Below are positions 1 to 49,357 of a stretch of DNA of 49,357 nucleotides, piece by piece. The DNA lies in IMG/VR virus record IMGVR_UViG_3300044613_001473, positions 1-49,357 of that record; one strand, 5' to 3'. The position numbers and the translations under genes are program-made. The notes under the pieces were generated by a model, which saw only the letters and a program-made list of their open reading frames with translations, was not told where the DNA came from and ran no database searches. The number at the start of each line of letters is the position of its first letter. Position 1 is the stretch's first letter. Source of the DNA: a virus.

Positions 1-84
1 AATTATGAATTGATATATGAATTATATGATACGGCAGATAGGCAAGGTGCAGATGGTGTTTTAATTTTTAAGAGTAAACCATGA
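1..84 (+). CDS. C-terminal end of an upstream gene (partial)
   Basis: Frame 1 is open from the left edge and stops with TGA at 82-84, overlapping the next ATG (ATGA). The visible tail ends in DGVLIFKSKP. Such an ending is common in small SAM-dependent methyltransferases, but 27 residues are too few to assign a function. The ATGA coupling puts it in the same operon as the sugar-modifying genes that follow. Confidence 0.6.
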   Translation, partial: NYELIYELYDTADRQGADGVLIFKSKP

Positions 85-962
85 AAATATTGATTCCATA
101 TCATTTTAATGAGCAAAAACCAGACAAATGGAATACACCAATTGGTCTTGGGAAGTCTTTTGAGAAAAAAGAACACACAGTTGAACACTATGCTCTTGAT
201 CCGAAGGCGTGTAATTTTTCTGAACTAATACAAATTGCAGACAAATACGATTTGATTTTTTTCTGCTGGTGTGGACCATCTCCTTCTTTTGATGAGGGGG
301 TAACCAAACTTAAAACTCAGGTAAAGACTAAGTTGTTCTTAGAACTAGGAGATGAACCACAAACTTATGTGGATAATCAAAAACGCATTCATAGTGTCGA
401 TGCTTTCTTTACTCCAGATCTTCGTTGTCATGTTAATTACATTCAGCGTGGTTTACCATCAAACTGGATGACGCATTGGTGCGATGATGAAATTTTTTAT
501 CGCAATCAACAAATACCAAAACAATTAAAGTGTGTAACTTCTTGTATTGGGCATAGACCATTACTATCGGAATTAACACAATTATACGGCCAAGATAAAT
601 TTGTCAATAAACATGTATGGGGTTATGATAATACTGATTTCTACAATGGTGGTTCTATAACATATCAGTTTGCTCGTTTTGATGAAATAACACGCAGAAT
701 ATTTGAATCTGGTGGTTGTGGAAATGCAATCATAACAAATAGAATTTCAACGGATACTGGAATCTATGATATCTTCGAAGATGATGAAGATATTGCTTAT
801 TTTTCTACGCCAGAAGAATGTTTTGAAAAAATGAATAAATTGTTTAGTGATGAAACATATAGAACAAAATTGGCAACAAATATATACAATAAAATTACAA
901 AACATCATCTTGTTGGAAACCGAGTTGATCAGATTATCAAAGTTTATGAGGAATTAAAATGA
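81..962 (+). CDS. CgeB-like glycosyltransferase (GT-B type)
   Basis: This 293-residue protein begins with a Rossmann-like strand (MKILIPYHF). Its C-terminal third matches the donor-binding half of CgeB/Glyco_trans_1_2 proteins: FESGGCGNAII, then an acidic loop (EDDEDIAYF) and the STPEECFEKMNKL helix. In that family this half binds a nucleotide sugar. The ATG overlaps the stop of the preceding gene and its own stop overlaps the next ATG, so it is translationally coupled within the glycan cassette. The substrate is unknown. A role in decorating phage or host surface glycans is inferred only from context. Confidence 0.65.
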   Translation: MKILIPYHFNEQKPDKWNTPIGLGKSFEKKEHTVEHYALDPKACNFSELIQIADKYDLIFFCWCGPSPSFDEGVTKLKTQVKTKLFLELGDEPQTYVDNQKRIHSVDAFFTPDLRCHVNYIQRGLPSNWMTHWCDDEIFYRNQQIPKQLKCVTSCIGHRPLLSELTQLYGQDKFVNKHVWGYDNTDFYNGGSITYQFARFDEITRRIFESGGCGNAIITNRISTDTGIYDIFEDDEDIAYFSTPEECFEKMNKLFSDETYRTKLATNIYNKITKHHLVGNRVDQIIKVYEELK

Positions 963-1651
963 AAAAACACTCAAATATGTTTTCGGTTATACTCCCAACC
1001 ATGTGGAGAGTAAAAGAAACGGTCGAAGATTTAAAACAATTAGAAAAGTGTAATTTTATTGGAGAAATTATACTAATTAACAACAACATCAAAGATACAC
1101 CATCAGACTTTGATGTTTCTTCCTTTTCTAAAATCATAGAAGTCAGACCACCAAGTAATTTATACATAAATCCATCATGGAATCTTGGTATGAGAATGTC
1201 TAAGTTTAACAAAGTAATGATAAAAAATGACGATACATTTTTTGATTATGAAAAAGCATTATCAATAATCGGTAAAGATCTTGATGAAGAAAATTCAATA
1301 ATTGGAACATATTTACAGCATGATAATAACAAAATTAGAAATAGTTTAGAATCTGAAGTTATACTCACAGAAGTACCAAAAAGAGATCTTGGATTTGGAT
1401 GTGCTATGTTTTTAAATAAATCATCATTTATCCCGATTAATGATAAAATTTTTATTTGGTATGGTGATGATTTCATGACAGAAAGTTATACTCGTAGAGG
1501 ATTAAAAATAAAGACAATTAGCGGCATAAATATAAATGGTTATGTTTCTGCTACAGTAGATCATGTAGAAGAATTAATAAAAATAAAACATGAAGACGAA
1601 GAATTGTGGAATGCTAATAAAGAAATACTTTTTAAGGAATGCAATTTATGA
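959..1651 (+). CDS. GT-A-like glycosyltransferase, putative
   Basis: The 230-residue product starts with a beta strand (FSVILPTMWR) and carries a short GT2-like core: strand EIILINNN, then NPSWNLGMRM, then KNDDTFFD, where the DD pair sits where GT-A enzymes bind metal and nucleotide sugar. GFGCAMFLNK and IWYGDDFM resemble acceptor-side motifs of phage GT2-like proteins. It overlaps its neighbours by ATGA on both sides. The family assignment rests on motif layout only; a non-catalytic relative is possible. Confidence 0.5.
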   Translation: MKKHSNMFSVILPTMWRVKETVEDLKQLEKCNFIGEIILINNNIKDTPSDFDVSSFSKIIEVRPPSNLYINPSWNLGMRMSKFNKVMIKNDDTFFDYEKALSIIGKDLDEENSIIGTYLQHDNNKIRNSLESEVILTEVPKRDLGFGCAMFLNKSSFIPINDKIFIWYGDDFMTESYTRRGLKIKTISGININGYVSATVDHVEELIKIKHEDEELWNANKEILFKECNL

Positions 1652-2157
1652 ACATATCTGGTTTAGGTTTATTTTCACTACTTTCTGATAAGAAAGATCT
1701 TATAGGGCTAGAAATAGGTTGCTATGAAGGTGTAAATGCTCAATATTTGTTGGACAATCTGTCTATAAAACAATTACACGGAGTAGATCCTTATAGACAA
1801 TATGTTGATTGGAACGGTGGATTGACATGTCATCCTAATGATCCCGCAGAAAATATAGCACATCAACGATTACACTCATATTCAAATTTTATAAAACATA
1901 GAAAAACATCAGACGATGCAGTACATGATTTTAATGATGAAATGTTTGATTTTATCTTTATTGATGGTCTACATACATATGAACAAGTTTTGAAGGATTG
2001 TAAAAATTATTATAAAAAATTAAAACCTGGTGGAATTTTTTCTGGTCACGATTACACATTAATCCATCAGGTAAATACCGCAGTTAATGAATTCTCGAAA
2101 GAAGTCAAAAAAGAAGTCAAAACCATGCCAACTGATTCTTGGTATTGGATTAAATAA
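1648..2157 (+). CDS. class I SAM-dependent methyltransferase
   Basis: The start at 1648 overlaps the previous stop (ATGA); the longer frame from 1639 has no support. The product is 169 residues. Motif I is LEIGCYEGVNAQYLL, an acidic residue follows in HGVDPY, and DFIFIDGLHTYEQVLKDC plus the KPGGIFSGHDY segment are typical of the Methyltransf_24 group. Relatives methylate sugars or small molecules in glycan clusters, which suits the neighbouring epimerase and glycosyltransferases. The acceptor cannot be deduced. Confidence 0.7.
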   Translation: MNISGLGLFSLLSDKKDLIGLEIGCYEGVNAQYLLDNLSIKQLHGVDPYRQYVDWNGGLTCHPNDPAENIAHQRLHSYSNFIKHRKTSDDAVHDFNDEMFDFIFIDGLHTYEQVLKDCKNYYKKLKPGGIFSGHDYTLIHQVNTAVNEFSKEVKKEVKTMPTDSWYWIK

Positions 2158-2167
2158 TGGAGATATT

Positions 2168-3154
2168 ATGAAAGTTCTTATTACTGGTGTGGCTGGGTTA
2201 TTAGGATCGCGAATGGCATCATGGTTATTGAAAAATAAACCAGATTATCAGATAGTTGGTATAGATGATTTAAGTGGTGGTTATGCTGAAAATATAGATT
2301 CAAGAGTTAACTTTTATCAATTGAATTGTGCAGATGATGAATTTGAACAAAAATTTAATGAAGAAAAACCTGATTATGTGTATCATTTTGCGGCATATGC
2401 AGCAGAAGGTCTAAGTCCTTTTATCAGAAAACACAACTATAAGAATAACTTACTTTCTACAGCCAATATAGTCAATTGTTGTATCAATAATGAAGTAAAA
2501 AGATTAGTTTTTACTTCTAGTATGGCAGTATACGGGAAACAGACTGCACCATTTTCTGAAAATTTAGACAGACAACCTATAGATCCATATGGAGTTGCTA
2601 AGGCAAGTTGTGAGCGTGATATTGAAATTGCAGGGGAACAGCATGGTCTTGACTGGTGTATAATTCGGCCACATAATGTATATGGTTTAAATCAAAATAT
2701 ATGGGACAAATATAGAAATGTTCTTGGAATTTGGATGTATAATCATTTAAGAGGTTTACCTTTGACCATATATGGAAATGGGGAACAAACTAGAGCATTT
2801 AGTTATATTGATGACTGTTTGGAACCATTATGGAAAGCACTAACTTTAGATAAAGCATCTAAACAAATAATTAACTTAGGTGGAACTAAACAATATAGTA
2901 TCAATCAAGCAGCGGATATATTGATTGAAGTTATGGGTGGTGGTAAAAAGGTATATCTTGAAAAAAGACATGAAGTACATCATGCTTGGTCTACTTGGCA
3001 AAAATCAGTAGATATTTTAGATTATAAAGATAATACTTCACTGAACGATGGATTGGCTGTCATGTGGGAATGGGCTAAAATTCAATCGGATAAAGGTCAA
3101 TTTAAATGGAGTAAGTATGAGGTAGAAAAGGGTATTTATTCTTACTGGAAATAA
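2168..3154 (+). CDS. NAD-dependent sugar epimerase/dehydratase (extended SDR)
   Basis: The start at 2168 has a GGAGA ribosome site and places the NAD-binding motif TGVAGLLGSR at the N-terminus, so the longer frame from 2087 is rejected. The protein has 328 residues, typical of GalE-like extended SDRs. Visible motifs are the glycine-rich loop, YHFAAYAAEG, the TSSMAVYG strand, the catalytic YGVAK (YxxxK) and RPHNVYG. It probably interconverts a nucleotide-activated sugar for the adjacent glycosyltransferases. Exact specificity (UDP-Glc, UDP-GlcNAc and others) is unresolved. Confidence 0.85.
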   Translation: MKVLITGVAGLLGSRMASWLLKNKPDYQIVGIDDLSGGYAENIDSRVNFYQLNCADDEFEQKFNEEKPDYVYHFAAYAAEGLSPFIRKHNYKNNLLSTANIVNCCINNEVKRLVFTSSMAVYGKQTAPFSENLDRQPIDPYGVAKASCERDIEIAGEQHGLDWCIIRPHNVYGLNQNIWDKYRNVLGIWMYNHLRGLPLTIYGNGEQTRAFSYIDDCLEPLWKALTLDKASKQIINLGGTKQYSINQAADILIEVMGGGKKVYLEKRHEVHHAWSTWQKSVDILDYKDNTSLNDGLAVMWEWAKIQSDKGQFKWSKYEVEKGIYSYWK

Positions 3155-3156
3155 TT

Positions 3157-3858
3157 ATGAAAATATCATTTAACAGTCTAAGATGGACAGACAACAATCC
3201 TCTTGTAGTCGAATATCAGAAAAAAGTAATGGATCATTTCGGTATTAACTTGAATGTTACGGTGGAAAACATACATCATGGGAAATGGATTGATCGAACA
3301 TTACAAAGTAATGATTCTGACATTTTTGTTTTTATGGATAGTGATTGTGTTCCTTTAAAATTAGAAGCAGTTACAGAATCTATTGAATTTTGTAAAAAAG
3401 GGTATCTTGTAGGAAATGCACAGGTCACTAATTGCATAAAAGCAAAACATGATATATTTTGCGCCCCATCTTTCTTAGTTATAAGTAAAGATTTTTATGA
3501 TTCGATTGGAAGACCTAGTGCAGTGAACAATTATAGATCGGATATAGCACAGGAGTTCACTAGATCTGCCGTTGAACGAGAAAAAAGATTAAAAATGTAT
3601 TTTCCTACATCGTTTCAATCTGTTCCAATTGGTGGAATTTGGAGACTATCTGGATATGGTTATTACGGAATAGGTACAATATATGACGAAAAATTTTATC
3701 ATCTATATCAAACTAGATTTAAACATAATGTAGATTTATTTGTAGATACATGTGAATGTATTCTCAGCGGAAAATTAGAAAATATAAGTAGAAAGTATGA
3801 CTGTAAATCTGAGTTAATGGGAGTTCTTCCTATAGAAGATGAGTACGGTCAATCATAA
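3157..3858 (+). CDS. GT-A-like glycosyltransferase, putative
   Basis: The 233-residue protein starts 2 nt after the epimerase stop. It contains IFVFMDSDCVPL, a strand ending in a DxD-like acidic cluster as in GT-A enzymes, and later a VPIGGIWRLSGYGYYGIGT segment with YHLYQTR near the C-terminus. The general plan is that of small phage glycosyltransferases without a standard family signature. It is part of the sugar cassette by spacing and strand. Confidence is limited because only the DxD region is recognisable. Confidence 0.5.
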   Translation: MKISFNSLRWTDNNPLVVEYQKKVMDHFGINLNVTVENIHHGKWIDRTLQSNDSDIFVFMDSDCVPLKLEAVTESIEFCKKGYLVGNAQVTNCIKAKHDIFCAPSFLVISKDFYDSIGRPSAVNNYRSDIAQEFTRSAVEREKRLKMYFPTSFQSVPIGGIWRLSGYGYYGIGTIYDEKFYHLYQTRFKHNVDLFVDTCECILSGKLENISRKYDCKSELMGVLPIEDEYGQS

Positions 3859-3861
3859 ATA
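3854..3861 (+). promoter_or_regulatory. possible variant late promoter (CATAAATA)
   Basis: CATAAATA spans the stop of the previous gene, 18 nt before the ATG at 3880, and differs by one base from the TATAAATA late element seen elsewhere in the window. It could separate expression of the GT2-TPR gene from the upstream cassette. Confidence 0.3.
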
Positions 3862-3879
3862 GTATAAAGGATATTGATA

Positions 3880-5085
3880 ATGGCTAGAATATGTCTGTCG
3901 ATGATTGTTAAGAATGAGTCTCATGTTATCCTAGAGTGTCTGAATTCGGTCCACAAACTAATAGATTACTGGGTAATTGTTGATACTGGCTCTACTGATG
4001 GAACCCAGGATATTATTCGTAAGTTCTTCGAAGAAAAGGGAATTCCTGGAGAACTTCATGAGAGAGAGTGGAAGGGTTTCGGTAAATCAAGAACCGAAGC
4101 ACTTCAATTATGTAAAGATAAAGCCGATTATGCATACATGATCGATGCTGATGATTACCTTCAGGGGCAATTCAAACTACCACATGGGACTGAAATAGAT
4201 TCATTTGCGCTACGACTAGGTAGAGAAGAGTTTTCTTGGTGGAGAAATCAAATTTTCAGTATGAAAGAAGATTGGGAATATGTTGGTATTCTCCATGAAT
4301 ATCCGAGATGCGTGTCCAAGCCTCAACCTGTAATGTCGAAATTAGAAGGTAATTACAGAGTCGTTGCCCGTACAATGGGAGCCAGAAATGTTGGTATCAC
4401 TCCTATTGAAAAATATTCAAAGGACGCAGAGGCATTAGAACAGGCATTGATCGATGAACCAGATAATTCCAGATATCAGTTCTATCTTGGACAATCGTAT
4501 TTCGATTCTCAGCAATGGGAAAAGGCCATAACCGCATATGAGAAAAGAGTAAATATGGGTGGTTGGCCAGAAGAAGTATATTATTCAATCTATAGAATAG
4601 CCATAGCCAAGTCTATGTTGAATCATCCTTGGCATGAGATTATGCATGTATTTTTGACGGCATATCAATACAGACCAATGAGGGCAGAGCCACTGTATCA
4701 TATTGCTCAGATTTACCGCACCAAGTTGAATATGCCAGCGGTTGCGTACACCTTTGCCAAGGCCGCTTTGGATATTCCATTCCCTGTGAATGATATCCTA
4801 TTCGTTCCAGACGCAATCTATAAATTCGGTATTTTGGACGAGGTTTGTGCAACAGCGGCCTATGCTGGACAGCCATTTATTGGGTATTCGGCAGGAAAGA
4901 GATTGCTGGAGGAAAACAAGATTCCGCCAACAGAAATTGAAAGAATACAAACGAATATGAAGCACTACGAGGAAATTCTAAAGCAACATCAAGAATTCCT
5001 GCAACAGCAAGAACAAAAGGCAAAACAAGAGCAAATAGCAAAAGAAGAGAAGAAAAAGAAAAAAAAGTTCAAGGCAAGGAAGTAA
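3880..5085 (+). CDS. family 2 glycosyltransferase with TPR-like region
   Basis: The ATG at 3880 follows AAAGGA with good spacing; an upstream TTG in frame is unlikely. Residues 1-100 form a GT2 core: SMIVKNESHVILECL, the VIVDTGSTDGTQD motif and YMIDADDYL as DxD. Residues about 190-350 show helical TPR-like repeats (DNSRYQFYLGQSYFDSQQW and following), and the tail (about 365-401) is a charged Gln/Lys-rich coil. The GT2-TPR layout is common in phages and in clusters that glycosylate proteins or surface structures. A strong terminator follows directly. Confidence 0.75.
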   Translation: MARICLSMIVKNESHVILECLNSVHKLIDYWVIVDTGSTDGTQDIIRKFFEEKGIPGELHEREWKGFGKSRTEALQLCKDKADYAYMIDADDYLQGQFKLPHGTEIDSFALRLGREEFSWWRNQIFSMKEDWEYVGILHEYPRCVSKPQPVMSKLEGNYRVVARTMGARNVGITPIEKYSKDAEALEQALIDEPDNSRYQFYLGQSYFDSQQWEKAITAYEKRVNMGGWPEEVYYSIYRIAIAKSMLNHPWHEIMHVFLTAYQYRPMRAEPLYHIAQIYRTKLNMPAVAYTFAKAALDIPFPVNDILFVPDAIYKFGILDEVCATAAYAGQPFIGYSAGKRLLEENKIPPTEIERIQTNMKHYEEILKQHQEFLQQQEQKAKQEQIAKEEKKKKKKFKARK

Positions 5086-5089
5086 AACA

Positions 5090-5112
5090 AAGCCCCAGAA
5101 ATGGGGCTTTTG
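5090..5112 (+). terminator. rho-independent terminator
   Basis: AGCCCC pairs with GGGGCT around a 6-nt loop and is followed by TTTT. It closes the glycan cassette 5 nt after the stop of the GT2-TPR gene. Confidence 0.85.
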
Positions 5113-5115
5113 TCA

Positions 5116-5123
5116 TATAAATA
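5116..5123 (+). promoter_or_regulatory. T4-type late promoter
   Basis: Exact TATAAATA lies just after the terminator and 9 nt before the ATG at 5133. With a start point about 7 nt downstream the mRNA would begin almost at the ATG. Confidence 0.75.
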
Positions 5124-5132
5124 ATCAATATT

Positions 5133-5681
5133 ATGCCAATAATTTTTCCCGAAACACCAAACACAGGCGAAATATTCTCCTATTTGGATATTTCGTGGAA
5201 ATATAATGGTGTAGGCTGGGTTAAATTAGGAATTGGTGGTGGTGGATTCTTTTATCAGCCAGATCCTCCAACTGGAATAACATTTGACACACGCTGGATG
5301 GATTCTGATACTGGTATTGAATATATCTACATTAATGATGGAGATAGTGCGCAGTGGGTTCAGGCTACCAACGATGGCACATCAAATGTAATTCAATCCA
5401 CCACTTCGATTACTGGTGCTACTTACGCAGTAACTATATCTGATTATTATATCGGTGTTAGTTATGCGGGAACCGCTGGAGTCATTCTTCCCTCTGCTCC
5501 CGAAACTGGAAGAATGATTGTTGTAAAGGACGAATCTGGTCGTGCTGGAGATCCAAACAGATATATCGTAATCACAGGGGCGACATTATCTGATAAAATA
5601 GATGGAGCATCGTCTGCCACTATAAATATCAATAATGGAGCATTGGATTTCATCTATAGGAATGGGTGGAGAATAATATGA
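5133..5681 (+). CDS. virion structural protein, fibre-associated
   Basis: This is a 182-residue protein. Its first 35 residues (MPIIFPETPNTGEIF, then SWKYNGVGWVKLGIG) repeat the N-terminal pattern of the fibre at 6922 (MPLNFPTSPV, then TWKWDGAGWISYNIG), a motif often seen at the N-terminus of T4-type environmental phage tail proteins. A Gly-rich hinge follows, and the C-terminal half is beta-rich (ILPSAPETGRMIVVKDESG). The late promoter and fibre neighbours support a virion role. No enzymatic motif is visible. Confidence 0.6.
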   Translation: MPIIFPETPNTGEIFSYLDISWKYNGVGWVKLGIGGGGFFYQPDPPTGITFDTRWMDSDTGIEYIYINDGDSAQWVQATNDGTSNVIQSTTSITGATYAVTISDYYIGVSYAGTAGVILPSAPETGRMIVVKDESGRAGDPNRYIVITGATLSDKIDGASSATININNGALDFIYRNGWRII

Positions 5682-6913
5682 GTTATCTGTTCAATGACCA
5701 AATTGAATTCAAGCCAAACGCAGTCGATGCATTTAATCGGCTGAAGGTATCTAATCCTTTTACAATTTTCGACTCTCAACATAGATATCAAACAAATGAT
5801 AAGTGGGATACTTTTGGAATCACTGGTGGAACTGCTAATTACATATTGAATGAGAGTGCAATAAATTTAACTGTTGGAGTTACTGTTGGTTCTAAATTGA
5901 CCAGAGAAACCAAACGAGTATTTGCATATCAGCCAGGAAAATCTTTGTTGATTTTAAATACATTCGCAATGAATACACCAAAAGAAGGATTAGTTCAGCG
6001 ACTTGGATATTTTGGTCTTACTGGCGGTGCTACATCTGGTGTTCCATATAACGGAATATATCTTCAGCAAAATGGTCTTACATTATCAATGTGTTTATCT
6101 AGCGGTTCGTTAAATAACACTACTACCGTAAATCAAACAAATTGGAATGTAGATAAGTTTGACGGAAATGGTTCATCTGGAAGAACTATTGATGTTACCA
6201 AAGCAAATATTTTTTGGATGGATATAGAATGGCTTGGTGTCGGTGATGTACGCACAGGTTTTATCGTTGATGGTAAGCCAGTTATTGCCCATACATTTCA
6301 TAATGATAATATAAACCCAACGACATACATGACCACGGCATGTTTACCAATAAGATATGAAATTTTTAATGGCGCGACTACAGCATCTCAAAGTACCATG
6401 AAGCAAATATGCTCTACTGTAATGAGTGAAGCGGGGTATGAAGGATTCAGCACAAGATATAATGTGACTCACAGTGGAGTCGTTGCTGCCACCTTAGCAA
6501 CCGTTGGAACACAATATCCTATGGTAGCCTTGCGTCTGCCGTCTAATAGATTAGATTCTATTATTATTCCTGCAAATATCAGTGCTGTTCTTGAAGAAAC
6601 CGCATCAAATAAACCAGATACAGTGCAATATAGAATTTTGCTGAATCCTGTACTTACTGGCGGAACCTGGGTAACACATGTTAACGGGAATGTTCAATAC
6701 AATATTACGGCCACTGGTGTTACTGGTGGTGCGGATATAATCGGTGGGTATATTAGCAGTTCTGGAAGCCTCGCCATCAATCAAGTTAATGAGTTCAATT
6801 TTCAATTAGGCAGAAATCAAATCGGACAAAGTGATGTAATTTGTTTTACATTTACTCCTGTCAATGCTGGCGCAAAAGTATTTTGCGATGTTTCGTGGTT
6901 TGAACTGATATGA
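5678..6913 (+). CDS. virion structural protein, beta-rich
   Basis: The start at 5678 overlaps the preceding stop (ATGA) and gives 411 residues beginning MSYLFNDQIEF. The sequence is rich in Gly, Thr, Asn and short strands, with FDSQHRYQTNDKWDTFG near the N-terminus, which I recall as a recurrent opening in uncharacterised tail/fibre proteins of environmental T4-like phages. No membrane segment or catalytic motif is visible. Its position between two fibre-type proteins suggests a tail fibre, baseplate or adhesin component. Confidence 0.55.
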   Translation: MSYLFNDQIEFKPNAVDAFNRLKVSNPFTIFDSQHRYQTNDKWDTFGITGGTANYILNESAINLTVGVTVGSKLTRETKRVFAYQPGKSLLILNTFAMNTPKEGLVQRLGYFGLTGGATSGVPYNGIYLQQNGLTLSMCLSSGSLNNTTTVNQTNWNVDKFDGNGSSGRTIDVTKANIFWMDIEWLGVGDVRTGFIVDGKPVIAHTFHNDNINPTTYMTTACLPIRYEIFNGATTASQSTMKQICSTVMSEAGYEGFSTRYNVTHSGVVAATLATVGTQYPMVALRLPSNRLDSIIIPANISAVLEETASNKPDTVQYRILLNPVLTGGTWVTHVNGNVQYNITATGVTGGADIIGGYISSSGSLAINQVNEFNFQLGRNQIGQSDVICFTFTPVNAGAKVFCDVSWFELI

Positions 6914-6921
6914 GACATTAA

Positions 6922-8145
6922 ATGCCGCTTAATTTTCCTACATCACCTGTATTAAATCAAACATACACTTTCAACGGTAAAACCTGGAAGTGGGATGGTG
7001 CTGGTTGGATCAGTTACAATATTGGTCTGGTTGGTCCATCTGGGTCAATTGGACCAACTGGTCCTACTGGGCCTGTTGGTGATTATGTGATTTCTGTAAA
7101 TGGTTCTACTGGTACAATAACAAATGTTGCCAGAACCAACGAAGGAAACACTTTCAGCGTCAGACAGGTGATGAATGCTGGTATCACATCAGCCAACTTG
7201 TTTGTTTCGGGTGGTGCTACATTTAATGGCGCGATTGGTCTACAAAATACAGAATTGATAAGAAATAATACTTTTGGCATGATAGATTTAATGCCAGGTA
7301 CAACATCAACCAGTAGATTTGGTCTAAGAGTTGATACGACATCATGGGCATTTGGAACTAGATTAGATGCAATAAGAGGTGATGGAAGTATCAGTCCTTC
7401 TTCATATGGATTGTGGTTCAATAATCCTTTATATTTGAATGCTGACGCAGATTTCGCATTTAATACAAACGGTGCGGCCAGAATTAGATATTCAACGACA
7501 GGAAATGATACTCTTCAATATGTGGTAACATGTGCTAATGCTAATTCAAGTGGTGCAATTGCTCTCATAAACCCACAAGCACTGGGCAGTGCAACTCGTT
7601 CCCCTGGAATTACGCACACTCATCCAAATTTCTATTTTTATGCGAATAACCAAGTAAGAGACAACGCAAACGATTTTTTGAGATTTGAGCATAATATTGC
7701 ACATGGTTTGATGCAATCTGGTGGAACATCTGGAATATTGATTGTTCCAGGATCTGGTTTTCTAGGTGTCAGCGGTGGAATCAATGTGTCTGGTGGATCG
7801 ACATTTTTGGGTGCAGTATACGCAACAGGTGGCTATAGATTTGGTCCGTCTACTATAAATGCACTCACAGGTACAACATACACACTATTAACGACTGATG
7901 ATGGTAAAATATTAACTATGAGCAATGCGTCTGGTATTACTCTAACAATACCCAGTGGTTTACCAGTAGGTTTTAATTGTTCAATTATTCAAATAGGTGC
8001 GGGTCAAGTAGGAATTACCACTGCTTCTGGTGTAACTTTAAATAGTTTTAACAATCAATTCAGAATACAAGGACAACACGGAAGAGTAAATTTAGTGGAA
8101 TATGTCGCCAATATAGTTAATATATCTGGCAATTTAACAATATAG
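6922..8145 (+). CDS. tail fibre protein with short collagen-like segment
   Basis: The protein has 407 residues. The N-terminal attachment-like motif (FPTSPVLNQTYTFNGKTWKW) is followed by a short Gly-X-Y run ([16 protein letters not shown]). Residues 53-105 ([12 protein letters not shown] onward to GGATFNG) recur almost identically in the collagen-like fibre at 8953 (residues 287-339). The C-terminal part (TTYTLLTTDDGKILTMSN and following) resembles the beta-strand repeats of phage fibre tips. The duplicated module implies intragenic shuffling between the fibres. Confidence 0.7.
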   Translation: MPLNFPTSPVLNQTYTFNGKTWKWDGAGWISYNIGLVGPSGSIGPTGPTGPVGDYVISVNGSTGTITNVARTNEGNTFSVRQVMNAGITSANLFVSGGATFNGAIGLQNTELIRNNTFGMIDLMPGTTSTSRFGLRVDTTSWAFGTRLDAIRGDGSISPSSYGLWFNNPLYLNADADFAFNTNGAARIRYSTTGNDTLQYVVTCANANSSGAIALINPQALGSATRSPGITHTHPNFYFYANNQVRDNANDFLRFEHNIAHGLMQSGGTSGILIVPGSGFLGVSGGINVSGGSTFLGAVYATGGYRFGPSTINALTGTTYTLLTTDDGKILTMSNASGITLTIPSGLPVGFNCSIIQIGAGQVGITTASGVTLNSFNNQFRIQGQHGRVNLVEYVANIVNISGNLTI

Positions 8146-8154
8146 GAGACAACA

Positions 8155-8472
8155 ATGGCATTAGAAAAAACAATTGAAAATAAATCTGGGGTATCATCTT
8201 CATATTGGAGAATATTAACAGTCACCACGAATTACGAAACAAATACTGCTCAGATTCTTTTGAGCGGTTATTTAAACCAACAAGCAAGATTTGACGGAAA
8301 AACACCTTTGGATAATAGAGGGTATTATGTTGGTGGACAAGAGTTTCAGACATGGTTTTCCGTACAACAATTAAATCAGGGACAAACAAACCATATTAAA
8401 AACTCATATTTGTACATAAAATCCATTCCAAACGGTGAATTTTTCGATGCCTTTGATTTAGATGATAATTAA
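8155..8472 (+). CDS. small virion-associated protein, function unknown
   Basis: The 105-residue product is preceded by a good AGGAGA site. It is hydrophilic and mixed alpha/beta, with no transmembrane segment (core YWRILTVTTNYETNTAQILL). It is co-transcribed with the fibres and lies before a late promoter. A structural or chaperone role is likely from location only. Confidence 0.45.
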   Translation: MALEKTIENKSGVSSSYWRILTVTTNYETNTAQILLSGYLNQQARFDGKTPLDNRGYYVGGQEFQTWFSVQQLNQGQTNHIKNSYLYIKSIPNGEFFDAFDLDDN

Positions 8473-8490
8473 ATATTGTTTTATAATTTA

Positions 8491-8498
8491 TATAAATA
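8491..8498 (+). promoter_or_regulatory. T4-type late promoter
   Basis: Exact TATAAATA with 6 nt to the ATG at 8505. Transcription would start at or next to the start codon. Confidence 0.7.
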
Positions 8499-8504
8499 AT
8501 AGAA

Positions 8505-8951
8505 ATGCCAGCAATAAAAAACGACATTTACGCGGAACAGGGAGCGAATCAAGTAATATACCTTGAGTATTATTACAAAAATGGTCCATATATAGATTTG
8601 TCTAATTTTACAGCAGAAATGCAAGTTAGGCGATCCGTAAAAGATACTGGTATTCTTATTTTTGCATCTACTGCTGGATTAACTGGTGGTGGAATTACTG
8701 GCGAATTTATAATGGGATCTACACTCACCCCTGGAATTCCTGGGATCGGTGGCATCAGTTTAAATGTTTCTATCACTGGTGGTGTAGGATATACTGGTGG
8801 TATAAAAATATCATTAGACAGACCAACAATGGATAATATTCCAGGTGGTAATCATGTATATGATTTGAAACTCATAAACAATTTGAATCAATCTATGCGG
8901 TTTATGGAAGGCGTATTTGTTGTTCCAAGACAGGTAACAAGAAATAACTAA
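8505..8951 (+). CDS. baseplate/fibre connector-like structural protein
   Basis: The 148-residue protein opens with a pattern found in many phage baseplate and fibre-adaptor proteins: [15 protein letters not shown], a [14 protein letters not shown] strand pair, then Gly-rich strands and [20 protein letters not shown]. This resembles an N-terminal immunoglobulin-like upper-baseplate domain, in which a coded strand pair precedes polymer-like repeats. It starts directly behind a late promoter and ends 1 nt before the collagen-like fibre gene. Function is inferred. Confidence 0.5.
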
Positions 8952-8952
8952 T

Positions 8953-10617
8953 ATGTCTAATGAATTACCAGTTGTTAAAATTCAACAATTTAGTGTTCTT
9001 CCTGACGGAACACTGATTTCTAATTTAACTCAGCCCGTAATAGTATCTGCACAGTCTTTAGGACCATCCTCTGTGGGTGCAGTCGGACCTGTTGGTCCAC
9101 AGGGTAATACTGGTCCAACTGGTCCTATTGGGCCTATTGGGCCAACTGGTGCTACTGGATCTCAAGGAATTCAGGGGATTACTGGTCCGACTGGTGCTAC
9201 TGGATCTCAAGGAATTCAGGGGATTACTGGTCCGACTGGTGCTACTGGATCTCAAGGAATTCAGGGGATTCAGGGTGTCACTGGCCCAACTGGTGCTACT
9301 GGCCCTCAAGGCATCCAAGGTATACAAGGAATTCAGGGGATAACTGGTCTGACTGGTGCTACTGGCCCTCAAGGCATTCAAGGAATTCAAGGGATTCAAG
9401 GGATAACTGGTCCGACTGGTGCTACTGGATCTCAAGGAATTCAAGGGATAACTGGTCCGACTGGTGCTACTGGCCCTCAAGGAATTCAAGGTGTAACTGG
9501 TGCTACTGGATCTCAAGGAATTCAGGGGATTACTGGTCCAACTGGTGCTACTGGATCTCAAGGAATTCAAGGGATTCAGGGAATTCAAGGGATTACTGGT
9601 CCAACTGGTGCTACTGGATCTCAAGGAATTCAGGGAATTCAAGGAAATACAGGGGCAACAGGTCCAACTGGAGCGATACCTGTCGATTATGTTTGGTTCT
9701 TAAATGGCTTAACTGGTGGATTAACTCTGTTCGCTGGTAGCAATGTAACGATAACACCTGGTGGTAAAGGAATAACCATATCTGCTGCTGCAAGCGGAAG
9801 TGGGATTTCAGGTGATTATGTCATCAGCGTCAATGGTTCAACTGGCGCAATAACAAATGTTGCCCGAACCAATCAAGGCAATACTTTTACTGCTAGACAA
9901 GTTATGAATGCTGGTATCACATCAGCAAACCTGTTCGTCTCTGGTGGAGCAACCTTTAACGGTTCTCTTCAAATAAATGGATCTGCAACCGTAAGTAATT
10001 TATCTGGTATTCTTAAGGTGGAGAAACCATTTACCGTAGGTTTTGATAGTGCATCGGTTGACATCGTTTCATATGACGGCGCAGGAACCGCGTTCACATC
10101 GTCGGTTCGCGGCGATACAAATCCTGTTGCAAACACTATCCACACTCTTCCGACCACCAGTGGAACGCTTCTCAACACAGCAATTCCCTATGTTCAATCT
10201 ATCAGAGGAATTACTGGTATTGTCGGAATATCCGCTGCTGCGGGTATTACAGCAACAGTTTCGGGTAAAACATTAATTATTGGTAATATTGGTGTTCTTA
10301 CAGTTAACGGATTATCTGGTGGCATCACATTTGCAGCGGGAACAAATGTAACATTATCTACTATAGGAAATGTGGTTACTATTAATTCCTCTGGTGGTGG
10401 TGGTGGGGGTATAGTAGGAGATTATGTAGAATCTCTGAATGGATTGACTGGACCAATAAATCTATTACAGGGATCAAATATCACTATCGCTTCTGGTCTA
10501 GCAGGAATAACAATATCTGCTTCTGGTGGAGGAGTCACAGGACCGACTGGACCAACTGGACCAGCGGGAATTGGTATGGACGAAGATTTTATTATAGCAA
10601 TGGCTGTTGCATTATAA
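8953..10617 (+). CDS. collagen-like tail fibre protein
   Basis: This 554-residue protein has about 67 Gly-X-Y triplets (residues 42-243), built mainly from [18 protein letters not shown] and similar units. A beta-rich region follows, including a 53-residue module (287-339) shared with the fibre at 6922, then two LNGLTGG-type repeats and a second short collagen tail ([11 protein letters not shown]) near the C-terminus. Collagen-like stretches in phage fibres form trimeric rods. The near-identical DNA repeats make this a hot spot for length variation. Confidence 0.8.
9145..9650 (+). repeat. tandem coding repeat, collagen-like units
   Basis: About 500 bp consist of imperfect units of 9, 18, 27 and 36 bp encoding Gly-X-Y triplets. 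The phrase GGTGCTACTGGATCTCAAGG recurs many times with only synonymous or single-residue variation. Such DNA expands and contracts by slippage. Long open frames in the other frames and strand here are by-products of the repeat. Confidence 0.85.
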
Positions 10618-10620
10618 ATA
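10613..10620 (+). promoter_or_regulatory. T4-type late promoter
   Basis: Exact TATAAATA overlaps the stop of the collagen-like fibre and lies 9 nt before the ATG at 10630. A GGAG between the two could serve read-through transcripts. Confidence 0.6.
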
Positions 10621-10629
10621 GGAGTATAT

Positions 10630-11238
10630 ATGAAAGCAAAATTAGGAACAGACACACCAGGAACATACACTTTTGATGCCGCTGCAAAAACAGTGACATT
10701 TAGTGGTCTTAGACAAGCCATAACATTGTCTAATATTTACTTGATTACCAATTCTACTACTAACACAATAATTTACAATTTTGCTAGTTCTGCCAAGGGA
10801 AATGCAGGATTCACAAATAATGTCTTGACTTTAGATTTTGATACTACGGCAATGTCTAATACAGATGATTTACAGATAATTCTTGATGTTGAAAGTCTAG
10901 AGGAGACTTTACAGACACTATTAAGAAGAATGAATAAACTGCTAGAATCAAATACAGTTGTTGATTCTCGTTTGCGTCAAAGAGTGACATTGGATGCACT
11001 TCCAACTATCGAACTTACAAACACCGTCCCTGTTTCGGGAACTGTTACTGCTACTGCAAATATTAACACCGCAATTGCGACTCAGGCAGTGGCAAATTCT
11101 GCAACAAATCCGTATACTCTCGGTTCAATTTCTACCTCCGCAGTTTTCGAAGGTCCACTCCATCAATTATGGCGTGTTGCCGACGAATCGAGAAATCTTT
11201 ATGCATCAGCAATCAGATCAAAATTAGTGTTTTCATAA
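10630..11238 (+). CDS. virion structural protein, function unknown
   Basis: The 202-residue protein has an N-terminal beta-sandwich-like half (MKAKLGTDTPGTYTFDAAAK), a helical coil around residues 80-115 (LEETLQTLLRRMNKLLESN) and a Thr/Ala-rich C-terminus ending in LHQLWRVADESRN. A beta domain, coil and terminal strand layout suits a trimeric virion protein. It has its own late promoter and sits 12 nt before the large repeat protein. Confidence 0.5.
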   Translation: MKAKLGTDTPGTYTFDAAAKTVTFSGLRQAITLSNIYLITNSTTNTIIYNFASSAKGNAGFTNNVLTLDFDTTAMSNTDDLQIILDVESLEETLQTLLRRMNKLLESNTVVDSRLRQRVTLDALPTIELTNTVPVSGTVTATANINTAIATQAVANSATNPYTLGSISTSAVFEGPLHQLWRVADESRNLYASAIRSKLVFS

Positions 11239-11250
11239 TTAGGAACAAAC

Positions 11251-14121
11251 ATGCCACTCACAAATAATTTAAAGCAACAAGTAGATCAGCCAGTATTCGA
11301 ATGGATGCGTTTTGCTCCAACAGCAACATCATCTTTATCTGCATTGGCTGCTAGCGACGATGGTTCTAGTCGTGTTTTTTACTACATCATAGCACAGGCA
11401 CTATGGGCTTATGATACATATTCAGATTCTTGGATGGAACTTGCTCCCCCACCTGTTCTTCCCGTAACTGCTGTTGCATTAAAATATTCTGCGTTTGCTG
11501 GTCATAGAGGACATGTTATTTCAGGAACAGCCAATACACTTAGAATTGGTTCTGTTGGACGGACCAATAAAAATATGGTCGGTAAGAAGATAAGAATAAT
11601 TAAAGGCGAAGGTTCTGGTCAGGAAAGAACTATTACATCAGTTGCAGATCCAATTATACATGATATAGGATTGGCAACAACTGCAACTGCAAATACTCTT
11701 GGTGATAATACCAAAAAGTGGAGATTTAATCAATGGGACGGATATACGGCAAGAACAGTATTTGGTACTGGTGCTGGACAAATCAGAACTATTCAGTATA
11801 ATGATCAGACCGTTCTTTCAGTTTCGGACGCAAACTATCAGGCTATAGATTCGTTTAACAACACAGGTTTTTCCGCCGTTGCACCATATGCCGTACCAGG
11901 GACTACCGCTGGTTTACAGGCTCATTTCACAATAGAATCCGTTGATTTGACTCTAGATACTAACTGGACTGTTCAACCAGATGCGACTTCACAATTCCAG
12001 ATAATTTCTGGTGGTTTATGGTTGTTGAGTTCCGCTGCTGCTGCTCCTTGGACAACATTCAACTATTATGATATATTGACTGACACTTGGCAAGTAAAAA
12101 CTGCAATTGGTGGACAATTGTTGGCAGCATTCGGTACTGATTTCTCTATGGAAAGAACAGGAGAAATTGCAGGAGCATTCCTGTCTGGATTGACGGCCAC
12201 TAGTGGTGGTGGATTGACTCTCGCAAATAGTGGTGCTACAATGGATTTTAATCGATGGGCAAATAGCCAGATAAGAATAGTTGGTGGAACGGGTGTAGGT
12301 CAAAGACGAAGAATTTCAGGAAATACAGATACCACATTCTTTGTGGCCGACAAATGGGATATTACGCCAGATAATACATCACAATATGAAGTATATGGAA
12401 ACACCAACAGAATATATGTGATTGGTAATGCGTCTTCTACTATGTGGAATTATTCAGTTGAAGATGATTTATGGGCAAATGGTCAAATAGTCGATACTGG
12501 TATTGCTAGAAATATTGCGGTATTTGCTCGTTCTACTACAAGTGCCTCGTATGGTTCACCACACGAAAGTTTTGGTATTACATCTATTGTGAGAACAACT
12601 AGCGGTATATTGACGGTTGCGGTAAACGCTGCTGGTTCTGGTTATCAGGTTGGAGATTTGGTAACCTGTTCAACTACTGGTACTTTAGGTACGGCATTCG
12701 TCACTTCTGTTAATACCACTGGTGGTGTTACTGGCCTACAATTAGCCGCTGCTGGCTCTGGATATGTTGGTGGCTCTACCAACACAACTGGCGGTGCGGG
12801 TTCTGGCTTGACTATAACAATAACGGTCGGAACAACCGCGTTAGTTACTACCGCGATGAATCACGATTTACGCACGGGAGATCCTATAAGAATTCAAGGA
12901 TGTGCTACTGATCCCACATTCAATGCGGATTTTGTTATTTCGGGTGTTGGTGGGTTAACAACATTCAGTATCGCGGCTCCTTCTTCTACAGGATCTCCAA
13001 CTGCGGCAAATTCTCAGTCTGTTACCGTTTTAGTTGACGCATCGAAGAACTGGAATACAAATTCACTTGTTGGCAGACTAGTTCACATCAATGTTGCTGG
13101 TCCTGCTCCGACTACACAGTCTCGTAGAATTACAGCAAATACGGCTACAACAATTACCCTTCAGTCTGCCATTACGGCTGCTGTTAACGGTACTAGCCGT
13201 TATATTATACAGGAAGTCCGTTCTTCTGGAGCAATGATAACCGAACAGGCTGACAATCTACGACCATATGGATACGCGACATCCGCAACGGCTACCACTC
13301 TGGTTGATACTAGTAAAAACTGGACAATCAATCAATGGCAAGGTCATAGAGTAAGAATTATTTCTGGTACAGGTGAAGGAAACGAAGAAGCAATTACGGC
13401 AAACACCCAAACCACTTTGACAGTGGCTTCGTGGTCTGTTGCAACACCTGATGCGACATCCAAGTACGAAATCATGGATAGTTTTGGTTTGGTTACGACT
13501 GCTGGTGCGGCACTTACTATAACTGATGCCGCAAAGAAGTGGAAAGTAAATGTCTTTGCTGGTAAGCGTGGTAGAATTACTTCTGGAACTGGTGCGGGTA
13601 CGGATTTCACGGTAACATCTAATACTGCAACAGTATTGACTGTTGGTGCAAACATTACCACTGGCGTTGATTCAACATACACAATATATGATATTCAACC
13701 AAGAAGCACTGGAACCAGCATGAATTGGTTGTATGGACTTACCGATACTACAAAGAAAGGTAGATGGTTGATTTGTCCAAGAGGTGGTGGTTCCACTTCG
13801 TTTGATGTTTTTGATATACCAACTGAAACATGGTATGTTCATGTATTCACATCTCCTGCGTCTATCACCTTGTCAACAGGTTCAATGTATGCATATGATG
13901 GTGGTGATTCTTACTACTTCACAAAGGATGCTACAAACCGTATATACGAAATTGATTTGAGAACCTGGAATGTTTATCACGCGACTTCAATTCCGTATGT
14001 TCATGGTGCTGCCACACTGGGAAATAAAATGGAAATTGTAAAAACAGTGGACGGATTGAAGTATATCTATGTGATGCGACACACTGGACAGGAAATGTGG
14101 AGAACCCTGAAATTCTGGTAA
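11251..14121 (+). CDS. large repeat virion protein with Kelch-like blades
   Basis: This is a 956-residue protein. At least six copies of a 60-80 residue unit are visible, with core (L/V)xDxxKxWxxNxWxGxxxRI(I/T)xGTGxGxxRxIxxNTxTTLTV; three copies lie at about residues 660-815. Four Kelch-like motifs (ALWAYDTYSDSWMEL, FNYYDILTDTW, FDVFDIPTETWYV, IYEIDLRTWNVYH) suggest a beta-propeller surrounding or alternating with the repeats. A gene of this size at the end of the fibre operon is most likely a receptor-binding or tail-tip adhesin. No catalytic motif is seen. Confidence 0.6.
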   Translation: MPLTNNLKQQVDQPVFEWMRFAPTATSSLSALAASDDGSSRVFYYIIAQALWAYDTYSDSWMELAPPPVLPVTAVALKYSAFAGHRGHVISGTANTLRIGSVGRTNKNMVGKKIRIIKGEGSGQERTITSVADPIIHDIGLATTATANTLGDNTKKWRFNQWDGYTARTVFGTGAGQIRTIQYNDQTVLSVSDANYQAIDSFNNTGFSAVAPYAVPGTTAGLQAHFTIESVDLTLDTNWTVQPDATSQFQIISGGLWLLSSAAAAPWTTFNYYDILTDTWQVKTAIGGQLLAAFGTDFSMERTGEIAGAFLSGLTATSGGGLTLANSGATMDFNRWANSQIRIVGGTGVGQRRRISGNTDTTFFVADKWDITPDNTSQYEVYGNTNRIYVIGNASSTMWNYSVEDDLWANGQIVDTGIARNIAVFARSTTSASYGSPHESFGITSIVRTTSGILTVAVNAAGSGYQVGDLVTCSTTGTLGTAFVTSVNTTGGVTGLQLAAAGSGYVGGSTNTTGGAGSGLTITITVGTTALVTTAMNHDLRTGDPIRIQGCATDPTFNADFVISGVGGLTTFSIAAPSSTGSPTAANSQSVTVLVDASKNWNTNSLVGRLVHINVAGPAPTTQSRRITANTATTITLQSAITAAVNGTSRYIIQEVRSSGAMITEQADNLRPYGYATSATATTLVDTSKNWTINQWQGHRVRIISGTGEGNEEAITANTQTTLTVASWSVATPDATSKYEIMDSFGLVTTAGAALTITDAAKKWKVNVFAGKRGRITSGTGAGTDFTVTSNTATVLTVGANITTGVDSTYTIYDIQPRSTGTSMNWLYGLTDTTKKGRWLICPRGGGSTSFDVFDIPTETWYVHVFTSPASITLSTGSMYAYDGGDSYYFTKDATNRIYEIDLRTWNVYHATSIPYVHGAATLGNKMEIVKTVDGLKYIYVMRHTGQEMWRTLKFW

Positions 14122-14131
14122 AAGGAATCAC

Positions 14132-14296
14132 ATGACAATAGAAGAGTTAATCAAATTGACAACTAATAAATTACACTATCTAACCAATAGTAGAACTTAT
14201 CAATTCAGCATTGGAAATGTAGACGAAGTAACTAAATTAGACGAGTTAATTTCGATAACAGAACAAACACTGAATCAATTAAAGAGTCTTCGTTAG
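14132..14296 (+). CDS. small protein of unknown function (54 aa)
   Basis: An ORF with an AAAGGA ribosome site starts 10 nt after the large repeat gene. The product (MTIEELIKLTTNKLHYLTNS, ending QTLNQLKSLR) is predicted helical and has no membrane segment. It ends just before the terminator, so it is the last gene of the fibre operon. Short helical proteins here are often fibre-assembly factors, but nothing specific supports that. Confidence 0.55.
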   Translation: MTIEELIKLTTNKLHYLTNSRTYQFSIGNVDEVTKLDELISITEQTLNQLKSLR

Positions 14297-14305
14297 TAAA
14301 ACATA

Positions 14306-14350
14306 CCCGCCACGCCTCTTGGCAACAACGCGCATTTTGGGCGGGTTTTT
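14306..14350 (+). terminator. rho-independent terminator
   Basis: CCCGCC pairs with GGCGGG across a 28-nt region that contains its own weak stem, followed by TTTTT. It separates the late fibre operon from the replication genes. Confidence 0.75.
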
Positions 14351-14352
14351 GC

Positions 14353-14381
14353 TTGACATATACATAATGATGTGATACAAT
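14353..14381 (+). promoter_or_regulatory. sigma70-type promoter for dUTPase
   Basis: TTGACA, 17-nt spacer, TACAAT. The -10 ends 9 nt before the ATG at 14391, so the transcript would be leaderless or nearly so. This indicates early or middle expression by the host holoenzyme. Confidence 0.8.
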
Positions 14382-14390
14382 GGACTTATT

Positions 14391-14924
14391 ATGATAAAAA
14401 TATTTAAGAAAAGCAAAGATGCAATTCTTCCCACCTATGGAACAGATATGGCTGCTGGTTTTGACCTGTCAGCCTGTTTGTCTTTTAATGCATCAATCAA
14501 AGGATATAGTACAACGAATGAAGATTTTGAAACATTCGTGAGCATGGACTCCCAAAGCAGACCATATATCGATTTGATCCATAACTGGAGATACCTTATT
14601 CCAACTGGCTTGATTATCGATATTCCAGAATTCCATCATATTGAGATTTTTTCTCGTTCTGGTATGTCCTTGAAAAAGGGTCTAACACTTATCAATGGTG
14701 TGGGTGTTATTGATGAAGATTATACACAAGAACTCATGCTTCCGATCATCAATCATTCACAGGAAAAAATTAGAATTTATCATGGTGATCGTATTGCACA
14801 GGGAATCCTGAAACCAAACATAAAGTATAGTAGTTGTGTCATAGCAGAGATTTCAGAAAGACCAGAGAAGGTAAGTAATAGAAGCGGTGGATTCGGATCA
14901 ACAGGAGTATCTAATGAACAATAA
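14391..14924 (+). CDS. dut: dUTPase (deoxyuridine 5'-triphosphate nucleotidohydrolase)
   Basis: The 177-residue protein carries all five trimeric dUTPase motifs in order: AGFDLSA, RSGMSLKKG, INGVGVIDEDY, GDRIAQGIL and RSGGFGSTG near the C-terminus. It hydrolyses dUTP to dUMP and PPi, feeding dUMP to the ThyX encoded downstream and keeping uracil out of phage DNA. It is longer than the usual 150 residues because of an insertion between motifs I and II (about residues 30-65). No Shine-Dalgarno sequence is present; the promoter sits directly before the ATG. Confidence 0.93.
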   Translation: MIKIFKKSKDAILPTYGTDMAAGFDLSACLSFNASIKGYSTTNEDFETFVSMDSQSRPYIDLIHNWRYLIPTGLIIDIPEFHHIEIFSRSGMSLKKGLTLINGVGVIDEDYTQELMLPIINHSQEKIRIYHGDRIAQGILKPNIKYSSCVIAEISERPEKVSNRSGGFGSTGVSNEQ

Positions 14925-15441
14925 TGAATTATTTGAAATACACAAGTTTATATGCAATGAAGCACTTGAGTTGATGCGTAAAAAGAACCACGATTACTCA
15001 GGTAAGAGTGGCAAGGAACCATTTGCAAACTTTACCCGTGCAGAGGCAATGGGTATAACTACCACAGAAAAAGGAATGATGGTTAGATTGTTGGATAAAA
15101 TCAGTAGACTGTCAACATTCTGTGATAGTGGTGAATTTAAAGTAGAAGACGAAAAACTCAAGGATACCATCATTGATTCGATCAATTACAGTGTCCTCCT
15201 ATATGCCTATATTGAGAGTAAGAAGGAGAAAGGACAGATGTACTTGGACTTTCAGAATAAATTACCAAAGGATGTATTGCTGTTGAAACCAGAAGTCGCC
15301 CGAAGAATAATGGAAGTAAATCCAGAGATGGATCTTGTAGCGATTGATCTACCACATAAGTCCAATCCAAAAACATCAGACGAAGATATTCCTGATTTCC
15401 GCCCCAAATCATATATGCCAACAATAGAATATCCTTTCTAA
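14914..15441 (+). CDS. DUF1599/Nmad1-like protein (nucleotide-modification associated)
   Basis: The start at 14914 has an AGGAG site and overlaps the dUTPase end by 11 nt; the product is 175 residues. The N-terminal 100 residues match the DUF1599 pattern: KNHDYSG, FANF, RLLDKISRLSTF and the KDTIIDSINYSVLL helix, an all-alpha fold related to MazG-type pyrophosphatases. The family is linked to phage nucleotide modification. The remaining C-terminus is hydrophilic with no recognisable domain. Sitting between dUTPase and DNA polymerase supports a nucleotide-pool role. The exact substrate is unknown. Confidence 0.6.
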   Translation: MNNNELFEIHKFICNEALELMRKKNHDYSGKSGKEPFANFTRAEAMGITTTEKGMMVRLLDKISRLSTFCDSGEFKVEDEKLKDTIIDSINYSVLLYAYIESKKEKGQMYLDFQNKLPKDVLLLKPEVARRIMEVNPEMDLVAIDLPHKSNPKTSDEDIPDFRPKSYMPTIEYPF

Positions 15442-15443
15442 TC

Positions 15444-16928
15444 ATGAAATTCTATACTAATGTGTTTTATACAGGATCAAGTATCCTGTGTCGTGAATAT
15501 GAAGACGGCAAGTCAAACATGGTGAGAGACAACTTCTCACCATGTGTCTTTTTGCCCACACAGAAACCAAGACAACAAAAGACTGTTGATGGCCGTTCCG
15601 TAGAGCCAATATTCTTCAATAATGTCTTTGAGATGAATGAATTCAAGGAAAAGTATTCAGGCATCGATAGATTTGAGATTCATGGAGACATTAACGGTGA
15701 ATACCAATATATGGGAGAAAAGTATGAGAACGACTTTCCTTATGATCCACAATTGATCAAGATCATGTATATTGATATTGAAACAACAGCAGAGAATGGA
15801 TTCCCTAATGTAGATAATCCCATAGAAAAAGTGACGGTCATTAGCACAATCATGGGTAATGAGAAGAAGGTATTCTGTCTTGGCAAGTTCACGCCAAAGA
15901 CAGATATCGAAGTCCATGATTTTGATGACGAGCAAGATTTGCTTCTTTCATTCTGTGAGTATATGAACCATGCTCGACCCGATATAATGAGCGGATGGAA
16001 CATTAAGTTCTTCGATATTCCGTACCTTGTAAATCGTTGCTCTAGACTCCTTGATGAAAAGGAAGTCAAATATCTCTCTCCTTGGGGAATAATCAAGAAG
16101 AAGATGGTTGAGAAGAACAACGAAGACCATACTACATTTGAATTGGTCGGTATATCGGTCATGGATTATTATGATCTCTATAAGACATTCACATATGTAA
16201 AACAAGAGTCTTATTCGCTCAACCATATTGCATATGTTGAACTTGGCAAGGAAAAGATCGACTACTCTGAGTATGAGACGATTCGTGATTTCTACACTCA
16301 GAACTTCCAGAAGTTTGTTGAGTATAATATTGTTGACTGTGAACTGGTGTTGGAACTAGAGAACAAAATGCGGCTGATGGAACTTGCCATTTCACTCGCA
16401 TATTCAGCCAAGGTCAATTTCGTTGATGTATTCTCACAGGTCCGTACATGGGATGCTATCATATACAATTACTTAAAGCCACAAAATATCATCATTCCAC
16501 CAAGAAAGCAAGGAAAGAAAGATTCGCAGTATGCGGGAGCCTATGTAAAAGATCCACAGGTCGGAATGCATGATTGGATTCTTTCATATGATGTTAATTC
16601 TCTTTATCCATCATTGATTATCCATCTGAACATTTCCCCTGAGACATTACAGAAGAAAAATTTCATCGGTAAGATCAACATAGATGATATTATTCGCAAT
16701 GATAGAAAGTCTACTACCTTCGAATATCTGAACGAAGCCAAGGAACTTAATTGCACTATTGCTGCGAATGGCACAATGTACACAAAGAAAAAAATTGGGT
16801 TTCTTCCCGAACTTATGGATAAGATGTACAAAGAAAGAAAGCATTATAAGGATCTCATGATCAAGGCAGAAAAAGATCTTGAAGCGGTAAAGCACGAAAT
16901 CCAAAGAAGGGGCTTGACAATCAAATGA
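15444..16928 (+). CDS. 43A: DNA polymerase (T4 gp43-like), N-terminal half: exonuclease, motif A and part of fingers
   Basis: The 494 residues align with the first 55% of T4/RB69 gp43. ExoI is YIDIETT (D111, E113), ExoII is GWNIKFFDIPYLV (D191), ExoIII is YNIVDCE (D298) and polymerase motif A is SYDVNSLYPSLII (D383). The protein stops in the first fingers helix (MYKERKHYKDLM, then EIQRRGLTIK). Motifs B and C are absent; they are encoded at 33480-34589. Alone it should keep 3'-5' exonuclease folds but cannot polymerise. No intein N-segment or intron-like sequence follows the last codon. Confidence 0.95.
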   Translation: MKFYTNVFYTGSSILCREYEDGKSNMVRDNFSPCVFLPTQKPRQQKTVDGRSVEPIFFNNVFEMNEFKEKYSGIDRFEIHGDINGEYQYMGEKYENDFPYDPQLIKIMYIDIETTAENGFPNVDNPIEKVTVISTIMGNEKKVFCLGKFTPKTDIEVHDFDDEQDLLLSFCEYMNHARPDIMSGWNIKFFDIPYLVNRCSRLLDEKEVKYLSPWGIIKKKMVEKNNEDHTTFELVGISVMDYYDLYKTFTYVKQESYSLNHIAYVELGKEKIDYSEYETIRDFYTQNFQKFVEYNIVDCELVLELENKMRLMELAISLAYSAKVNFVDVFSQVRTWDAIIYNYLKPQNIIIPPRKQGKKDSQYAGAYVKDPQVGMHDWILSYDVNSLYPSLIIHLNISPETLQKKNFIGKINIDDIIRNDRKSTTFEYLNEAKELNCTIAANGTMYTKKKIGFLPELMDKMYKERKHYKDLMIKAEKDLEAVKHEIQRRGLTIK

Positions 16929-16941
16929 TAATTGATATAAT
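16914..16941 (+). promoter_or_regulatory. sigma70-type promoter at 3' end of 43A
   Basis: TTGACA, 16-nt spacer, perfect TATAAT. It overlaps the last codons of the polymerase half and ends 3 to 6 nt before the ATG ATG of the SPOUT methyltransferase, again implying a leaderless mRNA. The spacer carries a small dyad (ATCAA/TTGAT). Confidence 0.8.
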
Positions 16942-16944
16942 GGT

Positions 16945-17496
16945 ATGATGGAAAACGATACCAAGAATGTTATCGACTACTTCAAGTATTGGACAACCGA
17001 AGCAATCAAGGCCGAGTTGGACACCAAACGGCATAATTACACGGTGATTGCAAGTAATCTTGAGAACGATTTCAACATTGCAACCCTGATTCGCAACTCA
17101 AACGCCTTTCTCGCAAAGGAAGTTTGGGTTTACGGTAACAAGCAATATGATCGTCGTGGCACGGTCGGAACACATCACTACACAAATCTCAAGCATGTCA
17201 AGACGATTGATAATGTTATGGAAGAACTGAAAAATCTTCGCAATGAATATATTGATTTGAAGATTGTAGGAATGGACAATATTCCAGGCTCAATCAATAT
17301 CAATCATTATTCGTGGCCTAAGTTTGCCCATACTGTTATGATTTTTGGTCAGGAGCAGAATGGTATTCCACAGGAACTTCTTGACTTGTGTGACGATGTT
17401 GTGTATATTGAGCAGTACGGAAGCGTTCGTAGTCTCAATGTAGGAACTGCGAGTGGAATCGCAATGTATGATTATTGTAATAAGGTGTTGAACTAA
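16945..17496 (+). CDS. SPOUT-family (SpoU/TrmH/TrmL-like) RNA 2'-O-methyltransferase
   Basis: The 183-residue protein has the three SpoU motifs: NDFNIATLIRNSNAF (motif 1), VMIFGQEQNGIP (motif 2) and QYGSVRSLNVGTASGIAMYDY (motif 3), which form the trefoil-knot SAM site. By sequence style (NKQYDRRGTVGTHHY, VGMDNIPGSI) it resembles TrmH-type enzymes I associate with actinobacteria. Family members methylate ribose in tRNA; TrmL acts at the wobble base of tRNA-Leu(UAA) and (CAA), both of which this phage encodes. A promoter at its start codon shows it is independently expressed. The second ATG (16948) is an equally good start. Confidence 0.85.
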   Translation: MMENDTKNVIDYFKYWTTEAIKAELDTKRHNYTVIASNLENDFNIATLIRNSNAFLAKEVWVYGNKQYDRRGTVGTHHYTNLKHVKTIDNVMEELKNLRNEYIDLKIVGMDNIPGSININHYSWPKFAHTVMIFGQEQNGIPQELLDLCDDVVYIEQYGSVRSLNVGTASGIAMYDYCNKVLN

Positions 17497-17708
17497 TGAA
17501 ATCTAAAGTAAGAATCGTGAAGCGAACCTATAGGAATGGCAAAATCTTATATGTCATTCAGAGTAAAACTATGTTCTTTCCTTGGAAAGATGTTCTTAAG
17601 CCCCGCACCCTCGGATCGCTGCTCTGTTCCGAAACCTTAGAGGAAGCGCAGGAGATCCTGCGTCAGTTAGATAAACCTTATTTCAAGGACGAGGTGGTGT
17701 GGCCATGA
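17496..17708 (+). CDS. hypothetical protein (70 aa)
   Basis: A basic 70-residue protein coupled by ATGA to the methyltransferase. It looks like a small beta-hairpin domain (VRIVKRTYRNGKILYVIQSK) followed by an amphipathic helix (ETLEEAQEILRQL), a layout seen in phage proteins that bind other proteins. No family recognised. Confidence 0.5.
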   Translation: MKSKVRIVKRTYRNGKILYVIQSKTMFFPWKDVLKPRTLGSLLCSETLEEAQEILRQLDKPYFKDEVVWP

Positions 17709-17971
17709 GCAATGAAGATATTCAAAACAAAGTTGATGTGGCTATGGTAAAAGCCACATACGAACAAAAAATCAAGCAGTTGAAAGCAGATCACAAGAAA
17801 CAGATTAAAGATCTACAACAACTGCATCGAACTGAAATAATGGTCGAAAAAAATAATACAGAATACTACAAAAGAAAAGTAGAAGACATTATGGAAAGTT
17901 TTCGTCCTTTCTTTAGAATAGCAAGCGAACTTGGCAAGATAGATTCTTCCAATGATACCAGGGATGATTAA
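17705..17971 (+). CDS. hypothetical coiled-coil protein (88 aa)
   Basis: The start at 17705 overlaps the previous stop (ATGA). Residues about 10-60 are a continuous charged helix (TYEQKIKQLKADHKKQIKDL) likely to form a coiled coil. The C-terminus contains MESFRPFFRIASELGK. No known domain. One of a run of small early-type ORFs. Confidence 0.5.
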   Translation: MSNEDIQNKVDVAMVKATYEQKIKQLKADHKKQIKDLQQLHRTEIMVEKNNTEYYKRKVEDIMESFRPFFRIASELGKIDSSNDTRDD

Positions 17972-17973
17972 AT

Positions 17974-18162
17974 ATGAATCAACATTTGGAACTTGGACTT
18001 CTTCGACTTCGTAATCTGATCTGCCAACAGGAGATGTTGGTCGAGGGCGCGAAACGCGAAACGCTCCTTGGAGGATGGACATACAACTGGAACCAGCCTC
18101 ACGCCGAACTGCAAGAGGAAATCGATAATCTGATCGCGGATTTAAAGCATTTGGATGATTAA
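17974..18162 (+). CDS. hypothetical protein (62 aa)
   Basis: A short helical acidic protein (MNQHLELGLLRLRNLICQQE, ending EEIDNLIADLKHLDD), 2 nt after the previous stop. Two helices separated by GGWTYNWNQPH. The local DNA is more GC-rich than its neighbours, as in the later RDEARREVC genes. No function can be assigned. Confidence 0.45.
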   Translation: MNQHLELGLLRLRNLICQQEMLVEGAKRETLLGGWTYNWNQPHAELQEEIDNLIADLKHLDD

Positions 18163-18171
18163 AAGGAATAT

Positions 18172-18513
18172 ATGAGAACCATAATCGCAGGATCAAGAGA
18201 TATAACAGACAAACAATTAGTTGAAACTGCTATATCAAAATCAAAGTTTTTAATCACCGCTGTTGTGTGTGGAGAAGCCCGTGGAGTTGACTCTATTGGT
18301 AAAGATTGGGCAATTAGGAATAATATTCCTGTTCATAGTTTCCCTGCAAATTGGACTTTACATGGAAAAAGTGCAGGATATATTCGTAATGCAGAAATGG
18401 CAGAAAATGCAGATGCACTTATCGCGGTATGGGATGGCAAGTCGCGTGGTACAAAAATGATGATTGATCTTGCACATAAAAAAAATGTTAAAGTATTTGT
18501 TTGGATGGTTTAA
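18172..18513 (+). CDS. YspA-like SLOG family protein (DUF2493)
   Basis: The 113-residue protein matches the compact SLOG/DUF2493 Rossmannoid fold: TIIAGSRDITD (first strand and loop), VVCGEARGVDSIG (GGArGaD-type motif), FPANWTLHGKSAGYIRNAEM and AVWDGKSRGTKMMI. SLOG domains bind nucleotides or nucleotide-derived ligands, and some work as sensors in conflict systems. It has AAAGGAATAT before the ATG. A ligand sensor or nucleotide-processing role beside the phage's NAD+ salvage genes is speculative. Confidence 0.8.
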   Translation: MRTIIAGSRDITDKQLVETAISKSKFLITAVVCGEARGVDSIGKDWAIRNNIPVHSFPANWTLHGKSAGYIRNAEMAENADALIAVWDGKSRGTKMMIDLAHKKNVKVFVWMV

Positions 18514-18515
18514 AT

Positions 18516-19271
18516 ATGGATGTAACATATTCTTATAAAAACAAAATGAGTGATGGTGCAAATAAACTCATTAATAATATTATTTTCAGTGTTTCACCAA
18601 CGCCAAAGTGGGCATATTGTGCGGGTGGTGCTATAGACACGAAAGTTTTTCCTATTAATGATTCAGATTTGACTAAATCTAGAGTCATGGTTCCTCTTTC
18701 TTTGGATTACGATGACCCTGATTATCGTTATTTTTCTAGTAATAAAGATATAAAACTAATGAAAGTAGAGTATTATGAGTGTTATTTACAAAAGATTTCT
18801 AGACTTGTGTATCATACAATCAGAGATAGCATTTATCTTTATGATGTCACCTTTATAGATAGTAGTTTTTTGTTATATTCTGATGTTCAACGAATTCCAT
18901 CTAAAAATCCACAGATCTACGAGATGTGTTGGTATGGTCGTGAGATCTATAAGATAGATCAAAGAGTTAATACAAACGATAACTTTGCAGAGAACATACC
19001 ACAAGAAAGCATCAAGACCGTGGAACCAAAACCAAGTAAAACAGAATCAAATAATGTGTGTGGGTATTCTTACTTTGTGGATCATCTTTCTGCTTTGAGT
19101 ATTCAAAAGGACTACAACAAAGAGAAAAACAGAATGGTTCGTTTGAATATTAAGGAAAATACGGATCATAATTCTATACAGAGCGTTACCATTTCCGACA
19201 AAGAAACCTTGAAGGATATTATCATGAGACTAAGAGAAATGGAAAGTTGGATGGGGGAAGATAAGCGATGA
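18516..19271 (+). CDS. hypothetical protein (251 aa)
   Basis: The start at 18516 lies 2 nt after the SLOG gene. The sequence is mixed alpha/beta: residues 1-45 include GANKLINNIIFSVSPTPKWA, the middle has aromatic-rich strands (YYECYLQKISRLVYHTIRD) and an IYEMCWYGREIY segment, and the C-terminus is a charged helix. It resembles uncharacterised proteins of T4-like phage early regions, but I do not recognise a family. Overlaps the next start by 4 nt. Confidence 0.45.
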   Translation: MDVTYSYKNKMSDGANKLINNIIFSVSPTPKWAYCAGGAIDTKVFPINDSDLTKSRVMVPLSLDYDDPDYRYFSSNKDIKLMKVEYYECYLQKISRLVYHTIRDSIYLYDVTFIDSSFLLYSDVQRIPSKNPQIYEMCWYGREIYKIDQRVNTNDNFAENIPQESIKTVEPKPSKTESNNVCGYSYFVDHLSALSIQKDYNKEKNRMVRLNIKENTDHNSIQSVTISDKETLKDIIMRLREMESWMGEDKR

Positions 19272-20026
19272 CAGAAAAAGAAATTGATGAAGCCATCAAA
19301 GATATAGAGTTGCATGGTGCTTTTTATGATATGACTGAAAAAAGCATTAATATAATTAAAAAACTCCTTCAGCAGAGAGACGATGCTCGTCGTGAAGTCT
19401 GTGTCTATGAAGCGGTAGAAAGAAATCGTGGAAAGATAGTTCAGACTGATGATATTGCAGAGGAGAGGGGATGGCAATATCTTTACGACAAAGATGTTAT
19501 TCCTTCTACCCAAGGATGTAATAGTGATGATGTGTGTCCATTCTGTACAAAGATGACAAATTCGTTTGCTGCGAATCCTTCGGACTGGGCTGTGACTTTG
19601 CCGATTGACGGAAACGGCAGGACCAACAAATGCCATGTCGGATGCGTGATGCAGAAGATTAACGCGGCGAACTCAGTGGCTTCGGCTAGGTTGGCTGCTT
19701 TGAAGACGGTGCAAGACATCGGTCAGGAGATTGATCCTGCCCACGACAACCTTGCGCTCACCCCGCAGCCGATCTCCACCGCTCCGAAGGACGAAACCCC
19801 GATCCTCGTATGGGACAGGGAGTGGAACGCATGGGTGGCGGCGAGGTGGCTTGACGGCAGTTGGTACGGCGACCATGAGCGTTTGTGGAAAGGCAACTGT
19901 CTAGACAAAGGAAACCCACAATGGTGGCTCCCGATGCCACCTGAGCCTACCAAGATGGCGAAGGAACCACCCGCACATGTTGGTCCGATGGTGAATGCAC
20001 CGAATTTCGTAGTGGAGGAAGAATGA
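19268..20026 (+). CDS. chimeric protein: RDDARREVC module plus DUF551-like C-terminus
   Basis: The 252-residue protein has an AT-rich N-terminal part (residues 1-95) with an RDDARREVCVYEA helix and AEERGWQYLYD, a module shared with ORFs at 20542 and 23724. A Cys pair (CPFC) and CHVGC follow, which could bind zinc. Residues about 165-235 (QPISTAPKDETPILVWDREW, then PQWWLPMPPEP) match the DUF551 pattern common in enteric phages. The second half is clearly more GC-rich than the rest, suggesting a recombinant origin. Confidence 0.55.
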   Translation: MTEKEIDEAIKDIELHGAFYDMTEKSINIIKKLLQQRDDARREVCVYEAVERNRGKIVQTDDIAEERGWQYLYDKDVIPSTQGCNSDDVCPFCTKMTNSFAANPSDWAVTLPIDGNGRTNKCHVGCVMQKINAANSVASARLAALKTVQDIGQEIDPAHDNLALTPQPISTAPKDETPILVWDREWNAWVAARWLDGSWYGDHERLWKGNCLDKGNPQWWLPMPPEPTKMAKEPPAHVGPMVNAPNFVVEEE

Positions 20027-20238
20027 TGAAGAACTATCTGGTGTTTGCAGGATCTAATTACTATCCTATAGGTGGATTTGGAGACTTCATAGGTGGTTAT
20101 TCATCTTTTGAAGAAGCGGATAAAGCAGCCCATTCAGTGGATAATGTGGATTGGCAAGAGATTACCCTTTACGACCAAGAGACAGGAACACATAAGACAT
20201 GGTCGTGGAGTCATTTTGGTAAAAAGTGGGAGGAATAG
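20023..20238 (+). CDS. hypothetical protein (71 aa)
   Basis: Overlaps the previous stop (ATGA-type). A small protein rich in Gly and aromatic residues (YLVFAGSNYYPIGGFGDFIG, then SFEEADKAAHSV), compatible with a compact beta-alpha fold of the type FxxxxEADKAA seen in phage early ORFs. No function known. Confidence 0.5.
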   Translation: MMKNYLVFAGSNYYPIGGFGDFIGGYSSFEEADKAAHSVDNVDWQEITLYDQETGTHKTWSWSHFGKKWEE

Positions 20239-20240
20239 CA

Positions 20241-20549
20241 ATGATGACCAATAGGGTTGCGCTAATGGCGAAGAGGCTACAATACACGGCAAGGTTCAGG
20301 GATGTCCTCTTGGAGAAATCCGTCTTTGATAATCCACATGAGGCATTGGATTCAGTGCTGAAGTTCATGGTCGGAATAGTTGCTAAGTACGAGAGTGAAT
20401 GGGGTGTCCCCGTGTGGAACCTGATCCCGCCTAGCCATGTGGCTGAGATCATCATATTGAGAAAGCGCGGAGAGATTGCCGCAAGATCGGTCGAACCGCT
20501 GTTCGTCTATTTGTGTACGGGAAAGAAACTAGAGGAAAACAATGAATGA
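20241..20549 (+). CDS. hypothetical protein (102 aa)
   Basis: The start at 20241, 2 nt after the previous stop, is preferred over an in-frame upstream codon. The product is basic and helical (RVALMAKRLQYTARFRDVLL), with higher GC than flanking genes. It ends in ATGA-type overlap with 20542. No domain recognised. Confidence 0.45.
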   Translation: MMTNRVALMAKRLQYTARFRDVLLEKSVFDNPHEALDSVLKFMVGIVAKYESEWGVPVWNLIPPSHVAEIIILRKRGEIAARSVEPLFVYLCTGKKLEENNE

Positions 20550-20775
20550 AACTATAAAGAAAATTGACGCTTATCTTGAGCAATTTGTAGGTTCCACGAT
20601 GGAACAGATTATTATGCAGGAAGCGAAGAGGGAGATTGAGAAATTGATCAAGGAGCGCGACGAGGCGCGGCGGGAAGTCTGTGAGTTGTGTACGAAAGGT
20701 GAGTGTATTCCGATCCCGCCAAGGGAGATCGCTGAACAGTTAGGCTGGGACTGCTTCAAGGAGAATAACAAATGA
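20542..20775 (+). CDS. small protein with RDEARREVC/RGW module (77 aa)
   Basis: A helix (TMEQIIMQEAKREIEKLIKE) leads into RDEARREVCELC, a Cys-containing loop with IPIPPREIAEQ, and ends LGWDCFKE. This is almost exactly the C-terminal module of the 23724 ORF (RDEARREVCLARSN, ending RGWNCFDE) and the N-terminal part of 19268. It is a candidate stand-alone copy of the module. Overlaps both neighbours by 4-8 nt. Confidence 0.55.
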   Translation: MNETIKKIDAYLEQFVGSTMEQIIMQEAKREIEKLIKERDEARREVCELCTKGECIPIPPREIAEQLGWDCFKENNK

Positions 20776-21179
20776 ATGAGCAAGATGCAATTGCAAGAAT
20801 CAAAAGACTTTCTGCAAACATCAACTGTGCCGATGAGATTGTAGATCTAATTGAGCGACTGATCAAAGAGCGTGACGAAGCCATCAATAAATACAATGAA
20901 CTCGTAAAGAGTCCTGTTCTTGCATTTGTCAAGAACAAGTGGCTATCTAATGCCACAAGCATTGAAATGGTTTTTACGCATGAGTTTATGCGTGAATGTC
21001 CTGATGTTCTTGTAGAGCAGATCGCATCAGATATCAAACACGCAATGATGACTGAAATGAATAAGAGTTCAACGACAGCAGAATGGACTCCTGTTCGCTT
21101 TGGTTCTGCGTTAAAGAAAACAATGGACAAGTATGAACCCATTATGAAAAAGATTTCTGAATTGGATGGTGAAAAATGA
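20772..21179 (+). CDS. hypothetical protein (135 aa)
   Basis: The N-terminus (DAIARIKRLSANINCADEIV, then LIERLIKERDEAINKYNELV) resembles the helix that precedes the RDEARREVC module, but the Cys part is missing. The rest is helical with no recognised domain. ATGA coupling on both sides. Confidence 0.5.
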   Translation: MNEQDAIARIKRLSANINCADEIVDLIERLIKERDEAINKYNELVKSPVLAFVKNKWLSNATSIEMVFTHEFMRECPDVLVEQIASDIKHAMMTEMNKSSTTAEWTPVRFGSALKKTMDKYEPIMKKISELDGEK

Positions 21180-21397
21180 CAGACAAAGATAAAATTGAAA
21201 TCTTAGAAAAAACAGTGACGGAATTAAAGATTCTATTGGATCATTATCGTGCTATTACTGCTCAGTATGAGAAGTTGTCGAAACCCACATATATTCCTTA
21301 TACTGAACCGTATCGTAAGCAATTGGATCTCCCTTTTTACCCCACCTGGCCAAACATAAAATTGTGTCCTGACACGACATCAAAATCTCATGAATAA
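21176..21397 (+). CDS. hypothetical protein (73 aa)
   Basis: An N-terminal coiled-coil helix (DKIEILEKTVTELKILLDHY) is followed by a Pro/Tyr-rich tail (KPTYIPYTEPYRKQLDLPFY). It overlaps the preceding stop. A peptide-like tail after a coil suggests a small binding protein. Nothing more can be said. Confidence 0.45.
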   Translation: MTDKDKIEILEKTVTELKILLDHYRAITAQYEKLSKPTYIPYTEPYRKQLDLPFYPTWPNIKLCPDTTSKSHE

Positions 21398-21686
21398 CAA
21401 ACCTAACAACGAACCCAATAAAGAAAAAATTCTAAAGTTTTTTCCAGATGGAGAATTTTATACACTTGATGGTTTCGATGAAGCCATAATTGGTATCGCA
21501 TCACAAGCAGGGCAATATTTCCTTGTTGTATATTCTGATCCTAAAATTATTGAAATACTGACCAAGAGGGATGGAATGACTCTTGAAGAAGCAGTAGAAT
21601 ATGCTGAATTTAATATTTTTGGAGCGTATTTTGGTGAAAAAACTCCAATCATAATGACTTCTATGGAGGACATGAATGAATTCTGA
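21390..21686 (+). CDS. hypothetical protein (98 aa)
   Basis: A small acidic alpha/beta protein: FFPDGEFYTLDGFDEAIIGI, YFLVVYSDPKIIEIL, then MTLEEAVEYAEFNIFGAYFG and TPIIMTSM. The pattern (strand, helix, strand, acidic helix, strand) is common in phage proteins described only as conserved hypotheticals. Overlaps both neighbours. Confidence 0.5.
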   Translation: MNNKPNNEPNKEKILKFFPDGEFYTLDGFDEAIIGIASQAGQYFLVVYSDPKIIEILTKRDGMTLEEAVEYAEFNIFGAYFGEKTPIIMTSMEDMNEF

Positions 21687-21933
21687 AGAACCATTTAATC
21701 CAAAAGATAATCAATTTGAGGATGTGTGTATGCGAAACATGTTATATCAAGTTGAAATAATTAAACTCAAGGAAACAATCACCGATCTAGAAAAAAGAAT
21801 CGGTGATGCTTCTATTACTCTATATGATTATGATGGATATTATGATGAGAAAACTAAAAAAGGCAGTGTAGAAGGACTTGCATCTGTGATTAAAGACGCT
21901 TATACTATGCTTCAAGGAAGATTTTGGGAATAA
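21676..21933 (+). CDS. hypothetical protein (85 aa)
   Basis: An acidic helical protein with a coiled segment (MLYQVEIIKLKETITDLEKR). Its stop lies 2 nt before the rtcB start, so the two are probably co-translated from one mRNA. Unknown function. Confidence 0.45.
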   Translation: MNSEEPFNPKDNQFEDVCMRNMLYQVEIIKLKETITDLEKRIGDASITLYDYDGYYDEKTKKGSVEGLASVIKDAYTMLQGRFWE

Positions 21934-21935
21934 TC

Positions 21936-23315
21936 ATGATTACTGGAAAAACATTGATTGATATGGGATACGAACAGGCCAAGTGGTTTGGTGATGTTAT
22001 TAGTTATGCAAATACACACAATCTGACCAATTATCAGATTCATCAATATATTCGACAGTATATTGCTCCAACTATTTCACAGAAGGTATATCCTCCTGAG
22101 AAACCAATCAATTTTCGTAAGTACATTATGGCAGTAACCGAAGATGAAATGGATAATGTTGAGTCTGTGTGTGCTGCCATGAATAATGTTCTTATGACAC
22201 CGACTGCCGTAGATGCTGTTATTATGCCTGATGCGTGTCCTACGGGCAAGGATGAGATTCCTGTCGGTGGTGTTATTGCCACCAAAAATGCAATCCATCC
22301 ACGAATGCATAGTGCTGATATCTGCTGTTCTGTGATGTCAACTGAACTTGGTTATACTGATCCTAAGACGGTTCTTGATGCAGCATTTAAAATCACGCAT
22401 TTTGGTGTTGGTGGTAGAAGCAGAGAGAATCAACTTTGCCCCTTGCCGAGTAAACTCAAGGAAAAGATTGAGTCGAACTCTTTTCTGAATAATCAGAAAA
22501 GTCTTGATTATGCACATTCACACCTTGGTACTCAGGGTGATGGGAATCATTTCCTTTTTGTGGGAGTCAGTAGAAATACTGGACGAACACATATTATCAC
22601 TCATCATGGTAGTCGAGGATTTGGTGCAAATCTATACAAAATTGGTGTTGCCAAGGCAGAATCGATCTGTAAAAATATTGCCCCAACCGTGAATCCTAAG
22701 AATACATGGATTCCTTACGACACTGATGAAGGAAAGGAATATTGGCAAGCCCTACAGATTGTGCGTGAATGGACTAAGTTGAATCATCAGTGCATCCATG
22801 AGGCCGTGGCAAAGAGTGTTTCTGATATCATCCCTGCCCCATGGAATCAATTCTGGAACGAACACAACTTCGTGTTCAAGGATGGAGATATTTTTTATCA
22901 CGCAAAGGGTGCTACACCAATGCTTGATAAGTTTCTTCCCGATTCATACGAAGGTATGCGTTTGATCCCATTGAATATGGGTCAGCCAATTCTTATTGTC
23001 AAGGCACACGATAATAATAACGCCCTTGGATTTGCTCCTCATGGGGCAGGAAGAAATTTCAGCCGTTCACAGCACATGAAGCGGAGTCTTGTCAATAAGA
23101 GTGTCGATGAACTTTTTGTAGAAGAAACCAAGGGTCTTGACATTCGTTTTCATTCTGGTAAAATCGATATCAGTGAACTTCCAAGTGCATATAAGAATGC
23201 TGACAATGTAAAATTTCAGATTGAGTTCTTTGATCTTGCAAATATCGTAGATGAAATTATGCCGTATGGATGTATTATGGCGGGTCATGTTGATCAGCCT
23301 TGGAGAAAAAAATGA
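21936..23315 (+). CDS. rtcB: RtcB-family RNA ligase
   Basis: The 459-residue protein shows the RtcB landmarks: GGVIATKNAIHPRMHSADIC with metal ligands D128 and C131, GTQGDGNHFLFVG, THHGSRGFGANLY, FYHAKGATP and PHGAGRNFSRSQ, where a His in this last motif family accepts GMP. RtcB joins 2',3'-cyclic phosphate or 3'-phosphate ends to 5'-OH ends using GTP and Mn2+, the ends left by anticodon nucleases and toxins. The start at 21936 is chosen over an upstream TTG. Encoded beside a large tRNA array, it probably repairs cleaved tRNAs. Confidence 0.92.
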   Translation: MITGKTLIDMGYEQAKWFGDVISYANTHNLTNYQIHQYIRQYIAPTISQKVYPPEKPINFRKYIMAVTEDEMDNVESVCAAMNNVLMTPTAVDAVIMPDACPTGKDEIPVGGVIATKNAIHPRMHSADICCSVMSTELGYTDPKTVLDAAFKITHFGVGGRSRENQLCPLPSKLKEKIESNSFLNNQKSLDYAHSHLGTQGDGNHFLFVGVSRNTGRTHIITHHGSRGFGANLYKIGVAKAESICKNIAPTVNPKNTWIPYDTDEGKEYWQALQIVREWTKLNHQCIHEAVAKSVSDIIPAPWNQFWNEHNFVFKDGDIFYHAKGATPMLDKFLPDSYEGMRLIPLNMGQPILIVKAHDNNNALGFAPHGAGRNFSRSQHMKRSLVNKSVDELFVEETKGLDIRFHSGKIDISELPSAYKNADNVKFQIEFFDLANIVDEIMPYGCIMAGHVDQPWRKK

Positions 23316-23599
23316 GTAATGATAAAACATTTTGTTTTCGTGAGTTGTGGGTGCATAGTTTTGGTGAGTTGTGGGTGCATAGTCATGCCAACACTGGAGA
23401 TCCTAAAGAAATTGATGTTGTTACTTGGCACGGACCAGTTTATGTGCTTGATTTCATCAGAAATTCGGATATGATCGATACAATCGATATTAATATTCCT
23501 TTGGAAACCTGGGTTGAATGTGAAGTGTCGTGGAGCAATGAGTCAAGTGATCCTAATATTCTTTATGTGACTATTAACCCGAAAGAGGTACATACTTGA
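23312..23599 (+). CDS. hypothetical protein with tandem octapeptide (95 aa)
   Basis: The start at 23312 overlaps the rtcB stop (ATGA). Near the N-terminus an 8-residue unit is duplicated (RELWVHSFGELWVHSHAN) by a 24-bp DNA repeat. The rest is beta-rich (VYVLDFIRNSDMIDTIDINI, ECEVSW). No family recognised. Confidence 0.5.
   Translation: MSNDKTFCFRELWVHSFGELWVHSHANTGDPKEIDVVTWHGPVYVLDFIRNSDMIDTIDINIPLETWVECEVSWSNESSDPNILYVTINPKEVHT
23340..23383 (+). repeat. 24-bp tandem duplication
   Basis: Twenty bases (GTGAGTTGTGGGTGCATAGT) occur at 23340-23359 and again at 23364-23383 without change. Perfect identity suggests a recent slippage event. Confidence 0.85.
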
Positions 23600-23727
23600 G
23601 TTACTACAACGGCAAAAGTTTTGATCAAATGGCAGTGTGCTTCATGGCTCTATTCGCTGGAATATTTGTTGCCATTGGTGTGACTATCGGTCTGGTAGTA
23701 GGATATTTGATCTGGGGGGGAGCATGA
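23596..23727 (+). CDS. small membrane protein (43 aa, TTG start)
   Basis: A TTG codon overlaps the previous stop (TTGA) and has AAAGAGG 7 nt upstream. The product (SYYNGKSFDQMAVCFMALFA, then GIFVAIGVTIGLVVGYLIWG, GA) is a single hydrophobic helix with glycine spacing. It ends in ATGA overlap with the next gene, supporting translation. An internal ATG at 23629 is an alternative start. Possible roles are membrane anchoring or superinfection interference; neither is shown. Confidence 0.55.
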   Translation: MSYYNGKSFDQMAVCFMALFAGIFVAIGVTIGLVVGYLIWGGA

Positions 23728-24185
23728 GAGAAACACCCAGGACGGACAAGGCTGTGTTTCCCGTGGACTACGAGGTGCGCGGTTACGATGGGGAGCCGCA
23801 GTCAGACTACATCGATGTCGTATACGAGGGATTTGCGCGCGAACTGGAGCGCGAACTCGCGCAGCGCACCGCCGCTCTTAATCAAATGACGGTTCACCGC
23901 AATGCGACGATAGAACAACGAGACATCACACAGCAGGTGCTAAACGGTATCACCGTTGCGTTATCTCAACGCACCGCCGACCTCGCGCAGCGCACCGCCG
24001 AACTCGCGCAGCGCACCGCAGAGCGGGACGAGGCGCGGCGGGAGGTGTGCCTCGCCAGATCCAATCCGTTGATCGTAGAGCATCATCTGACGGTCGCTAT
24101 TGAGCGCGGCTGGAACTGCTTTGACGAAAAACAAGAAGCAGATGACAACAATAAACAATGGAGAGAGACAAATGGAAAATATTAA
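23724..24185 (+). CDS. coiled-coil protein with RDEARREVC/RGW module (153 aa)
   Basis: The ATG overlaps the previous stop and has a GGGGGGA site. A hydrophilic head (residues 1-35) is followed by a long coil with heptad-like repeats of AQRTAxL (LAQRTAALNQ, LSQRTADLAQRTAELAQRTA), then RDEARREVCLARSN and AIERGWNCFDE. The module is the same as in 20542 and 19268. The DNA from about 23720 to 24130 is GC-rich (GCGCAGCGCACCGCC-type codons), unlike the surroundings, pointing to a different origin. Confidence 0.6.
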   Translation: MRETPRTDKAVFPVDYEVRGYDGEPQSDYIDVVYEGFARELERELAQRTAALNQMTVHRNATIEQRDITQQVLNGITVALSQRTADLAQRTAELAQRTAERDEARREVCLARSNPLIVEHHLTVAIERGWNCFDEKQEADDNNKQWRETNGKY

Positions 24186-24197
24186 CAAGGATAAACA

Positions 24198-24479
24198 ATG
24201 AACAAAAATAATAAACAAATTTACGAAATCTCTAGATACGGTGATCCTAGATATATTACTGATGTTGGTGGTGGTTGTTTTTTCATTGAAGGAAAAAACA
24301 AGTATGTTCGTGTTGGTGGAACTGATGTGATAGAATATGTCGATTTTGAGGGTGGACCCTTTATTGGCGTTGGTGATTCTTTGTATGAAGACAGAAAGGT
24401 TATTGTGGAATCAATCCAATTTGAAAATAGTGGAAAAGATGATTGGACCAAAATCGCCGTGACGGTTGTTGAGGCTTGA
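24198..24479 (+). CDS. hypothetical protein (93 aa)
   Basis: A beta-rich acidic protein (RYITDVGGGCFFIEG, KYVRVGGTDVIEYVDFEGG, VIVESIQFENSG) with a likely small barrel fold. It returns to the AT-rich composition of the phage. The promoter for the first tRNA pair overlaps its stop. Unknown function. Confidence 0.45.
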   Translation: MNKNNKQIYEISRYGDPRYITDVGGGCFFIEGKNKYVRVGGTDVIEYVDFEGGPFIGVGDSLYEDRKVIVESIQFENSGKDDWTKIAVTVVEA

Positions 24480-24504
24480 CCTAGATATATGTTTGTGGTA
24501 TGAT
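24476..24504 (+). promoter_or_regulatory. sigma70-type promoter for tRNA-Gln/tRNA-Leu
   Basis: TTGACC, 17-nt spacer, TATGAT. The predicted start point (about 24511) lies 6 nt before the mature tRNA-Gln 5' end. Confidence 0.65.
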
Positions 24505-24516
24505 GTGGTAGTAAAA

Positions 24517-24587
24517 TATCCCGTGGTGAAAAGGTATCACAGGAGGCTTTGAACCTCTTTTTCCTAGTTCAAATCTAGGCGGGATAG
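24517..24587 (+). tRNA. tRNA-Gln (UUG)
   Basis: Perfect 7-bp acceptor stem (TATCCCG/CGGGATA), D stem GTGA/TCAC, anticodon arm GGAGG-CTTTGAA-CCTCT giving anticodon TTG, T arm CCTAG-TTCAAAT-CTAGG, discriminator G as in Gln. CCA is not encoded. Confidence 0.92.
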
Positions 24588-24591
24588 TTAC

Positions 24592-24664
24592 GGGGATGTA
24601 GCCCAATGGCAGAGGCATATGACTTAAGATCATATAAGTGTGGGTTCAAGTCCCACCGTCCCTA
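24592..24664 (+). tRNA. tRNA-Leu (UAA), short variable region
   Basis: Acceptor GGGGATG/CGTCCCT, D arm GCC/GGC with a GG-containing loop, anticodon arm TATGA-CTTAAGA-TCATA (anticodon TAA), 5-nt variable region, T arm GTGGG-TTCAAGT-CCCAC, A73. Bacterial tRNA-Leu is normally class II with a long variable arm, which is absent here. Confidence 0.88.
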
Positions 24665-24712
24665 TTGAATAGGCAATTCGCATATATATTAGTAGGAAAG
24701 CGAGTTGCCCTA

Positions 24713-25207
24713 ATGGATACAAATACTAAAACATATGGTAGGCTAAAAAAACTTGGAAAAAATAAATTACAAGAGTTAGCAAATAATTGTAAAAGTTTAG
24801 CAGGACTAATAGAACAATTAGGTTATAGTAAAACTGCTGGTGGAACATTTTCTGTTACTAAAAAATATCTACAACTATATCAGATAGATACATCTCATTG
24901 GACAGGTAGAGCATGGAATAAAGGTCAGAAGTTAAAAGATTGGTCGCAATATGCAAATCATCAAAATTGTAAAAAACATCTAATATCAGAAAGAACCCAT
25001 AGATGTGAATTGTGTGGATTAACAGAATGGCGTGAATCTCCTATCTCGTTGGAAGTTCATCACAAAGATGGTAATAGAACAAATAATGAATACGATAATT
25101 TACAATTACTTTGCCCGAACTGTCATTCTCTGACTGATACTTGGAAAGGTAAAAATATAAAACAAAAGGAAGATAGTATCAGTAATATAATAAATACGCC
25201 AAAGTAG
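24713..25207 (+). CDS. HNH homing-type endonuclease
   Basis: The start at 24713 is preferred over the frame that begins inside tRNA-Leu. The product has 164 residues: an N-terminal helical DNA-binding half (KLGKNKLQELANNCKSLAGL, similar to phage DNA-binding segments), then a zinc-binding HNH core CELCGLTEWRESP, LEVHHKDGNRTNN, LLCPNCHSLTD. It lies between two tRNA genes and its last codons run 10 nt into tRNA-Leu(CAA), a placement typical of mobile endonucleases that target conserved tRNA loci. Confidence 0.85.
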   Translation: MDTNTKTYGRLKKLGKNKLQELANNCKSLAGLIEQLGYSKTAGGTFSVTKKYLQLYQIDTSHWTGRAWNKGQKLKDWSQYANHQNCKKHLISERTHRCELCGLTEWRESPISLEVHHKDGNRTNNEYDNLQLLCPNCHSLTDTWKGKNIKQKEDSISNIINTPK

Positions 25208-25270
25208 ACCAACGGTAGAGTCAGAGATTTCAAAAATCTCGTAGTGTGAGTTCAAATCTCACCTTTGGTA
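25198..25270 (+). tRNA. tRNA-Leu (CAA), short variable region
   Basis: Acceptor GCCAAAG/CTTTGGT, D arm GAC/GTC, anticodon arm GAGAT-TTCAAAA-ATCTC (anticodon CAA), 5-nt variable region, T arm GTGAG-TTCAAAT-CTCAC, A73. As in tRNA-Leu(UAA), the long class II arm is missing. The 5' end overlaps the HNH gene stop. Confidence 0.88.
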
Positions 25271-25281
25271 TTAAGGAAACA

Positions 25282-25785
25282 ATGAACAAACAGCAAAACA
25301 TCAGTAAAAATATCAAGCACAAAGTTGCATTGCTATCTTCATATAAAAGAGAGAATATTCTTAAATTGATGGAGAGTGAGTATATTGATCAACGGTTACC
25401 TAGAGAAGAATATGACTCATTTCGTCGTTTTGTATTTGATTACATAGATCAAAATAATACTCTTTTAGAAGAAGAAGAATACAAAAAAGCAGGAATGATC
25501 CTACCTGGCATTTCTGCGGGATCAGCATTATTGCTTTTGATTTTGACCGCCCAGTATGGAGATAAAGCACCGATTCTGACAGATCTATTCGATTTTTTCA
25601 GTATCGGAAGTGTGTTTTTCCTTGCTAATATTTTTGTAACAGGATTCGTTTCGTCTTTTATGAAACCAAAATACGATTCCACAAATCTTGAAGTTGCAAA
25701 AAAATTACATGAGTGCTTGATGGTGGATAGATATGAAAAATTAGTAAATCGGCTTATGAAAGAACACTTTAAGGAAACAAAATGA
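25282..25785 (+). CDS. membrane protein, two transmembrane helices
   Basis: The start at 25282 has AAGGAAAC upstream and avoids the tRNA. The 167-residue protein has a charged N-terminal 70 residues, then two hydrophobic helices (about residues 74-93, GMILPGISAGSALLLLILTA; and about 107-127, FFSIGSVFFLANIFVTGFVS), and a charged C-terminal helix. N and C ends are both predicted cytoplasmic. No family recognised. A role in the host membrane is likely but unspecified. Confidence 0.55.
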   Translation: MNKQQNISKNIKHKVALLSSYKRENILKLMESEYIDQRLPREEYDSFRRFVFDYIDQNNTLLEEEEYKKAGMILPGISAGSALLLLILTAQYGDKAPILTDLFDFFSIGSVFFLANIFVTGFVSSFMKPKYDSTNLEVAKKLHECLMVDRYEKLVNRLMKEHFKETK

Positions 25786-26228
25786 TCACTGAATATTTTA
25801 AATATCAAATAGAGAATGGATATGACATATTTTTTTATGGTATACAACATTTAAATGATGATGACAAAACAATTAAGATTGAGATTAAAAGTCTTAAAGG
25901 TGGATTGGAAACTTTACCTTCTACCAATTTAGAGTTCGTTAGAATGATGTCTGGTAATATGCCATTATTTAAGGAAAAGATAAAAATGAAAAATATACAA
26001 AAATTGTTAAATGATCGTTGGGAAAATGGAACGCCTCATCACCCAGAAGCGTTGGCGATTGTCTATGCTATGGTAAAGTATCTTCCTGACATGGATATTA
26101 AAATGGGTGGAGATGGTGATTACGGAGAAGAGTTTTTGTATGCTCTTTCTCAATGGATTGAAGATGGAAAGCCAGATTGTGTTCCCAATTATGCTAAACA
26201 TAGGGACGAAAATGAAGACGAAGAATAA
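25782..26228 (+). CDS. hypothetical protein (148 aa)
   Basis: ATGA-coupled to the membrane protein. An acidic mixed protein with EYFKYQIENGYDIFFYGIQH at the N-terminus and a C-terminal half rich in acidic residues (MDIKMGGDGDYGEEFLYALS). An internal ATG at 25986 follows AAGGAAA and could start a separate 80-residue product (MKNIQKLLNDRWENGTPHHP), which resembles small conserved phage proteins. Function unknown. Confidence 0.45.
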   Translation: MITEYFKYQIENGYDIFFYGIQHLNDDDKTIKIEIKSLKGGLETLPSTNLEFVRMMSGNMPLFKEKIKMKNIQKLLNDRWENGTPHHPEALAIVYAMVKYLPDMDIKMGGDGDYGEEFLYALSQWIEDGKPDCVPNYAKHRDENEDEE

Positions 26229-26240
26229 TAAGGAAACAAA

Positions 26241-26732
26241 ATGAAAAAGATCAAAAGTTATTGTGAAGTAAAGAAGGCAGAAAAAGCATCTAAGACCGCA
26301 AAGAAGAAGGTAACTCCAAAGAATATTGGACTCTATAAGGTAGAGATCAATATTCCAGTCTCTTTCTTGGCATATGGTTCAGAAGATGAACTCAGAAAAC
26401 ATAATTTTAACCAATTTGATGATATTACTGATCAATTTTATAGTTCTATGGAAGAAGCATTAAAAAATAGTAAAAACGCTAAACTCACCAAGATCACCAA
26501 AACCTCACAGATTAATTCAGATAAGAATCTTGCAAATGTCGATGCGGAGGTAAATAATATTCCAATCACTGATTCTGGTGCTGAAAAACTTATAGAACTG
26601 ATCAAAGAAACAGATATCGAGTCGATGAAGCGAAGATTTGATCCTTTGGATTATGTTACTCCAGACGATATATGGGATTATGATTCTGATCTTGATATCG
26701 AAACGATTGTGTGTCTGAACAAGATTTGCTAA
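26241..26732 (+). CDS. hypothetical protein (163 aa)
   Basis: A lysine-rich N-terminus (EVKKAEKASKTAKKKVTPKN) is followed by an alpha/beta region (YKVEINIPVSFLAYGSEDEL) and an acidic C-terminus. AAGGAAACAA ribosome site. No recognisable motif. The mix of basic head and acidic tail is only descriptive. Confidence 0.4.
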   Translation: MKKIKSYCEVKKAEKASKTAKKKVTPKNIGLYKVEINIPVSFLAYGSEDELRKHNFNQFDDITDQFYSSMEEALKNSKNAKLTKITKTSQINSDKNLANVDAEVNNIPITDSGAEKLIELIKETDIESMKRRFDPLDYVTPDDIWDYDSDLDIETIVCLNKIC

Positions 26733-26768
26733 AAGTTTTATGCCTAAATAATCATAGATGTTGTTTCT

Positions 26769-27017
26769 ATGAAAAAAGATCTAAAGCAAATAAAGCAGAA
26801 TAAAGAGTATATTGCCAAGATCAAGTTAGAGAATGGTTGCTCAAAGTGTGGTTATAGGGTTCATCCTGCCGCACTAGACTTCCATCATGTAGATGACAAG
26901 AAGTATAATATATCTCGTATCGTCCGAGCAGGAGTTTCGAAAGAAGTACTTGACAAAGAGATAAAAAAGTGTATAATACTCTGTGCCAACTGTCATAGAG
27001 TTGAACATGCGAGATAG
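26769..27017 (+). CDS. small HNH endonuclease (82 aa)
   Basis: A minimal HNH protein: CSKCGY, LDFHHVDDKKYNIS, CIILCANCHRVEH, with two CxxC pairs for zinc and the catalytic HH. It has no separate DNA-binding domain. It ends 2 nt before tRNA-Glu, and the promoter for that tRNA lies inside its coding sequence, which would keep the tRNA expressed independently of the endonuclease. Confidence 0.85.
   Translation: MKKDLKQIKQNKEYIAKIKLENGCSKCGYRVHPAALDFHHVDDKKYNISRIVRAGVSKEVLDKEIKKCIILCANCHRVEHAR
26951..26978 (+). promoter_or_regulatory. intragenic sigma70-type promoter for tRNA-Glu
   Basis: TTGACA, 16-nt spacer, perfect TATAAT inside the small HNH gene. The predicted start (about 26985) is 35 nt upstream of tRNA-Glu. 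Confidence 0.65.
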
Positions 27018-27019
27018 AC

Positions 27020-27090
27020 GGGGTTATGGTGTAATGGAAGCATAAGAGAATTTCAGTCTTTTGGCGCGAGATCGATACTCGCTAACCCTA
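27020..27090 (+). tRNA. tRNA-Glu (UUC)
   Basis: Acceptor GGGGTTA/TAACCCT, D arm GTG/CAT, anticodon arm AGAGA-ATTTCAG-TCTTT (anticodon TTC), T arm GCGAG-ATCGATA-CTCGC. The T loop starts with A instead of T54 and loop position 38 is G, both atypical. Its 3' end overlaps the last bases of the reverse-strand HNH gene. Confidence 0.82.
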
Positions 27091-27711
27091 TTCAGTGATC
27101 CAATTTGATCTATTTGCTATTGAAATTTTTCTTTTAGTTTCAGTAGTTAAATTTTTTCTATTAATTGGCTTGTAAGTTTTAGGAAAATATAATTTATATT
27201 TTTTGGCTAATTTTCTCACACTTGTATCAGAAACATTATAAATTGATCCTATTTCGTAAAAGGTTTTATCTTTCATTAAATTTTGTAATTCTTCTTTACT
27301 CAAATAAAGTTTTTTATTATGAATTACTAATTTATGCCGACAGATTATATTATTTTCTTTAATATACTTTCTCAAAGTTCTAAGACTTGTTCCTGTAATT
27401 TCTACTATTTCATCATATGAATAATCAATAAAAAACTGTTTAATTTCATCTTCAGTCATCGAAGATATATAAGTTTTTAATTTATTTTCAAAAGTAGATT
27501 TTGTTTTGTTGAATGTATAAGTTTCTGTTTGAGAGTGACAGTTGGGACAAAGTGTCCTCAAATTATCTAGATTATTATTTTTTCTATTGCCATCAATATG
27601 ATCTACTTGTAATGTTAGTGGTTTATCGTTATATGTTTCACCGACACCACACCATACACATTTATATTGATCTCGCTCTATTACTTTAACTCTTATTTTT
27701 TTATGACACAT
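27088..27711 (-). CDS. HNH homing endonuclease with HTH repeats
   Basis: The 207-residue protein has an N-terminal HNH core (CVWCGVGETYND, LQVDHIDGNRKNN, TLCPNCHSQTE) and two C-terminal helix-turn-helix-like segments (DEIVEITGTSLRTLRKYI and EIGSIYNVSDTSVRKLAKKY) followed by a basic tail (ETKRKISIANRSNW), the NUMOD-type DNA-reading layout of phage homing enzymes. It is transcribed against the surrounding genes, from a T4-type late promoter, and its end abuts tRNA-Glu. Confidence 0.85.
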   Translation of the reverse strand: MCHKKIRVKVIERDQYKCVWCGVGETYNDKPLTLQVDHIDGNRKNNNLDNLRTLCPNCHSQTETYTFNKTKSTFENKLKTYISSMTEDEIKQFFIDYSYDEIVEITGTSLRTLRKYIKENNIICRHKLVIHNKKLYLSKEELQNLMKDKTFYEIGSIYNVSDTSVRKLAKKYKLYFPKTYKPINRKNLTTETKRKISIANRSNWITE

Positions 27712-27722
27712 GCGTTTCTCCG

Positions 27723-27730
27723 TATAAATA
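27723..27730 (+). promoter_or_regulatory. possible late promoter, plus strand
   Basis: TATAAATA occurs on the plus strand in the gap between the reverse HNH gene and tRNA-Arg. The next plus-strand products are tRNA-Arg and the NMN adenylyltransferase gene, so it could add late expression. Alternatively it is chance in AT-rich leader DNA. Confidence 0.35.
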
Positions 27731-27760
27731 AACAGTGGGACAGCCTAGTCTCCGTACTGG

Positions 27761-27785
27761 GTTTTGGTTTGTTTCCACCAAACCA
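27761..27785 (-). promoter_or_regulatory. hairpin in leader of the HNH mRNA
   Basis: A 7-bp stem (TGGTTTG/CAAACCA) with a 7-nt loop lies between the late promoter and the HNH start. T4 homing endonuclease mRNAs often carry leader hairpins that limit early translation; here the hairpin is some 50 nt from the start, so it would not hide the ribosome site itself. Confidence 0.45.
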
Positions 27786-27796
27786 ATTACCACATA

Positions 27797-27804
27797 TATT
27801 TATA
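27797..27804 (-). promoter_or_regulatory. T4-type late promoter for the HNH endonuclease
   Basis: TATAAATA on the minus strand (TATTTATA on plus), 85 nt upstream of the HNH ATG, leaving an untranslated leader with a hairpin. Confidence 0.6.
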
Positions 27805-27821
27805 TTTTTTAAGTTTTCATC

Positions 27822-27850
27822 TTGACATAAAATACATCATAGAGTATAAT
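27822..27850 (+). promoter_or_regulatory. sigma70-type promoter for tRNA-Arg and NAD salvage genes
   Basis: Perfect TTGACA, 17-nt spacer, perfect TATAAT. The start point (about 27857) is 11 nt before tRNA-Arg. The same transcript would carry the NMN adenylyltransferase and NAMPT genes and the next four tRNAs. Confidence 0.85.
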
Positions 27851-27867
27851 GATACTAGACTTTTTAT

Positions 27868-27941
27868 GCGGGTGTATCGGTCCTGTCTTCTAAACAGGAT
27901 ACCGTAATTGGACTATGTAGGTTCGATCCCTACCACCCGTG
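27868..27941 (+). tRNA. tRNA-Arg (UCU), D arm missing, extended variable region
   Basis: Acceptor GCGGGTG/CACCCGT, anticodon arm CCTGT-CTTCTAA-ACAGG (anticodon TCT) and T arm GTAGG-TTCGATC-CCTAC are canonical. Only 7 nt (TATCGGT) separate the acceptor from the anticodon stem, so no D arm can form. Instead 18 nt (ATACCGTAATTGGACTAT) lie between the anticodon and T arms, including a D-loop-like AATTGG. CGGT could pair with ACCG to extend the anticodon helix. Total length stays normal (73 nt plus discriminator). Confidence 0.7.
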
Positions 27942-27944
27942 CTT

Positions 27945-28892
27945 ATGCAAGAAAATACAATGTATACAAAAAACAACAGTGTTGGTGTGATTGTTGGGCG
28001 ATTTCAGACCCCATACCTCCACGATGGACACCGCAAATTGATTGATACTGCAATGAAAAATCATTATAAGGTATTGATCTTTATTGGTGTATCTTCGACA
28101 AAGAATACGATTCGCGATCCTCTTGATTACGATACTCGTATGATGATGATTGCTTCATATGTCTCTAGACAAATGGAGACATGTATTGTAGAAATTATTC
28201 CAATTCACGATAATCAGCACGATCATGTTTGGTCTGCTAATTTGGACAAAGAAATTCAAAATAGAATCAAGCACAACGATTCCGTTGTTCTTTATGGAGG
28301 GCGTGATTCTTTTGTCGGGGGATATACTGGAGGTTATAGGTCAGTATTGATCAATGAAGTTCCCGATGTTTCTGCAACTGATATTCGAAACAGGTCTTGT
28401 ATTGCCAGAGATACGGAAAGTTTTCGTCATGGCATGATTTACGCATCACAGCAGCAATATCCAATTGCATATCAGACAGTAGATATTGCAGTCATTAATG
28501 ACAATGATGAGATTCTAATGATTCAAAAAGAAGGTGACGATTACGAGTATCGTTTCGTAGGTGGATTTAGTGATCCAAATAGTCCTTCACTTGAATATGA
28601 TGCTCGTAGAGAATTACAAGAAGAATGTGGAGTTAATGTTAATATTGGTGTAGCCCATTATGTTTCAAGTAGATTGATTGATGATTGGCGATATAAAAAT
28701 AACAAAAACTGTAAGATCAAAACTGCTTTTTTTGTGGCAAAGCATCTTTGGGGTAATGCATCTCCCATGTCGGAGATTACAAAGTGCGAATGGATTCATA
28801 TTAGTATGTTGAGCAAAAATGTAGTAGATGAACATTTGGCGTTAGCAAGTGATTTGGAACACTGGTTTCTACACAATAAGAATAAACTTTAA
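27945..28892 (+). CDS. natV: bifunctional NMN adenylyltransferase / Nudix hydrolase (NatV/NadM-Nudix type)
   Basis: The 315-residue protein has an N-terminal nucleotidyltransferase domain (GVIVGRFQTPYLHDGH with the HxGH motif; YGGRDSF; VSATDIRNR) that adenylates NMN to NAD+, and a C-terminal Nudix domain (VGGFSDPNSPSLEYDARREL, then QEECGV) probably acting on ADP-ribose or NAD-derived compounds. The fusion matches the vibriophage KVP40 NatV plan. The ATG at 27945 is 3 nt after tRNA-Arg with no ribosome site; 27960 is an alternative. It pairs with the NAMPT gene that follows. Confidence 0.88.
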   Translation: MQENTMYTKNNSVGVIVGRFQTPYLHDGHRKLIDTAMKNHYKVLIFIGVSSTKNTIRDPLDYDTRMMMIASYVSRQMETCIVEIIPIHDNQHDHVWSANLDKEIQNRIKHNDSVVLYGGRDSFVGGYTGGYRSVLINEVPDVSATDIRNRSCIARDTESFRHGMIYASQQQYPIAYQTVDIAVINDNDEILMIQKEGDDYEYRFVGGFSDPNSPSLEYDARRELQEECGVNVNIGVAHYVSSRLIDDWRYKNNKNCKIKTAFFVAKHLWGNASPMSEITKCEWIHISMLSKNVVDEHLALASDLEHWFLHNKNKL

Positions 28893-28908
28893 ATAAAGGA
28901 TTTATATA

Positions 28909-30276
28909 ATGAACGATAATTTTATCATGGCAACGGACTCGTATAAGGTCACTCATCATCAGATGTATACACCCAATACGACTGAAATTTACTCGTATTT
29001 TGAATGCCGAAACGGAGCAAAGTTCAATGACATTTGCTTCTTTGGTCTTCAGTATATCATTACACGATATTTTACGGCTCCTATTACGCAGTATAATATT
29101 GATCAGGCAGAGGCATATTTTGACACCCACTTTGGAAAGGATGTATTCAACAGAAAGGGATGGGAATATATCCTGAATAAGCACAATGGTTATCTTCCAC
29201 TTGAGATTAGGGCAATTCCAGAAGGTACTTGGGTGACTCCAGGAACTCCTCTTATTACTGTCCGAAATACTGATCCAAATTGTGCATGGCTCACCAACTA
29301 CGCCGAAACCATTCTTTCACAGGTTTGGTATCCGACCACTGTGGCGACTCTCAGCGGCAATATCAAGAAGTTGATTTCTGGTTATTTTGACGAGACTTGC
29401 GATGGTGGTCGTAGCGATCCTTCGATTTCCTTCATGCTCCATGACTTTGGATTCCGTGGTGCTTCTTCACTGGAAACTGCTGGAATTGGTGGAATGGCTC
29501 ATCTGGTCAACTTTATGGGTACTGATACTCTTGAGGCTCTTCGGTATGCTTATAGGTATTATATGGGCGATACTGTTGGATTCTCAGTCCCTGCCACGGA
29601 GCATAGCATCATGACCTCAGATGAGAATGGAGAAGAGGCAGTCCTCAAGCGGCTTCTTGATCAGTATCCAAGCGGTATTCTGAGTGTTGTTGCCGATTCT
29701 TACGACATCTACAACTTCGTAGCAGAATATATGAAGAAGTATAAGGATCAGATTCTTTCCCGTGATGGTGTATTTGTTGTTCGTCCAGATTCGGTGACTC
29801 CGAAGCATCCGACTCCAGAGGATCAGGTTCTTTGGATTTGCAATACGCTGAAGGATATTTTTGGTGCGGAAAAGAATGCCAAGGGTTTCTATGTGATCAA
29901 TCCAAAGGTCAAGGTTCTTTGGGGAGATGGTATTGATATGAATGGAATTGATAGAATTCTTACAATTCTGAAGGAGAATGATTTTGCTGCTTCAAATATC
30001 GCGACATTCGGTATGGGTGGAGGCTTGCTTCAGAAGGTGAATCGTGATACACTACGCTGTGCCTTCAAGTGTTCTAATCGAACCTATACGAAGGATGGAG
30101 CGGAAGTAAGTATGCCAGTGCAGAAGAACCCTCTCGACAAGAGTAAGGCTTCTAAGGCTGGAAAGTTCGATATTGATCGTGTCGTGTATATTAAAGAAAT
30201 GAATGATTATGAGCCGACTATTAATGCTCAAGATTTTAGTGATGTTCGGAGTAGAGCAAGTAAGATGTTTGTGTGA
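28909..30276 (+). CDS. nadV: nicotinamide phosphoribosyltransferase (NAMPT)
   Basis: The 455-residue protein is full length for the family. It opens MATDSYKVTHHQMYTPNTTE and contains ECRNGAKF, the LHDFGFRGASSLE region, the GTDTLEALRYA segment, SVPATEHSIM, VVADSYDIYNF and FVVRPDSVTP, all NAMPT landmarks for binding PRPP and nicotinamide. It makes NMN, which the upstream NatV-like enzyme converts to NAD+. The two genes form a complete salvage route from nicotinamide, 16 nt apart and co-transcribed. Confidence 0.94.
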   Translation: MNDNFIMATDSYKVTHHQMYTPNTTEIYSYFECRNGAKFNDICFFGLQYIITRYFTAPITQYNIDQAEAYFDTHFGKDVFNRKGWEYILNKHNGYLPLEIRAIPEGTWVTPGTPLITVRNTDPNCAWLTNYAETILSQVWYPTTVATLSGNIKKLISGYFDETCDGGRSDPSISFMLHDFGFRGASSLETAGIGGMAHLVNFMGTDTLEALRYAYRYYMGDTVGFSVPATEHSIMTSDENGEEAVLKRLLDQYPSGILSVVADSYDIYNFVAEYMKKYKDQILSRDGVFVVRPDSVTPKHPTPEDQVLWICNTLKDIFGAEKNAKGFYVINPKVKVLWGDGIDMNGIDRILTILKENDFAASNIATFGMGGGLLQKVNRDTLRCAFKCSNRTYTKDGAEVSMPVQKNPLDKSKASKAGKFDIDRVVYIKEMNDYEPTINAQDFSDVRSRASKMFV

Positions 30277-30292
30277 TAAATAGAATAGGAAC

Positions 30293-30365
30293 ACTCCTTT
30301 AACTCAGCGGCTAGAGAGTTGCTTTTACACAGCAAATGTCACAGGTTCGAATCCTGTAGGGAGTA
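30293..30365 (+). tRNA. tRNA-Val (UAC)
   Basis: Acceptor ACTCCTT/AGGGAGT, D arm CTC/GAG, anticodon arm TTGCT-TTTACAC-AGCAA (anticodon TAC), T arm ACAGG-TTCGAAT-CCTGT, A73. First of four closely packed tRNAs. Confidence 0.92.
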
Positions 30366-30368
30366 TTT

Positions 30369-30439
30369 GCAGGTATGATGTAGTGGTAACATAAGAGTTT
30401 TCCAAACTTTTCTCATGGGTTCAAATCCCTTTACCTGCA
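30369..30439 (+). tRNA. tRNA-Gly (UCC)
   Basis: Perfect acceptor GCAGGTA/TACCTGC, D arm ATG/CAT, anticodon arm AGAGT-TTTCCAA-ACTTT (anticodon TCC), T arm ATGGG-TTCAAAT-CCCTT with one mismatch. Confidence 0.9.
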
Positions 30440-30443
30440 CTAT

Positions 30444-30517
30444 GGTCGGATGCCAGAGTGGCCTAATGGGGTGGATTGCAAATCCACTATTCAAAGGTTC
30501 AAATCCTTTTCCGATCT
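30444..30517 (+). tRNA. tRNA-Cys (GCA)
   Basis: Acceptor GGTCGGA/TCCGATC, anticodon arm GTGGA-TTGCAAA-TCCAC (anticodon GCA), T arm AAAGG-TTCAAAT-CCTTT, discriminator T as in bacterial tRNA-Cys. Confidence 0.92.
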
Positions 30518-30524
30518 TTATTTT

Positions 30525-30595
30525 GTGGATTGAGTAGGTTGGTAATACATGACGCTCATAATGTCAAAGGCTTGGTTCGATTCCAAGAGTCCACA
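30525..30595 (+). tRNA. tRNA-Met, elongator-like (CAU)
   Basis: Acceptor GTGGATT/AGTCCAC, D arm GTA/TAC, anticodon arm TGACG-CTCATAA-TGTCA (anticodon CAT), T arm CTTGG-TTCGATT-CCAAG, A73. A paired first base and no GGG/CCC in the anticodon stem exclude an initiator. A lysidine-modified tRNA-Ile(CAU) remains possible. Confidence 0.85.
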
Positions 30596-30611
30596 TTTTT
30601 GCTCAGTCAAG

Positions 30612-30757
30612 GCAGCGGAAAGATAAACCGCAAGGCCGTATAGGATCGTCGGTTGCAAACGGCGATTGAATTGGGTAGTTTCTTTTGTCTTTCTAAAGAC
30701 ACACAATCCCGTAGGGGTTGGGAGAAACTATTCTTATGGGTGTGATACCCACGCTGC
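30612..30757. ncRNA. candidate multi-branched structured RNA
   Basis: The segment is closed by GCAGCG (30612-30617) and CGCTGC (30752-30757). Inside are a 7-bp hairpin (30645-30651/30660-30666), a 9-bp stem (30675-30683/30723-30731) enclosing two further hairpins (30686-30691/30696-30701 and 30704-30710/30714-30720), and a 5-bp hairpin (30737-30741/30747-30751). It follows tRNA-Met and overlaps the 3' end of the GIY-YIG gene. Strand is uncertain, since stems exist on both. It could be a stable phage RNA like T4 species C/D, a degenerate group I intron, or a complex terminator. Confidence 0.45.
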
Positions 30758-31267
30758 GCTTTTTGCTTCCCTCAAAGCCTTTCTCTGAAATTTTATTTTT
30801 TCTTTATTTTCCGCTCTCCAAGCCCGTCTTTTGGCCTTGACTTTTTCCTTATTTGCTTGATATTCAGCCCTTCTTTGGGCCTTGACTTTTTCCTTATTTG
30901 CTTCATATCTAGCCTTATTGTATATCTTATGATAAATCTTTATGTCGTTCTTAGTTAGACTTTTCGAACATCCTTCCCCACCAAAGGTCAAATTATATCC
31001 ACCAGAACCATGTTTTATGTGTGTTCGATACAACCAAATATAATGATGTTCCATATGATTTAATGTGTGATATTTGTCTTCTGATTCATATATTGGTTCA
31101 ATTGTAAAGGAATCAGTCCCATATTTTTTGATAGCATGGTGTAGAGGATATTTTGGCCTTTTATTGGATTCGTATATATGTTCTTTCCATCGGTCTGTGA
31201 TAGATTGACTGGTATATCCGACATATACAGGTGTATTGTCTTTACGAACGAGATATATAATATGCAT
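30734..31267 (-). CDS. GIY-YIG homing endonuclease
   Basis: The 177-residue protein has an N-terminal GIY-YIG nuclease domain (IIYLVRKDNTPVYVGYT, then RWKEHIYES, and the catalytic Glu region EHHYIWLYR), followed by a basic tail of repeated ANKEKVKAxRRA units (about residues 115-165) that probably contacts DNA, as in Seg/I-TevI-type linkers. It is transcribed against the tRNA array behind a late promoter. Such free-standing enzymes spread by cutting related phages at conserved sites. Confidence 0.88.
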   Translation of the reverse strand: MHIIYLVRKDNTPVYVGYTSQSITDRWKEHIYESNKRPKYPLHHAIKKYGTDSFTIEPIYESEDKYHTLNHMEHHYIWLYRTHIKHGSGGYNLTFGGEGCSKSLTKNDIKIYHKIYNKARYEANKEKVKAQRRAEYQANKEKVKAKRRAWRAENKEKIKFQRKALREAKSAAWVSHP

Positions 31268-31326
31268 GGAATGTTACCTTTCTGTGCCATGCCCTTGGGT
31301 GCTGATTACACCGCAGGGGTCTTTTA

Positions 31327-31334
31327 TATTTATA
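31327..31334 (-). promoter_or_regulatory. T4-type late promoter for the GIY-YIG gene
   Basis: TATAAATA on the minus strand, 59 nt upstream of the ATG. The leader holds a GGTG/CACC hairpin before a GAAAGG ribosome site. Confidence 0.6.
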
Positions 31335-31361
31335 TTTTTATAGATTTACGACACTTGTCAC

Positions 31362-31389
31362 TTGACATGATAAAAAATTATGGTATACT
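31362..31389 (+). promoter_or_regulatory. sigma70-type promoter
   Basis: TTGACA, 16-nt spacer, TATACT. It leaves a leader of about 22 nt with GAAAGAGG before the ATG at 31418, unlike the leaderless promoters elsewhere. Likely also drives tRNA-Tyr. Confidence 0.75.
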
Positions 31390-31417
31390 GATACATCTTA
31401 GAAAGAGGTTTTAAATT

Positions 31418-31741
31418 ATGCAAACCGCAGTAGTTATTTTAAGTGTTATTAATTGTGTACTTGTACTGATATGTGTGATTTTTTGGGATATAAACAGTAA
31501 TTATAGAAAAGAAAAGAAACGAAAAATTGAGCAGGAAGACGAAATGAGATTTCGCAGATTGGAAAGTGATATTCGTTATCTTTTTACAATGCGACAGGTT
31601 ATTGATTATCTACAAAAAGAAATTGAATCTAATCGTATGTCAGATCTAAAAGGACATAATCAACTTCTTGATGAAATTCAAAGCGTTACAAATTTCGTCA
31701 AAGAGAATTTTGTAGAGAAGAAGAAAAAGACATCTAAATAA
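31418..31741 (+). CDS. membrane-anchored coiled-coil protein (107 aa)
   Basis: An N-terminal transmembrane helix (TAVVILSVINCVLVLICVIF, residues 3-22) is followed by a basic stop-transfer (YRKEKKRK) and a long charged helix (about 30-100) likely to form a coiled coil. Topology would be N-out, C-in. Ribosome site GAAAGAGG. Similar small anchored coils in phages are usually uncharacterised early proteins. It lies 8 nt before tRNA-Tyr. Confidence 0.55.
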   Translation: MQTAVVILSVINCVLVLICVIFWDINSNYRKEKKRKIEQEDEMRFRRLESDIRYLFTMRQVIDYLQKEIESNRMSDLKGHNQLLDEIQSVTNFVKENFVEKKKKTSK

Positions 31742-31749
31742 TAAACTGA

Positions 31750-31831
31750 GCGTCAGTGCCAGAGTAGCAAATGGGGGAGACTGTAAATCTCTTGGCTTCG
31801 GTCTTCGTAGGTGCAAGTCCTACCTGACGCA
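31750..31831 (+). tRNA. tRNA-Tyr (GUA)
   Basis: Perfect acceptor GCGTCAG/CTGACGC, anticodon arm GGAGA-CTGTAAA-TCTCT (anticodon GTA), a long class II variable arm as expected for Tyr, T arm GTAGG-TGCAAGT-CCTAC. The T loop has G in place of the usual T55. Confidence 0.9.
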
Positions 31832-31847
31832 TTTAAAGGAATATAAC

Positions 31848-32192
31848 ATGAGTACTAAAGAATTTTTCAACATTGAAAGTAAAAGATGCACAGGTCGTAC
31901 CACAAGAATGCTTATTCAAGCATTGAAATATGCAAGTGAAGGTAAGAAGGTTTTGGTTATTGGTGCGACTGTAGTACAGACCAAAAGTCTTGAGAATCAA
32001 GTAAGATATTTGAATGTTTTTCCCAATAAGATTGAGTTCAAGTCAATCCACGAATCATTAAATTATAGAGTTTTTGACTTTGATTTTCCTAGCCAATATT
32101 ATAATGAAGTTCTGTTTGATCATTATGCTATTGAGTCATATTCTGCCTTTAAGAAAATGCTATGGGAGATGAATAGGTTCGATGCACCGTAA
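31848..32192 (+). CDS. small P-loop-like protein (114 aa)
   Basis: The N-terminal segment RCTGRTTRMLIQALKYASEG followed by KKVLVIGATVVQT fits a shortened Walker A type loop with the helix and next strand, a form common in small phage proteins related to helicase/terminase NTPases. The remaining fold is too short for a motor ATPase and lacks a clear Walker B. Good AAAGGAATAT site. It overlaps the phosphoesterase gene by 11 nt. Confidence 0.5.
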   Translation: MSTKEFFNIESKRCTGRTTRMLIQALKYASEGKKVLVIGATVVQTKSLENQVRYLNVFPNKIEFKSIHESLNYRVFDFDFPSQYYNEVLFDHYAIESYSAFKKMLWEMNRFDAP

Positions 32193-32766
32193 TGTTTACA
32201 TCACCAGTGATTCACATTTTGGTCATAAAAACATTGTTGAATTTAAGGTAAATGGCAAGATAATGAGGCCGTTTGCCGATTATATTGAACATGATGAGTT
32301 CTTGATTGAAAAGTGGAATTCTGTGGTTAAGCCCCACGACAAGGTTTATCACTTGGGTGATGTATGCATTTCCAGAAAATCCTTGCAACTGTTGGATCGT
32401 CTTAATGGTAAGAAAGTCCTCATCAGAGGAAATCACGACATCTATCATTTGGAAGATTATGCAAAATATTTTAAGGATGTGAGAGCGTGTCATAAATTAG
32501 ACGGGTGTTTACTCACTCATATTCCTGTTCATAAGTCGTGCATGGAAAGGTTTGGTTGTAATATTCATGGACACACACATGCAAATATAATCATGAAAGT
32601 GTCTGATATTGGTAGCATTGATGTTGATCCCGATTATTTGAATGTGTGTGTTGAGCATACAAACTATACCCCCTTGCATCTTGATGAAGTTTTTGATAGA
32701 ATCAAAAAACAGGGTGGAAGCACAAAAATGCTTTCTGAGCGTAGATCGACTGTTTTTTACGAATAA
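32182..32766 (+). CDS. calcineurin-like metallophosphoesterase
   Basis: The 194-residue protein has the full set of metallophosphoesterase motifs: YITSDSHFGHKN (DxH), VYHLGDVC (GDxx), IRGNHDIY (GNHD), LLTHIPVH and IHGHTHAN (GHxH). These bind a two-metal centre. Phage members may hydrolyse nucleotide phosphodiesters or cyclic phosphates. A role in processing 2',3'-cyclic phosphate or signalling nucleotides near RtcB and tRNA genes is possible but not shown. Confidence 0.88.
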   Translation: MHRNVYITSDSHFGHKNIVEFKVNGKIMRPFADYIEHDEFLIEKWNSVVKPHDKVYHLGDVCISRKSLQLLDRLNGKKVLIRGNHDIYHLEDYAKYFKDVRACHKLDGCLLTHIPVHKSCMERFGCNIHGHTHANIIMKVSDIGSIDVDPDYLNVCVEHTNYTPLHLDEVFDRIKKQGGSTKMLSERRSTVFYE

Positions 32767-32778
32767 ATAGAATAGTAA

Positions 32779-32849
32779 CGGAAGTGTAGTGTAATAGGAA
32801 CATACCGCATTTGGGGTGCGGAGTCGCTGTGCAAATCAGACATTTCCGA
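32779..32849 (+). tRNA. tRNA-Pro (UGG), weak T stem
   Basis: Acceptor CGGAAGT/ATTTCCG, D arm GTG/CAT, anticodon arm CCGCA-TTTGGGG-TGCGG (anticodon TGG), A73. The T stem CGCTG/CAGAC has only three pairs, and the loop is TGCAAAT with G at position 55. Confidence 0.8.
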
Positions 32850-32853
32850 TTTT

Positions 32854-32925
32854 GTCCTCATAGTATAACGATAATTACCCATGATTTGTAATCTTGAGAT
32901 CTGAGTTTAATTCTCAGTGGGGACT
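32854..32925 (+). tRNA. tRNA-Thr (UGU)
   Basis: Acceptor GTCCTCA/TGGGGAC, D arm GTA/TAC, anticodon arm CATGA-TTTGTAA-TCTTG (anticodon TGT, one T-T mismatch), T arm CTGAG-TTTAATT-CTCAG. Loop position 56 is T, not C, and the D loop lacks the usual GG pair, so the elbow contact is altered on both sides. Confidence 0.82.
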
Positions 32926-32927
32926 TT

Positions 32928-33137
32928 ATGAAATTTGGTCTATATTTTAAAAATTCACACGGTGATTATGATTGGATGAGAGAATCTCACGCGGATAAAT
33001 CTATTTCTGTGTGGAATAGTGAGAAGGAAGCCACCGCATGGAAGAAAAAACACACCCATACACCGAATAAATATGTTGTGACGGAAGTCACAGAAGAAAT
33101 TATTATTGCGGACAGAAATGAAACCTTCGATACCTGA
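32928..33137 (+). CDS. hypothetical protein (69 aa)
   Basis: The ATG is 2 nt after the tRNA-Thr 3' end with no ribosome site, so tRNA processing would release a leaderless mRNA. The protein (MKFGLYFKNSHGDYDWM, then EKEATAWKKKHTHTPNKYVV) matches a small strand-helix-strand type seen in phages as conserved hypotheticals. The C-terminus overlaps the next gene by 20 nt. Confidence 0.5.
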   Translation: MKFGLYFKNSHGDYDWMRESHADKSISVWNSEKEATAWKKKHTHTPNKYVVTEVTEEIIIADRNETFDT

Positions 33138-33441
33138 TAATTTTACCCCTATTCAAAGAGTGTGTGCTGATTATATCGAAAGCAATATTCGAATGGTTTC
33201 AGAGGAACACTATGCTCAGTCGTGGATGGTAGAAGTTGATTATTGGCTCTATGCTGAGACAATAAACCAAAAATCTATCCATCTTGAGGATTATATCTTA
33301 GAAAACATGAAAGTTTGCATGGATACAATAGGTGGTTGGATTGTTTGGGACAATGAAAACCATGAACCTGTTTTTATGGCTAATGACGATGTGGTTAGTC
33401 AAATAGAGTATATCAAAGAACAACGAAAAAACAAGGCTTGA
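33118..33441 (+). CDS. hypothetical protein (107 aa)
   Basis: The start at 33118 (ATG) is preferred over an upstream TTG at 33106. An acidic, aromatic-rich alpha/beta protein (MVEVDYWLYAETINQKSIHL, then GGWIVWDNENHEPVFM). No family recognised. Its stop lies within the -35 of the promoter for the second polymerase half, so it is the last gene of the island. Confidence 0.45.
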   Translation: MKPSIPDNFTPIQRVCADYIESNIRMVSEEHYAQSWMVEVDYWLYAETINQKSIHLEDYILENMKVCMDTIGGWIVWDNENHEPVFMANDDVVSQIEYIKEQRKNKA

Positions 33442-33466
33442 CATTGTAGTACTAGTGTGCTACAAT
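33438..33466 (+). promoter_or_regulatory. sigma70-type promoter for polymerase half 43B, with dyad
   Basis: TTGACA, 17-nt spacer, TACAAT. The predicted start (about 33473) is 7 nt before the ATG at 33480. ATTGTAG (33443-33449) and CTACAAT (33460-33466) form a perfect 7-bp inverted repeat spanning the spacer and -10, which looks like an operator. Confidence 0.8.
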
Positions 33467-33479
33467 GTTGTGTTATTAT

Positions 33480-34589
33480 ATGGATGTAACTAAATTGACA
33501 GATCAGGAGTTATTACTACTCCATAATGACTTGGAATACGATATCTCAAAGTATCACAATTTTCAGTTGTGTCGTAAAATCCAATTAAATTCCGCCTACG
33601 GTGCTATTGGAAACCAATATTTCCGATTTTACAACACATCTATGGCAGAGGCGATTACCATTTCTGGTCAGATGACTATTCAGTGGATTGCCCAGAGAGT
33701 GAATGAATATCTCAATAAGATTGCCCAGACTACCGATGTAGACTTTGTGATTGGTTCGGACACCGATTCGATCTATATCACGGTCAATAATATCATTCAA
33801 AAATACGCATCAGAAAAATCAACCCAAGAGTTGATTGATTATGTGGATGATATGTCCAATCAGGTTATTCATCCATTCATTAGTAAGTCTCTAGACCGTC
33901 TTGCGGTTGATCTAAACGCAGACGAGAACCGCATCGTGATGGGTAGAGAGGTGATCGCGAACAGAGGCGCGTGGACGGCCAAGAAGCGGTATCTCCTGAA
34001 TGTATGGGACAAGGAAGGGGTTCGCTACGAGAAGCCCAAGCAGAAGATCGTAGGGCTAGAGACGAACCGCTCCTCGACTCCAGAGGTTGTCAGGAAGCAA
34101 CTGAAGAAGTGCATTGGTATTATCCTGAATGATGGAGAAAGCGAACTCAGAAAAGAAATCAAGAAGTTCAAATCAGACTTCATGAAGATTGATTATAGTA
34201 AAATTGCTTTCCCCCGTGGAGTGAATAATTTAGACGAATATTCTGATTCTGACACGATCTATAAGAAGAGTACTCCGATTGCTGTAAAAGCGGCTTTATT
34301 GTACAATTACTATGTCAAGAAACTTGATCTAGAGATGAAGTATCCACTTGTACAAGAAGGCGAAAAGATTAAGTTCCTACATTTGAAGCAGCCGAATCCT
34401 GTTGCTGGGGTGCAAGGAAAAGACGCGGTCATTGGTTTTATAACCACTCTTCCAAAGGAATTTGGATTGGATAAGTATATCGATAGAGAAGCACAATATG
34501 AAAAGTCATTTTTTCATCCACTCAGCACTATCGTTGATGCTATTGGGTGGAATCTGTCGGAAACAACGAATATAGAATCATTATTTTAA
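33480..34589 (+). CDS. 43B: DNA polymerase (T4 gp43-like), C-terminal half: fingers/palm/thumb
   Basis: The 369 residues align with the last 40% of T4/RB69 gp43. Motif B is KIQLNSAYG (K33), motif C is GSDTDSIY (D94, D96), followed by the KKRYLLNVWD, GLETNRSSTP and thumb segments, ending SLF like the clamp-binding tail of gp43. The ATG at 33465 lies inside the -10 box, so 33480 is the start. The first 30 residues are the second fingers helix. It must pair with 43A to rebuild the catalytic Asp pair. It precedes uvsX, as gene 43 does in T4. Confidence 0.95.
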   Translation: MDVTKLTDQELLLLHNDLEYDISKYHNFQLCRKIQLNSAYGAIGNQYFRFYNTSMAEAITISGQMTIQWIAQRVNEYLNKIAQTTDVDFVIGSDTDSIYITVNNIIQKYASEKSTQELIDYVDDMSNQVIHPFISKSLDRLAVDLNADENRIVMGREVIANRGAWTAKKRYLLNVWDKEGVRYEKPKQKIVGLETNRSSTPEVVRKQLKKCIGIILNDGESELRKEIKKFKSDFMKIDYSKIAFPRGVNNLDEYSDSDTIYKKSTPIAVKAALLYNYYVKKLDLEMKYPLVQEGEKIKFLHLKQPNPVAGVQGKDAVIGFITTLPKEFGLDKYIDREAQYEKSFFHPLSTIVDAIGWNLSETTNIESLF

Positions 34590-34598
34590 GGAGATGAT

Positions 34599-35630
34599 AT
34601 GAAAGAATACTTAAACAAAATTATCAAAAGGTCTGGAAATACAAATGCGTCCGTAGTATCTGACGGAATGGACGGTTCTGATGTAACATCATACACTGAT
34701 ACTGGAAGTATGATATTTAACGCTGTGATCAGTGGATCTCTATTCGGAGGTGTGCCAAACAATAAGATTGTAGGTCTTGCTGGAGAACAGGCCACTGGAA
34801 AAACATTCTTCACTCTTGGAATTATTGCCAAATTTCTGAAAGACAACCCAGGTGGAGTAGTTGTTTACTTTGATTCGGAACAGGCAGTTACCAGTGAAAT
34901 GTTTATTGCACACGGGATTGATCCAGACCGTGTAGTAAAAATGCCAGTTACGACTGTTCAGGAATTTAGAACCCAAGCATTCAACATTGTAAACGATTAT
35001 ATTAAGGAAAAGGAGACTACACCCATGTTTATGGTTCTTGATTCTCTTGGTATGTTAACCACAAACAAGGCATTGCAGGATATCGAAGAGGGAAAAGATA
35101 CTCGCGATATGACAAGACCCCAGTTGATCAAGGGTACATTCACTGCGCTGACGAATAAACTTGGTGTCGCAAAGATTCCTATGATTGTCACCAACCACAC
35201 ATATGAAATTATTGGTGCTTATGTTCCAATGAAAGAGATGGGTGGCGGAACGGGCCTGAAATTTGCCGCATCGATTGTTGTTTATCTCTCCAAGAAAAAG
35301 GATAAAGATGCGGATGGAGATGTTATTGGTAGTATCATCAATTGCAGTATATACAAATCCCGATTCACCAAGGAAAATAAGAAAGTATCAGTCAGACTAA
35401 ACTTTGAGTCTGGTCTTGATAGATACTACGGTCTTGTCGATCTTGCCCTTGATCACGGTGTATTTGTTAAGAATGGCACTAGAATCACAGTGGCTGATGG
35501 AAGCAATGTTTTTGAAAAGAACATCTACGAGAATCCAGAAAAGTATTTTACCAAGGATGTTTTGGCTAAATTGGAAGCAGCGGCAGCGAAAGAATTCAAA
35601 CTGAAGTCGAGTATTGATAATGGACATTAA
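34599..35630 (+). CDS. uvsX: UvsX-type RecA-like recombinase
   Basis: The 343-residue protein has Walker A GEQATGKT (residues 62-69), Walker B-type MFMVLDSLG, and the UvsX-specific order of KTFFTLG, VYFDSEQAVTSEMF and PMIVTNHTYE. It coats single-stranded DNA and drives strand invasion for recombination-dependent replication. It is somewhat shorter than T4 UvsX. Strong AAGGAGATG site, 9 nt after 43B; overlaps the helicase gene start by 11 nt. Confidence 0.92.
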   Translation: MKEYLNKIIKRSGNTNASVVSDGMDGSDVTSYTDTGSMIFNAVISGSLFGGVPNNKIVGLAGEQATGKTFFTLGIIAKFLKDNPGGVVVYFDSEQAVTSEMFIAHGIDPDRVVKMPVTTVQEFRTQAFNIVNDYIKEKETTPMFMVLDSLGMLTTNKALQDIEEGKDTRDMTRPQLIKGTFTALTNKLGVAKIPMIVTNHTYEIIGAYVPMKEMGGGTGLKFAASIVVYLSKKKDKDADGDVIGSIINCSIYKSRFTKENKKVSVRLNFESGLDRYYGLVDLALDHGVFVKNGTRITVADGSNVFEKNIYENPEKYFTKDVLAKLEAAAAKEFKLKSSIDNGH

Positions 35631-36981
35631 AGACATCATTATACAGAATCTGGCAACAAATGAAGAATATTCGAGAAAAATCCTACCATTCATCAAAGTG
35701 GAATACTTCTCTCAGCAAGAGGATAAGATTCTATTTTCTTGTGTTCGTGATTTTATCAATCAATACAATGATCTACCAACCAAAGATGCTATAATAATCG
35801 CAATCGATTCTAAAAAGGAATTGTATGAAGCCCAATATCAACCAGTCGTAGAACAGGTTGATATGATCTTTGGTGATAAGGAAAAGCACAATCTTGATTG
35901 GTTGATCGAAGAGACTGAGAAGTTCTGCAAGGACAAATCGGTATACAATGCAATCATGGAGGCTATCAATATCATTGATGGTAAAGAAAAGAAACCTCGC
36001 ACGGCTATTCCTGAGATTCTTTCCAGTGCATTGGCTGTCTCGTTCGATTCTCATATCGGTCATGATTATGTTGAGGACTTTGGTGCGCGATATGATTATT
36101 ACCACACAACAGAAGAGAAGATTGCCTTTGATATTGATTACTTGAATCATATCACTGGTGGTGGTATGGGAAACAAAACTCTATTTTGTGTTCTCGCATC
36201 TACAGGTGTGGGCAAATCTTTACTACTGTGTCATCACGCCGCAGCATGTTTGAAGAACAATAAGAATGTTCTCTACATCACATGTGAAATGGCAGAGGAG
36301 GCTATTGCGGCAAGAATTGATGCCAATATCCTTGATATGACAATGGATGACCTGAAGACAACACCTCGCTCAGTCTATGAGAAGAAGATCAAGAATATGT
36401 GTGGTGGTATGAAGGGTAAACTGATTGTCAAGGAATATCCTACTGCTACGGCAAATGTCAATCATTTTCGATTCCTTATTGATGAATTGAAACTCAAGAA
36501 GAAGTTCAGACCAGATATCATATTCGTTGACTATCTCAATATTTGCGTATCGGCCAGAATCAAGCCAGGAAGTAATTCCAATTCATACACAATTGTTAAG
36601 TCTATTGCTGAAGAACTTCGTGGTCTGGCTGTAGAGAATAATGTTCCTATCTTCACCGCCACACAGATGAACCGTGACGGCTACGGCAACACAGATCCAG
36701 ATATGTCCAATACATCGGAATCCATGGGTCTGGCTCATACCGTCGATGTTATGATGGCCATGATCAGCACCGAAGAGTTGGAAGAAGTAAATCAGATAAT
36801 GTTCAAACAACTCAAGAATCGCAACAATGATGTCAATAAACCGAAAAGATTCATAGTAGGTATTGACAGATCGAAAATGAAGTTGTACAATATCGATCCC
36901 AGTGAGTTGGAGTCTGCTCAAGAAGAAGAGGAAGAAGAGGAGACTCCCAAGAAAAACAATACATCTGGCTGGAAGTTTTAA
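35620..36981 (+). CDS. 41: replicative DNA helicase, T4 gp41 (DnaB) type
   Basis: The 453-residue protein has a helical N-terminal half, then a RecA-fold helicase core: CVLASTGVGKSLLLCHHAAA with Walker A at 193-200, VLYITCEMAEEAIAARID (motif H1a-like), IIFVDYLNI (Walker B) and TATQMNRDG. It forms the hexamer that unwinds the lagging strand. The ATG at 35620 is chosen over an upstream TTG. The acidic C-terminus (QEEEEEEE-type) is common in gp41. Its stop overlaps the primase ATG. Confidence 0.93.
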   Translation: MDIKDIIIQNLATNEEYSRKILPFIKVEYFSQQEDKILFSCVRDFINQYNDLPTKDAIIIAIDSKKELYEAQYQPVVEQVDMIFGDKEKHNLDWLIEETEKFCKDKSVYNAIMEAINIIDGKEKKPRTAIPEILSSALAVSFDSHIGHDYVEDFGARYDYYHTTEEKIAFDIDYLNHITGGGMGNKTLFCVLASTGVGKSLLLCHHAAACLKNNKNVLYITCEMAEEAIAARIDANILDMTMDDLKTTPRSVYEKKIKNMCGGMKGKLIVKEYPTATANVNHFRFLIDELKLKKKFRPDIIFVDYLNICVSARIKPGSNSNSYTIVKSIAEELRGLAVENNVPIFTATQMNRDGYGNTDPDMSNTSESMGLAHTVDVMMAMISTEELEEVNQIMFKQLKNRNNDVNKPKRFIVGIDRSKMKLYNIDPSELESAQEEEEEEETPKKNNTSGWKF

Positions 36982-37967
36982 TGTCATTAGCCGTCGATAA
37001 GAAATACATCAATTTTGTTTCGGTATATTTTCCAAAGTTTAAATGGAAGAGCGATAAGGTGGCGAATTGTCGTTGCGTCTTCTGCGGAGATTCTGCAAAG
37101 AACAAGAACAAAATGCGAGGGTCGTTCTTTCCCCAAAACAATGTATTCTTTTACAAATGCCATAACTGCGGCGTGGCATATAATGTTTCTCAGATATTAG
37201 AACTTGTTTCTCCTTCTCTCTGCACCGAATATAAGTTAGAAACCAGATGGTTTAAAGGTGATGAACTGAAACTTGAGCCTGTTCAGAAGAAGGAAACTGT
37301 ACCTACTCATATTGATATAGAACCGTTATCATCTCTTCCCCCTACACATAAGGCAAGAGTCTATGTAGAAGGTAGAGGTATTCCCTGTTCTCATTGGGGA
37401 AATCTAGGATATACCGAAGACTTTTCACAAGTTGCAACACAGTTGAATCCAGACTATAACCGTAGATTCTTTAAAGAGGATAGACTTCTTATATTGATCA
37501 GAGACAAGAATGGTATCATAGGAATACAGGGTAGATCATTCTCACAGAAGTCTAAGATGAAGTACATCACTTTGAAGAAAGAAGATATAGAGATGTATTA
37601 TAATATGAATGCTGTTGATACTTCAAAGCCGTTCTATATCGTAGAAGGGCCATTTGATTCGATGTTTTTGCCTAATGCTGTTGCTACGCTAGGAGCCAGT
37701 GGATTCAAGAGTATCGGGTCTAAGTTGGATGACACAAACGGAGTATATATTGTAGATAATCAACCACTGAACAAGGATGTGATTCGCATTCTAAAGTATC
37801 TTGTGGATAAAGGCAAGCGAGTTTTGATCTTTCCTTCAAAAATAAAGGAAAAAGATATCAATGAGATGGTATCGAATGGTATCGATGTTATGAGTTTGAT
37901 TGAGAAAAATACATTCCAGGGATTAGAAGCCTTGGTAAAATTTAACGAATGGAAAAAATATGAGTAA
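36981..37967 (+). CDS. 61: DNA primase, T4 gp61 type
   Basis: The 328-residue protein has an N-terminal zinc finger (C30/C32-FC35 and C60-HNC63) and a TOPRIM domain around residues 220-260 (YIVEGPFDSMF, then ATLGASG and VYIVDNQP). This is the gp61 plan; with gp41 it makes lagging-strand primers. It is ATGA-coupled to the helicase gene, indicating a stoichiometric primosome operon. Length is close to T4 gp61 (342). Confidence 0.92.
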   Translation: MSLAVDKKYINFVSVYFPKFKWKSDKVANCRCVFCGDSAKNKNKMRGSFFPQNNVFFYKCHNCGVAYNVSQILELVSPSLCTEYKLETRWFKGDELKLEPVQKKETVPTHIDIEPLSSLPPTHKARVYVEGRGIPCSHWGNLGYTEDFSQVATQLNPDYNRRFFKEDRLLILIRDKNGIIGIQGRSFSQKSKMKYITLKKEDIEMYYNMNAVDTSKPFYIVEGPFDSMFLPNAVATLGASGFKSIGSKLDDTNGVYIVDNQPLNKDVIRILKYLVDKGKRVLIFPSKIKEKDINEMVSNGIDVMSLIEKNTFQGLEALVKFNEWKKYE

Positions 37968-38217
37968 TAAAGTAACACATCTAACACCTGAAGATGTAAT
38001 TTATCTGGAAGGATATATTTCATTTACGGAACATTATGCTAATTATGTCAGAGAGAACAACAAAGATATTCACAACAGAGCGGTGGATTATGCCATGACA
38101 TATGCAGGAGAGGATGTAAAGGGAATAAAATTCTCATACATCAAAGATGAAAATGGCAACACAACTTTAGACATGAACACTGAAAAAAGGAAAAAAAATG
38201 AAGATACAGGTTCTTGA
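37960..38217 (+). CDS. hypothetical protein (85 aa)
   Basis: Overlaps the primase end by 8 nt and ThyX by 20 nt. An acidic helical protein (HLTPEDVIYLEGYISFTEHY, then VRENNKDIHNRAVDYAMTYA) with a lysine-rich tail. Conserved position between primase and ThyX hints at a replication accessory role, but no family is recognised. Confidence 0.5.
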   Translation: MSNKVTHLTPEDVIYLEGYISFTEHYANYVRENNKDIHNRAVDYAMTYAGEDVKGIKFSYIKDENGNTTLDMNTEKRKKNEDTGS

Positions 38218-38881
38218 TTATGGACATGTTGAATATGTTTCTCATATGGGAGATGATTTAACCGTAGTGAACGCTGCGCGAGTGTCTTTCAATAAGGAAA
38301 GTGAATGGGAAAAGCAAGACGGATCTGCTTTCCTTCCCACCAGAGATGAAAAACTAATCAAATATCTGGCCAAGCATAATCACTGGACACCATTTGCACA
38401 TCCTCAAATTACGATAAGGGTCAAGGCTCCTATATTTGTTCGTGGTCAATTAGGCAAGCATCAGGTTGGGTTTGTGATGAATGAGGTATCTCGTAGATAT
38501 GTTAAGGATGATCCCGAATTCTATATTCCCAAATGGAGGGCCGCACCAACAGACGGAGCAAAACAAGGTAGTTCTGATTTTATCAATTTGTCTGAATCGG
38601 CAGGATTTTCGGTTATATTCCAAGATGTATGTGATTCGGCTCTGGAGGCATACGACTATATGCTTGGCAAGGGAGTGGCCCCAGAGCAAGCCAGATCCGT
38701 TCTACCACAGGCCATGTATACGGAGTGGTGGTGGACGGGAAGCCTCGCAGCGTGGGCTAGGGTCTATACACAGCGTTCTGACGCACACTCCCAATGGGAG
38801 ACGCAGCAGTATGCAAAAGCAATAAATCAAATTATTGCTCCATTGTTTCCAGTATCGTGGAAAGCACTCGTCGGGGAATAA
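38198..38881 (+). CDS. thyX: FAD-dependent thymidylate synthase ThyX
   Basis: The 227-residue protein carries the ThyX signature in the form common in T4-like phages: GKHQVGFVMNEVSRRY at residues 86-101, a variant of RHRxxSxNExSxRY. Upstream are AARVSFNKESEW and HNHWTPFAHPQ (FAD/dUMP-binding segments). It makes dTMP from dUMP using FAD, NADPH and methylene-folate. It works with dUTPase upstream and RNR downstream in dTTP supply. The presence of ThyX rather than ThyA is usual for environmental myoviruses. Confidence 0.92.
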   Translation: MKIQVLDYGHVEYVSHMGDDLTVVNAARVSFNKESEWEKQDGSAFLPTRDEKLIKYLAKHNHWTPFAHPQITIRVKAPIFVRGQLGKHQVGFVMNEVSRRYVKDDPEFYIPKWRAAPTDGAKQGSSDFINLSESAGFSVIFQDVCDSALEAYDYMLGKGVAPEQARSVLPQAMYTEWWWTGSLAAWARVYTQRSDAHSQWETQQYAKAINQIIAPLFPVSWKALVGE

Positions 38882-38926
38882 ATAAGAAGCGCGAAAAAAT
38901 ATCTAAGAAGAATTCAAAGGAGTTTT

Positions 38927-40852
38927 ATGAATAATTTACCATCGTTGTATCAGGAATTTATAGCAAAGTCAAAATATGCCCGTTGGATAGAGGAAGAAGG
39001 GCGACGAGAGTCATGGACAGAGTCCGTGGCTCGTTATTTTGACTTCTTCGAAAAACATTTAGCAAAGAATTGTAATTTTATTCTCTCAAAAGATGAGAGA
39101 TTAGAACTGGAAAATGCGGTCATTAATTTGGAAGCAATGCCTTCAATGAGAGCATTGATGACTGCGGGAGAAGCACTTGATCTTCATAATGTTTCGGGAT
39201 ATAATTGTGCGTATGTGGCTGTGGATAATGTAAGAGTATTTGATGAAATTCTATACATTTTAATGTGTGGAACTGGAGTTGGATTTAGTGTCGAGAGACA
39301 ATATGTGGAAAAACTTCCAACAATCGCTGAAGAATTTACTAATTCTGAAACCACTATTGTTGTTAAGGATAGCAAGGTTGGTTGGGCTAAAGCATATAGG
39401 GAACTCGTATCCTTACTTATTGGAGGTCAGATCCCAAAGTGGGATGTGTCTAAAGTACGCCCTGCTGGTGCAAGACTCAAAACCTTTGGTGGTAGGGCTT
39501 CAGGACCAGGACCGCTTGTCGATCTTTTTCAATTCACCGTTGATACTTTTACAAGAGCGGCGGGAAGAAAACTTACTTCCATCGAATGCCACGATGTTGT
39601 TTGTAAAATCGCGGAGATTGTCGTTGTCGGAGGCGTTAGACGCTCTGCACTTATTTCATTGTCGAATCTCACAGATGAACGAATGCGAGACGCAAAGAGC
39701 GGTGCTTGGTGGAACATTAATCCACAACGAGCCTTGGCAAACAATTCGGTTGCCTATAAAGAGAAACCAGAAATTGGAATTTTTATGGAAGAATGGCTCT
39801 CTCTCTATAAGTCAAAGAGTGGAGAAAGAGGCATATTCAACAGAGCGGCGGCTAAAAAGACCATTGAAAAACTAGGAGATCGTCGCAATCCAAATCACGA
39901 TTGGGGATGCAATCCCTGTTCTGAAATTTTACTCAGAAGTAAACAGTTCTGTAATCTTTCCGAAGTAGTAGTTCGTCCAGAAGACACCTATAAGAGTCTG
40001 GCCAGAAAAATTAGACTTGCGACTATTTTAGGAACATTCCAATCAACTCTGACTAATTTCACATATCTTTCTTCTAAGTGGAAGGAAAATACAGAGGAAG
40101 AGCGGTTGCTTGGACTTTCTCTGACTGGTATATACGATAATCCAATGATGAGTAAACCAGATCCTTCGTTGGACTCTAGTCTTAAGAGGTTAAAGGAATA
40201 TGCAGTAGAGATAAACAAAGAATATGCTGCTAAATTAGGAATCAATCCTGCGGCTGCGATAACTTGTGTGAAGCCATCTGGCACAGTTTCTGCGCTTGTA
40301 GATTGTGCATCTGGTATTCACCCCAGACACAATAATTACTACATTCGCACGGTTCGCGCCGATATTAAAGATCCTTTGTGTCGCATGATGATTGATAAGG
40401 GATTTCCGCATGAGCCATGTGTCATGCGTCCAGAAAGCACCATGGTCTTCTCATTCCCGATGAAAGCGGAAAAATCAGTCACCAGAAACGATATATCGGC
40501 CATAGACCACCTTAAACTTTGGCTGACATATCAGCGTCATTGGTGTGAGCATAAGCCTAGCGTGACTATTACGGTACGAGAAGAGGAATGGATGGCCGTG
40601 GGTGCATTTGTGTATGATCATTTTGACGAGATAAGTGGTATTTCATTCTTACCACACTCCGATCATAATTATCGTCAGGCTCCATTTCAAGATTGTACAA
40701 AGGAACAATATGAACAACTTTTAGCAATAATGCCCGATAATTTCGATTGGGAAGCACTAAAACTTTATGAAAAGGAAGATACCACATCTGGTACGCAACA
40801 ATTTGCTTGCACTGCCAACTCATGTGAGTTGGTTGATCTTACCAAACCATAA
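38927..40852 (+). CDS. nrdJ: class II (adenosylcobalamin-dependent) ribonucleoside triphosphate reductase
   Basis: The 641-residue monomeric-type reductase shows PSMRALMTAGEAL, NCAYVAVDN (first redox Cys), MCGTGVGFSVERQ, NPCSEILLRSKQFCNLSE (radical Cys loop) and a C-terminal C-x4-C (C628, C633). This is the Lactobacillus RTPR plan, about 100 residues shorter. It reduces ribonucleotides without oxygen but requires B12, so the host must make or import cobalamin. Strong AAAGGAG site. No B12 riboswitch fits in the 45-nt gap. Confidence 0.9.
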   Translation: MNNLPSLYQEFIAKSKYARWIEEEGRRESWTESVARYFDFFEKHLAKNCNFILSKDERLELENAVINLEAMPSMRALMTAGEALDLHNVSGYNCAYVAVDNVRVFDEILYILMCGTGVGFSVERQYVEKLPTIAEEFTNSETTIVVKDSKVGWAKAYRELVSLLIGGQIPKWDVSKVRPAGARLKTFGGRASGPGPLVDLFQFTVDTFTRAAGRKLTSIECHDVVCKIAEIVVVGGVRRSALISLSNLTDERMRDAKSGAWWNINPQRALANNSVAYKEKPEIGIFMEEWLSLYKSKSGERGIFNRAAAKKTIEKLGDRRNPNHDWGCNPCSEILLRSKQFCNLSEVVVRPEDTYKSLARKIRLATILGTFQSTLTNFTYLSSKWKENTEEERLLGLSLTGIYDNPMMSKPDPSLDSSLKRLKEYAVEINKEYAAKLGINPAAAITCVKPSGTVSALVDCASGIHPRHNNYYIRTVRADIKDPLCRMMIDKGFPHEPCVMRPESTMVFSFPMKAEKSVTRNDISAIDHLKLWLTYQRHWCEHKPSVTITVREEEWMAVGAFVYDHFDEISGISFLPHSDHNYRQAPFQDCTKEQYEQLLAIMPDNFDWEALKLYEKEDTTSGTQQFACTANSCELVDLTKP

Positions 40853-40855
40853 ATA
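40848..40855 (+). promoter_or_regulatory. possible variant late promoter (CATAAATA)
   Basis: CATAAATA overlaps the RNR stop and lies 18 nt before the ATG of the small membrane protein at 40874, with AAGGAG in between. Confidence 0.3.
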
Positions 40856-40873
40856 CTATAAAGGAGATTAGTA

Positions 40874-41005
40874 ATGGAACTAATTATATCAAGTACATTG
40901 GGAACTGTTTTTTATTCGGCTGTTTTGTTTGTTGCTGGCGCATTAGTCGGCAAGGAACTATGGGGCTGGATTTCAAGTAAGTTGCCATGGAATAAGAAAA
41001 AGTAA
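40874..41005 (+). CDS. small membrane protein (43 aa)
   Basis: AAGGAG precedes ATG at 40874. The product (MELIISSTLGTVFYSAVLFV, AGALVGKELWGWISSKLPWN, then KKK) is a single hydrophobic helix with a basic C-terminal anchor. It stands between RNR and a terminator. Similar one-helix proteins occur in T4-type late and early operons. Function unknown. Confidence 0.6.
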   Translation: MELIISSTLGTVFYSAVLFVAGALVGKELWGWISSKLPWNKKK

Positions 41006-41026
41006 ACACTATATGTTTCACGAAAG

Positions 41027-41052
41027 CACCCCCCAGAAATGAGGGGTGTTTT
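41027..41052 (+). terminator. rho-independent terminator
   Basis: CACCCC (41027-41032) pairs with GGGGTG (41043-41048) over a 10-nt loop, followed by TTTT. It ends the replication operon just before a late promoter. Confidence 0.8.
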
Positions 41053-41056
41053 CATT

Positions 41057-41064
41057 TATAAATA
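41057..41064 (+). promoter_or_regulatory. T4-type late promoter
   Basis: Exact TATAAATA with 5 nt to the ATG at 41070. Transcription would start at the start codon. Confidence 0.75.
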
Positions 41065-41069
41065 CCACT

Positions 41070-43616
41070 ATGGCCAGAAAAAATATCAATGGAACATTTT
41101 ATAGACAACTGGGAAATGGGTTTTGGCAAAATGAAATAACTGGTAGTGCTGTAAACTCATTTGCTTTTGACATTATCAAAAGATTTCCGAATGGATATCC
41201 TATTTCTCAACCATTATCGTCAAATGAATACAATACTAGTGAGATCTGGGTGTCCTCATGGCTACCAACCGACCCAGACGCAAATGTTTCTGGATTTGGT
41301 CTTGTGCGTCAGACGGCTGGTTTAGAAGGTGGGGCTACAGCAAGCAGTCTTGCCGAAAACATGGGTAATGTGAATAGGTTTGAATATATCAAACCAGCAG
41401 TGTACTTCATGAAATGTGCTGGTGACGGTGGTTTTGAAGCGGACTATGCGCCAGTTGGAAATCAAGGAGCAACAGGTATGATTAATGCCAGTTGTTTTTC
41501 TCCGTATAATACAACTGGTGGAAGAATGGCCGCAATAAAGGATAGGCTTTTGGAATTGCCAAAAGGTAAAAGATCTTTAAATCCACGAAGATATGATCAA
41601 GGTGATATGTATGATTCTTCATATAGAGCAGGAGCAACATACTGGGATAATTTCTCAAACGGTGTAACTGGAAACATTTTCGCCAATAGTATTGGTGCTA
41701 CATTGTCTAATGATTTCAGATTAATATTACAAAACTTGAAGAATATAGGTGGTGATGTTGACTATATCACATTCGATCTGGAAGAAGTAGGACCAAAGGC
41801 ACAATACAGTGCTGGTGCTGCCGATGCTCTCTTTGATGCAAGGGTAAACGCAATCGTTGCTAACCCTAATTACAATCAACCTTATTTCACTGGTCAGACA
41901 TTTTCTCAGATCCTATCTGAATTTGCTGGATTTACATTAAACGATATATTAAACGGCAATTCACACCCACAACTAAATTCATCTTATATTTACTGGGACA
42001 GAGCGATAACTTCTAATTTTGCCGCATGGACCAATGAGTTCTTGGTAAAACCAGCAAAATTGGTATTTCCAGAAGTTAATGTAGCAAATTATAATGGATA
42101 TTCAACGGGTGCTACAAATGATAATTTCTTTTATGACACAGGGTTTCATCCTGCTAGATTTAATTCTGTAGTTGGGGAAGGACAATCCCCCGAATTGTAT
42201 GGGGGTATAAGATTCCCAGACATATACGGAATATTGATATCTGATCCAACAAAAATATACAGAACAGATGTTCCAGGATTCACTACTATTGATGGCGGTG
42301 TTCAAAATACTGCATGGAACAATCTTCTGGTTCTTATACAAAATGCAAGATCAATGAAGAGACAATCACCCGAATTGGCACTTCGTCCTTGGATTGCAAG
42401 TATAAACTTCAACGAAACCCTTGTGGTTACTCCACCATGGATAGAAAATAGTGTAAGCCGAGGATTGTATTATGAAATGGTTCGTCATTTGTGTTTAACT
42501 GGCACAGAAATGTTTAATTATTGGAATACCAACGATTGGACAAATTCTTTAAACGCATATAGTTCTCCAAATTGGTTTACAACCAATCTCACTAGACTCA
42601 ATAATACTATAGCCGATGTGAATAATCAATTAGGTGGGTGGAGAAATGTTGCACTCAACACAACAAGAATAAATTTCCTTTCTGATTATTTGATCTCTGG
42701 TGCGCCTATAAACAATGACTCTTATTTGTGGAGAGTTACACCCAAACCAGGAATATCGCTAATTGATGAGGAGTTAAATACAGTAAATCTTGATTTAGAT
42801 GGTGGTGCATGGATAACAACAAACACATCATCTATACCAACATTTACTTCTGTTGTAATAAATCCATGGACTCCTCAACAGTTAGGTGATGTTATATTGT
42901 GGGTAGATGCAACAGACGCAAGCACTGTAACGACCTCTGGAAGCCCTGCGAGAGTTTCTGAATGGAGAGACATAAGCGGAAATGATAGACACTTATCACA
43001 GGCTACACCGAATTATAGACCATATTATGAAAGTAACCTGATTGGTGGAAATACGGCAATTAGATTTGATAATTCATCGTCTACTTCGCTAAGGAATACT
43101 TTTGGATTGTATGCACAACCATACACATGGGCGTTTGTGATGAGAACACCAAATACTGGTGATCTATCTCAAAGTGGTATGATTATTGGTAGCGCAAACA
43201 TAGACGATCCAACATCGTCTGCCTCTGGTGTGGCCATAAACTACTTCCAAAACGGTATAACATGGGGATTTAATCAGTTTGGTGGTAACGGATCTGGTGG
43301 GCCTCAAGGAAACTTTACAGAAAATACAAATTACATACTGGTAAATCAATTCTTCGGCATCACCAGTGGTTATAGTGTAAATGGTGTAAACTCTATTGTA
43401 AATTCTGGTGTTAAGCCTTTCTCTGGTATTGAAGTTGGCGCATGGAATGGAAACGGTAATGCCTCTGATACAACAGTCGGTGAATTGGTGGTAATTCATA
43501 CCACCTTGACCACAGAAGACAGGCGTTTACTTGAAGGATACTTTGCTCATAAGTGGGGTCTAACGGCTTCTCTGCCGATAAGTCATCCATACAGATATAG
43601 TCAACCTAGTATATAA
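41070..43616 (+). CDS. virion adhesin/hydrolase-like protein with LamG-like C-terminus
   Basis: The start at 41070 follows the late promoter; the upstream in-frame ATG overlaps the terminator and is rejected. The product has 848 residues. The N-terminal 550 look like a TIM-barrel glycoside-hydrolase-type domain: GGDVDYITFDLEEVGP places acidic residues at a strand end, and LRPWIASINF plus YYEMVRHLCLTGTEMFNYWN follow late-barrel patterns. Residues about 615-848 form a LamG/concanavalin-type jelly roll (ILWVDATDAST, WRDISGNDRHL, AIRFDNSS, YFAHKWGL). A polysaccharide-degrading spike is a reasonable guess. Catalysis is unproven. Confidence 0.6.
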   Translation: MARKNINGTFYRQLGNGFWQNEITGSAVNSFAFDIIKRFPNGYPISQPLSSNEYNTSEIWVSSWLPTDPDANVSGFGLVRQTAGLEGGATASSLAENMGNVNRFEYIKPAVYFMKCAGDGGFEADYAPVGNQGATGMINASCFSPYNTTGGRMAAIKDRLLELPKGKRSLNPRRYDQGDMYDSSYRAGATYWDNFSNGVTGNIFANSIGATLSNDFRLILQNLKNIGGDVDYITFDLEEVGPKAQYSAGAADALFDARVNAIVANPNYNQPYFTGQTFSQILSEFAGFTLNDILNGNSHPQLNSSYIYWDRAITSNFAAWTNEFLVKPAKLVFPEVNVANYNGYSTGATNDNFFYDTGFHPARFNSVVGEGQSPELYGGIRFPDIYGILISDPTKIYRTDVPGFTTIDGGVQNTAWNNLLVLIQNARSMKRQSPELALRPWIASINFNETLVVTPPWIENSVSRGLYYEMVRHLCLTGTEMFNYWNTNDWTNSLNAYSSPNWFTTNLTRLNNTIADVNNQLGGWRNVALNTTRINFLSDYLISGAPINNDSYLWRVTPKPGISLIDEELNTVNLDLDGGAWITTNTSSIPTFTSVVINPWTPQQLGDVILWVDATDASTVTTSGSPARVSEWRDISGNDRHLSQATPNYRPYYESNLIGGNTAIRFDNSSSTSLRNTFGLYAQPYTWAFVMRTPNTGDLSQSGMIIGSANIDDPTSSASGVAINYFQNGITWGFNQFGGNGSGGPQGNFTENTNYILVNQFFGITSGYSVNGVNSIVNSGVKPFSGIEVGAWNGNGNASDTTVGELVVIHTTLTTEDRRLLEGYFAHKWGLTASLPISHPYRYSQPSI

Positions 43617-43619
43617 ATA
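43612..43619 (+). promoter_or_regulatory. T4-type late promoter
   Basis: Exact TATAAATA, 5 nt before the ATG at 43625, overlapping the previous stop. Another leaderless arrangement. Confidence 0.75.
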
Positions 43620-43624
43620 TCTAA

Positions 43625-44170
43625 ATGAAGATATGTGGTATTGATTATAGTCTCACAAGTCCAGCAATTTGTGTTCATGAAGGAAATGAGTTCAGTTATT
43701 CAAACTGTAAATTTTACTTTCTGACCAGTGTAAAGAAAAACGCCACTGTGTTTGATGGTAGAATACAAGGTGAATTTATGGATGATTATATCCATGAATG
43801 TGAAAGATATGATATCATATCAAATTGGGCCATGAATATTATTAAAAGATGCGATAAAATAGCCATAGAAGGTTATGCCTATGGAGCCAGTGGTAAGGTA
43901 TTCCATATAGCGGAGAACACTGGTCTATTGAAATATAAGATATGGAACAATGGGAAACCTCTAGAAATTGTTACGCCTTCACATGTGAAGAAGTTGGCAA
44001 CGGGAAAAGGTAATGCCGACAAGCGTGGAATGTATGATGCATTTGTGAAAGAAACTGCTGTTGACTTGCAAAAAATAATAAGTCCCAATAAAAAAGATAT
44101 CGGCTCACCAGTAGCCGATATCATTGATTCTTATTTTATATGTAAGGTGTTATTTAAACAAATCCTGTAA
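43625..44170 (+). CDS. RuvC-like (RNase H fold) resolvase
   Basis: The 181-residue protein has the RNase H-fold acid pattern: GIDYSLTSPAI at the N-terminus, KIAIEGYAYGASGKVFHIAE (Glu after strand 4), then KLATGKGNADKRGM and VADIIDSYFICK with the closing Asp pair. This is the architecture of phage RuvC-like Holliday junction or branched-DNA resolvases. Late expression would suit resolving DNA before packaging, in place of T4 endonuclease VII. Its 3' end overlaps the convergent gene by 17 nt. Confidence 0.7.
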   Translation: MKICGIDYSLTSPAICVHEGNEFSYSNCKFYFLTSVKKNATVFDGRIQGEFMDDYIHECERYDIISNWAMNIIKRCDKIAIEGYAYGASGKVFHIAENTGLLKYKIWNNGKPLEIVTPSHVKKLATGKGNADKRGMYDAFVKETAVDLQKIISPNKKDIGSPVADIIDSYFICKVLFKQIL

Positions 44171-44885
44171 TTTTCTTTGCTTGCAGTGCGGCAGATATTC
44201 TGGCCTGTTCTCTTGCCGCAGCAGCAATAGATGCGGCTCTGCGGACCTTCGTTTCTCTTCTTTGTTGTATGGCTGATCCCCGTAGATTCTTGGCCTTGTC
44301 TGCCGCAGCCTTTTGCGCTTCAGGTGTTATCCCACCAACCGATAGAGGTGTGCTGGGAAAATCTTGCATAGAAATATTAATTTCACTCTCTCCCTCTTTT
44401 GCTGGTTCACCAACAAGTCTTGGAATAGGTGTAAATTGTGGATTTGACTTGTCTTGAGTAAATGTGGCCTTTAATTTACCACCGACATTTTGTAGATTAC
44501 TCAGATTTACAGCGGTTGATAATGCTTCAATTCTTTCTGGTGCATTTTCTGCTGATTTAAGTGGTGGTCTGATTGTTTTTTCTGTTTTTGGATCTTTTAT
44601 TGGGAGTCTAGATACTGCTATTTGTGCATCAGACCTTCCAGCAATGTTCTTCAGTCTTGCTTGTTGATGTGCTAGTATTCCAGGTGCTATCTTTTTGGCT
44701 CGTTCTACACCAATTAATTTTGTGCTTTTCTTACCTTTTCCAGGAATCTTATCAGGAAATAACTCTGGATGTTGTGCCTGTAATTGAGGAGTAATACCAG
44801 AAGTTGCCAATGTTGCTACTAATTCTGCTTCTGTTTTTACTTCAGACAACAATGACTTATAATGTTCTACTAATTTTTTCATCAA
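44154..44885 (-). CDS. basic Ala/Lys-rich protein with capsid-targeting-like N-terminus
   Basis: A 243-residue protein opening MMKKLVEHYKSLLSEV; the next gene upstream opens MRELVEHYKQILSET. Both fit a short amphipathic leader ending in LSE, as in T4 capsid-targeting peptides cleaved after (L/I)xE by the prohead protease. The remainder is low-complexity, basic and helical (AQKAAADKAKNLRGSAIQQR, then REQARISAALQAKK), compatible with a DNA-contacting internal head protein. Last gene of the minus-strand operon. Confidence 0.5.
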   Translation of the reverse strand: MMKKLVEHYKSLLSEVKTEAELVATLATSGITPQLQAQHPELFPDKIPGKGKKSTKLIGVERAKKIAPGILAHQQARLKNIAGRSDAQIAVSRLPIKDPKTEKTIRPPLKSAENAPERIEALSTAVNLSNLQNVGGKLKATFTQDKSNPQFTPIPRLVGEPAKEGESEINISMQDFPSTPLSVGGITPEAQKAAADKAKNLRGSAIQQRRETKVRRAASIAAAAREQARISAALQAKKITGFV

Positions 44886-45166
44886 TCTGCTCCAGATTGT
44901 AGTCTTGCCTTTAATTCTGTTTTTCTTTTGATAAACTGTTCTCTAGGTTTATCTTTTGTTTTTTCTTTTTTGATTCCAGATGTAATTGGAGTCACACCAG
45001 CCTTTATGGCGCGAGAAAAATTAAAGCGAGTATCAGATGCTGGAGTTCCAGTTAAATCTGTTGAAAGTTTTTGGTTTCTGGCTTTTTGTTTTCTGGCCAG
45101 TATTCTTCTTTCTGCTCTCGTAGTTTCAGATAAAATTTGTTTATAATGTTCTACTAGTTCTCTCAT
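44882..45166 (-). CDS. small basic protein with capsid-targeting-like N-terminus (94 aa)
   Basis: Opens MRELVEHYKQILSETTRAER, sharing LVEHYKxxLSE with its downstream neighbour, and then becomes strongly basic (RRILARKQKARNQK, IKKEKTKDKPREQFIKRKTE). A late promoter lies 18 nt upstream with a GAAGAG site. It may be a small internal head protein. It overlaps the next gene by 4 nt. Confidence 0.5.
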   Translation of the reverse strand: MRELVEHYKQILSETTRAERRILARKQKARNQKLSTDLTGTPASDTRFNFSRAIKAGVTPITSGIKKEKTKDKPREQFIKRKTELKARLQSGAD

Positions 45167-45167
45167 G

Positions 45168-45713
45168 TTATTTTCTCTTCTTTTTATTTATATTTTTCTC
45201 TGTGTCCTCAAATCCGTCATTGTTGACATCTTTGGTTCTGATCTTGATATAATACCAACCAGCACCCAAAATAACTAAACAATAAAACAAAAGAGCATAC
45301 CAGTTGACTTTCCGAATTGTTATTTCTGTGCCAGTAGGAAGGATAATTTCTGTTTTTTCAGGAACATTTATCGGTGTTATATTAAATGTCTGAATAGATG
45401 TGTTTTCTGGAAGAATAACCTCTGTATTTTGAGGCAGTACCATTTCCTCATACTTTTCTGGTTCTACTTGTACTGACGCGATAGTATCCTTTGCGAGAGT
45501 AACATGGGTTTTTACTGTAGATGGTGTCTGTACTATTACACTACAAGGAATAGACGCTTCAGTTTCTTGTACTAATACAGTTTTTGTAGGATTAGACAAA
45601 ACATCAGGAGCCTTATATGTAAGACCTGGCAATGTGACACTAGATTTACAGGAAGCCAGAGTAAATAATAACCAAATTGCCGATAATTTAAGAATTGTCT
45701 TTAGATTCATCAT
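45168..45713 (-). CDS. u-spanin-like lipoprotein with C-terminal membrane helix
   Basis: The start at 45713 (MMNLKT) gives a lipoprotein signal peptide with lipobox LASC; upstream in-frame codons would disturb it. The mature part is beta-rich with repeated VILPENTxI/IILPTGTEI strands, and near the C-terminus lies one transmembrane helix (NWYALLFYCLVILGAGWYYI) followed by a basic cytoplasmic tail (KKKRK). An outer-membrane lipid anchor plus an inner-membrane helix in one chain is the plan of unimolecular spanins, which fuse the membranes in lysis. A holin-like gene lies two genes upstream. No endolysin is seen in the window. Confidence 0.55.
   Translation of the reverse strand: MMNLKTILKLSAIWLLFTLASCKSSVTLPGLTYKAPDVLSNPTKTVLVQETEASIPCSVIVQTPSTVKTHVTLAKDTIASVQVEPEKYEEMVLPQNTEVILPENTSIQTFNITPINVPEKTEIILPTGTEITIRKVNWYALLFYCLVILGAGWYYIKIRTKDVNNDGFEDTEKNINKKKRK
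45185..45192 (-). promoter_or_regulatory. T4-type late promoter, minus strand
   Basis: TATAAATA on the minus strand, located inside the 3' end of the lipoprotein gene, 18 nt upstream of the ATG at 45166. It gives the last two genes of the operon separate late expression. Confidence 0.65.
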
Positions 45714-45885
45714 TTTTCTTCTTTCTGTTCCAAAAAATGTCATTCAGCCTTTTCATCATGGCATCGACTTTTTCAGTCGAATCTTTGACTTGTGAGGGGT
45801 GGAATGATGGATCATCAATATCACCAGCATAATTGATCGTGAACTCTTGCCATTTTTCGCCTAAAAATTCTTTGAATGATTTCAT
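45688..45885 (-). CDS. small protein with capsid-targeting-like N-terminus (65 aa)
   Basis: Opens MKSFKEFLGEKWQEF, very close to the T4 capsid-targeting peptide pattern (MKTYQEFIAE) with an LGE cleavage-type end. The rest is hydrophilic with a C-terminal helix (VDAMMKRLNDIFWNRKKKND). It overlaps the lipoprotein start and the holin-like stop. It may be an internal head protein or a small lysis-operon partner. Confidence 0.5.
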   Translation of the reverse strand: MKSFKEFLGEKWQEFTINYAGDIDDPSFHPSQVKDSTEKVDAMMKRLNDIFWNRKKKNDESKDNS

Positions 45886-46316
45886 GTTTTATTACTCGCA
45901 GAAGCAGAACCAAAGTAGAATCCGACTATAGAAATAAGTATCTGTCTATTTTCCTGTGTAAACAAGTATCCGTTGATTGTTTGGAATATTGTTTCCTTTG
46001 TCTCTGGGATCAGGCCAAATAACAGTTCAGGATTGATCTGAGTGACTTCGACAACTGTGGGTATACCGAAGAACGGTAGGACGAATGGAGCCGCTATAGT
46101 GCCAAACAAGACCATCAGGACAATGATCTGACGGACGGCCTTCCCAGCGTCTATAGGCACTCTCTGAACGGCCTTGGTACGGCTTTCCTCGACAAGTTTA
46201 TTCATCTCAATGAGACGCTTAAAGTTTTCCTGTTCGGCTTGGCTCTTTTGGGCCATATAACGGAAAAGGAACCCTGCGGCAGATCCGCCGATAAGTGAAA
46301 GTAGTTCTGTTGTCAT
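45882..46316 (-). CDS. holin-like membrane protein (three hydrophobic segments)
   Basis: The 144-residue protein has a weak N-terminal hydrophobic segment (LSLIGGSAAGFLFRYMA), an amphipathic charged stretch (QAEQENFKRLIEMNKLVEES), a strong transmembrane helix (IIVLMVLFGTIAAPFVLPFF) and a C-terminal one (ILISIVGFYFGSASA). This layout resembles the 3-TM holin family of gene transfer agents and T4-like environmental phages. It would permeabilise the inner membrane to time lysis. Proximity to a u-spanin-like lipoprotein supports this. Confidence 0.55.
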   Translation of the reverse strand: MTTELLSLIGGSAAGFLFRYMAQKSQAEQENFKRLIEMNKLVEESRTKAVQRVPIDAGKAVRQIIVLMVLFGTIAAPFVLPFFGIPTVVEVTQINPELLFGLIPETKETIFQTINGYLFTQENRQILISIVGFYFGSASASNKT

Positions 46317-46819
46317 TGTGGTTTCTTTCTTTTTAAGATCTTATTTTTAACACGATCCCGTTTATGCATAAACCCAGAATCCATACCAGCCAAATTTGGA
46401 TTTGGATCACTGGCCGCACCAGTTACACTAAATCCACCACCCGTACTCATTTCCTCAGTCAAATCAAGTCCTTGAGACTTAAGATAATTGTTTATTTCCA
46501 AAAGAACAACTTCTGAATCTCCACCCAACATATCAACTTCTTCTGCATACAAAGATATGGCCGTTGTCAGGTTCTTTGCCTTGGCCTGAATGGATGGGTT
46601 GGGAATTTGTTTTACCAGTTTTTTAAGATTTATTATCAGTCTGTAATAAATCGGCACTAATCGACTGTCTTTTAAATAATTACCTTTTTTGTCGATCAGA
46701 CCAATTTTGAAGAATTTCATGTCTTCGAAGTCTGTGGTCATGTCTTTGATGAACTTAAAGACGGTAAAAGTATTCACCAGTTTATTTAAATCAGCAGTTG
46801 TGGGTTTTTTACTCTTCAT
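46313..46819 (-). CDS. conserved phage protein of unknown function (168 aa)
   Basis: Helical N-terminal two-thirds (TADLNKLVNTFTVFKFIKDM, then RLIINLKKLVKQIPNPS) and a flexible Gly/Pro-rich, basic C-terminus (SDPNPNLAGMDSGFMHKRDR). The layout recalls proteins next to head or neck genes in T4-like environmental phages. ATGA-coupled to both neighbours. No function is established. Confidence 0.5.
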   Translation of the reverse strand: MKSKKPTTADLNKLVNTFTVFKFIKDMTTDFEDMKFFKIGLIDKKGNYLKDSRLVPIYYRLIINLKKLVKQIPNPSIQAKAKNLTTAISLYAEEVDMLGGDSEVVLLEINNYLKSQGLDLTEEMSTGGGFSVTGAASDPNPNLAGMDSGFMHKRDRVKNKILKRKKPQ

Positions 46820-47193
46820 TTTATCTCTGATAATAGACTTAGAATATTCTTATCACTCTTTATCGAATCTAGATTAACCTCTGGTATATGATCTGGCGTA
46901 TACCTTAGATGGTCTAAAAATGATTTTAAAGAAGAATGTAATGACTGAGGTATTCTGAAAAACAATATTCTTGAACAGTTTAAAGGTCCATACACATTTC
47001 CCAAAATTATTATATGATTGAGTATGAGCCTTTCTTTTATTTTGGTTGTTTTTTTATATTTCAGTAATAGTCTTTTGATATATTTTATTCTGTTTAAATC
47101 CTCCTTAAACTCTGAAAACCCTTTACAAGAGGGATTTTCATAGTTCTTCATGGCAAAAAGAATAAAATTGTCTTCGTCTATAGGCTGAAACAT
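46816..47193 (-). CDS. conserved phage protein of unknown function (125 aa)
   Basis: A compact helical basic protein: ILFAMKNYENPSCKGFSEFK, EDLNRIKYIKRLLLKY, ERLILNHIIILGNVYGP and a Leu-rich C-terminus. I recall this sequence style in many T4-superfamily environmental phages (FAxKNYxNP, RIKYIKRL) but know no characterised member. Its stop overlaps the next gene's start. Confidence 0.55.
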   Translation of the reverse strand: MFQPIDEDNFILFAMKNYENPSCKGFSEFKEDLNRIKYIKRLLLKYKKTTKIKERLILNHIIILGNVYGPLNCSRILFFRIPQSLHSSLKSFLDHLRYTPDHIPEVNLDSIKSDKNILSLLSEIK

Positions 47194-47211
47194 AGCAAAA
47201 ATAAATCTGTA

Positions 47212-48024
47212 TTAGTCTTTTATCGTTTTAACTTTTTTCAATTTACGATGTAATTCTCTCTCTACTTGACTGTGAATATCCCCAGGAAGAGATTCTCGCT
47301 TGATCTTTCCTGCGGTGTGGAGTCTTCGAACGATTTGTTTGGCTGCAAATCTTACTCTTTGCGCGACTTCGTCGCTAGTTCTTCCGTTTTTAGTGATGTT
47401 TTTCATCAATGGCTCAAGAACTTTAGTCTTGATTTCAGGGTGTCTATTTGCCTTACGAATAAGAGAAGCACCCATATGAGATGATTCTAGAAGAACAGTA
47501 CCAGTTTCATCATAACTTTCACGAACACTCAAAGATGGTGTTTCTATGTCAATTTTATCAGTGAAACCTGTGCGAGTAATTCCTACATCACTGAAATAGA
47601 ATTTTCCACTTGGTGACTTAGTAAGATCAAAAGTCAACGAAAGTGGTACATAATCCTTACCGCGATCAAATCCATCCATGAGGTTATGTGTAGGAGTCGT
47701 ACCGAAGATTTCACCATATCGGTTCAACTGGAAGGTATTGCGTCCGATATTTAATTTGGTTTGATTATTGAAATCAAAGTCAAGACCAGCATGGTTGATC
47801 TTGGCTCTCATGGTTTTTAACGCTTGAATAGGATCAAGATAATCTCCACTCAAATGTGCATTTGCAAATGCGTGAATACGGTTTATTTGAGACGAATCGT
47901 CCCGATAAACACCAGCATCACTGTGGGCAGAACGAGGGAATCCAGACGAGAACCCATTAAATACATTACCGACATCGGCGTATTCATTTTCTAGAAGTGT
48001 TAAGATATTCTTGAAATTTTTCAT
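47212..48024 (-). CDS. protein with capsid-targeting-like N-terminus (270 aa)
   Basis: Opens MKNFKNILTLLENEY, again a short amphipathic leader with LLE. The middle is beta-rich (LNIGRNTFQLNRYGEIFGTT, LSLTFDLTKSPSGKFYFSDV), and the last 80 residues are strongly basic and helical (EVAQRVRFAAKQIVRRLHTA, then RKLKKVKTIKD). A cleavable leader plus a basic tail suits an internal head protein, which in T4 is injected with the DNA. No enzymatic motif is visible. Confidence 0.5.
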   Translation of the reverse strand: MKNFKNILTLLENEYADVGNVFNGFSSGFPRSAHSDAGVYRDDSSQINRIHAFANAHLSGDYLDPIQALKTMRAKINHAGLDFDFNNQTKLNIGRNTFQLNRYGEIFGTTPTHNLMDGFDRGKDYVPLSLTFDLTKSPSGKFYFSDVGITRTGFTDKIDIETPSLSVRESYDETGTVLLESSHMGASLIRKANRHPEIKTKVLEPLMKNITKNGRTSDEVAQRVRFAAKQIVRRLHTAGKIKRESLPGDIHSQVERELHRKLKKVKTIKD

Positions 48025-48503
48025 TTATTGTCCTTTTTTCCTTTTTTCTTGCCTCTGAATGACCCAGCCTTCAATGCTCCACCCTTACCTTTTCTGGTAG
48101 ATCCAAGAGTCACGAAAGTACATGCTCTGGCTCGTCTTTCTTTTGCGTTATCAGTACCACCGCGTTTCTTCTCTTTGAAGTATTTGTTGAATCCTTTAAG
48201 TTTTTTTGCCTTGAAACACTTGTTTCTGGCAGCAACTTCAGCACGGGACATTGGCTGATTTTCCTTATTGATAACATCACCTTCTGAAAGATATGATTCC
48301 TTTACGGATTTTTTATCCTTTTTCTTGCTCTTTTTCTTAGCAATGATGGTGGCAACTGCCATTTTCACTGCCTTGCCACGCTTTCCGTAGCGTTCAGACC
48401 AACCATCACCTTTTTCTAATTTCTTGGCTACTTTTTCCTTTTCGCCCTTTTCGGTTTTGGTTAGTTTTCTCTCTAGTAAAGTTTTAAGAGTAAGTTTTGG
48501 CAT
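48021..48503 (-). CDS. highly basic protein with capsid-targeting-like N-terminus (160 aa)
   Basis: The start at 48503 (MPKLTLKTLLERKL) has AGGA at good spacing; an ATG 9 nt earlier is the alternative. The leader ends in LLE. The rest is extremely lysine-rich (AKKKSKKKDKKSVKES, GSFRGKKKGKKDNK) with an MSRAEVAARNKCFKAKK segment resembling the SRAEARRQG part of the next gene. A DNA-binding internal protein is likely. A GATAAATA element lies 20 nt upstream. Confidence 0.5.
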   Translation of the reverse strand: MPKLTLKTLLERKLTKTEKGEKEKVAKKLEKGDGWSERYGKRGKAVKMAVATIIAKKKSKKKDKKSVKESYLSEGDVINKENQPMSRAEVAARNKCFKAKKLKGFNKYFKEKKRGGTDNAKERRARACTFVTLGSTRKGKGGALKAGSFRGKKKGKKDNK

Positions 48504-48523
48504 ATTATTCATTCCTAGTACTA

Positions 48524-48531
48524 TATTTATC
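48524..48531 (-). promoter_or_regulatory. possible variant late promoter (GATAAATA), minus strand
   Basis: One base away from TATAAATA, located 20 nt before the ATG at 48503 and between two genes of the minus-strand operon. Confidence 0.35.
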
Positions 48532-48549
48532 TGTAAACTATTTTGTTAA

Positions 48550-49357
48550 TTATGATCTACATCCCCATACTCTTAACGATGCATTTATCTTAGATTTTGG
48601 ATCTCTTGCAGTTTTTGCGCTAGTGCGTTTTCGTTTCATACCGATCATTCTGGCACAAAACCTCTTTCTTCTAGCCTGAGTTTTCTTTGATAATTTACTA
48701 AACCCACCTTTACGCTTTGCTTCATCCTTGGTTTCTATGCCAGCATGAATACCTTGTCTTCTGGCTTCGGCACGGGAAAGACCCCCTTCTGGGTGGTTTA
48801 TACCTTTTTTGAAGCCTTTATATGGTTTAGTTTCTTTCTTTTCTTCGGAGATGAATTTAATAAATGATTTCATTTCTGCCATTTCTTTGATAAGTTGTCT
48901 TTTTGATATCATGTCTTTAAAATTATTTATTATGCTATAATTTGATTCTTTTATTTCAGATTTTCTTTGTATTGCTCTCTCGCGAACATACGAATTTATA
49001 TCATTCAATGCTTTATCAATATGTGATGCTGTGGCCTTTGGATGTCTTATTGCTGCGTGTCGAACATCAGCATCTGTATCATTCAATGCTTTATCAATAT
49101 GTGATGCTGTGGCATTTGGATGACTCATTGCTGCGTGTCGAACAGTCACTGATTTATCATTCAATGCTTTATCAATATGTGATACTGTGACATTTGGATG
49201 TCTTATTGCTGTGGATCGAATATCCTCAGATTTATCATTCAATGCTTTATCAATATGTGATACTGTGACATTTGGATGTCTTATTGCTGTCTCGCGAACA
49301 TACGGATGTGTATCATTCAATGCTTTATCAATATGTGATACTGTGACATTTGGATGT
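48550..49357 (-). CDS. HEAT-like repeat protein joined to a basic RRKxFCARM domain (partial at right edge)
   Basis: The frame is open to the right edge, so the start is outside. It encodes at least five 26-residue repeats (ALNDxxxxVRxxAIRHPNxTxSHID), a HEAT-like helical repeat seen in T4-like phages. After a linker, MKSFIKFISEEKKE (48873) resembles a capsid-targeting leader, followed by GLSRAEARRQGIHAG and a C-terminal block (ARRKRFCARMIGMKRKRTSA, then DPKSKINASLRVWGC) that I recall as DUF6321; the number needs checking. An internal start at 48873 would give an independent 107-residue basic protein. Confidence 0.6.
   Translation of the reverse strand, partial: HPNVTVSHIDKALNDTHPYVRETAIRHPNVTVSHIDKALNDKSEDIRSTAIRHPNVTVSHIDKALNDKSVTVRHAAMSHPNATASHIDKALNDTDADVRHAAIRHPKATASHIDKALNDINSYVRERAIQRKSEIKESNYSIINNFKDMISKRQLIKEMAEMKSFIKFISEEKKETKPYKGFKKGINHPEGGLSRAEARRQGIHAGIETKDEAKRKGGFSKLSKKTQARRKRFCARMIGMKRKRTSAKTARDPKSKINASLRVWGCRS
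48985..49357 (-). repeat. 78-bp tandem coding repeat
   Basis: Nearly five copies of a 78-bp unit share conserved blocks (TGCTTTATCAATATGTGATA followed by CTGTGACATTTGGATG on the plus strand). They encode the 26-residue HEAT-like unit and continue past the window edge. Some blocks are identical between copies, suggesting recent expansion. Confidence 0.85.

Follow-up and report, generated by a model that had tools for sequence, protein, structure and literature searches.

Gene 43 in the 49,357-nucleotide viral stretch analysed here (IMG/VR record IMGVR_UViG_3300044613_001473; hereafter the window) is divided between two open reading frames, 43A and 43B, that together make up a family B DNA polymerase of the T4-like kind; the break falls in the fingertip loop, and the halves are 16,551 nt apart (16929-33479). 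We consider it very probable that gene 43 is a working polymerase composed of two separately translated polypeptides that rejoin non-covalently, the break most likely having been imported by an endonuclease cassette and the island between the halves having grown later. An essential replication gene tolerates a break that now houses a 16.5-kb cargo island and, because relatives display intermediate sizes, it is possible to trace stage by stage how such an accessory island grows within a core gene.

Anatomy of the two polymerase halves

The halves lie on the same strand, beside uvsX:

15444-16928, plus strand: 43A, N-terminal half of a T4-like DNA polymerase (exonuclease, motif A, fingers helix N)
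33480-34589, plus strand: 43B, C-terminal half (fingers helix P, motifs B and C, thumb)
34599-35630, plus strand: uvsX, adjoining 43B and followed by homologues of helicase gp41 and primase gp61 (annotation of neighbours)

43A is an uninterrupted reading frame of 494 amino acids, in which a domain search identified exonuclease and first-half PolB domains, and its alignment with RB69 gp43 runs to approximately residue 509. The 43B frame opens at 33465 and ends at 34589, with the ATG at 33480 being the start that best fits relatives; the resulting 369 residues align with RB69 gp43 from about 555 to 887, and with T4 gp43 from 540, beginning with fingers helix P and continuing through motif B (KIQLNSAYG) and motif C (DTDS). 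The match to gp43 is highly significant for each half and so is not due to chance; the window holds a single 43B match. The exonuclease domain and PolB motifs A, B and C are all present, with their order maintained across 43A and 43B, while alignment and structural models place the break at the fingertip between helices N and P. Since this is an exposed loop, no active-site element is lost. The initial annotation had described a split gene 43 with order and strand preserved and uvsX beside 43B, totalling about 860 residues with seemingly nothing essential lost; reading frames and alignments bear this out, the halves summing to 863 residues with every catalytic motif intact.

The island, its counterparts in relatives and a probable history

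The tRNAs, endonucleases, RtcB and NAD salvage genes that had been assigned to the 16,551-nt separator were all identified. ARAGORN predicts ten tRNAs and Rfam two more (27868-27941 and 32780-32848):

16929-33479, plus strand: accessory/tRNA island, 16,551 nt
16945-17496, plus strand: SpoU-family RNA 2'-O-methyltransferase (Pfam SpoU, 2e-25)
18172-18513, plus strand: YspA/SLOG-family protein
21924-23315, plus strand: RtcB-type RNA ligase
24517-24664, plus strand: tRNA-Gln(UUG) and tRNA-Leu(UAA), short variable arm (ARAGORN, Rfam)
24638-25207, plus strand: HNH endonuclease frame, flanked by two tRNA-Leu genes and overlapping both as called
25198-25270, plus strand: tRNA-Leu(CAA), short variable arm (ARAGORN, Rfam)
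27020-27090, plus strand: tRNA-Glu(UUC) (ARAGORN)
27088-27711, minus strand: HNH endonuclease with helix-turn-helix
27868-27941, plus strand: tRNA-like gene (Rfam only)
27939-28892, plus strand: NMN adenylyltransferase-Nudix (NadM-like)
28909-30276, plus strand: nicotinamide/nicotinate phosphoribosyltransferase (NAMPT type)
30293-30596, plus strand: tRNA cluster Val, Gly, Cys, Met (ARAGORN)
31388-32839, plus strand: segment absent from contig L078, holding tRNA-Tyr (31750-31831) and a phosphoesterase (32182-32766)
32780-32925, plus strand: tRNA-like gene (32780-32848, Rfam) and tRNA-Thr (32854-32925, ARAGORN)

Judged by its sequence, this is a tRNA island whose predicted cargo includes repair and anti-defence-type genes. 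In the window and its relatives the core consists of tRNA-Leu/Gln and the SpoU methylase, followed by HNH endonucleases and cargo. The HNH frame at 24638-25207 probably starts later than called, and a like arrangement of HNH between tRNA genes occurs in L010 and L012. The SpoU gene is the first after 43A, or near it, in nearly all island-bearing relatives. Its identification as TrmL, which would be apt for two tRNA-Leu genes, is unproven, given that NCBIfam models for TrmH, RlmB and TrmL all score below cut-off, and it is further weakened by the closest solved relatives, the best of which are TrmH-type. Outside the segment that it lacks, L078 is 98-99.96% identical to the window.

Among IMG/VR relatives the gap at this same break is graded from 0.3 to 16.5 kb, and in some split lineages it is approximately 60 nt. 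The initial annotation had taken gene 43 for an insertion site in which cargo accumulated, and had suggested looking for unsplit genes or smaller insertions; the graded gap sizes at one break agree with the former, and fused genes and smaller gaps were both found. The window's clade in the gene 43 tree (n = 10, SH-aLRT 100) comprises nine split genes and one fused (L166), whose position within a split clade requires either re-fusion or two separate splits; over the whole tree the state changes at least seven times. Fingertips measure 54-72 residues in the 40 split loci against a median of 36 in 157 fused genes, and a 43B head motif occurs in all 40 of the former and one of the latter. Several gene 43 lineages have the break, always with the longer fingertip allele, which is evidence from sequence comparison that break and long fingertip move as one module. 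In L233, L241 and L182 the halves are adjacent or parted by one homing endonuclease gene (HEG) or a short spacer, and HEG-bearing L233 is sister to a fused gene (L167). An extra insertion of about 710 bp within 43A of L035, L083, L203 and L212 encodes an HNH-like protein, and no group I intron was found there by Rfam.

A second feature of these relatives lies in motif B, where 27 IMG/VR gene 43 contigs, L004, L017, L233 and L226 among them, carry a fixed insertion of 5 nt (GGT TAG G..). In all 27 a Gly codon is followed by a stop and then a landing Gly codon (GGT, GGC or GGA), from which the product frame continues. Carriers usually have a GIY-YIG endonuclease upstream of 43B; none was found in L259 or L261. 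The window itself is without this cassette and its close kin have it. Since the frame downstream of the inserted stop is open and constrained, ribosomes probably hop the stop, by analogy with T4 gene 60/mobA; a hop at GGTTAGG would restore the exact YGAIGN sequence. Two other readings were rejected. Plain -1 frameshifting at GGTTAGG finds no slippery heptamer by eye and would give a product with Leu-Gly added. A gene split a third time, with translation starting internally at the TAG, would need a start codon shortly before the site in the frame that resumes, and inspection of L004 and L017 by eye showed none. Matches to the GIY-YIG protein in cultured phages all fell under 60% identity and were for the most part partial, so the cassette was found in no cultured phage.

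The GIY-YIG mobile endonuclease of the relatives may create such breaks. We judge the chances evenly balanced that a mobile cassette homes into motif B of gene 43 across T4-like phages of this group, splitting the gene as it spreads, and that one descendant slot became the window's 16.5-kb tRNA/anti-defence-type island. Such a cassette would comprise the GIY-YIG endonuclease, the broken long-fingertip end with a new 43B start codon, and the 5-nt insertion (GGT TAGG N), which would abolish the site of cleavage and be hopped from Gly to Gly. From the observed anatomy, gap series and coupling of break to fingertip, together with the selection and promoter-like sites described below, we infer both the role of the endonucleases and the order of events. 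A long-fingertip, already broken allele would have arrived with the mobile endonuclease cassette; the endonuclease would then have been lost or displaced, the slot settled by tRNA genes, the SpoU methylase and HNH endonucleases, and cargo (RtcB, NAD salvage and others) built up to 16.5 kb. The essential halves would serve as conserved recombination arms.

A different order, in which an intact fingertip loop directly received a tRNA gene, possibly accompanied by an HNH endonuclease, and the GIY-YIG cassette was a later, separate visitor, is doubtful though not negligible. L079 and L081, with the smallest gaps in the window's clade (0.32-0.37 kb), hold a single tRNA-Leu(UAA) and no endonuclease, so that a tRNA element could have been the first to insert there, and the window, L010 and L012 all have HNH genes sitting among their tRNA genes. 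However, all split genes, in distant lineages, share a long fingertip and the head motif of 43B, which points to one imported allele, and GIY-YIG cassettes occupy the same break in split genes with a fused sister (L233 versus L167).

Promoter-like sites, selection and probable assembly of the halves

Three promoter-like sites accompany the halves:

14353-14381, plus strand: promoter-like, 11/12, 5' of the dUTPase-43A run, sharing hexamers and spacing with the 43B site
16914-16941, plus strand: sigma-70-type promoter-like, 12/12, over the 43A stop and pointing into the island (consensus match)
33438-33466, plus strand: sigma-70-type promoter-like, 11/12, TTGACA-17-TACAAT, immediately 5' of 43B (consensus match)

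Strong promoter-like sites, called as consensus matches only, number nine on the coding strand and none on the other, with about one expected on each. The site at 33438-33466, from which 43B could be expressed, also falls within a 14-pair inverted repeat, and there is no clear Shine-Dalgarno sequence before 43B. That the 43A run and 43B are preceded by sites with matching hexamers and spacing would suit a split that is itself useful, with polymerase dosage regulated via separate promoters. This is unlikely, however: promoter-like sequence lies close 5' of 43B in few relatives only, and the same break occurs with gaps of about 60 nt, at which separate control of the halves is improbable.

In the AlphaFold model of 43A a terminal helix spans residues 453-488, and residues 359-393, the motif A region, are disordered, as expected if 43B completes the palm; the 43B model opens with a helix at residues 8-42. 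Each half alone has RB69 gp43 as its top PDB fold match (TMq 0.83 for 43A and 0.81 for 43B). Among split relatives with unsaturated dS, dN/dS is 0.02-0.14 in both halves, which are under strong purifying selection; with the intact motifs, these values support the earlier suggestion that the halves are still functional. That gene 43 is a decaying remnant while another polymerase replicates the genome is very unlikely: the window, a 49-kb fragment of the genome, leaves room for a second polymerase elsewhere, but dN/dS is far under 1, the motifs are all intact, and longer records of relatives (15-190 kb) have one gene 43 only.

Assembly of 43A and 43B in trans is likely, by analogy with Aeromonas phage 25, whose 43A and 43B co-purify and are active together (PMC2988022), and from the separate folding of the modelled halves. 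43A would contribute fingers helix N along with the N-terminal, exonuclease and motif A parts, and the thumb, motifs B and C and fingers helix P would come from 43B. The two would rejoin with no covalent bond, through the palm sheet and through fingers helices that run antiparallel. Covalent joining by a split intein or trans-splicing introns is highly improbable, although phage polymerase genes with either are known (PMC6892783; the group I intron in phage 25 43B). N- and C-intein parts are absent at the break, neither half has a domain beyond gp43-collinear sequence, and an Rfam search of window positions 15000-36000 (E<=1) returned tRNAs and one sub-threshold match but no intron family. Rfam did detect the phage 25 43B intron (L159), taken as a positive control. 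Non-covalent reassembly is the best explanation, as published for the adjacent-halves version in phage 25.

The split arrangement is not an assembly artefact: though the window is a single metagenomic contig, the probability that unrelated contigs were joined is minimal, as IMG/VR relatives have this break with gaps of graded size, L078 independently links island DNA (30677-31387) to 43B and uvsX, 43A precedes the SpoU gene directly or past a short insert in about 20 contigs, and G+C is uniform.

Comparison with known systems

In phage 25 it is a GIY-YIG (seg) gene that accompanies the split gene 43 (PMC2988022; DQ529280); the initial annotation, which named mobE for such Aeromonas phages, was wrong, mobE being the gene that splits Aeh1 nrdA (PMC2988022). 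Phages 25 and 44RR2.8t share with the window the fingertip break and the order of 43A and 43B, and the 43B head motif of 44RR matches that of the split genes. In contrast to the window, their halves are adjacent or less than 1 kb apart (a GIY-YIG gene intervenes in phage 25; about 50 nt in 44RR), with no tRNA or cargo island, and they are very distant from it in the gene 43 tree. New, relative to these, are the distance between the halves, the series of island sizes, and the evidence for a mobile module of break and long fingertip.

In phage Aeh1 the halves of nrdA, likewise an essential gene, are functional despite the homing endonuclease gene within it (PMC2988022), although nrdA is another gene with one insertion and no island. 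The T4 tRNA cluster with segB places an endonuclease gene among phage tRNA genes (PMC2988022), outside the polymerase gene. Pseudomonas phage MIJ3 has PolB in two reading frames around an HNH gene (PMC6892783), with intein motifs, whereas none were seen in the window's halves. Split phage polymerases of other families (PMC7824862, PMC10580990) were set aside as different systems.

The cassette of the relatives (L004, L017, L233, L226 and others), possibly a new mobile element, most resembles T4 gene 39-mobA-gene 60, where an essential topoisomerase gene is split by a homing endonuclease and a stop right after a Gly codon in gene 60 is bypassed to a downstream Gly codon (PMC3014915, PMC5009743). 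Both combine a HEG split with Gly-stop-Gly, but the cassette occupies another gene, carries GIY-YIG rather than HNH, and has a gap of 5 nt rather than 50, making a stem-loop impossible. A 2010 account treated T4 gene 60 as apparently the sole case of programmed ribosome bypassing (PMC3014915); if the hop is real, such bypassing would be a recurrent mobile device at an active-site motif of a replicative polymerase.

Two halves of one polymerase

The source record, an IMG/VR virus entry of 49,357 b, encodes its T4-like family B DNA polymerase (gp43, gene 43) in two parts:

43A, N-terminal half: 15444-16928, 494-aa ORF
43B, C-terminal half: 33480-34589

By Pfam, 43A has the exonuclease domain together with the first part of PolB, and 43B has a later part of PolB. 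When aligned against solved structures, 43A matches RB69 gp43 to approximately residue 509 and the 43B match begins at approximately residue 555 (540 of T4 gp43); only the fingertip loop is absent from the combined halves. RB69 gp43 is also the first PDB match for both predicted structures, in which 43A terminates in a 36-residue helix (453-488) and 43B opens with one of 35 residues (8-42). Modelled alone, 43A is disordered around motif A (residues 359-393, pLDDT <50), which would be expected if 43B completes the palm sheet but is not proof of it.

In split lineages, purifying selection acts on 43A and 43B alike (dN/dS 0.02-0.14 for unsaturated dS), and the longer records of relatives each contain one gene 43 only. 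The coding strand has nine strong sigma-70-type promoter-like sites (at least 11/12) and the opposite strand has none, where shuffled sequence would give about one on each; one overlaps the 43A stop and another lies directly before 43B. Together with phage 25, in which separate gp43 halves co-purify and are active (PMC2988022), these features make assembly in trans the most likely mechanism in the window. The promoter-like site before 43B sits within a 14-pair inverted repeat (33438-33470); with 13 nt separating the end of its -10 box from the preferred ATG, a transcript from it would be nearly leaderless.

Gap size and the tRNA island

IMG/VR was scanned with both halves, and 43A and 43B were then located in each locus (L-numbers). 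Many of the genes proved fused; the split ones form a graded series.

Distance between gene 43 halves in the split series
60-370 nt (smallest): L182, L025, L079, L081, others
0.7 kb: L233, L241
1.6 kb: L018, L162
2.7-4.6 kb: L016, L054, L017, L011, L163
8-9 kb: L002-L004
16.5 kb: window

In a tree of 72 concatenated 43A and 43B sequences (short search, SH-aLRT support only), the window, L003 and L163 belong to a clade of seven split genes with tRNA islands (support 94), nested within a clade of ten (support 100) whose further members are L079, L081 and the fused L166. Across the whole tree the split state must have changed at least seven times on well-supported branches, and so is recurrent or transferred.

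The gap in the window's clade is a tRNA island. Gap content ranges from a single tRNA-Leu(UAA) (L079, L081), through a SpoU methylase with three (L016), five (L018, L020, L075) or eight tRNAs (L011), to the window's SpoU, RtcB, two HNH endonucleases, NadM-Nudix, NAMPT-type enzyme, phosphoesterase and 10-12 tRNAs. An HNH gene adjoining tRNA-Leu(CAA) recurs in L010 and L012. L078 matches the window at 99.96% over 32840-40381 and 98% over 30677-31387, confirming the right-hand island junction independently; the island is still turning over, since L078 lacks 31388-32839. Between L003 and L004 identity is mostly 96-99%, but the gap is mosaic.

Leu-anticodon tRNAs (UAA and CAA) of 73-76 nt with short variable arms occur in the window (24592-24664, 25198-25270) and in L079, L081, L018 and L006; the tRNA-Leu(UAA) of L003, L011 and L016 has the normal long arm. 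NadM-Nudix adjoins the NAMPT-type enzyme (27939-30276) and the RtcB ligase lies at 21924-23315; together they may be an anti-defence-type set that restores NAD+ and repairs tRNA. An 856-aa ORF (41046-43616) that follows the replication genes matches a virion structural family at its C-terminus only.

A candidate homing cassette and the long fingertip

Compared with the near-identical L003 and L016, L004 and L017 have an extra gene for a GIY-YIG endonuclease (237 and 234 aa respectively) directly upstream of 43B:

L004, 18187-19017: endonuclease gene together with the motif B insertion described below
L017, 5190-6020: endonuclease gene together with the motif B insertion described below

The resumed 43B start falls inside the 3' end of this gene. 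In motif B the sequence is GCN ATN GGT TAG GNA AY, with a 5-nt insertion that produces a stop right after the Gly codon. Pattern scans of IMG/VR found the insertion in gene 43 of 27 contigs with 27 different metagenome ids (including L004, L017, L226, L233, L241, L244, L248, L254-L262 and L264-L267); a tighter pattern occurred outside gene 43 in two contigs only. The pre-stop codon is GGT in all 27 amid variable neighbours, the landing Gly codon varies (GGT, GGC, GGA), and the endonucleases share 45-69% identity across lineages. The frame after the insertion is open to the C-terminus in every contig of sufficient length and is constrained (36 synonymous versus 3 non-synonymous changes, L226-L248; dN/dS 0.115, L017-L237); arrival of the cassette in these pairs may be recent, because their upstream parts are nearly identical. 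Presence of the site must have changed at least seven times on the tree. L260 and L261 combine an unsplit gene 43 with the site, and a search for the endonuclease gene gave no match; L259 is split and has the site, with no endonuclease gene found. The window's own five-member clade (support 97) includes the carriers L257 and L264; motif B of the window is uninterrupted and the cassette gene is absent from it. Gene and insertion constitute a candidate mobile homing cassette, with what we infer to be a short ribosome hop.

Measured between fixed anchors, the fingertip of the 40 split loci, a few groups of which are near-identical, spans 54-72 residues (61 in the window), against a median of 36 in fused loci (n = 157). 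A motif at the 43B head, [LMF][STK]xx[EDQKA]L, is present in 40/40 split and 1/157 fused loci, and also in 44RR2.8t, which is distant on the tree. Most simply read, break and long tip would move together by gene conversion. Separately, L031-L037, L083, L203 and L212 have a ~710-bp insertion just past motif A encoding an HNH-like protein, where Rfam found no group I intron.

Relation to known split genes

The initial annotation likened the split to mobE, which is wrong for gene 43: mobE splits nrdA in phage Aeh1, and the split gene 43 of phage 25 is associated with a GIY-YIG gene. The split gp43 of the window is related to that of phages 25 and 44RR and most likely functions in the same way, differing in the distance between halves and in the island. 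The candidate cassette of its relatives parallels T4 mobA/gene 60 (PMC3014915, PMC5009743).

What the first reader, a model, noticed from the sequence alone, without database searches (positions are those of the whole stretch)
44154..48873. Six minus-strand proteins share a capsid-targeting-like N-terminus ending (L/I)xE
MKSFKEFLGE, MKSFIKFISE, MKNFKNILTLLE, MPKLTLKTLLE, MRELVEHYKQILSE and MMKKLVEHYKSLLSE are short amphipathic leaders ending in the T4 prohead protease consensus (L/I)xE, and resemble the T4 capsid-targeting sequence MKTYQEFIAE. Most of these proteins are very basic downstream. Inference: a cassette of internal head proteins packaged with and injected beside the DNA, likely counter-defence effectors or DNA condensers.
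Basis: partly seen in the sequence, partly recalled or inferred. Interest (0 to 1): 0.62.

Follow-up and report, generated by a model that had tools for sequence, protein, structure and literature searches.

The report
Head-targeting tags in marine T4-like phage
This stretch of a marine T4-like virus of bacteria encodes several mostly basic proteins, some with short front-end tags like those that load proteins into the T4 head and are then cut off, next to a relative of T4 gp61.1, a family that carries a copy of the capsid protein's own arm; the idea of such tags is known, but the range of cargo and the capsid-arm copy are not described in the papers searched.

Summary
The leaders are real but unequal. 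MKSFKEFLGE and MKSFIKFISE match the T4 capsid-targeting sequence at the residues that matter (4, 7, 8, 10); the other four match poorly alone (P 0.06-0.09), though two share a leader on unrelated bodies. MKSFIKFISE is not a separate ORF: a near-identical contig shows it inside a 679-aa ORF that starts MKSFIQLVLE. The window is a T4-like fragment without the capsid genes, so its protease cannot be checked. In 2.4 Mb of T4-like DNA the leader pattern ends in E 31 times against 4 expected, on many unrelated bodies. Leader-bearing cytidylyltransferases were found in virions of three cyanophages. The block also holds a membrane protein and a lipoprotein. Most likely reading: capsid-targeted, protease-cleaved internal head proteins. 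Counter-defence is untested.

The parts
45688..45885 (-). 65-aa protein, leader MKSFKEFLGE (aromatic 4, F7, L8, E10): strongest targeting-type leader; body neutral; absent from the same place in L083/L084
48550..48873 (-). Basic 107-aa segment (net +23) with internal leader MKSFIKFISE and DUF6321-like C-terminus; in-frame end of a 679-aa ORF (L001:4834-6873) starting MKSFIQLVLE, with HEAT-like repeats between
48550..49357 (-). Window part of the 679-aa ORF: HEAT-like repeats plus the basic C-terminal segment; its N-terminus is on L001
48021..48503 (-). 160-aa very basic protein (net +35), leader MPKLTLKTLLE; weak match to the T4 sequence; ATAAATA at 48524-48530 just upstream
47212..48024 (-). 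270-aa protein, leader MKNFKNILTLLE; homologues L083/L084 (25% identity) keep M1, K2, F4, K5 and the leader-end E
46816..47193 (-). DUF7207 protein (phrog_407); conserved syntenic marker of the block
46313..46819 (-). gp61.1-family protein (phrog_2086): N-terminal domain, (L/I)xE site LTE, then C-terminal arm-like segment EMSTGGGFSVTGAASDPNPNLAG with basic tail
45882..46316 (-). Protein with predicted membrane segments (phrog_38283), not leader-bearing
   Evidence: hydrophobic segments read from the sequence
45168..45713 (-). Putative lipoprotein (signal sequence ending LASC), not leader-bearing
   Evidence: read from the sequence
44882..45166 (-). 94-aa basic protein (net +14), leader MRELVEHYKQILSE; late-promoter-like TATAAATA at 45185-45192
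44154..44882 (-). 242-aa basic protein (net +16), leader MKKLVEHYKSLLSE: shares 10 of 14 leader residues with its neighbour, bodies unrelated

Best explanation
The block encodes, among other things, internal head proteins of a T4-like phage. Their short N-terminal leaders act as T4-type capsid-targeting sequences: the aromatic residues at 4 and 7 dock the protein on the prohead core, a gp21-type prohead protease then cuts after (L/I)xE, and the mostly basic body stays in the head with the DNA and is probably delivered with it. Shown here: the leaders, the E-terminus enrichment and spread over unrelated bodies, a leader-bearing family in virions of related phages, T4-type late-promoter sites. 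Inferred: targeting, cleavage and injection in this phage. The neighbouring 46313-46819 protein belongs to the gp61.1 family and would release, after a cut at LTE, an arm-like peptide with a basic tail. Strong for 45885 and for the 679-aa ORF with its internal leader; moderate for 45166 and 44882 (shared leader, unrelated bodies); weaker for 48024 and 48503.
For: N-terminal pattern M-x(1-3)-[FY]xx[FY][LIMV]x-E: 31 found, 4.2 expected from other residues; with K/R second, 23 against 0.7 (orthologues inflate these counts). Bodies fall into about 15-20 unrelated families, including T4 IPII and IPIII, T4 gp61.1 and two KVP40 proteins. Conserved positions are those that T4 mutants showed to matter, 4/7 targeting and 8/10 processing (PMC9026906). 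Virion detection of leader-bearing cytidylyltransferase: S-SM1 SSM1_190 MKKFSAFLNE (PMC3037559), S-CREM2 gp154 MKNFSSFLTE (PMC10665884), S-SZBM1_140 MRFRQFIIE (PMC9146016). gp21 in all 12 long T4-like relatives and references. 8 of 10 TATAAATA sites lie within 60 nt upstream of ORFs (6-8% at random), one before 45166. ORF 46313-46819 hits phrog_2086 (7.5e-7) as T4 gp61.1 does, and its C-terminus matches virion-detected S-CREM2 gp160 (z=9.2).
Against: No virion data or protease gene for this phage. Four of the six leaders match the T4 sequence no better than P=0.06 alone. The second leader type (LVEHYK..LSE) is too rare elsewhere to test (4 found, 0.9 expected). Some cytidylyltransferase orthologues lack the leader or the E (L083, HTVC008M, fused forms in L041/L063/L075). 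Virion detection does not show that the leader is what targets them. Strict leaders are rare genome-wide, 0-4 per genome.
Confidence: 0.7

Rival explanations
1. Only the type-1 leaders (45885, the 679-aa ORF and its internal copy) are targeting sequences; the other four (L/I)xE ends are ordinary amphipathic N-termini that end in E by chance.
For: Match to the T4 sequence significant only for these; shuffled N-termini give 2.2 of 15 such ends anyway.
Against: 45166 and 44882 share a leader on unrelated bodies; homologues of 48024 at 25% identity keep M1, K2, F4, K5 and the leader-end E.
Confidence: 0.35
2. The leaders bind the scaffold or capsid and make these proteins assembly factors that are cleaved and partly lost, not delivered effectors.
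For: T4 IPIII mutants have head-assembly defects (PMC9026906); the gp61.1-family neighbour carries a capsid-arm-like segment.
Against: Bodies such as cytidylyltransferase are enzymes found in mature virions, hard to explain as scaffold only.
Confidence: 0.3
3. Lysis or membrane module: the block is a holin/spanin-like group and the short amphipathic N-termini are membrane-associating helices.
For: 45882-46316 has membrane segments and 45168-45713 a lipobox, with the 65-aa protein between them.
Against: The E-terminal bias of the motif and its presence on virion enzymes are not expected of membrane helices.
Confidence: 0.07

Closest known systems
T4 internal proteins IPI/IPII/IPIII and their capsid-targeting sequence
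   Same: Leader length and key residues (aromatic 4, F7, L/I8, E10), basic bodies, unrelated bodies behind a shared leader
   Different: No virion evidence in this phage; several leaders diverge; one leader lies inside a larger ORF
T4 gp61.1 / phrog_2086 family
   Same: ORF 46313-46819 hits the same profile; N-terminal domain and (L/I)xE site before an arm-like C-terminus
   Different: T4 gp61.1 lacks the N-terminal domain; the window arm does not match any gp23 tested directly (best z about 2)
Cyanophage virion cytidylyltransferase (T4-GC190, phrog_395)
   Same: Same leader type on a protein detected in virions
   Different: Not encoded in this block; the window's own cytidylyltransferase-like gene (27939-28892) is a NUDIX fusion outside it
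Polyvalent proteins of phage heads (P1 DarA type; PMC5512222)
   Same: Large multi-part protein (679 aa) that could be packaged and delivered
   Different: No shared Pfam domain found; comparison from general resemblance only

Membership tests
T4-type internal head protein with capsid-targeting sequence | N-terminal leader with aromatic 4, F7, L/I8, E10 | tested here: met
   Met by 45885 and the internal 48873 leader; partly by the 679-aa ORF (F4, L7, V8, E10); not met by the other four
T4-type internal head protein with capsid-targeting sequence | Match of the leader to MKTYQEFIAE above shuffles | tested here: inconclusive
   0/2000, 0.0005, 0.003 for three leaders; 0.06-0.09 for four
T4-type internal head protein with capsid-targeting sequence | gp21 (Peptidase_S77) encoded by the phage | tested here: inconclusive
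   Absent from this fragment, which lacks the capsid gene cluster; present in all 12 long T4-like relatives and references
T4-type internal head protein with capsid-targeting sequence | Present in the virion, cleaved after (L/I)xE | not testable with these tools
   No proteomics for this phage; related leader-bearing proteins in virions, N-termini not mapped in the passages read
T4-type internal head protein with capsid-targeting sequence | Basic, lineage-specific bodies | tested here: met
   Five of six net +8 to +35; no relatives of 44882, 48503 or the 679-aa N-terminus outside the same contig
gp61.1 family (phrog_2086) | Profile match | tested here: met
   46313-46819: phrog_2086 E=7.5e-7; T4 gp61.1 hits the same profile; Acj61 gp61.1 by tblastn 3e-4
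gp61.1 family (phrog_2086) | C-terminal copy of the gp23 mature N-terminal arm | tested here: inconclusive
   z=9.2 to S-CREM2 gp160, itself z=11.1 to S-SZBM1 gp23, but only about z=2 directly to gp23s tried
DUF6321 | Score above the Pfam cut-off | tested here: not met
   22.9 bits against 28.5
Polyvalent proteins | Shared conflict domains in one polypeptide | tested here: inconclusive
   Only repeat-type and DUF6321-like matches in the 679-aa ORF by Pfam

The most novel reading that the evidence does not exclude
The gp61.1 family (T4 gp61.1, cyanophage T4-GC426, S-CREM2 gp160 and window ORF 46313-46819) is a capsid-arm mimic: behind a prohead-protease site it carries a lineage-matched copy of the mature N-terminal arm of the major capsid protein with a basic tail, and after cleavage it binds where the arm binds and tethers DNA or regulates head assembly. 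T4 gp61.1 aligns without gaps to gp23 right after the cut site (z about 10), T4-type members match T4/KVP40 gp23 and cyanophage members match cyanophage gp23.
Probability: 0.4. Interest if true: 0.7.

Novelty: new variant of a known kind. Interest (0 to 1): 0.52.

Why it matters
If right, marine T4-like phages load a varied set of proteins, enzymes included, into their heads by one short removable tag, and the tag can be read from sequence, so hidden virion cargo could be listed genome by genome. The gp61.1-type arm copy would be a new element of head assembly in a textbook phage, found in over a thousand phage records but without a described function in the papers searched.

Tried and rejected
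Structure prediction of 48024 and of 46313-46819 from three-sequence alignments: mean pLDDT 46 and 41, no usable fold; the viral fold search gave nothing informative. Relatives of 44882, 48503 and the 679-aa N-terminal part in viral contigs: only the same contig. PDB search of 48024 hit only designed repeat proteins. A guessed 31-aa query returned nothing and says nothing. Per-genome leader counts with my own start choice were noisy and missed known leaders, so all in-frame ATGs were used. Second leader type: too few to test. Internal leaders elsewhere: only the window case among 11 internal matches. A leader at the junction of fused DUF6267-cytidylyltransferase ORFs: not present in L041, L063, L075. 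PF03420 in the window: none, but the controls rang in none of 14 genomes either; it does ring in T4-like records. Papers naming gp61.1: three hits for the spellings searched, two of them phage genome papers, not opened. Supplementary tables could not be read.

Full report
What is there. The window is a 49,357-base IMG/VR record of a T4-like phage: split DNA polymerase, UvsX, DnaB-type helicase and primase; the nearest cultured DNA polymerase hits are cyanophages at about 51%. No portal, prohead protease, scaffold or major capsid gene was found among the ORFs searched. The six minus-strand N-termini are present and end in (L/I)xE. L001, a contig with one mismatch in 12,143 overlapping bases, extends the window by 6 kb and shows that MKSFIKFISE lies inside a 679-aa ORF beginning MKSFIQLVLE, with HEAT-like repeats and a DUF6321-like basic end. 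Among 11 internal matches to the leader pattern in all sequences fetched, this is the only one ending in E.

Chance. In the 15 genes of this strand block, six have (L/I)xE ending at residues 8-16; shuffling gives 2.2 (P=0.009) and 4 of 58 genes on the other strand have it (Fisher P=0.004). One of the six is the 855-aa ORF outside the window. Against the T4 sequence MKTYQEFIAE, 45885 exceeded all of 2000 shuffles, the internal 48873 leader P=0.0005, the 679-aa start P=0.003, and the other four 0.06-0.09. 45166 and 44882 share 10 of 14 leader residues while their bodies do not align above shuffles. Homologues of 48024 in L083/L084 at 25% identity keep M1, K2, F4, K5 and the E that ends the leader.

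Wider test. In 2.4 Mb of T4-like DNA the pattern M-x(1-3)-[FY]xx[FY][LIMV]x-X has X=E 31 times against 4.2 expected from the other residues, and 23 against 0.7 with K/R second. Orthologues are counted more than once; by similarity of bodies the carriers fall into about 15-20 families, a few of them short and possibly spurious. T4 itself contributes IPII, IPIII and gp61.1. The positions are those shown by T4 amber-suppressor work to matter for targeting (4, 7) and processing (8, 10) (PMC9026906), and the same review suggests the leader as a general way to load proteins into heads.

Virion evidence. SSM1_190 of S-SM1 (T4-GC190) begins MKKFSAFLNE and a T4-GC190 cytidylyltransferase was found in S-SM1 virions (PMC3037559). 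S-CREM2 gp154 (MKNFSSFLTE) and S-SZBM1_140 (MRFRQFIIE) are in their virion proteomes. These passages do not map N-termini. Leaders are missing or degenerate in some orthologues.

The gp61.1 neighbour. ORF 46313-46819 hits phrog_2086, as do T4 gp61.1 and the Erwinia phage Cronus protein annotated major capsid protein, and finds Acj61 gp61.1 by tblastn. T4 gp61.1 is MKTFKEFIKE followed by a segment that aligns without gaps to gp23 from just after its cut site (score 69, shuffles 28 with s.d. 4.2); PDB sequences return only gp23-type chains. T4-type members match T4/KVP40 gp23 (z 10-18) and cyanophage ones match cyanophage gp23 (z 9-20), not the reverse. S-CREM2 gp160, virion-detected, matches S-SZBM1 gp23 (z 11) and the window C-terminus (z 9.2). 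The window segment matches tested gp23s directly only at about z=2, so its arm reading is indirect.

Expression and setting. Eight of ten TATAAATA sites lie within 60 nt upstream of an ORF of 60 aa or more, against 6-8% of random positions; one precedes 45166. L083 and L084 share the order leader protein, DUF7207, gp61.1-like protein, membrane protein, small lipoprotein-like protein, opposite-strand RuvC-like gene; I find no counterpart there of 45885, 45166 or 44882, as expected of accessory cargo. The block is therefore mixed, not a pure cassette.

Conclusion. Capsid targeting and protease removal is the best reading, strong for the type-1 leaders and moderate to weak for the rest. Counter-defence was not tested. 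The more novel lead is the gp61.1 arm copy.

Noticed in passing
window 27939-30276: Cytidylyltransferase/NUDIX fusion followed by nicotinamide phosphoribosyltransferase: looks like an NAD+ salvage pair, of the kind reported as phage counter-defence (from general knowledge; not tested).
   Followed up: partly
window 43625-44170: RuvC-like Holliday junction resolvase on the opposite strand at the end of the block; same place in L083/L084.
   Followed up: partly
window 15444-16928 and 33465-34589: DNA polymerase split into two ORFs about 16.5 kb apart.
   Followed up: no
L001:4834-6873; window 48950-49357: HEAT-like repeats (HPNVTVSHIDKALND...VR..AIR) in the 679-aa ORF.
   Followed up: partly
L085, L086, HTVC008M, S-SM1 SSM1_191: Recurring acidic DVDNDGD.D.SDKYL..RRKAI segment in proteins near the leader genes of marine relatives.
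   Followed up: no
KVP40 37733-39834: Two leader-bearing KVP40 proteins beside gp55 and gp24; the second resembles a methyltransferase by eye.
   Followed up: no
L268:3013-3726 (S-CREM2 gp156): Virion-detected hypothetical protein beginning MKKLISE with a nucleotidyltransferase-like DxD motif by eye.
   Followed up: no
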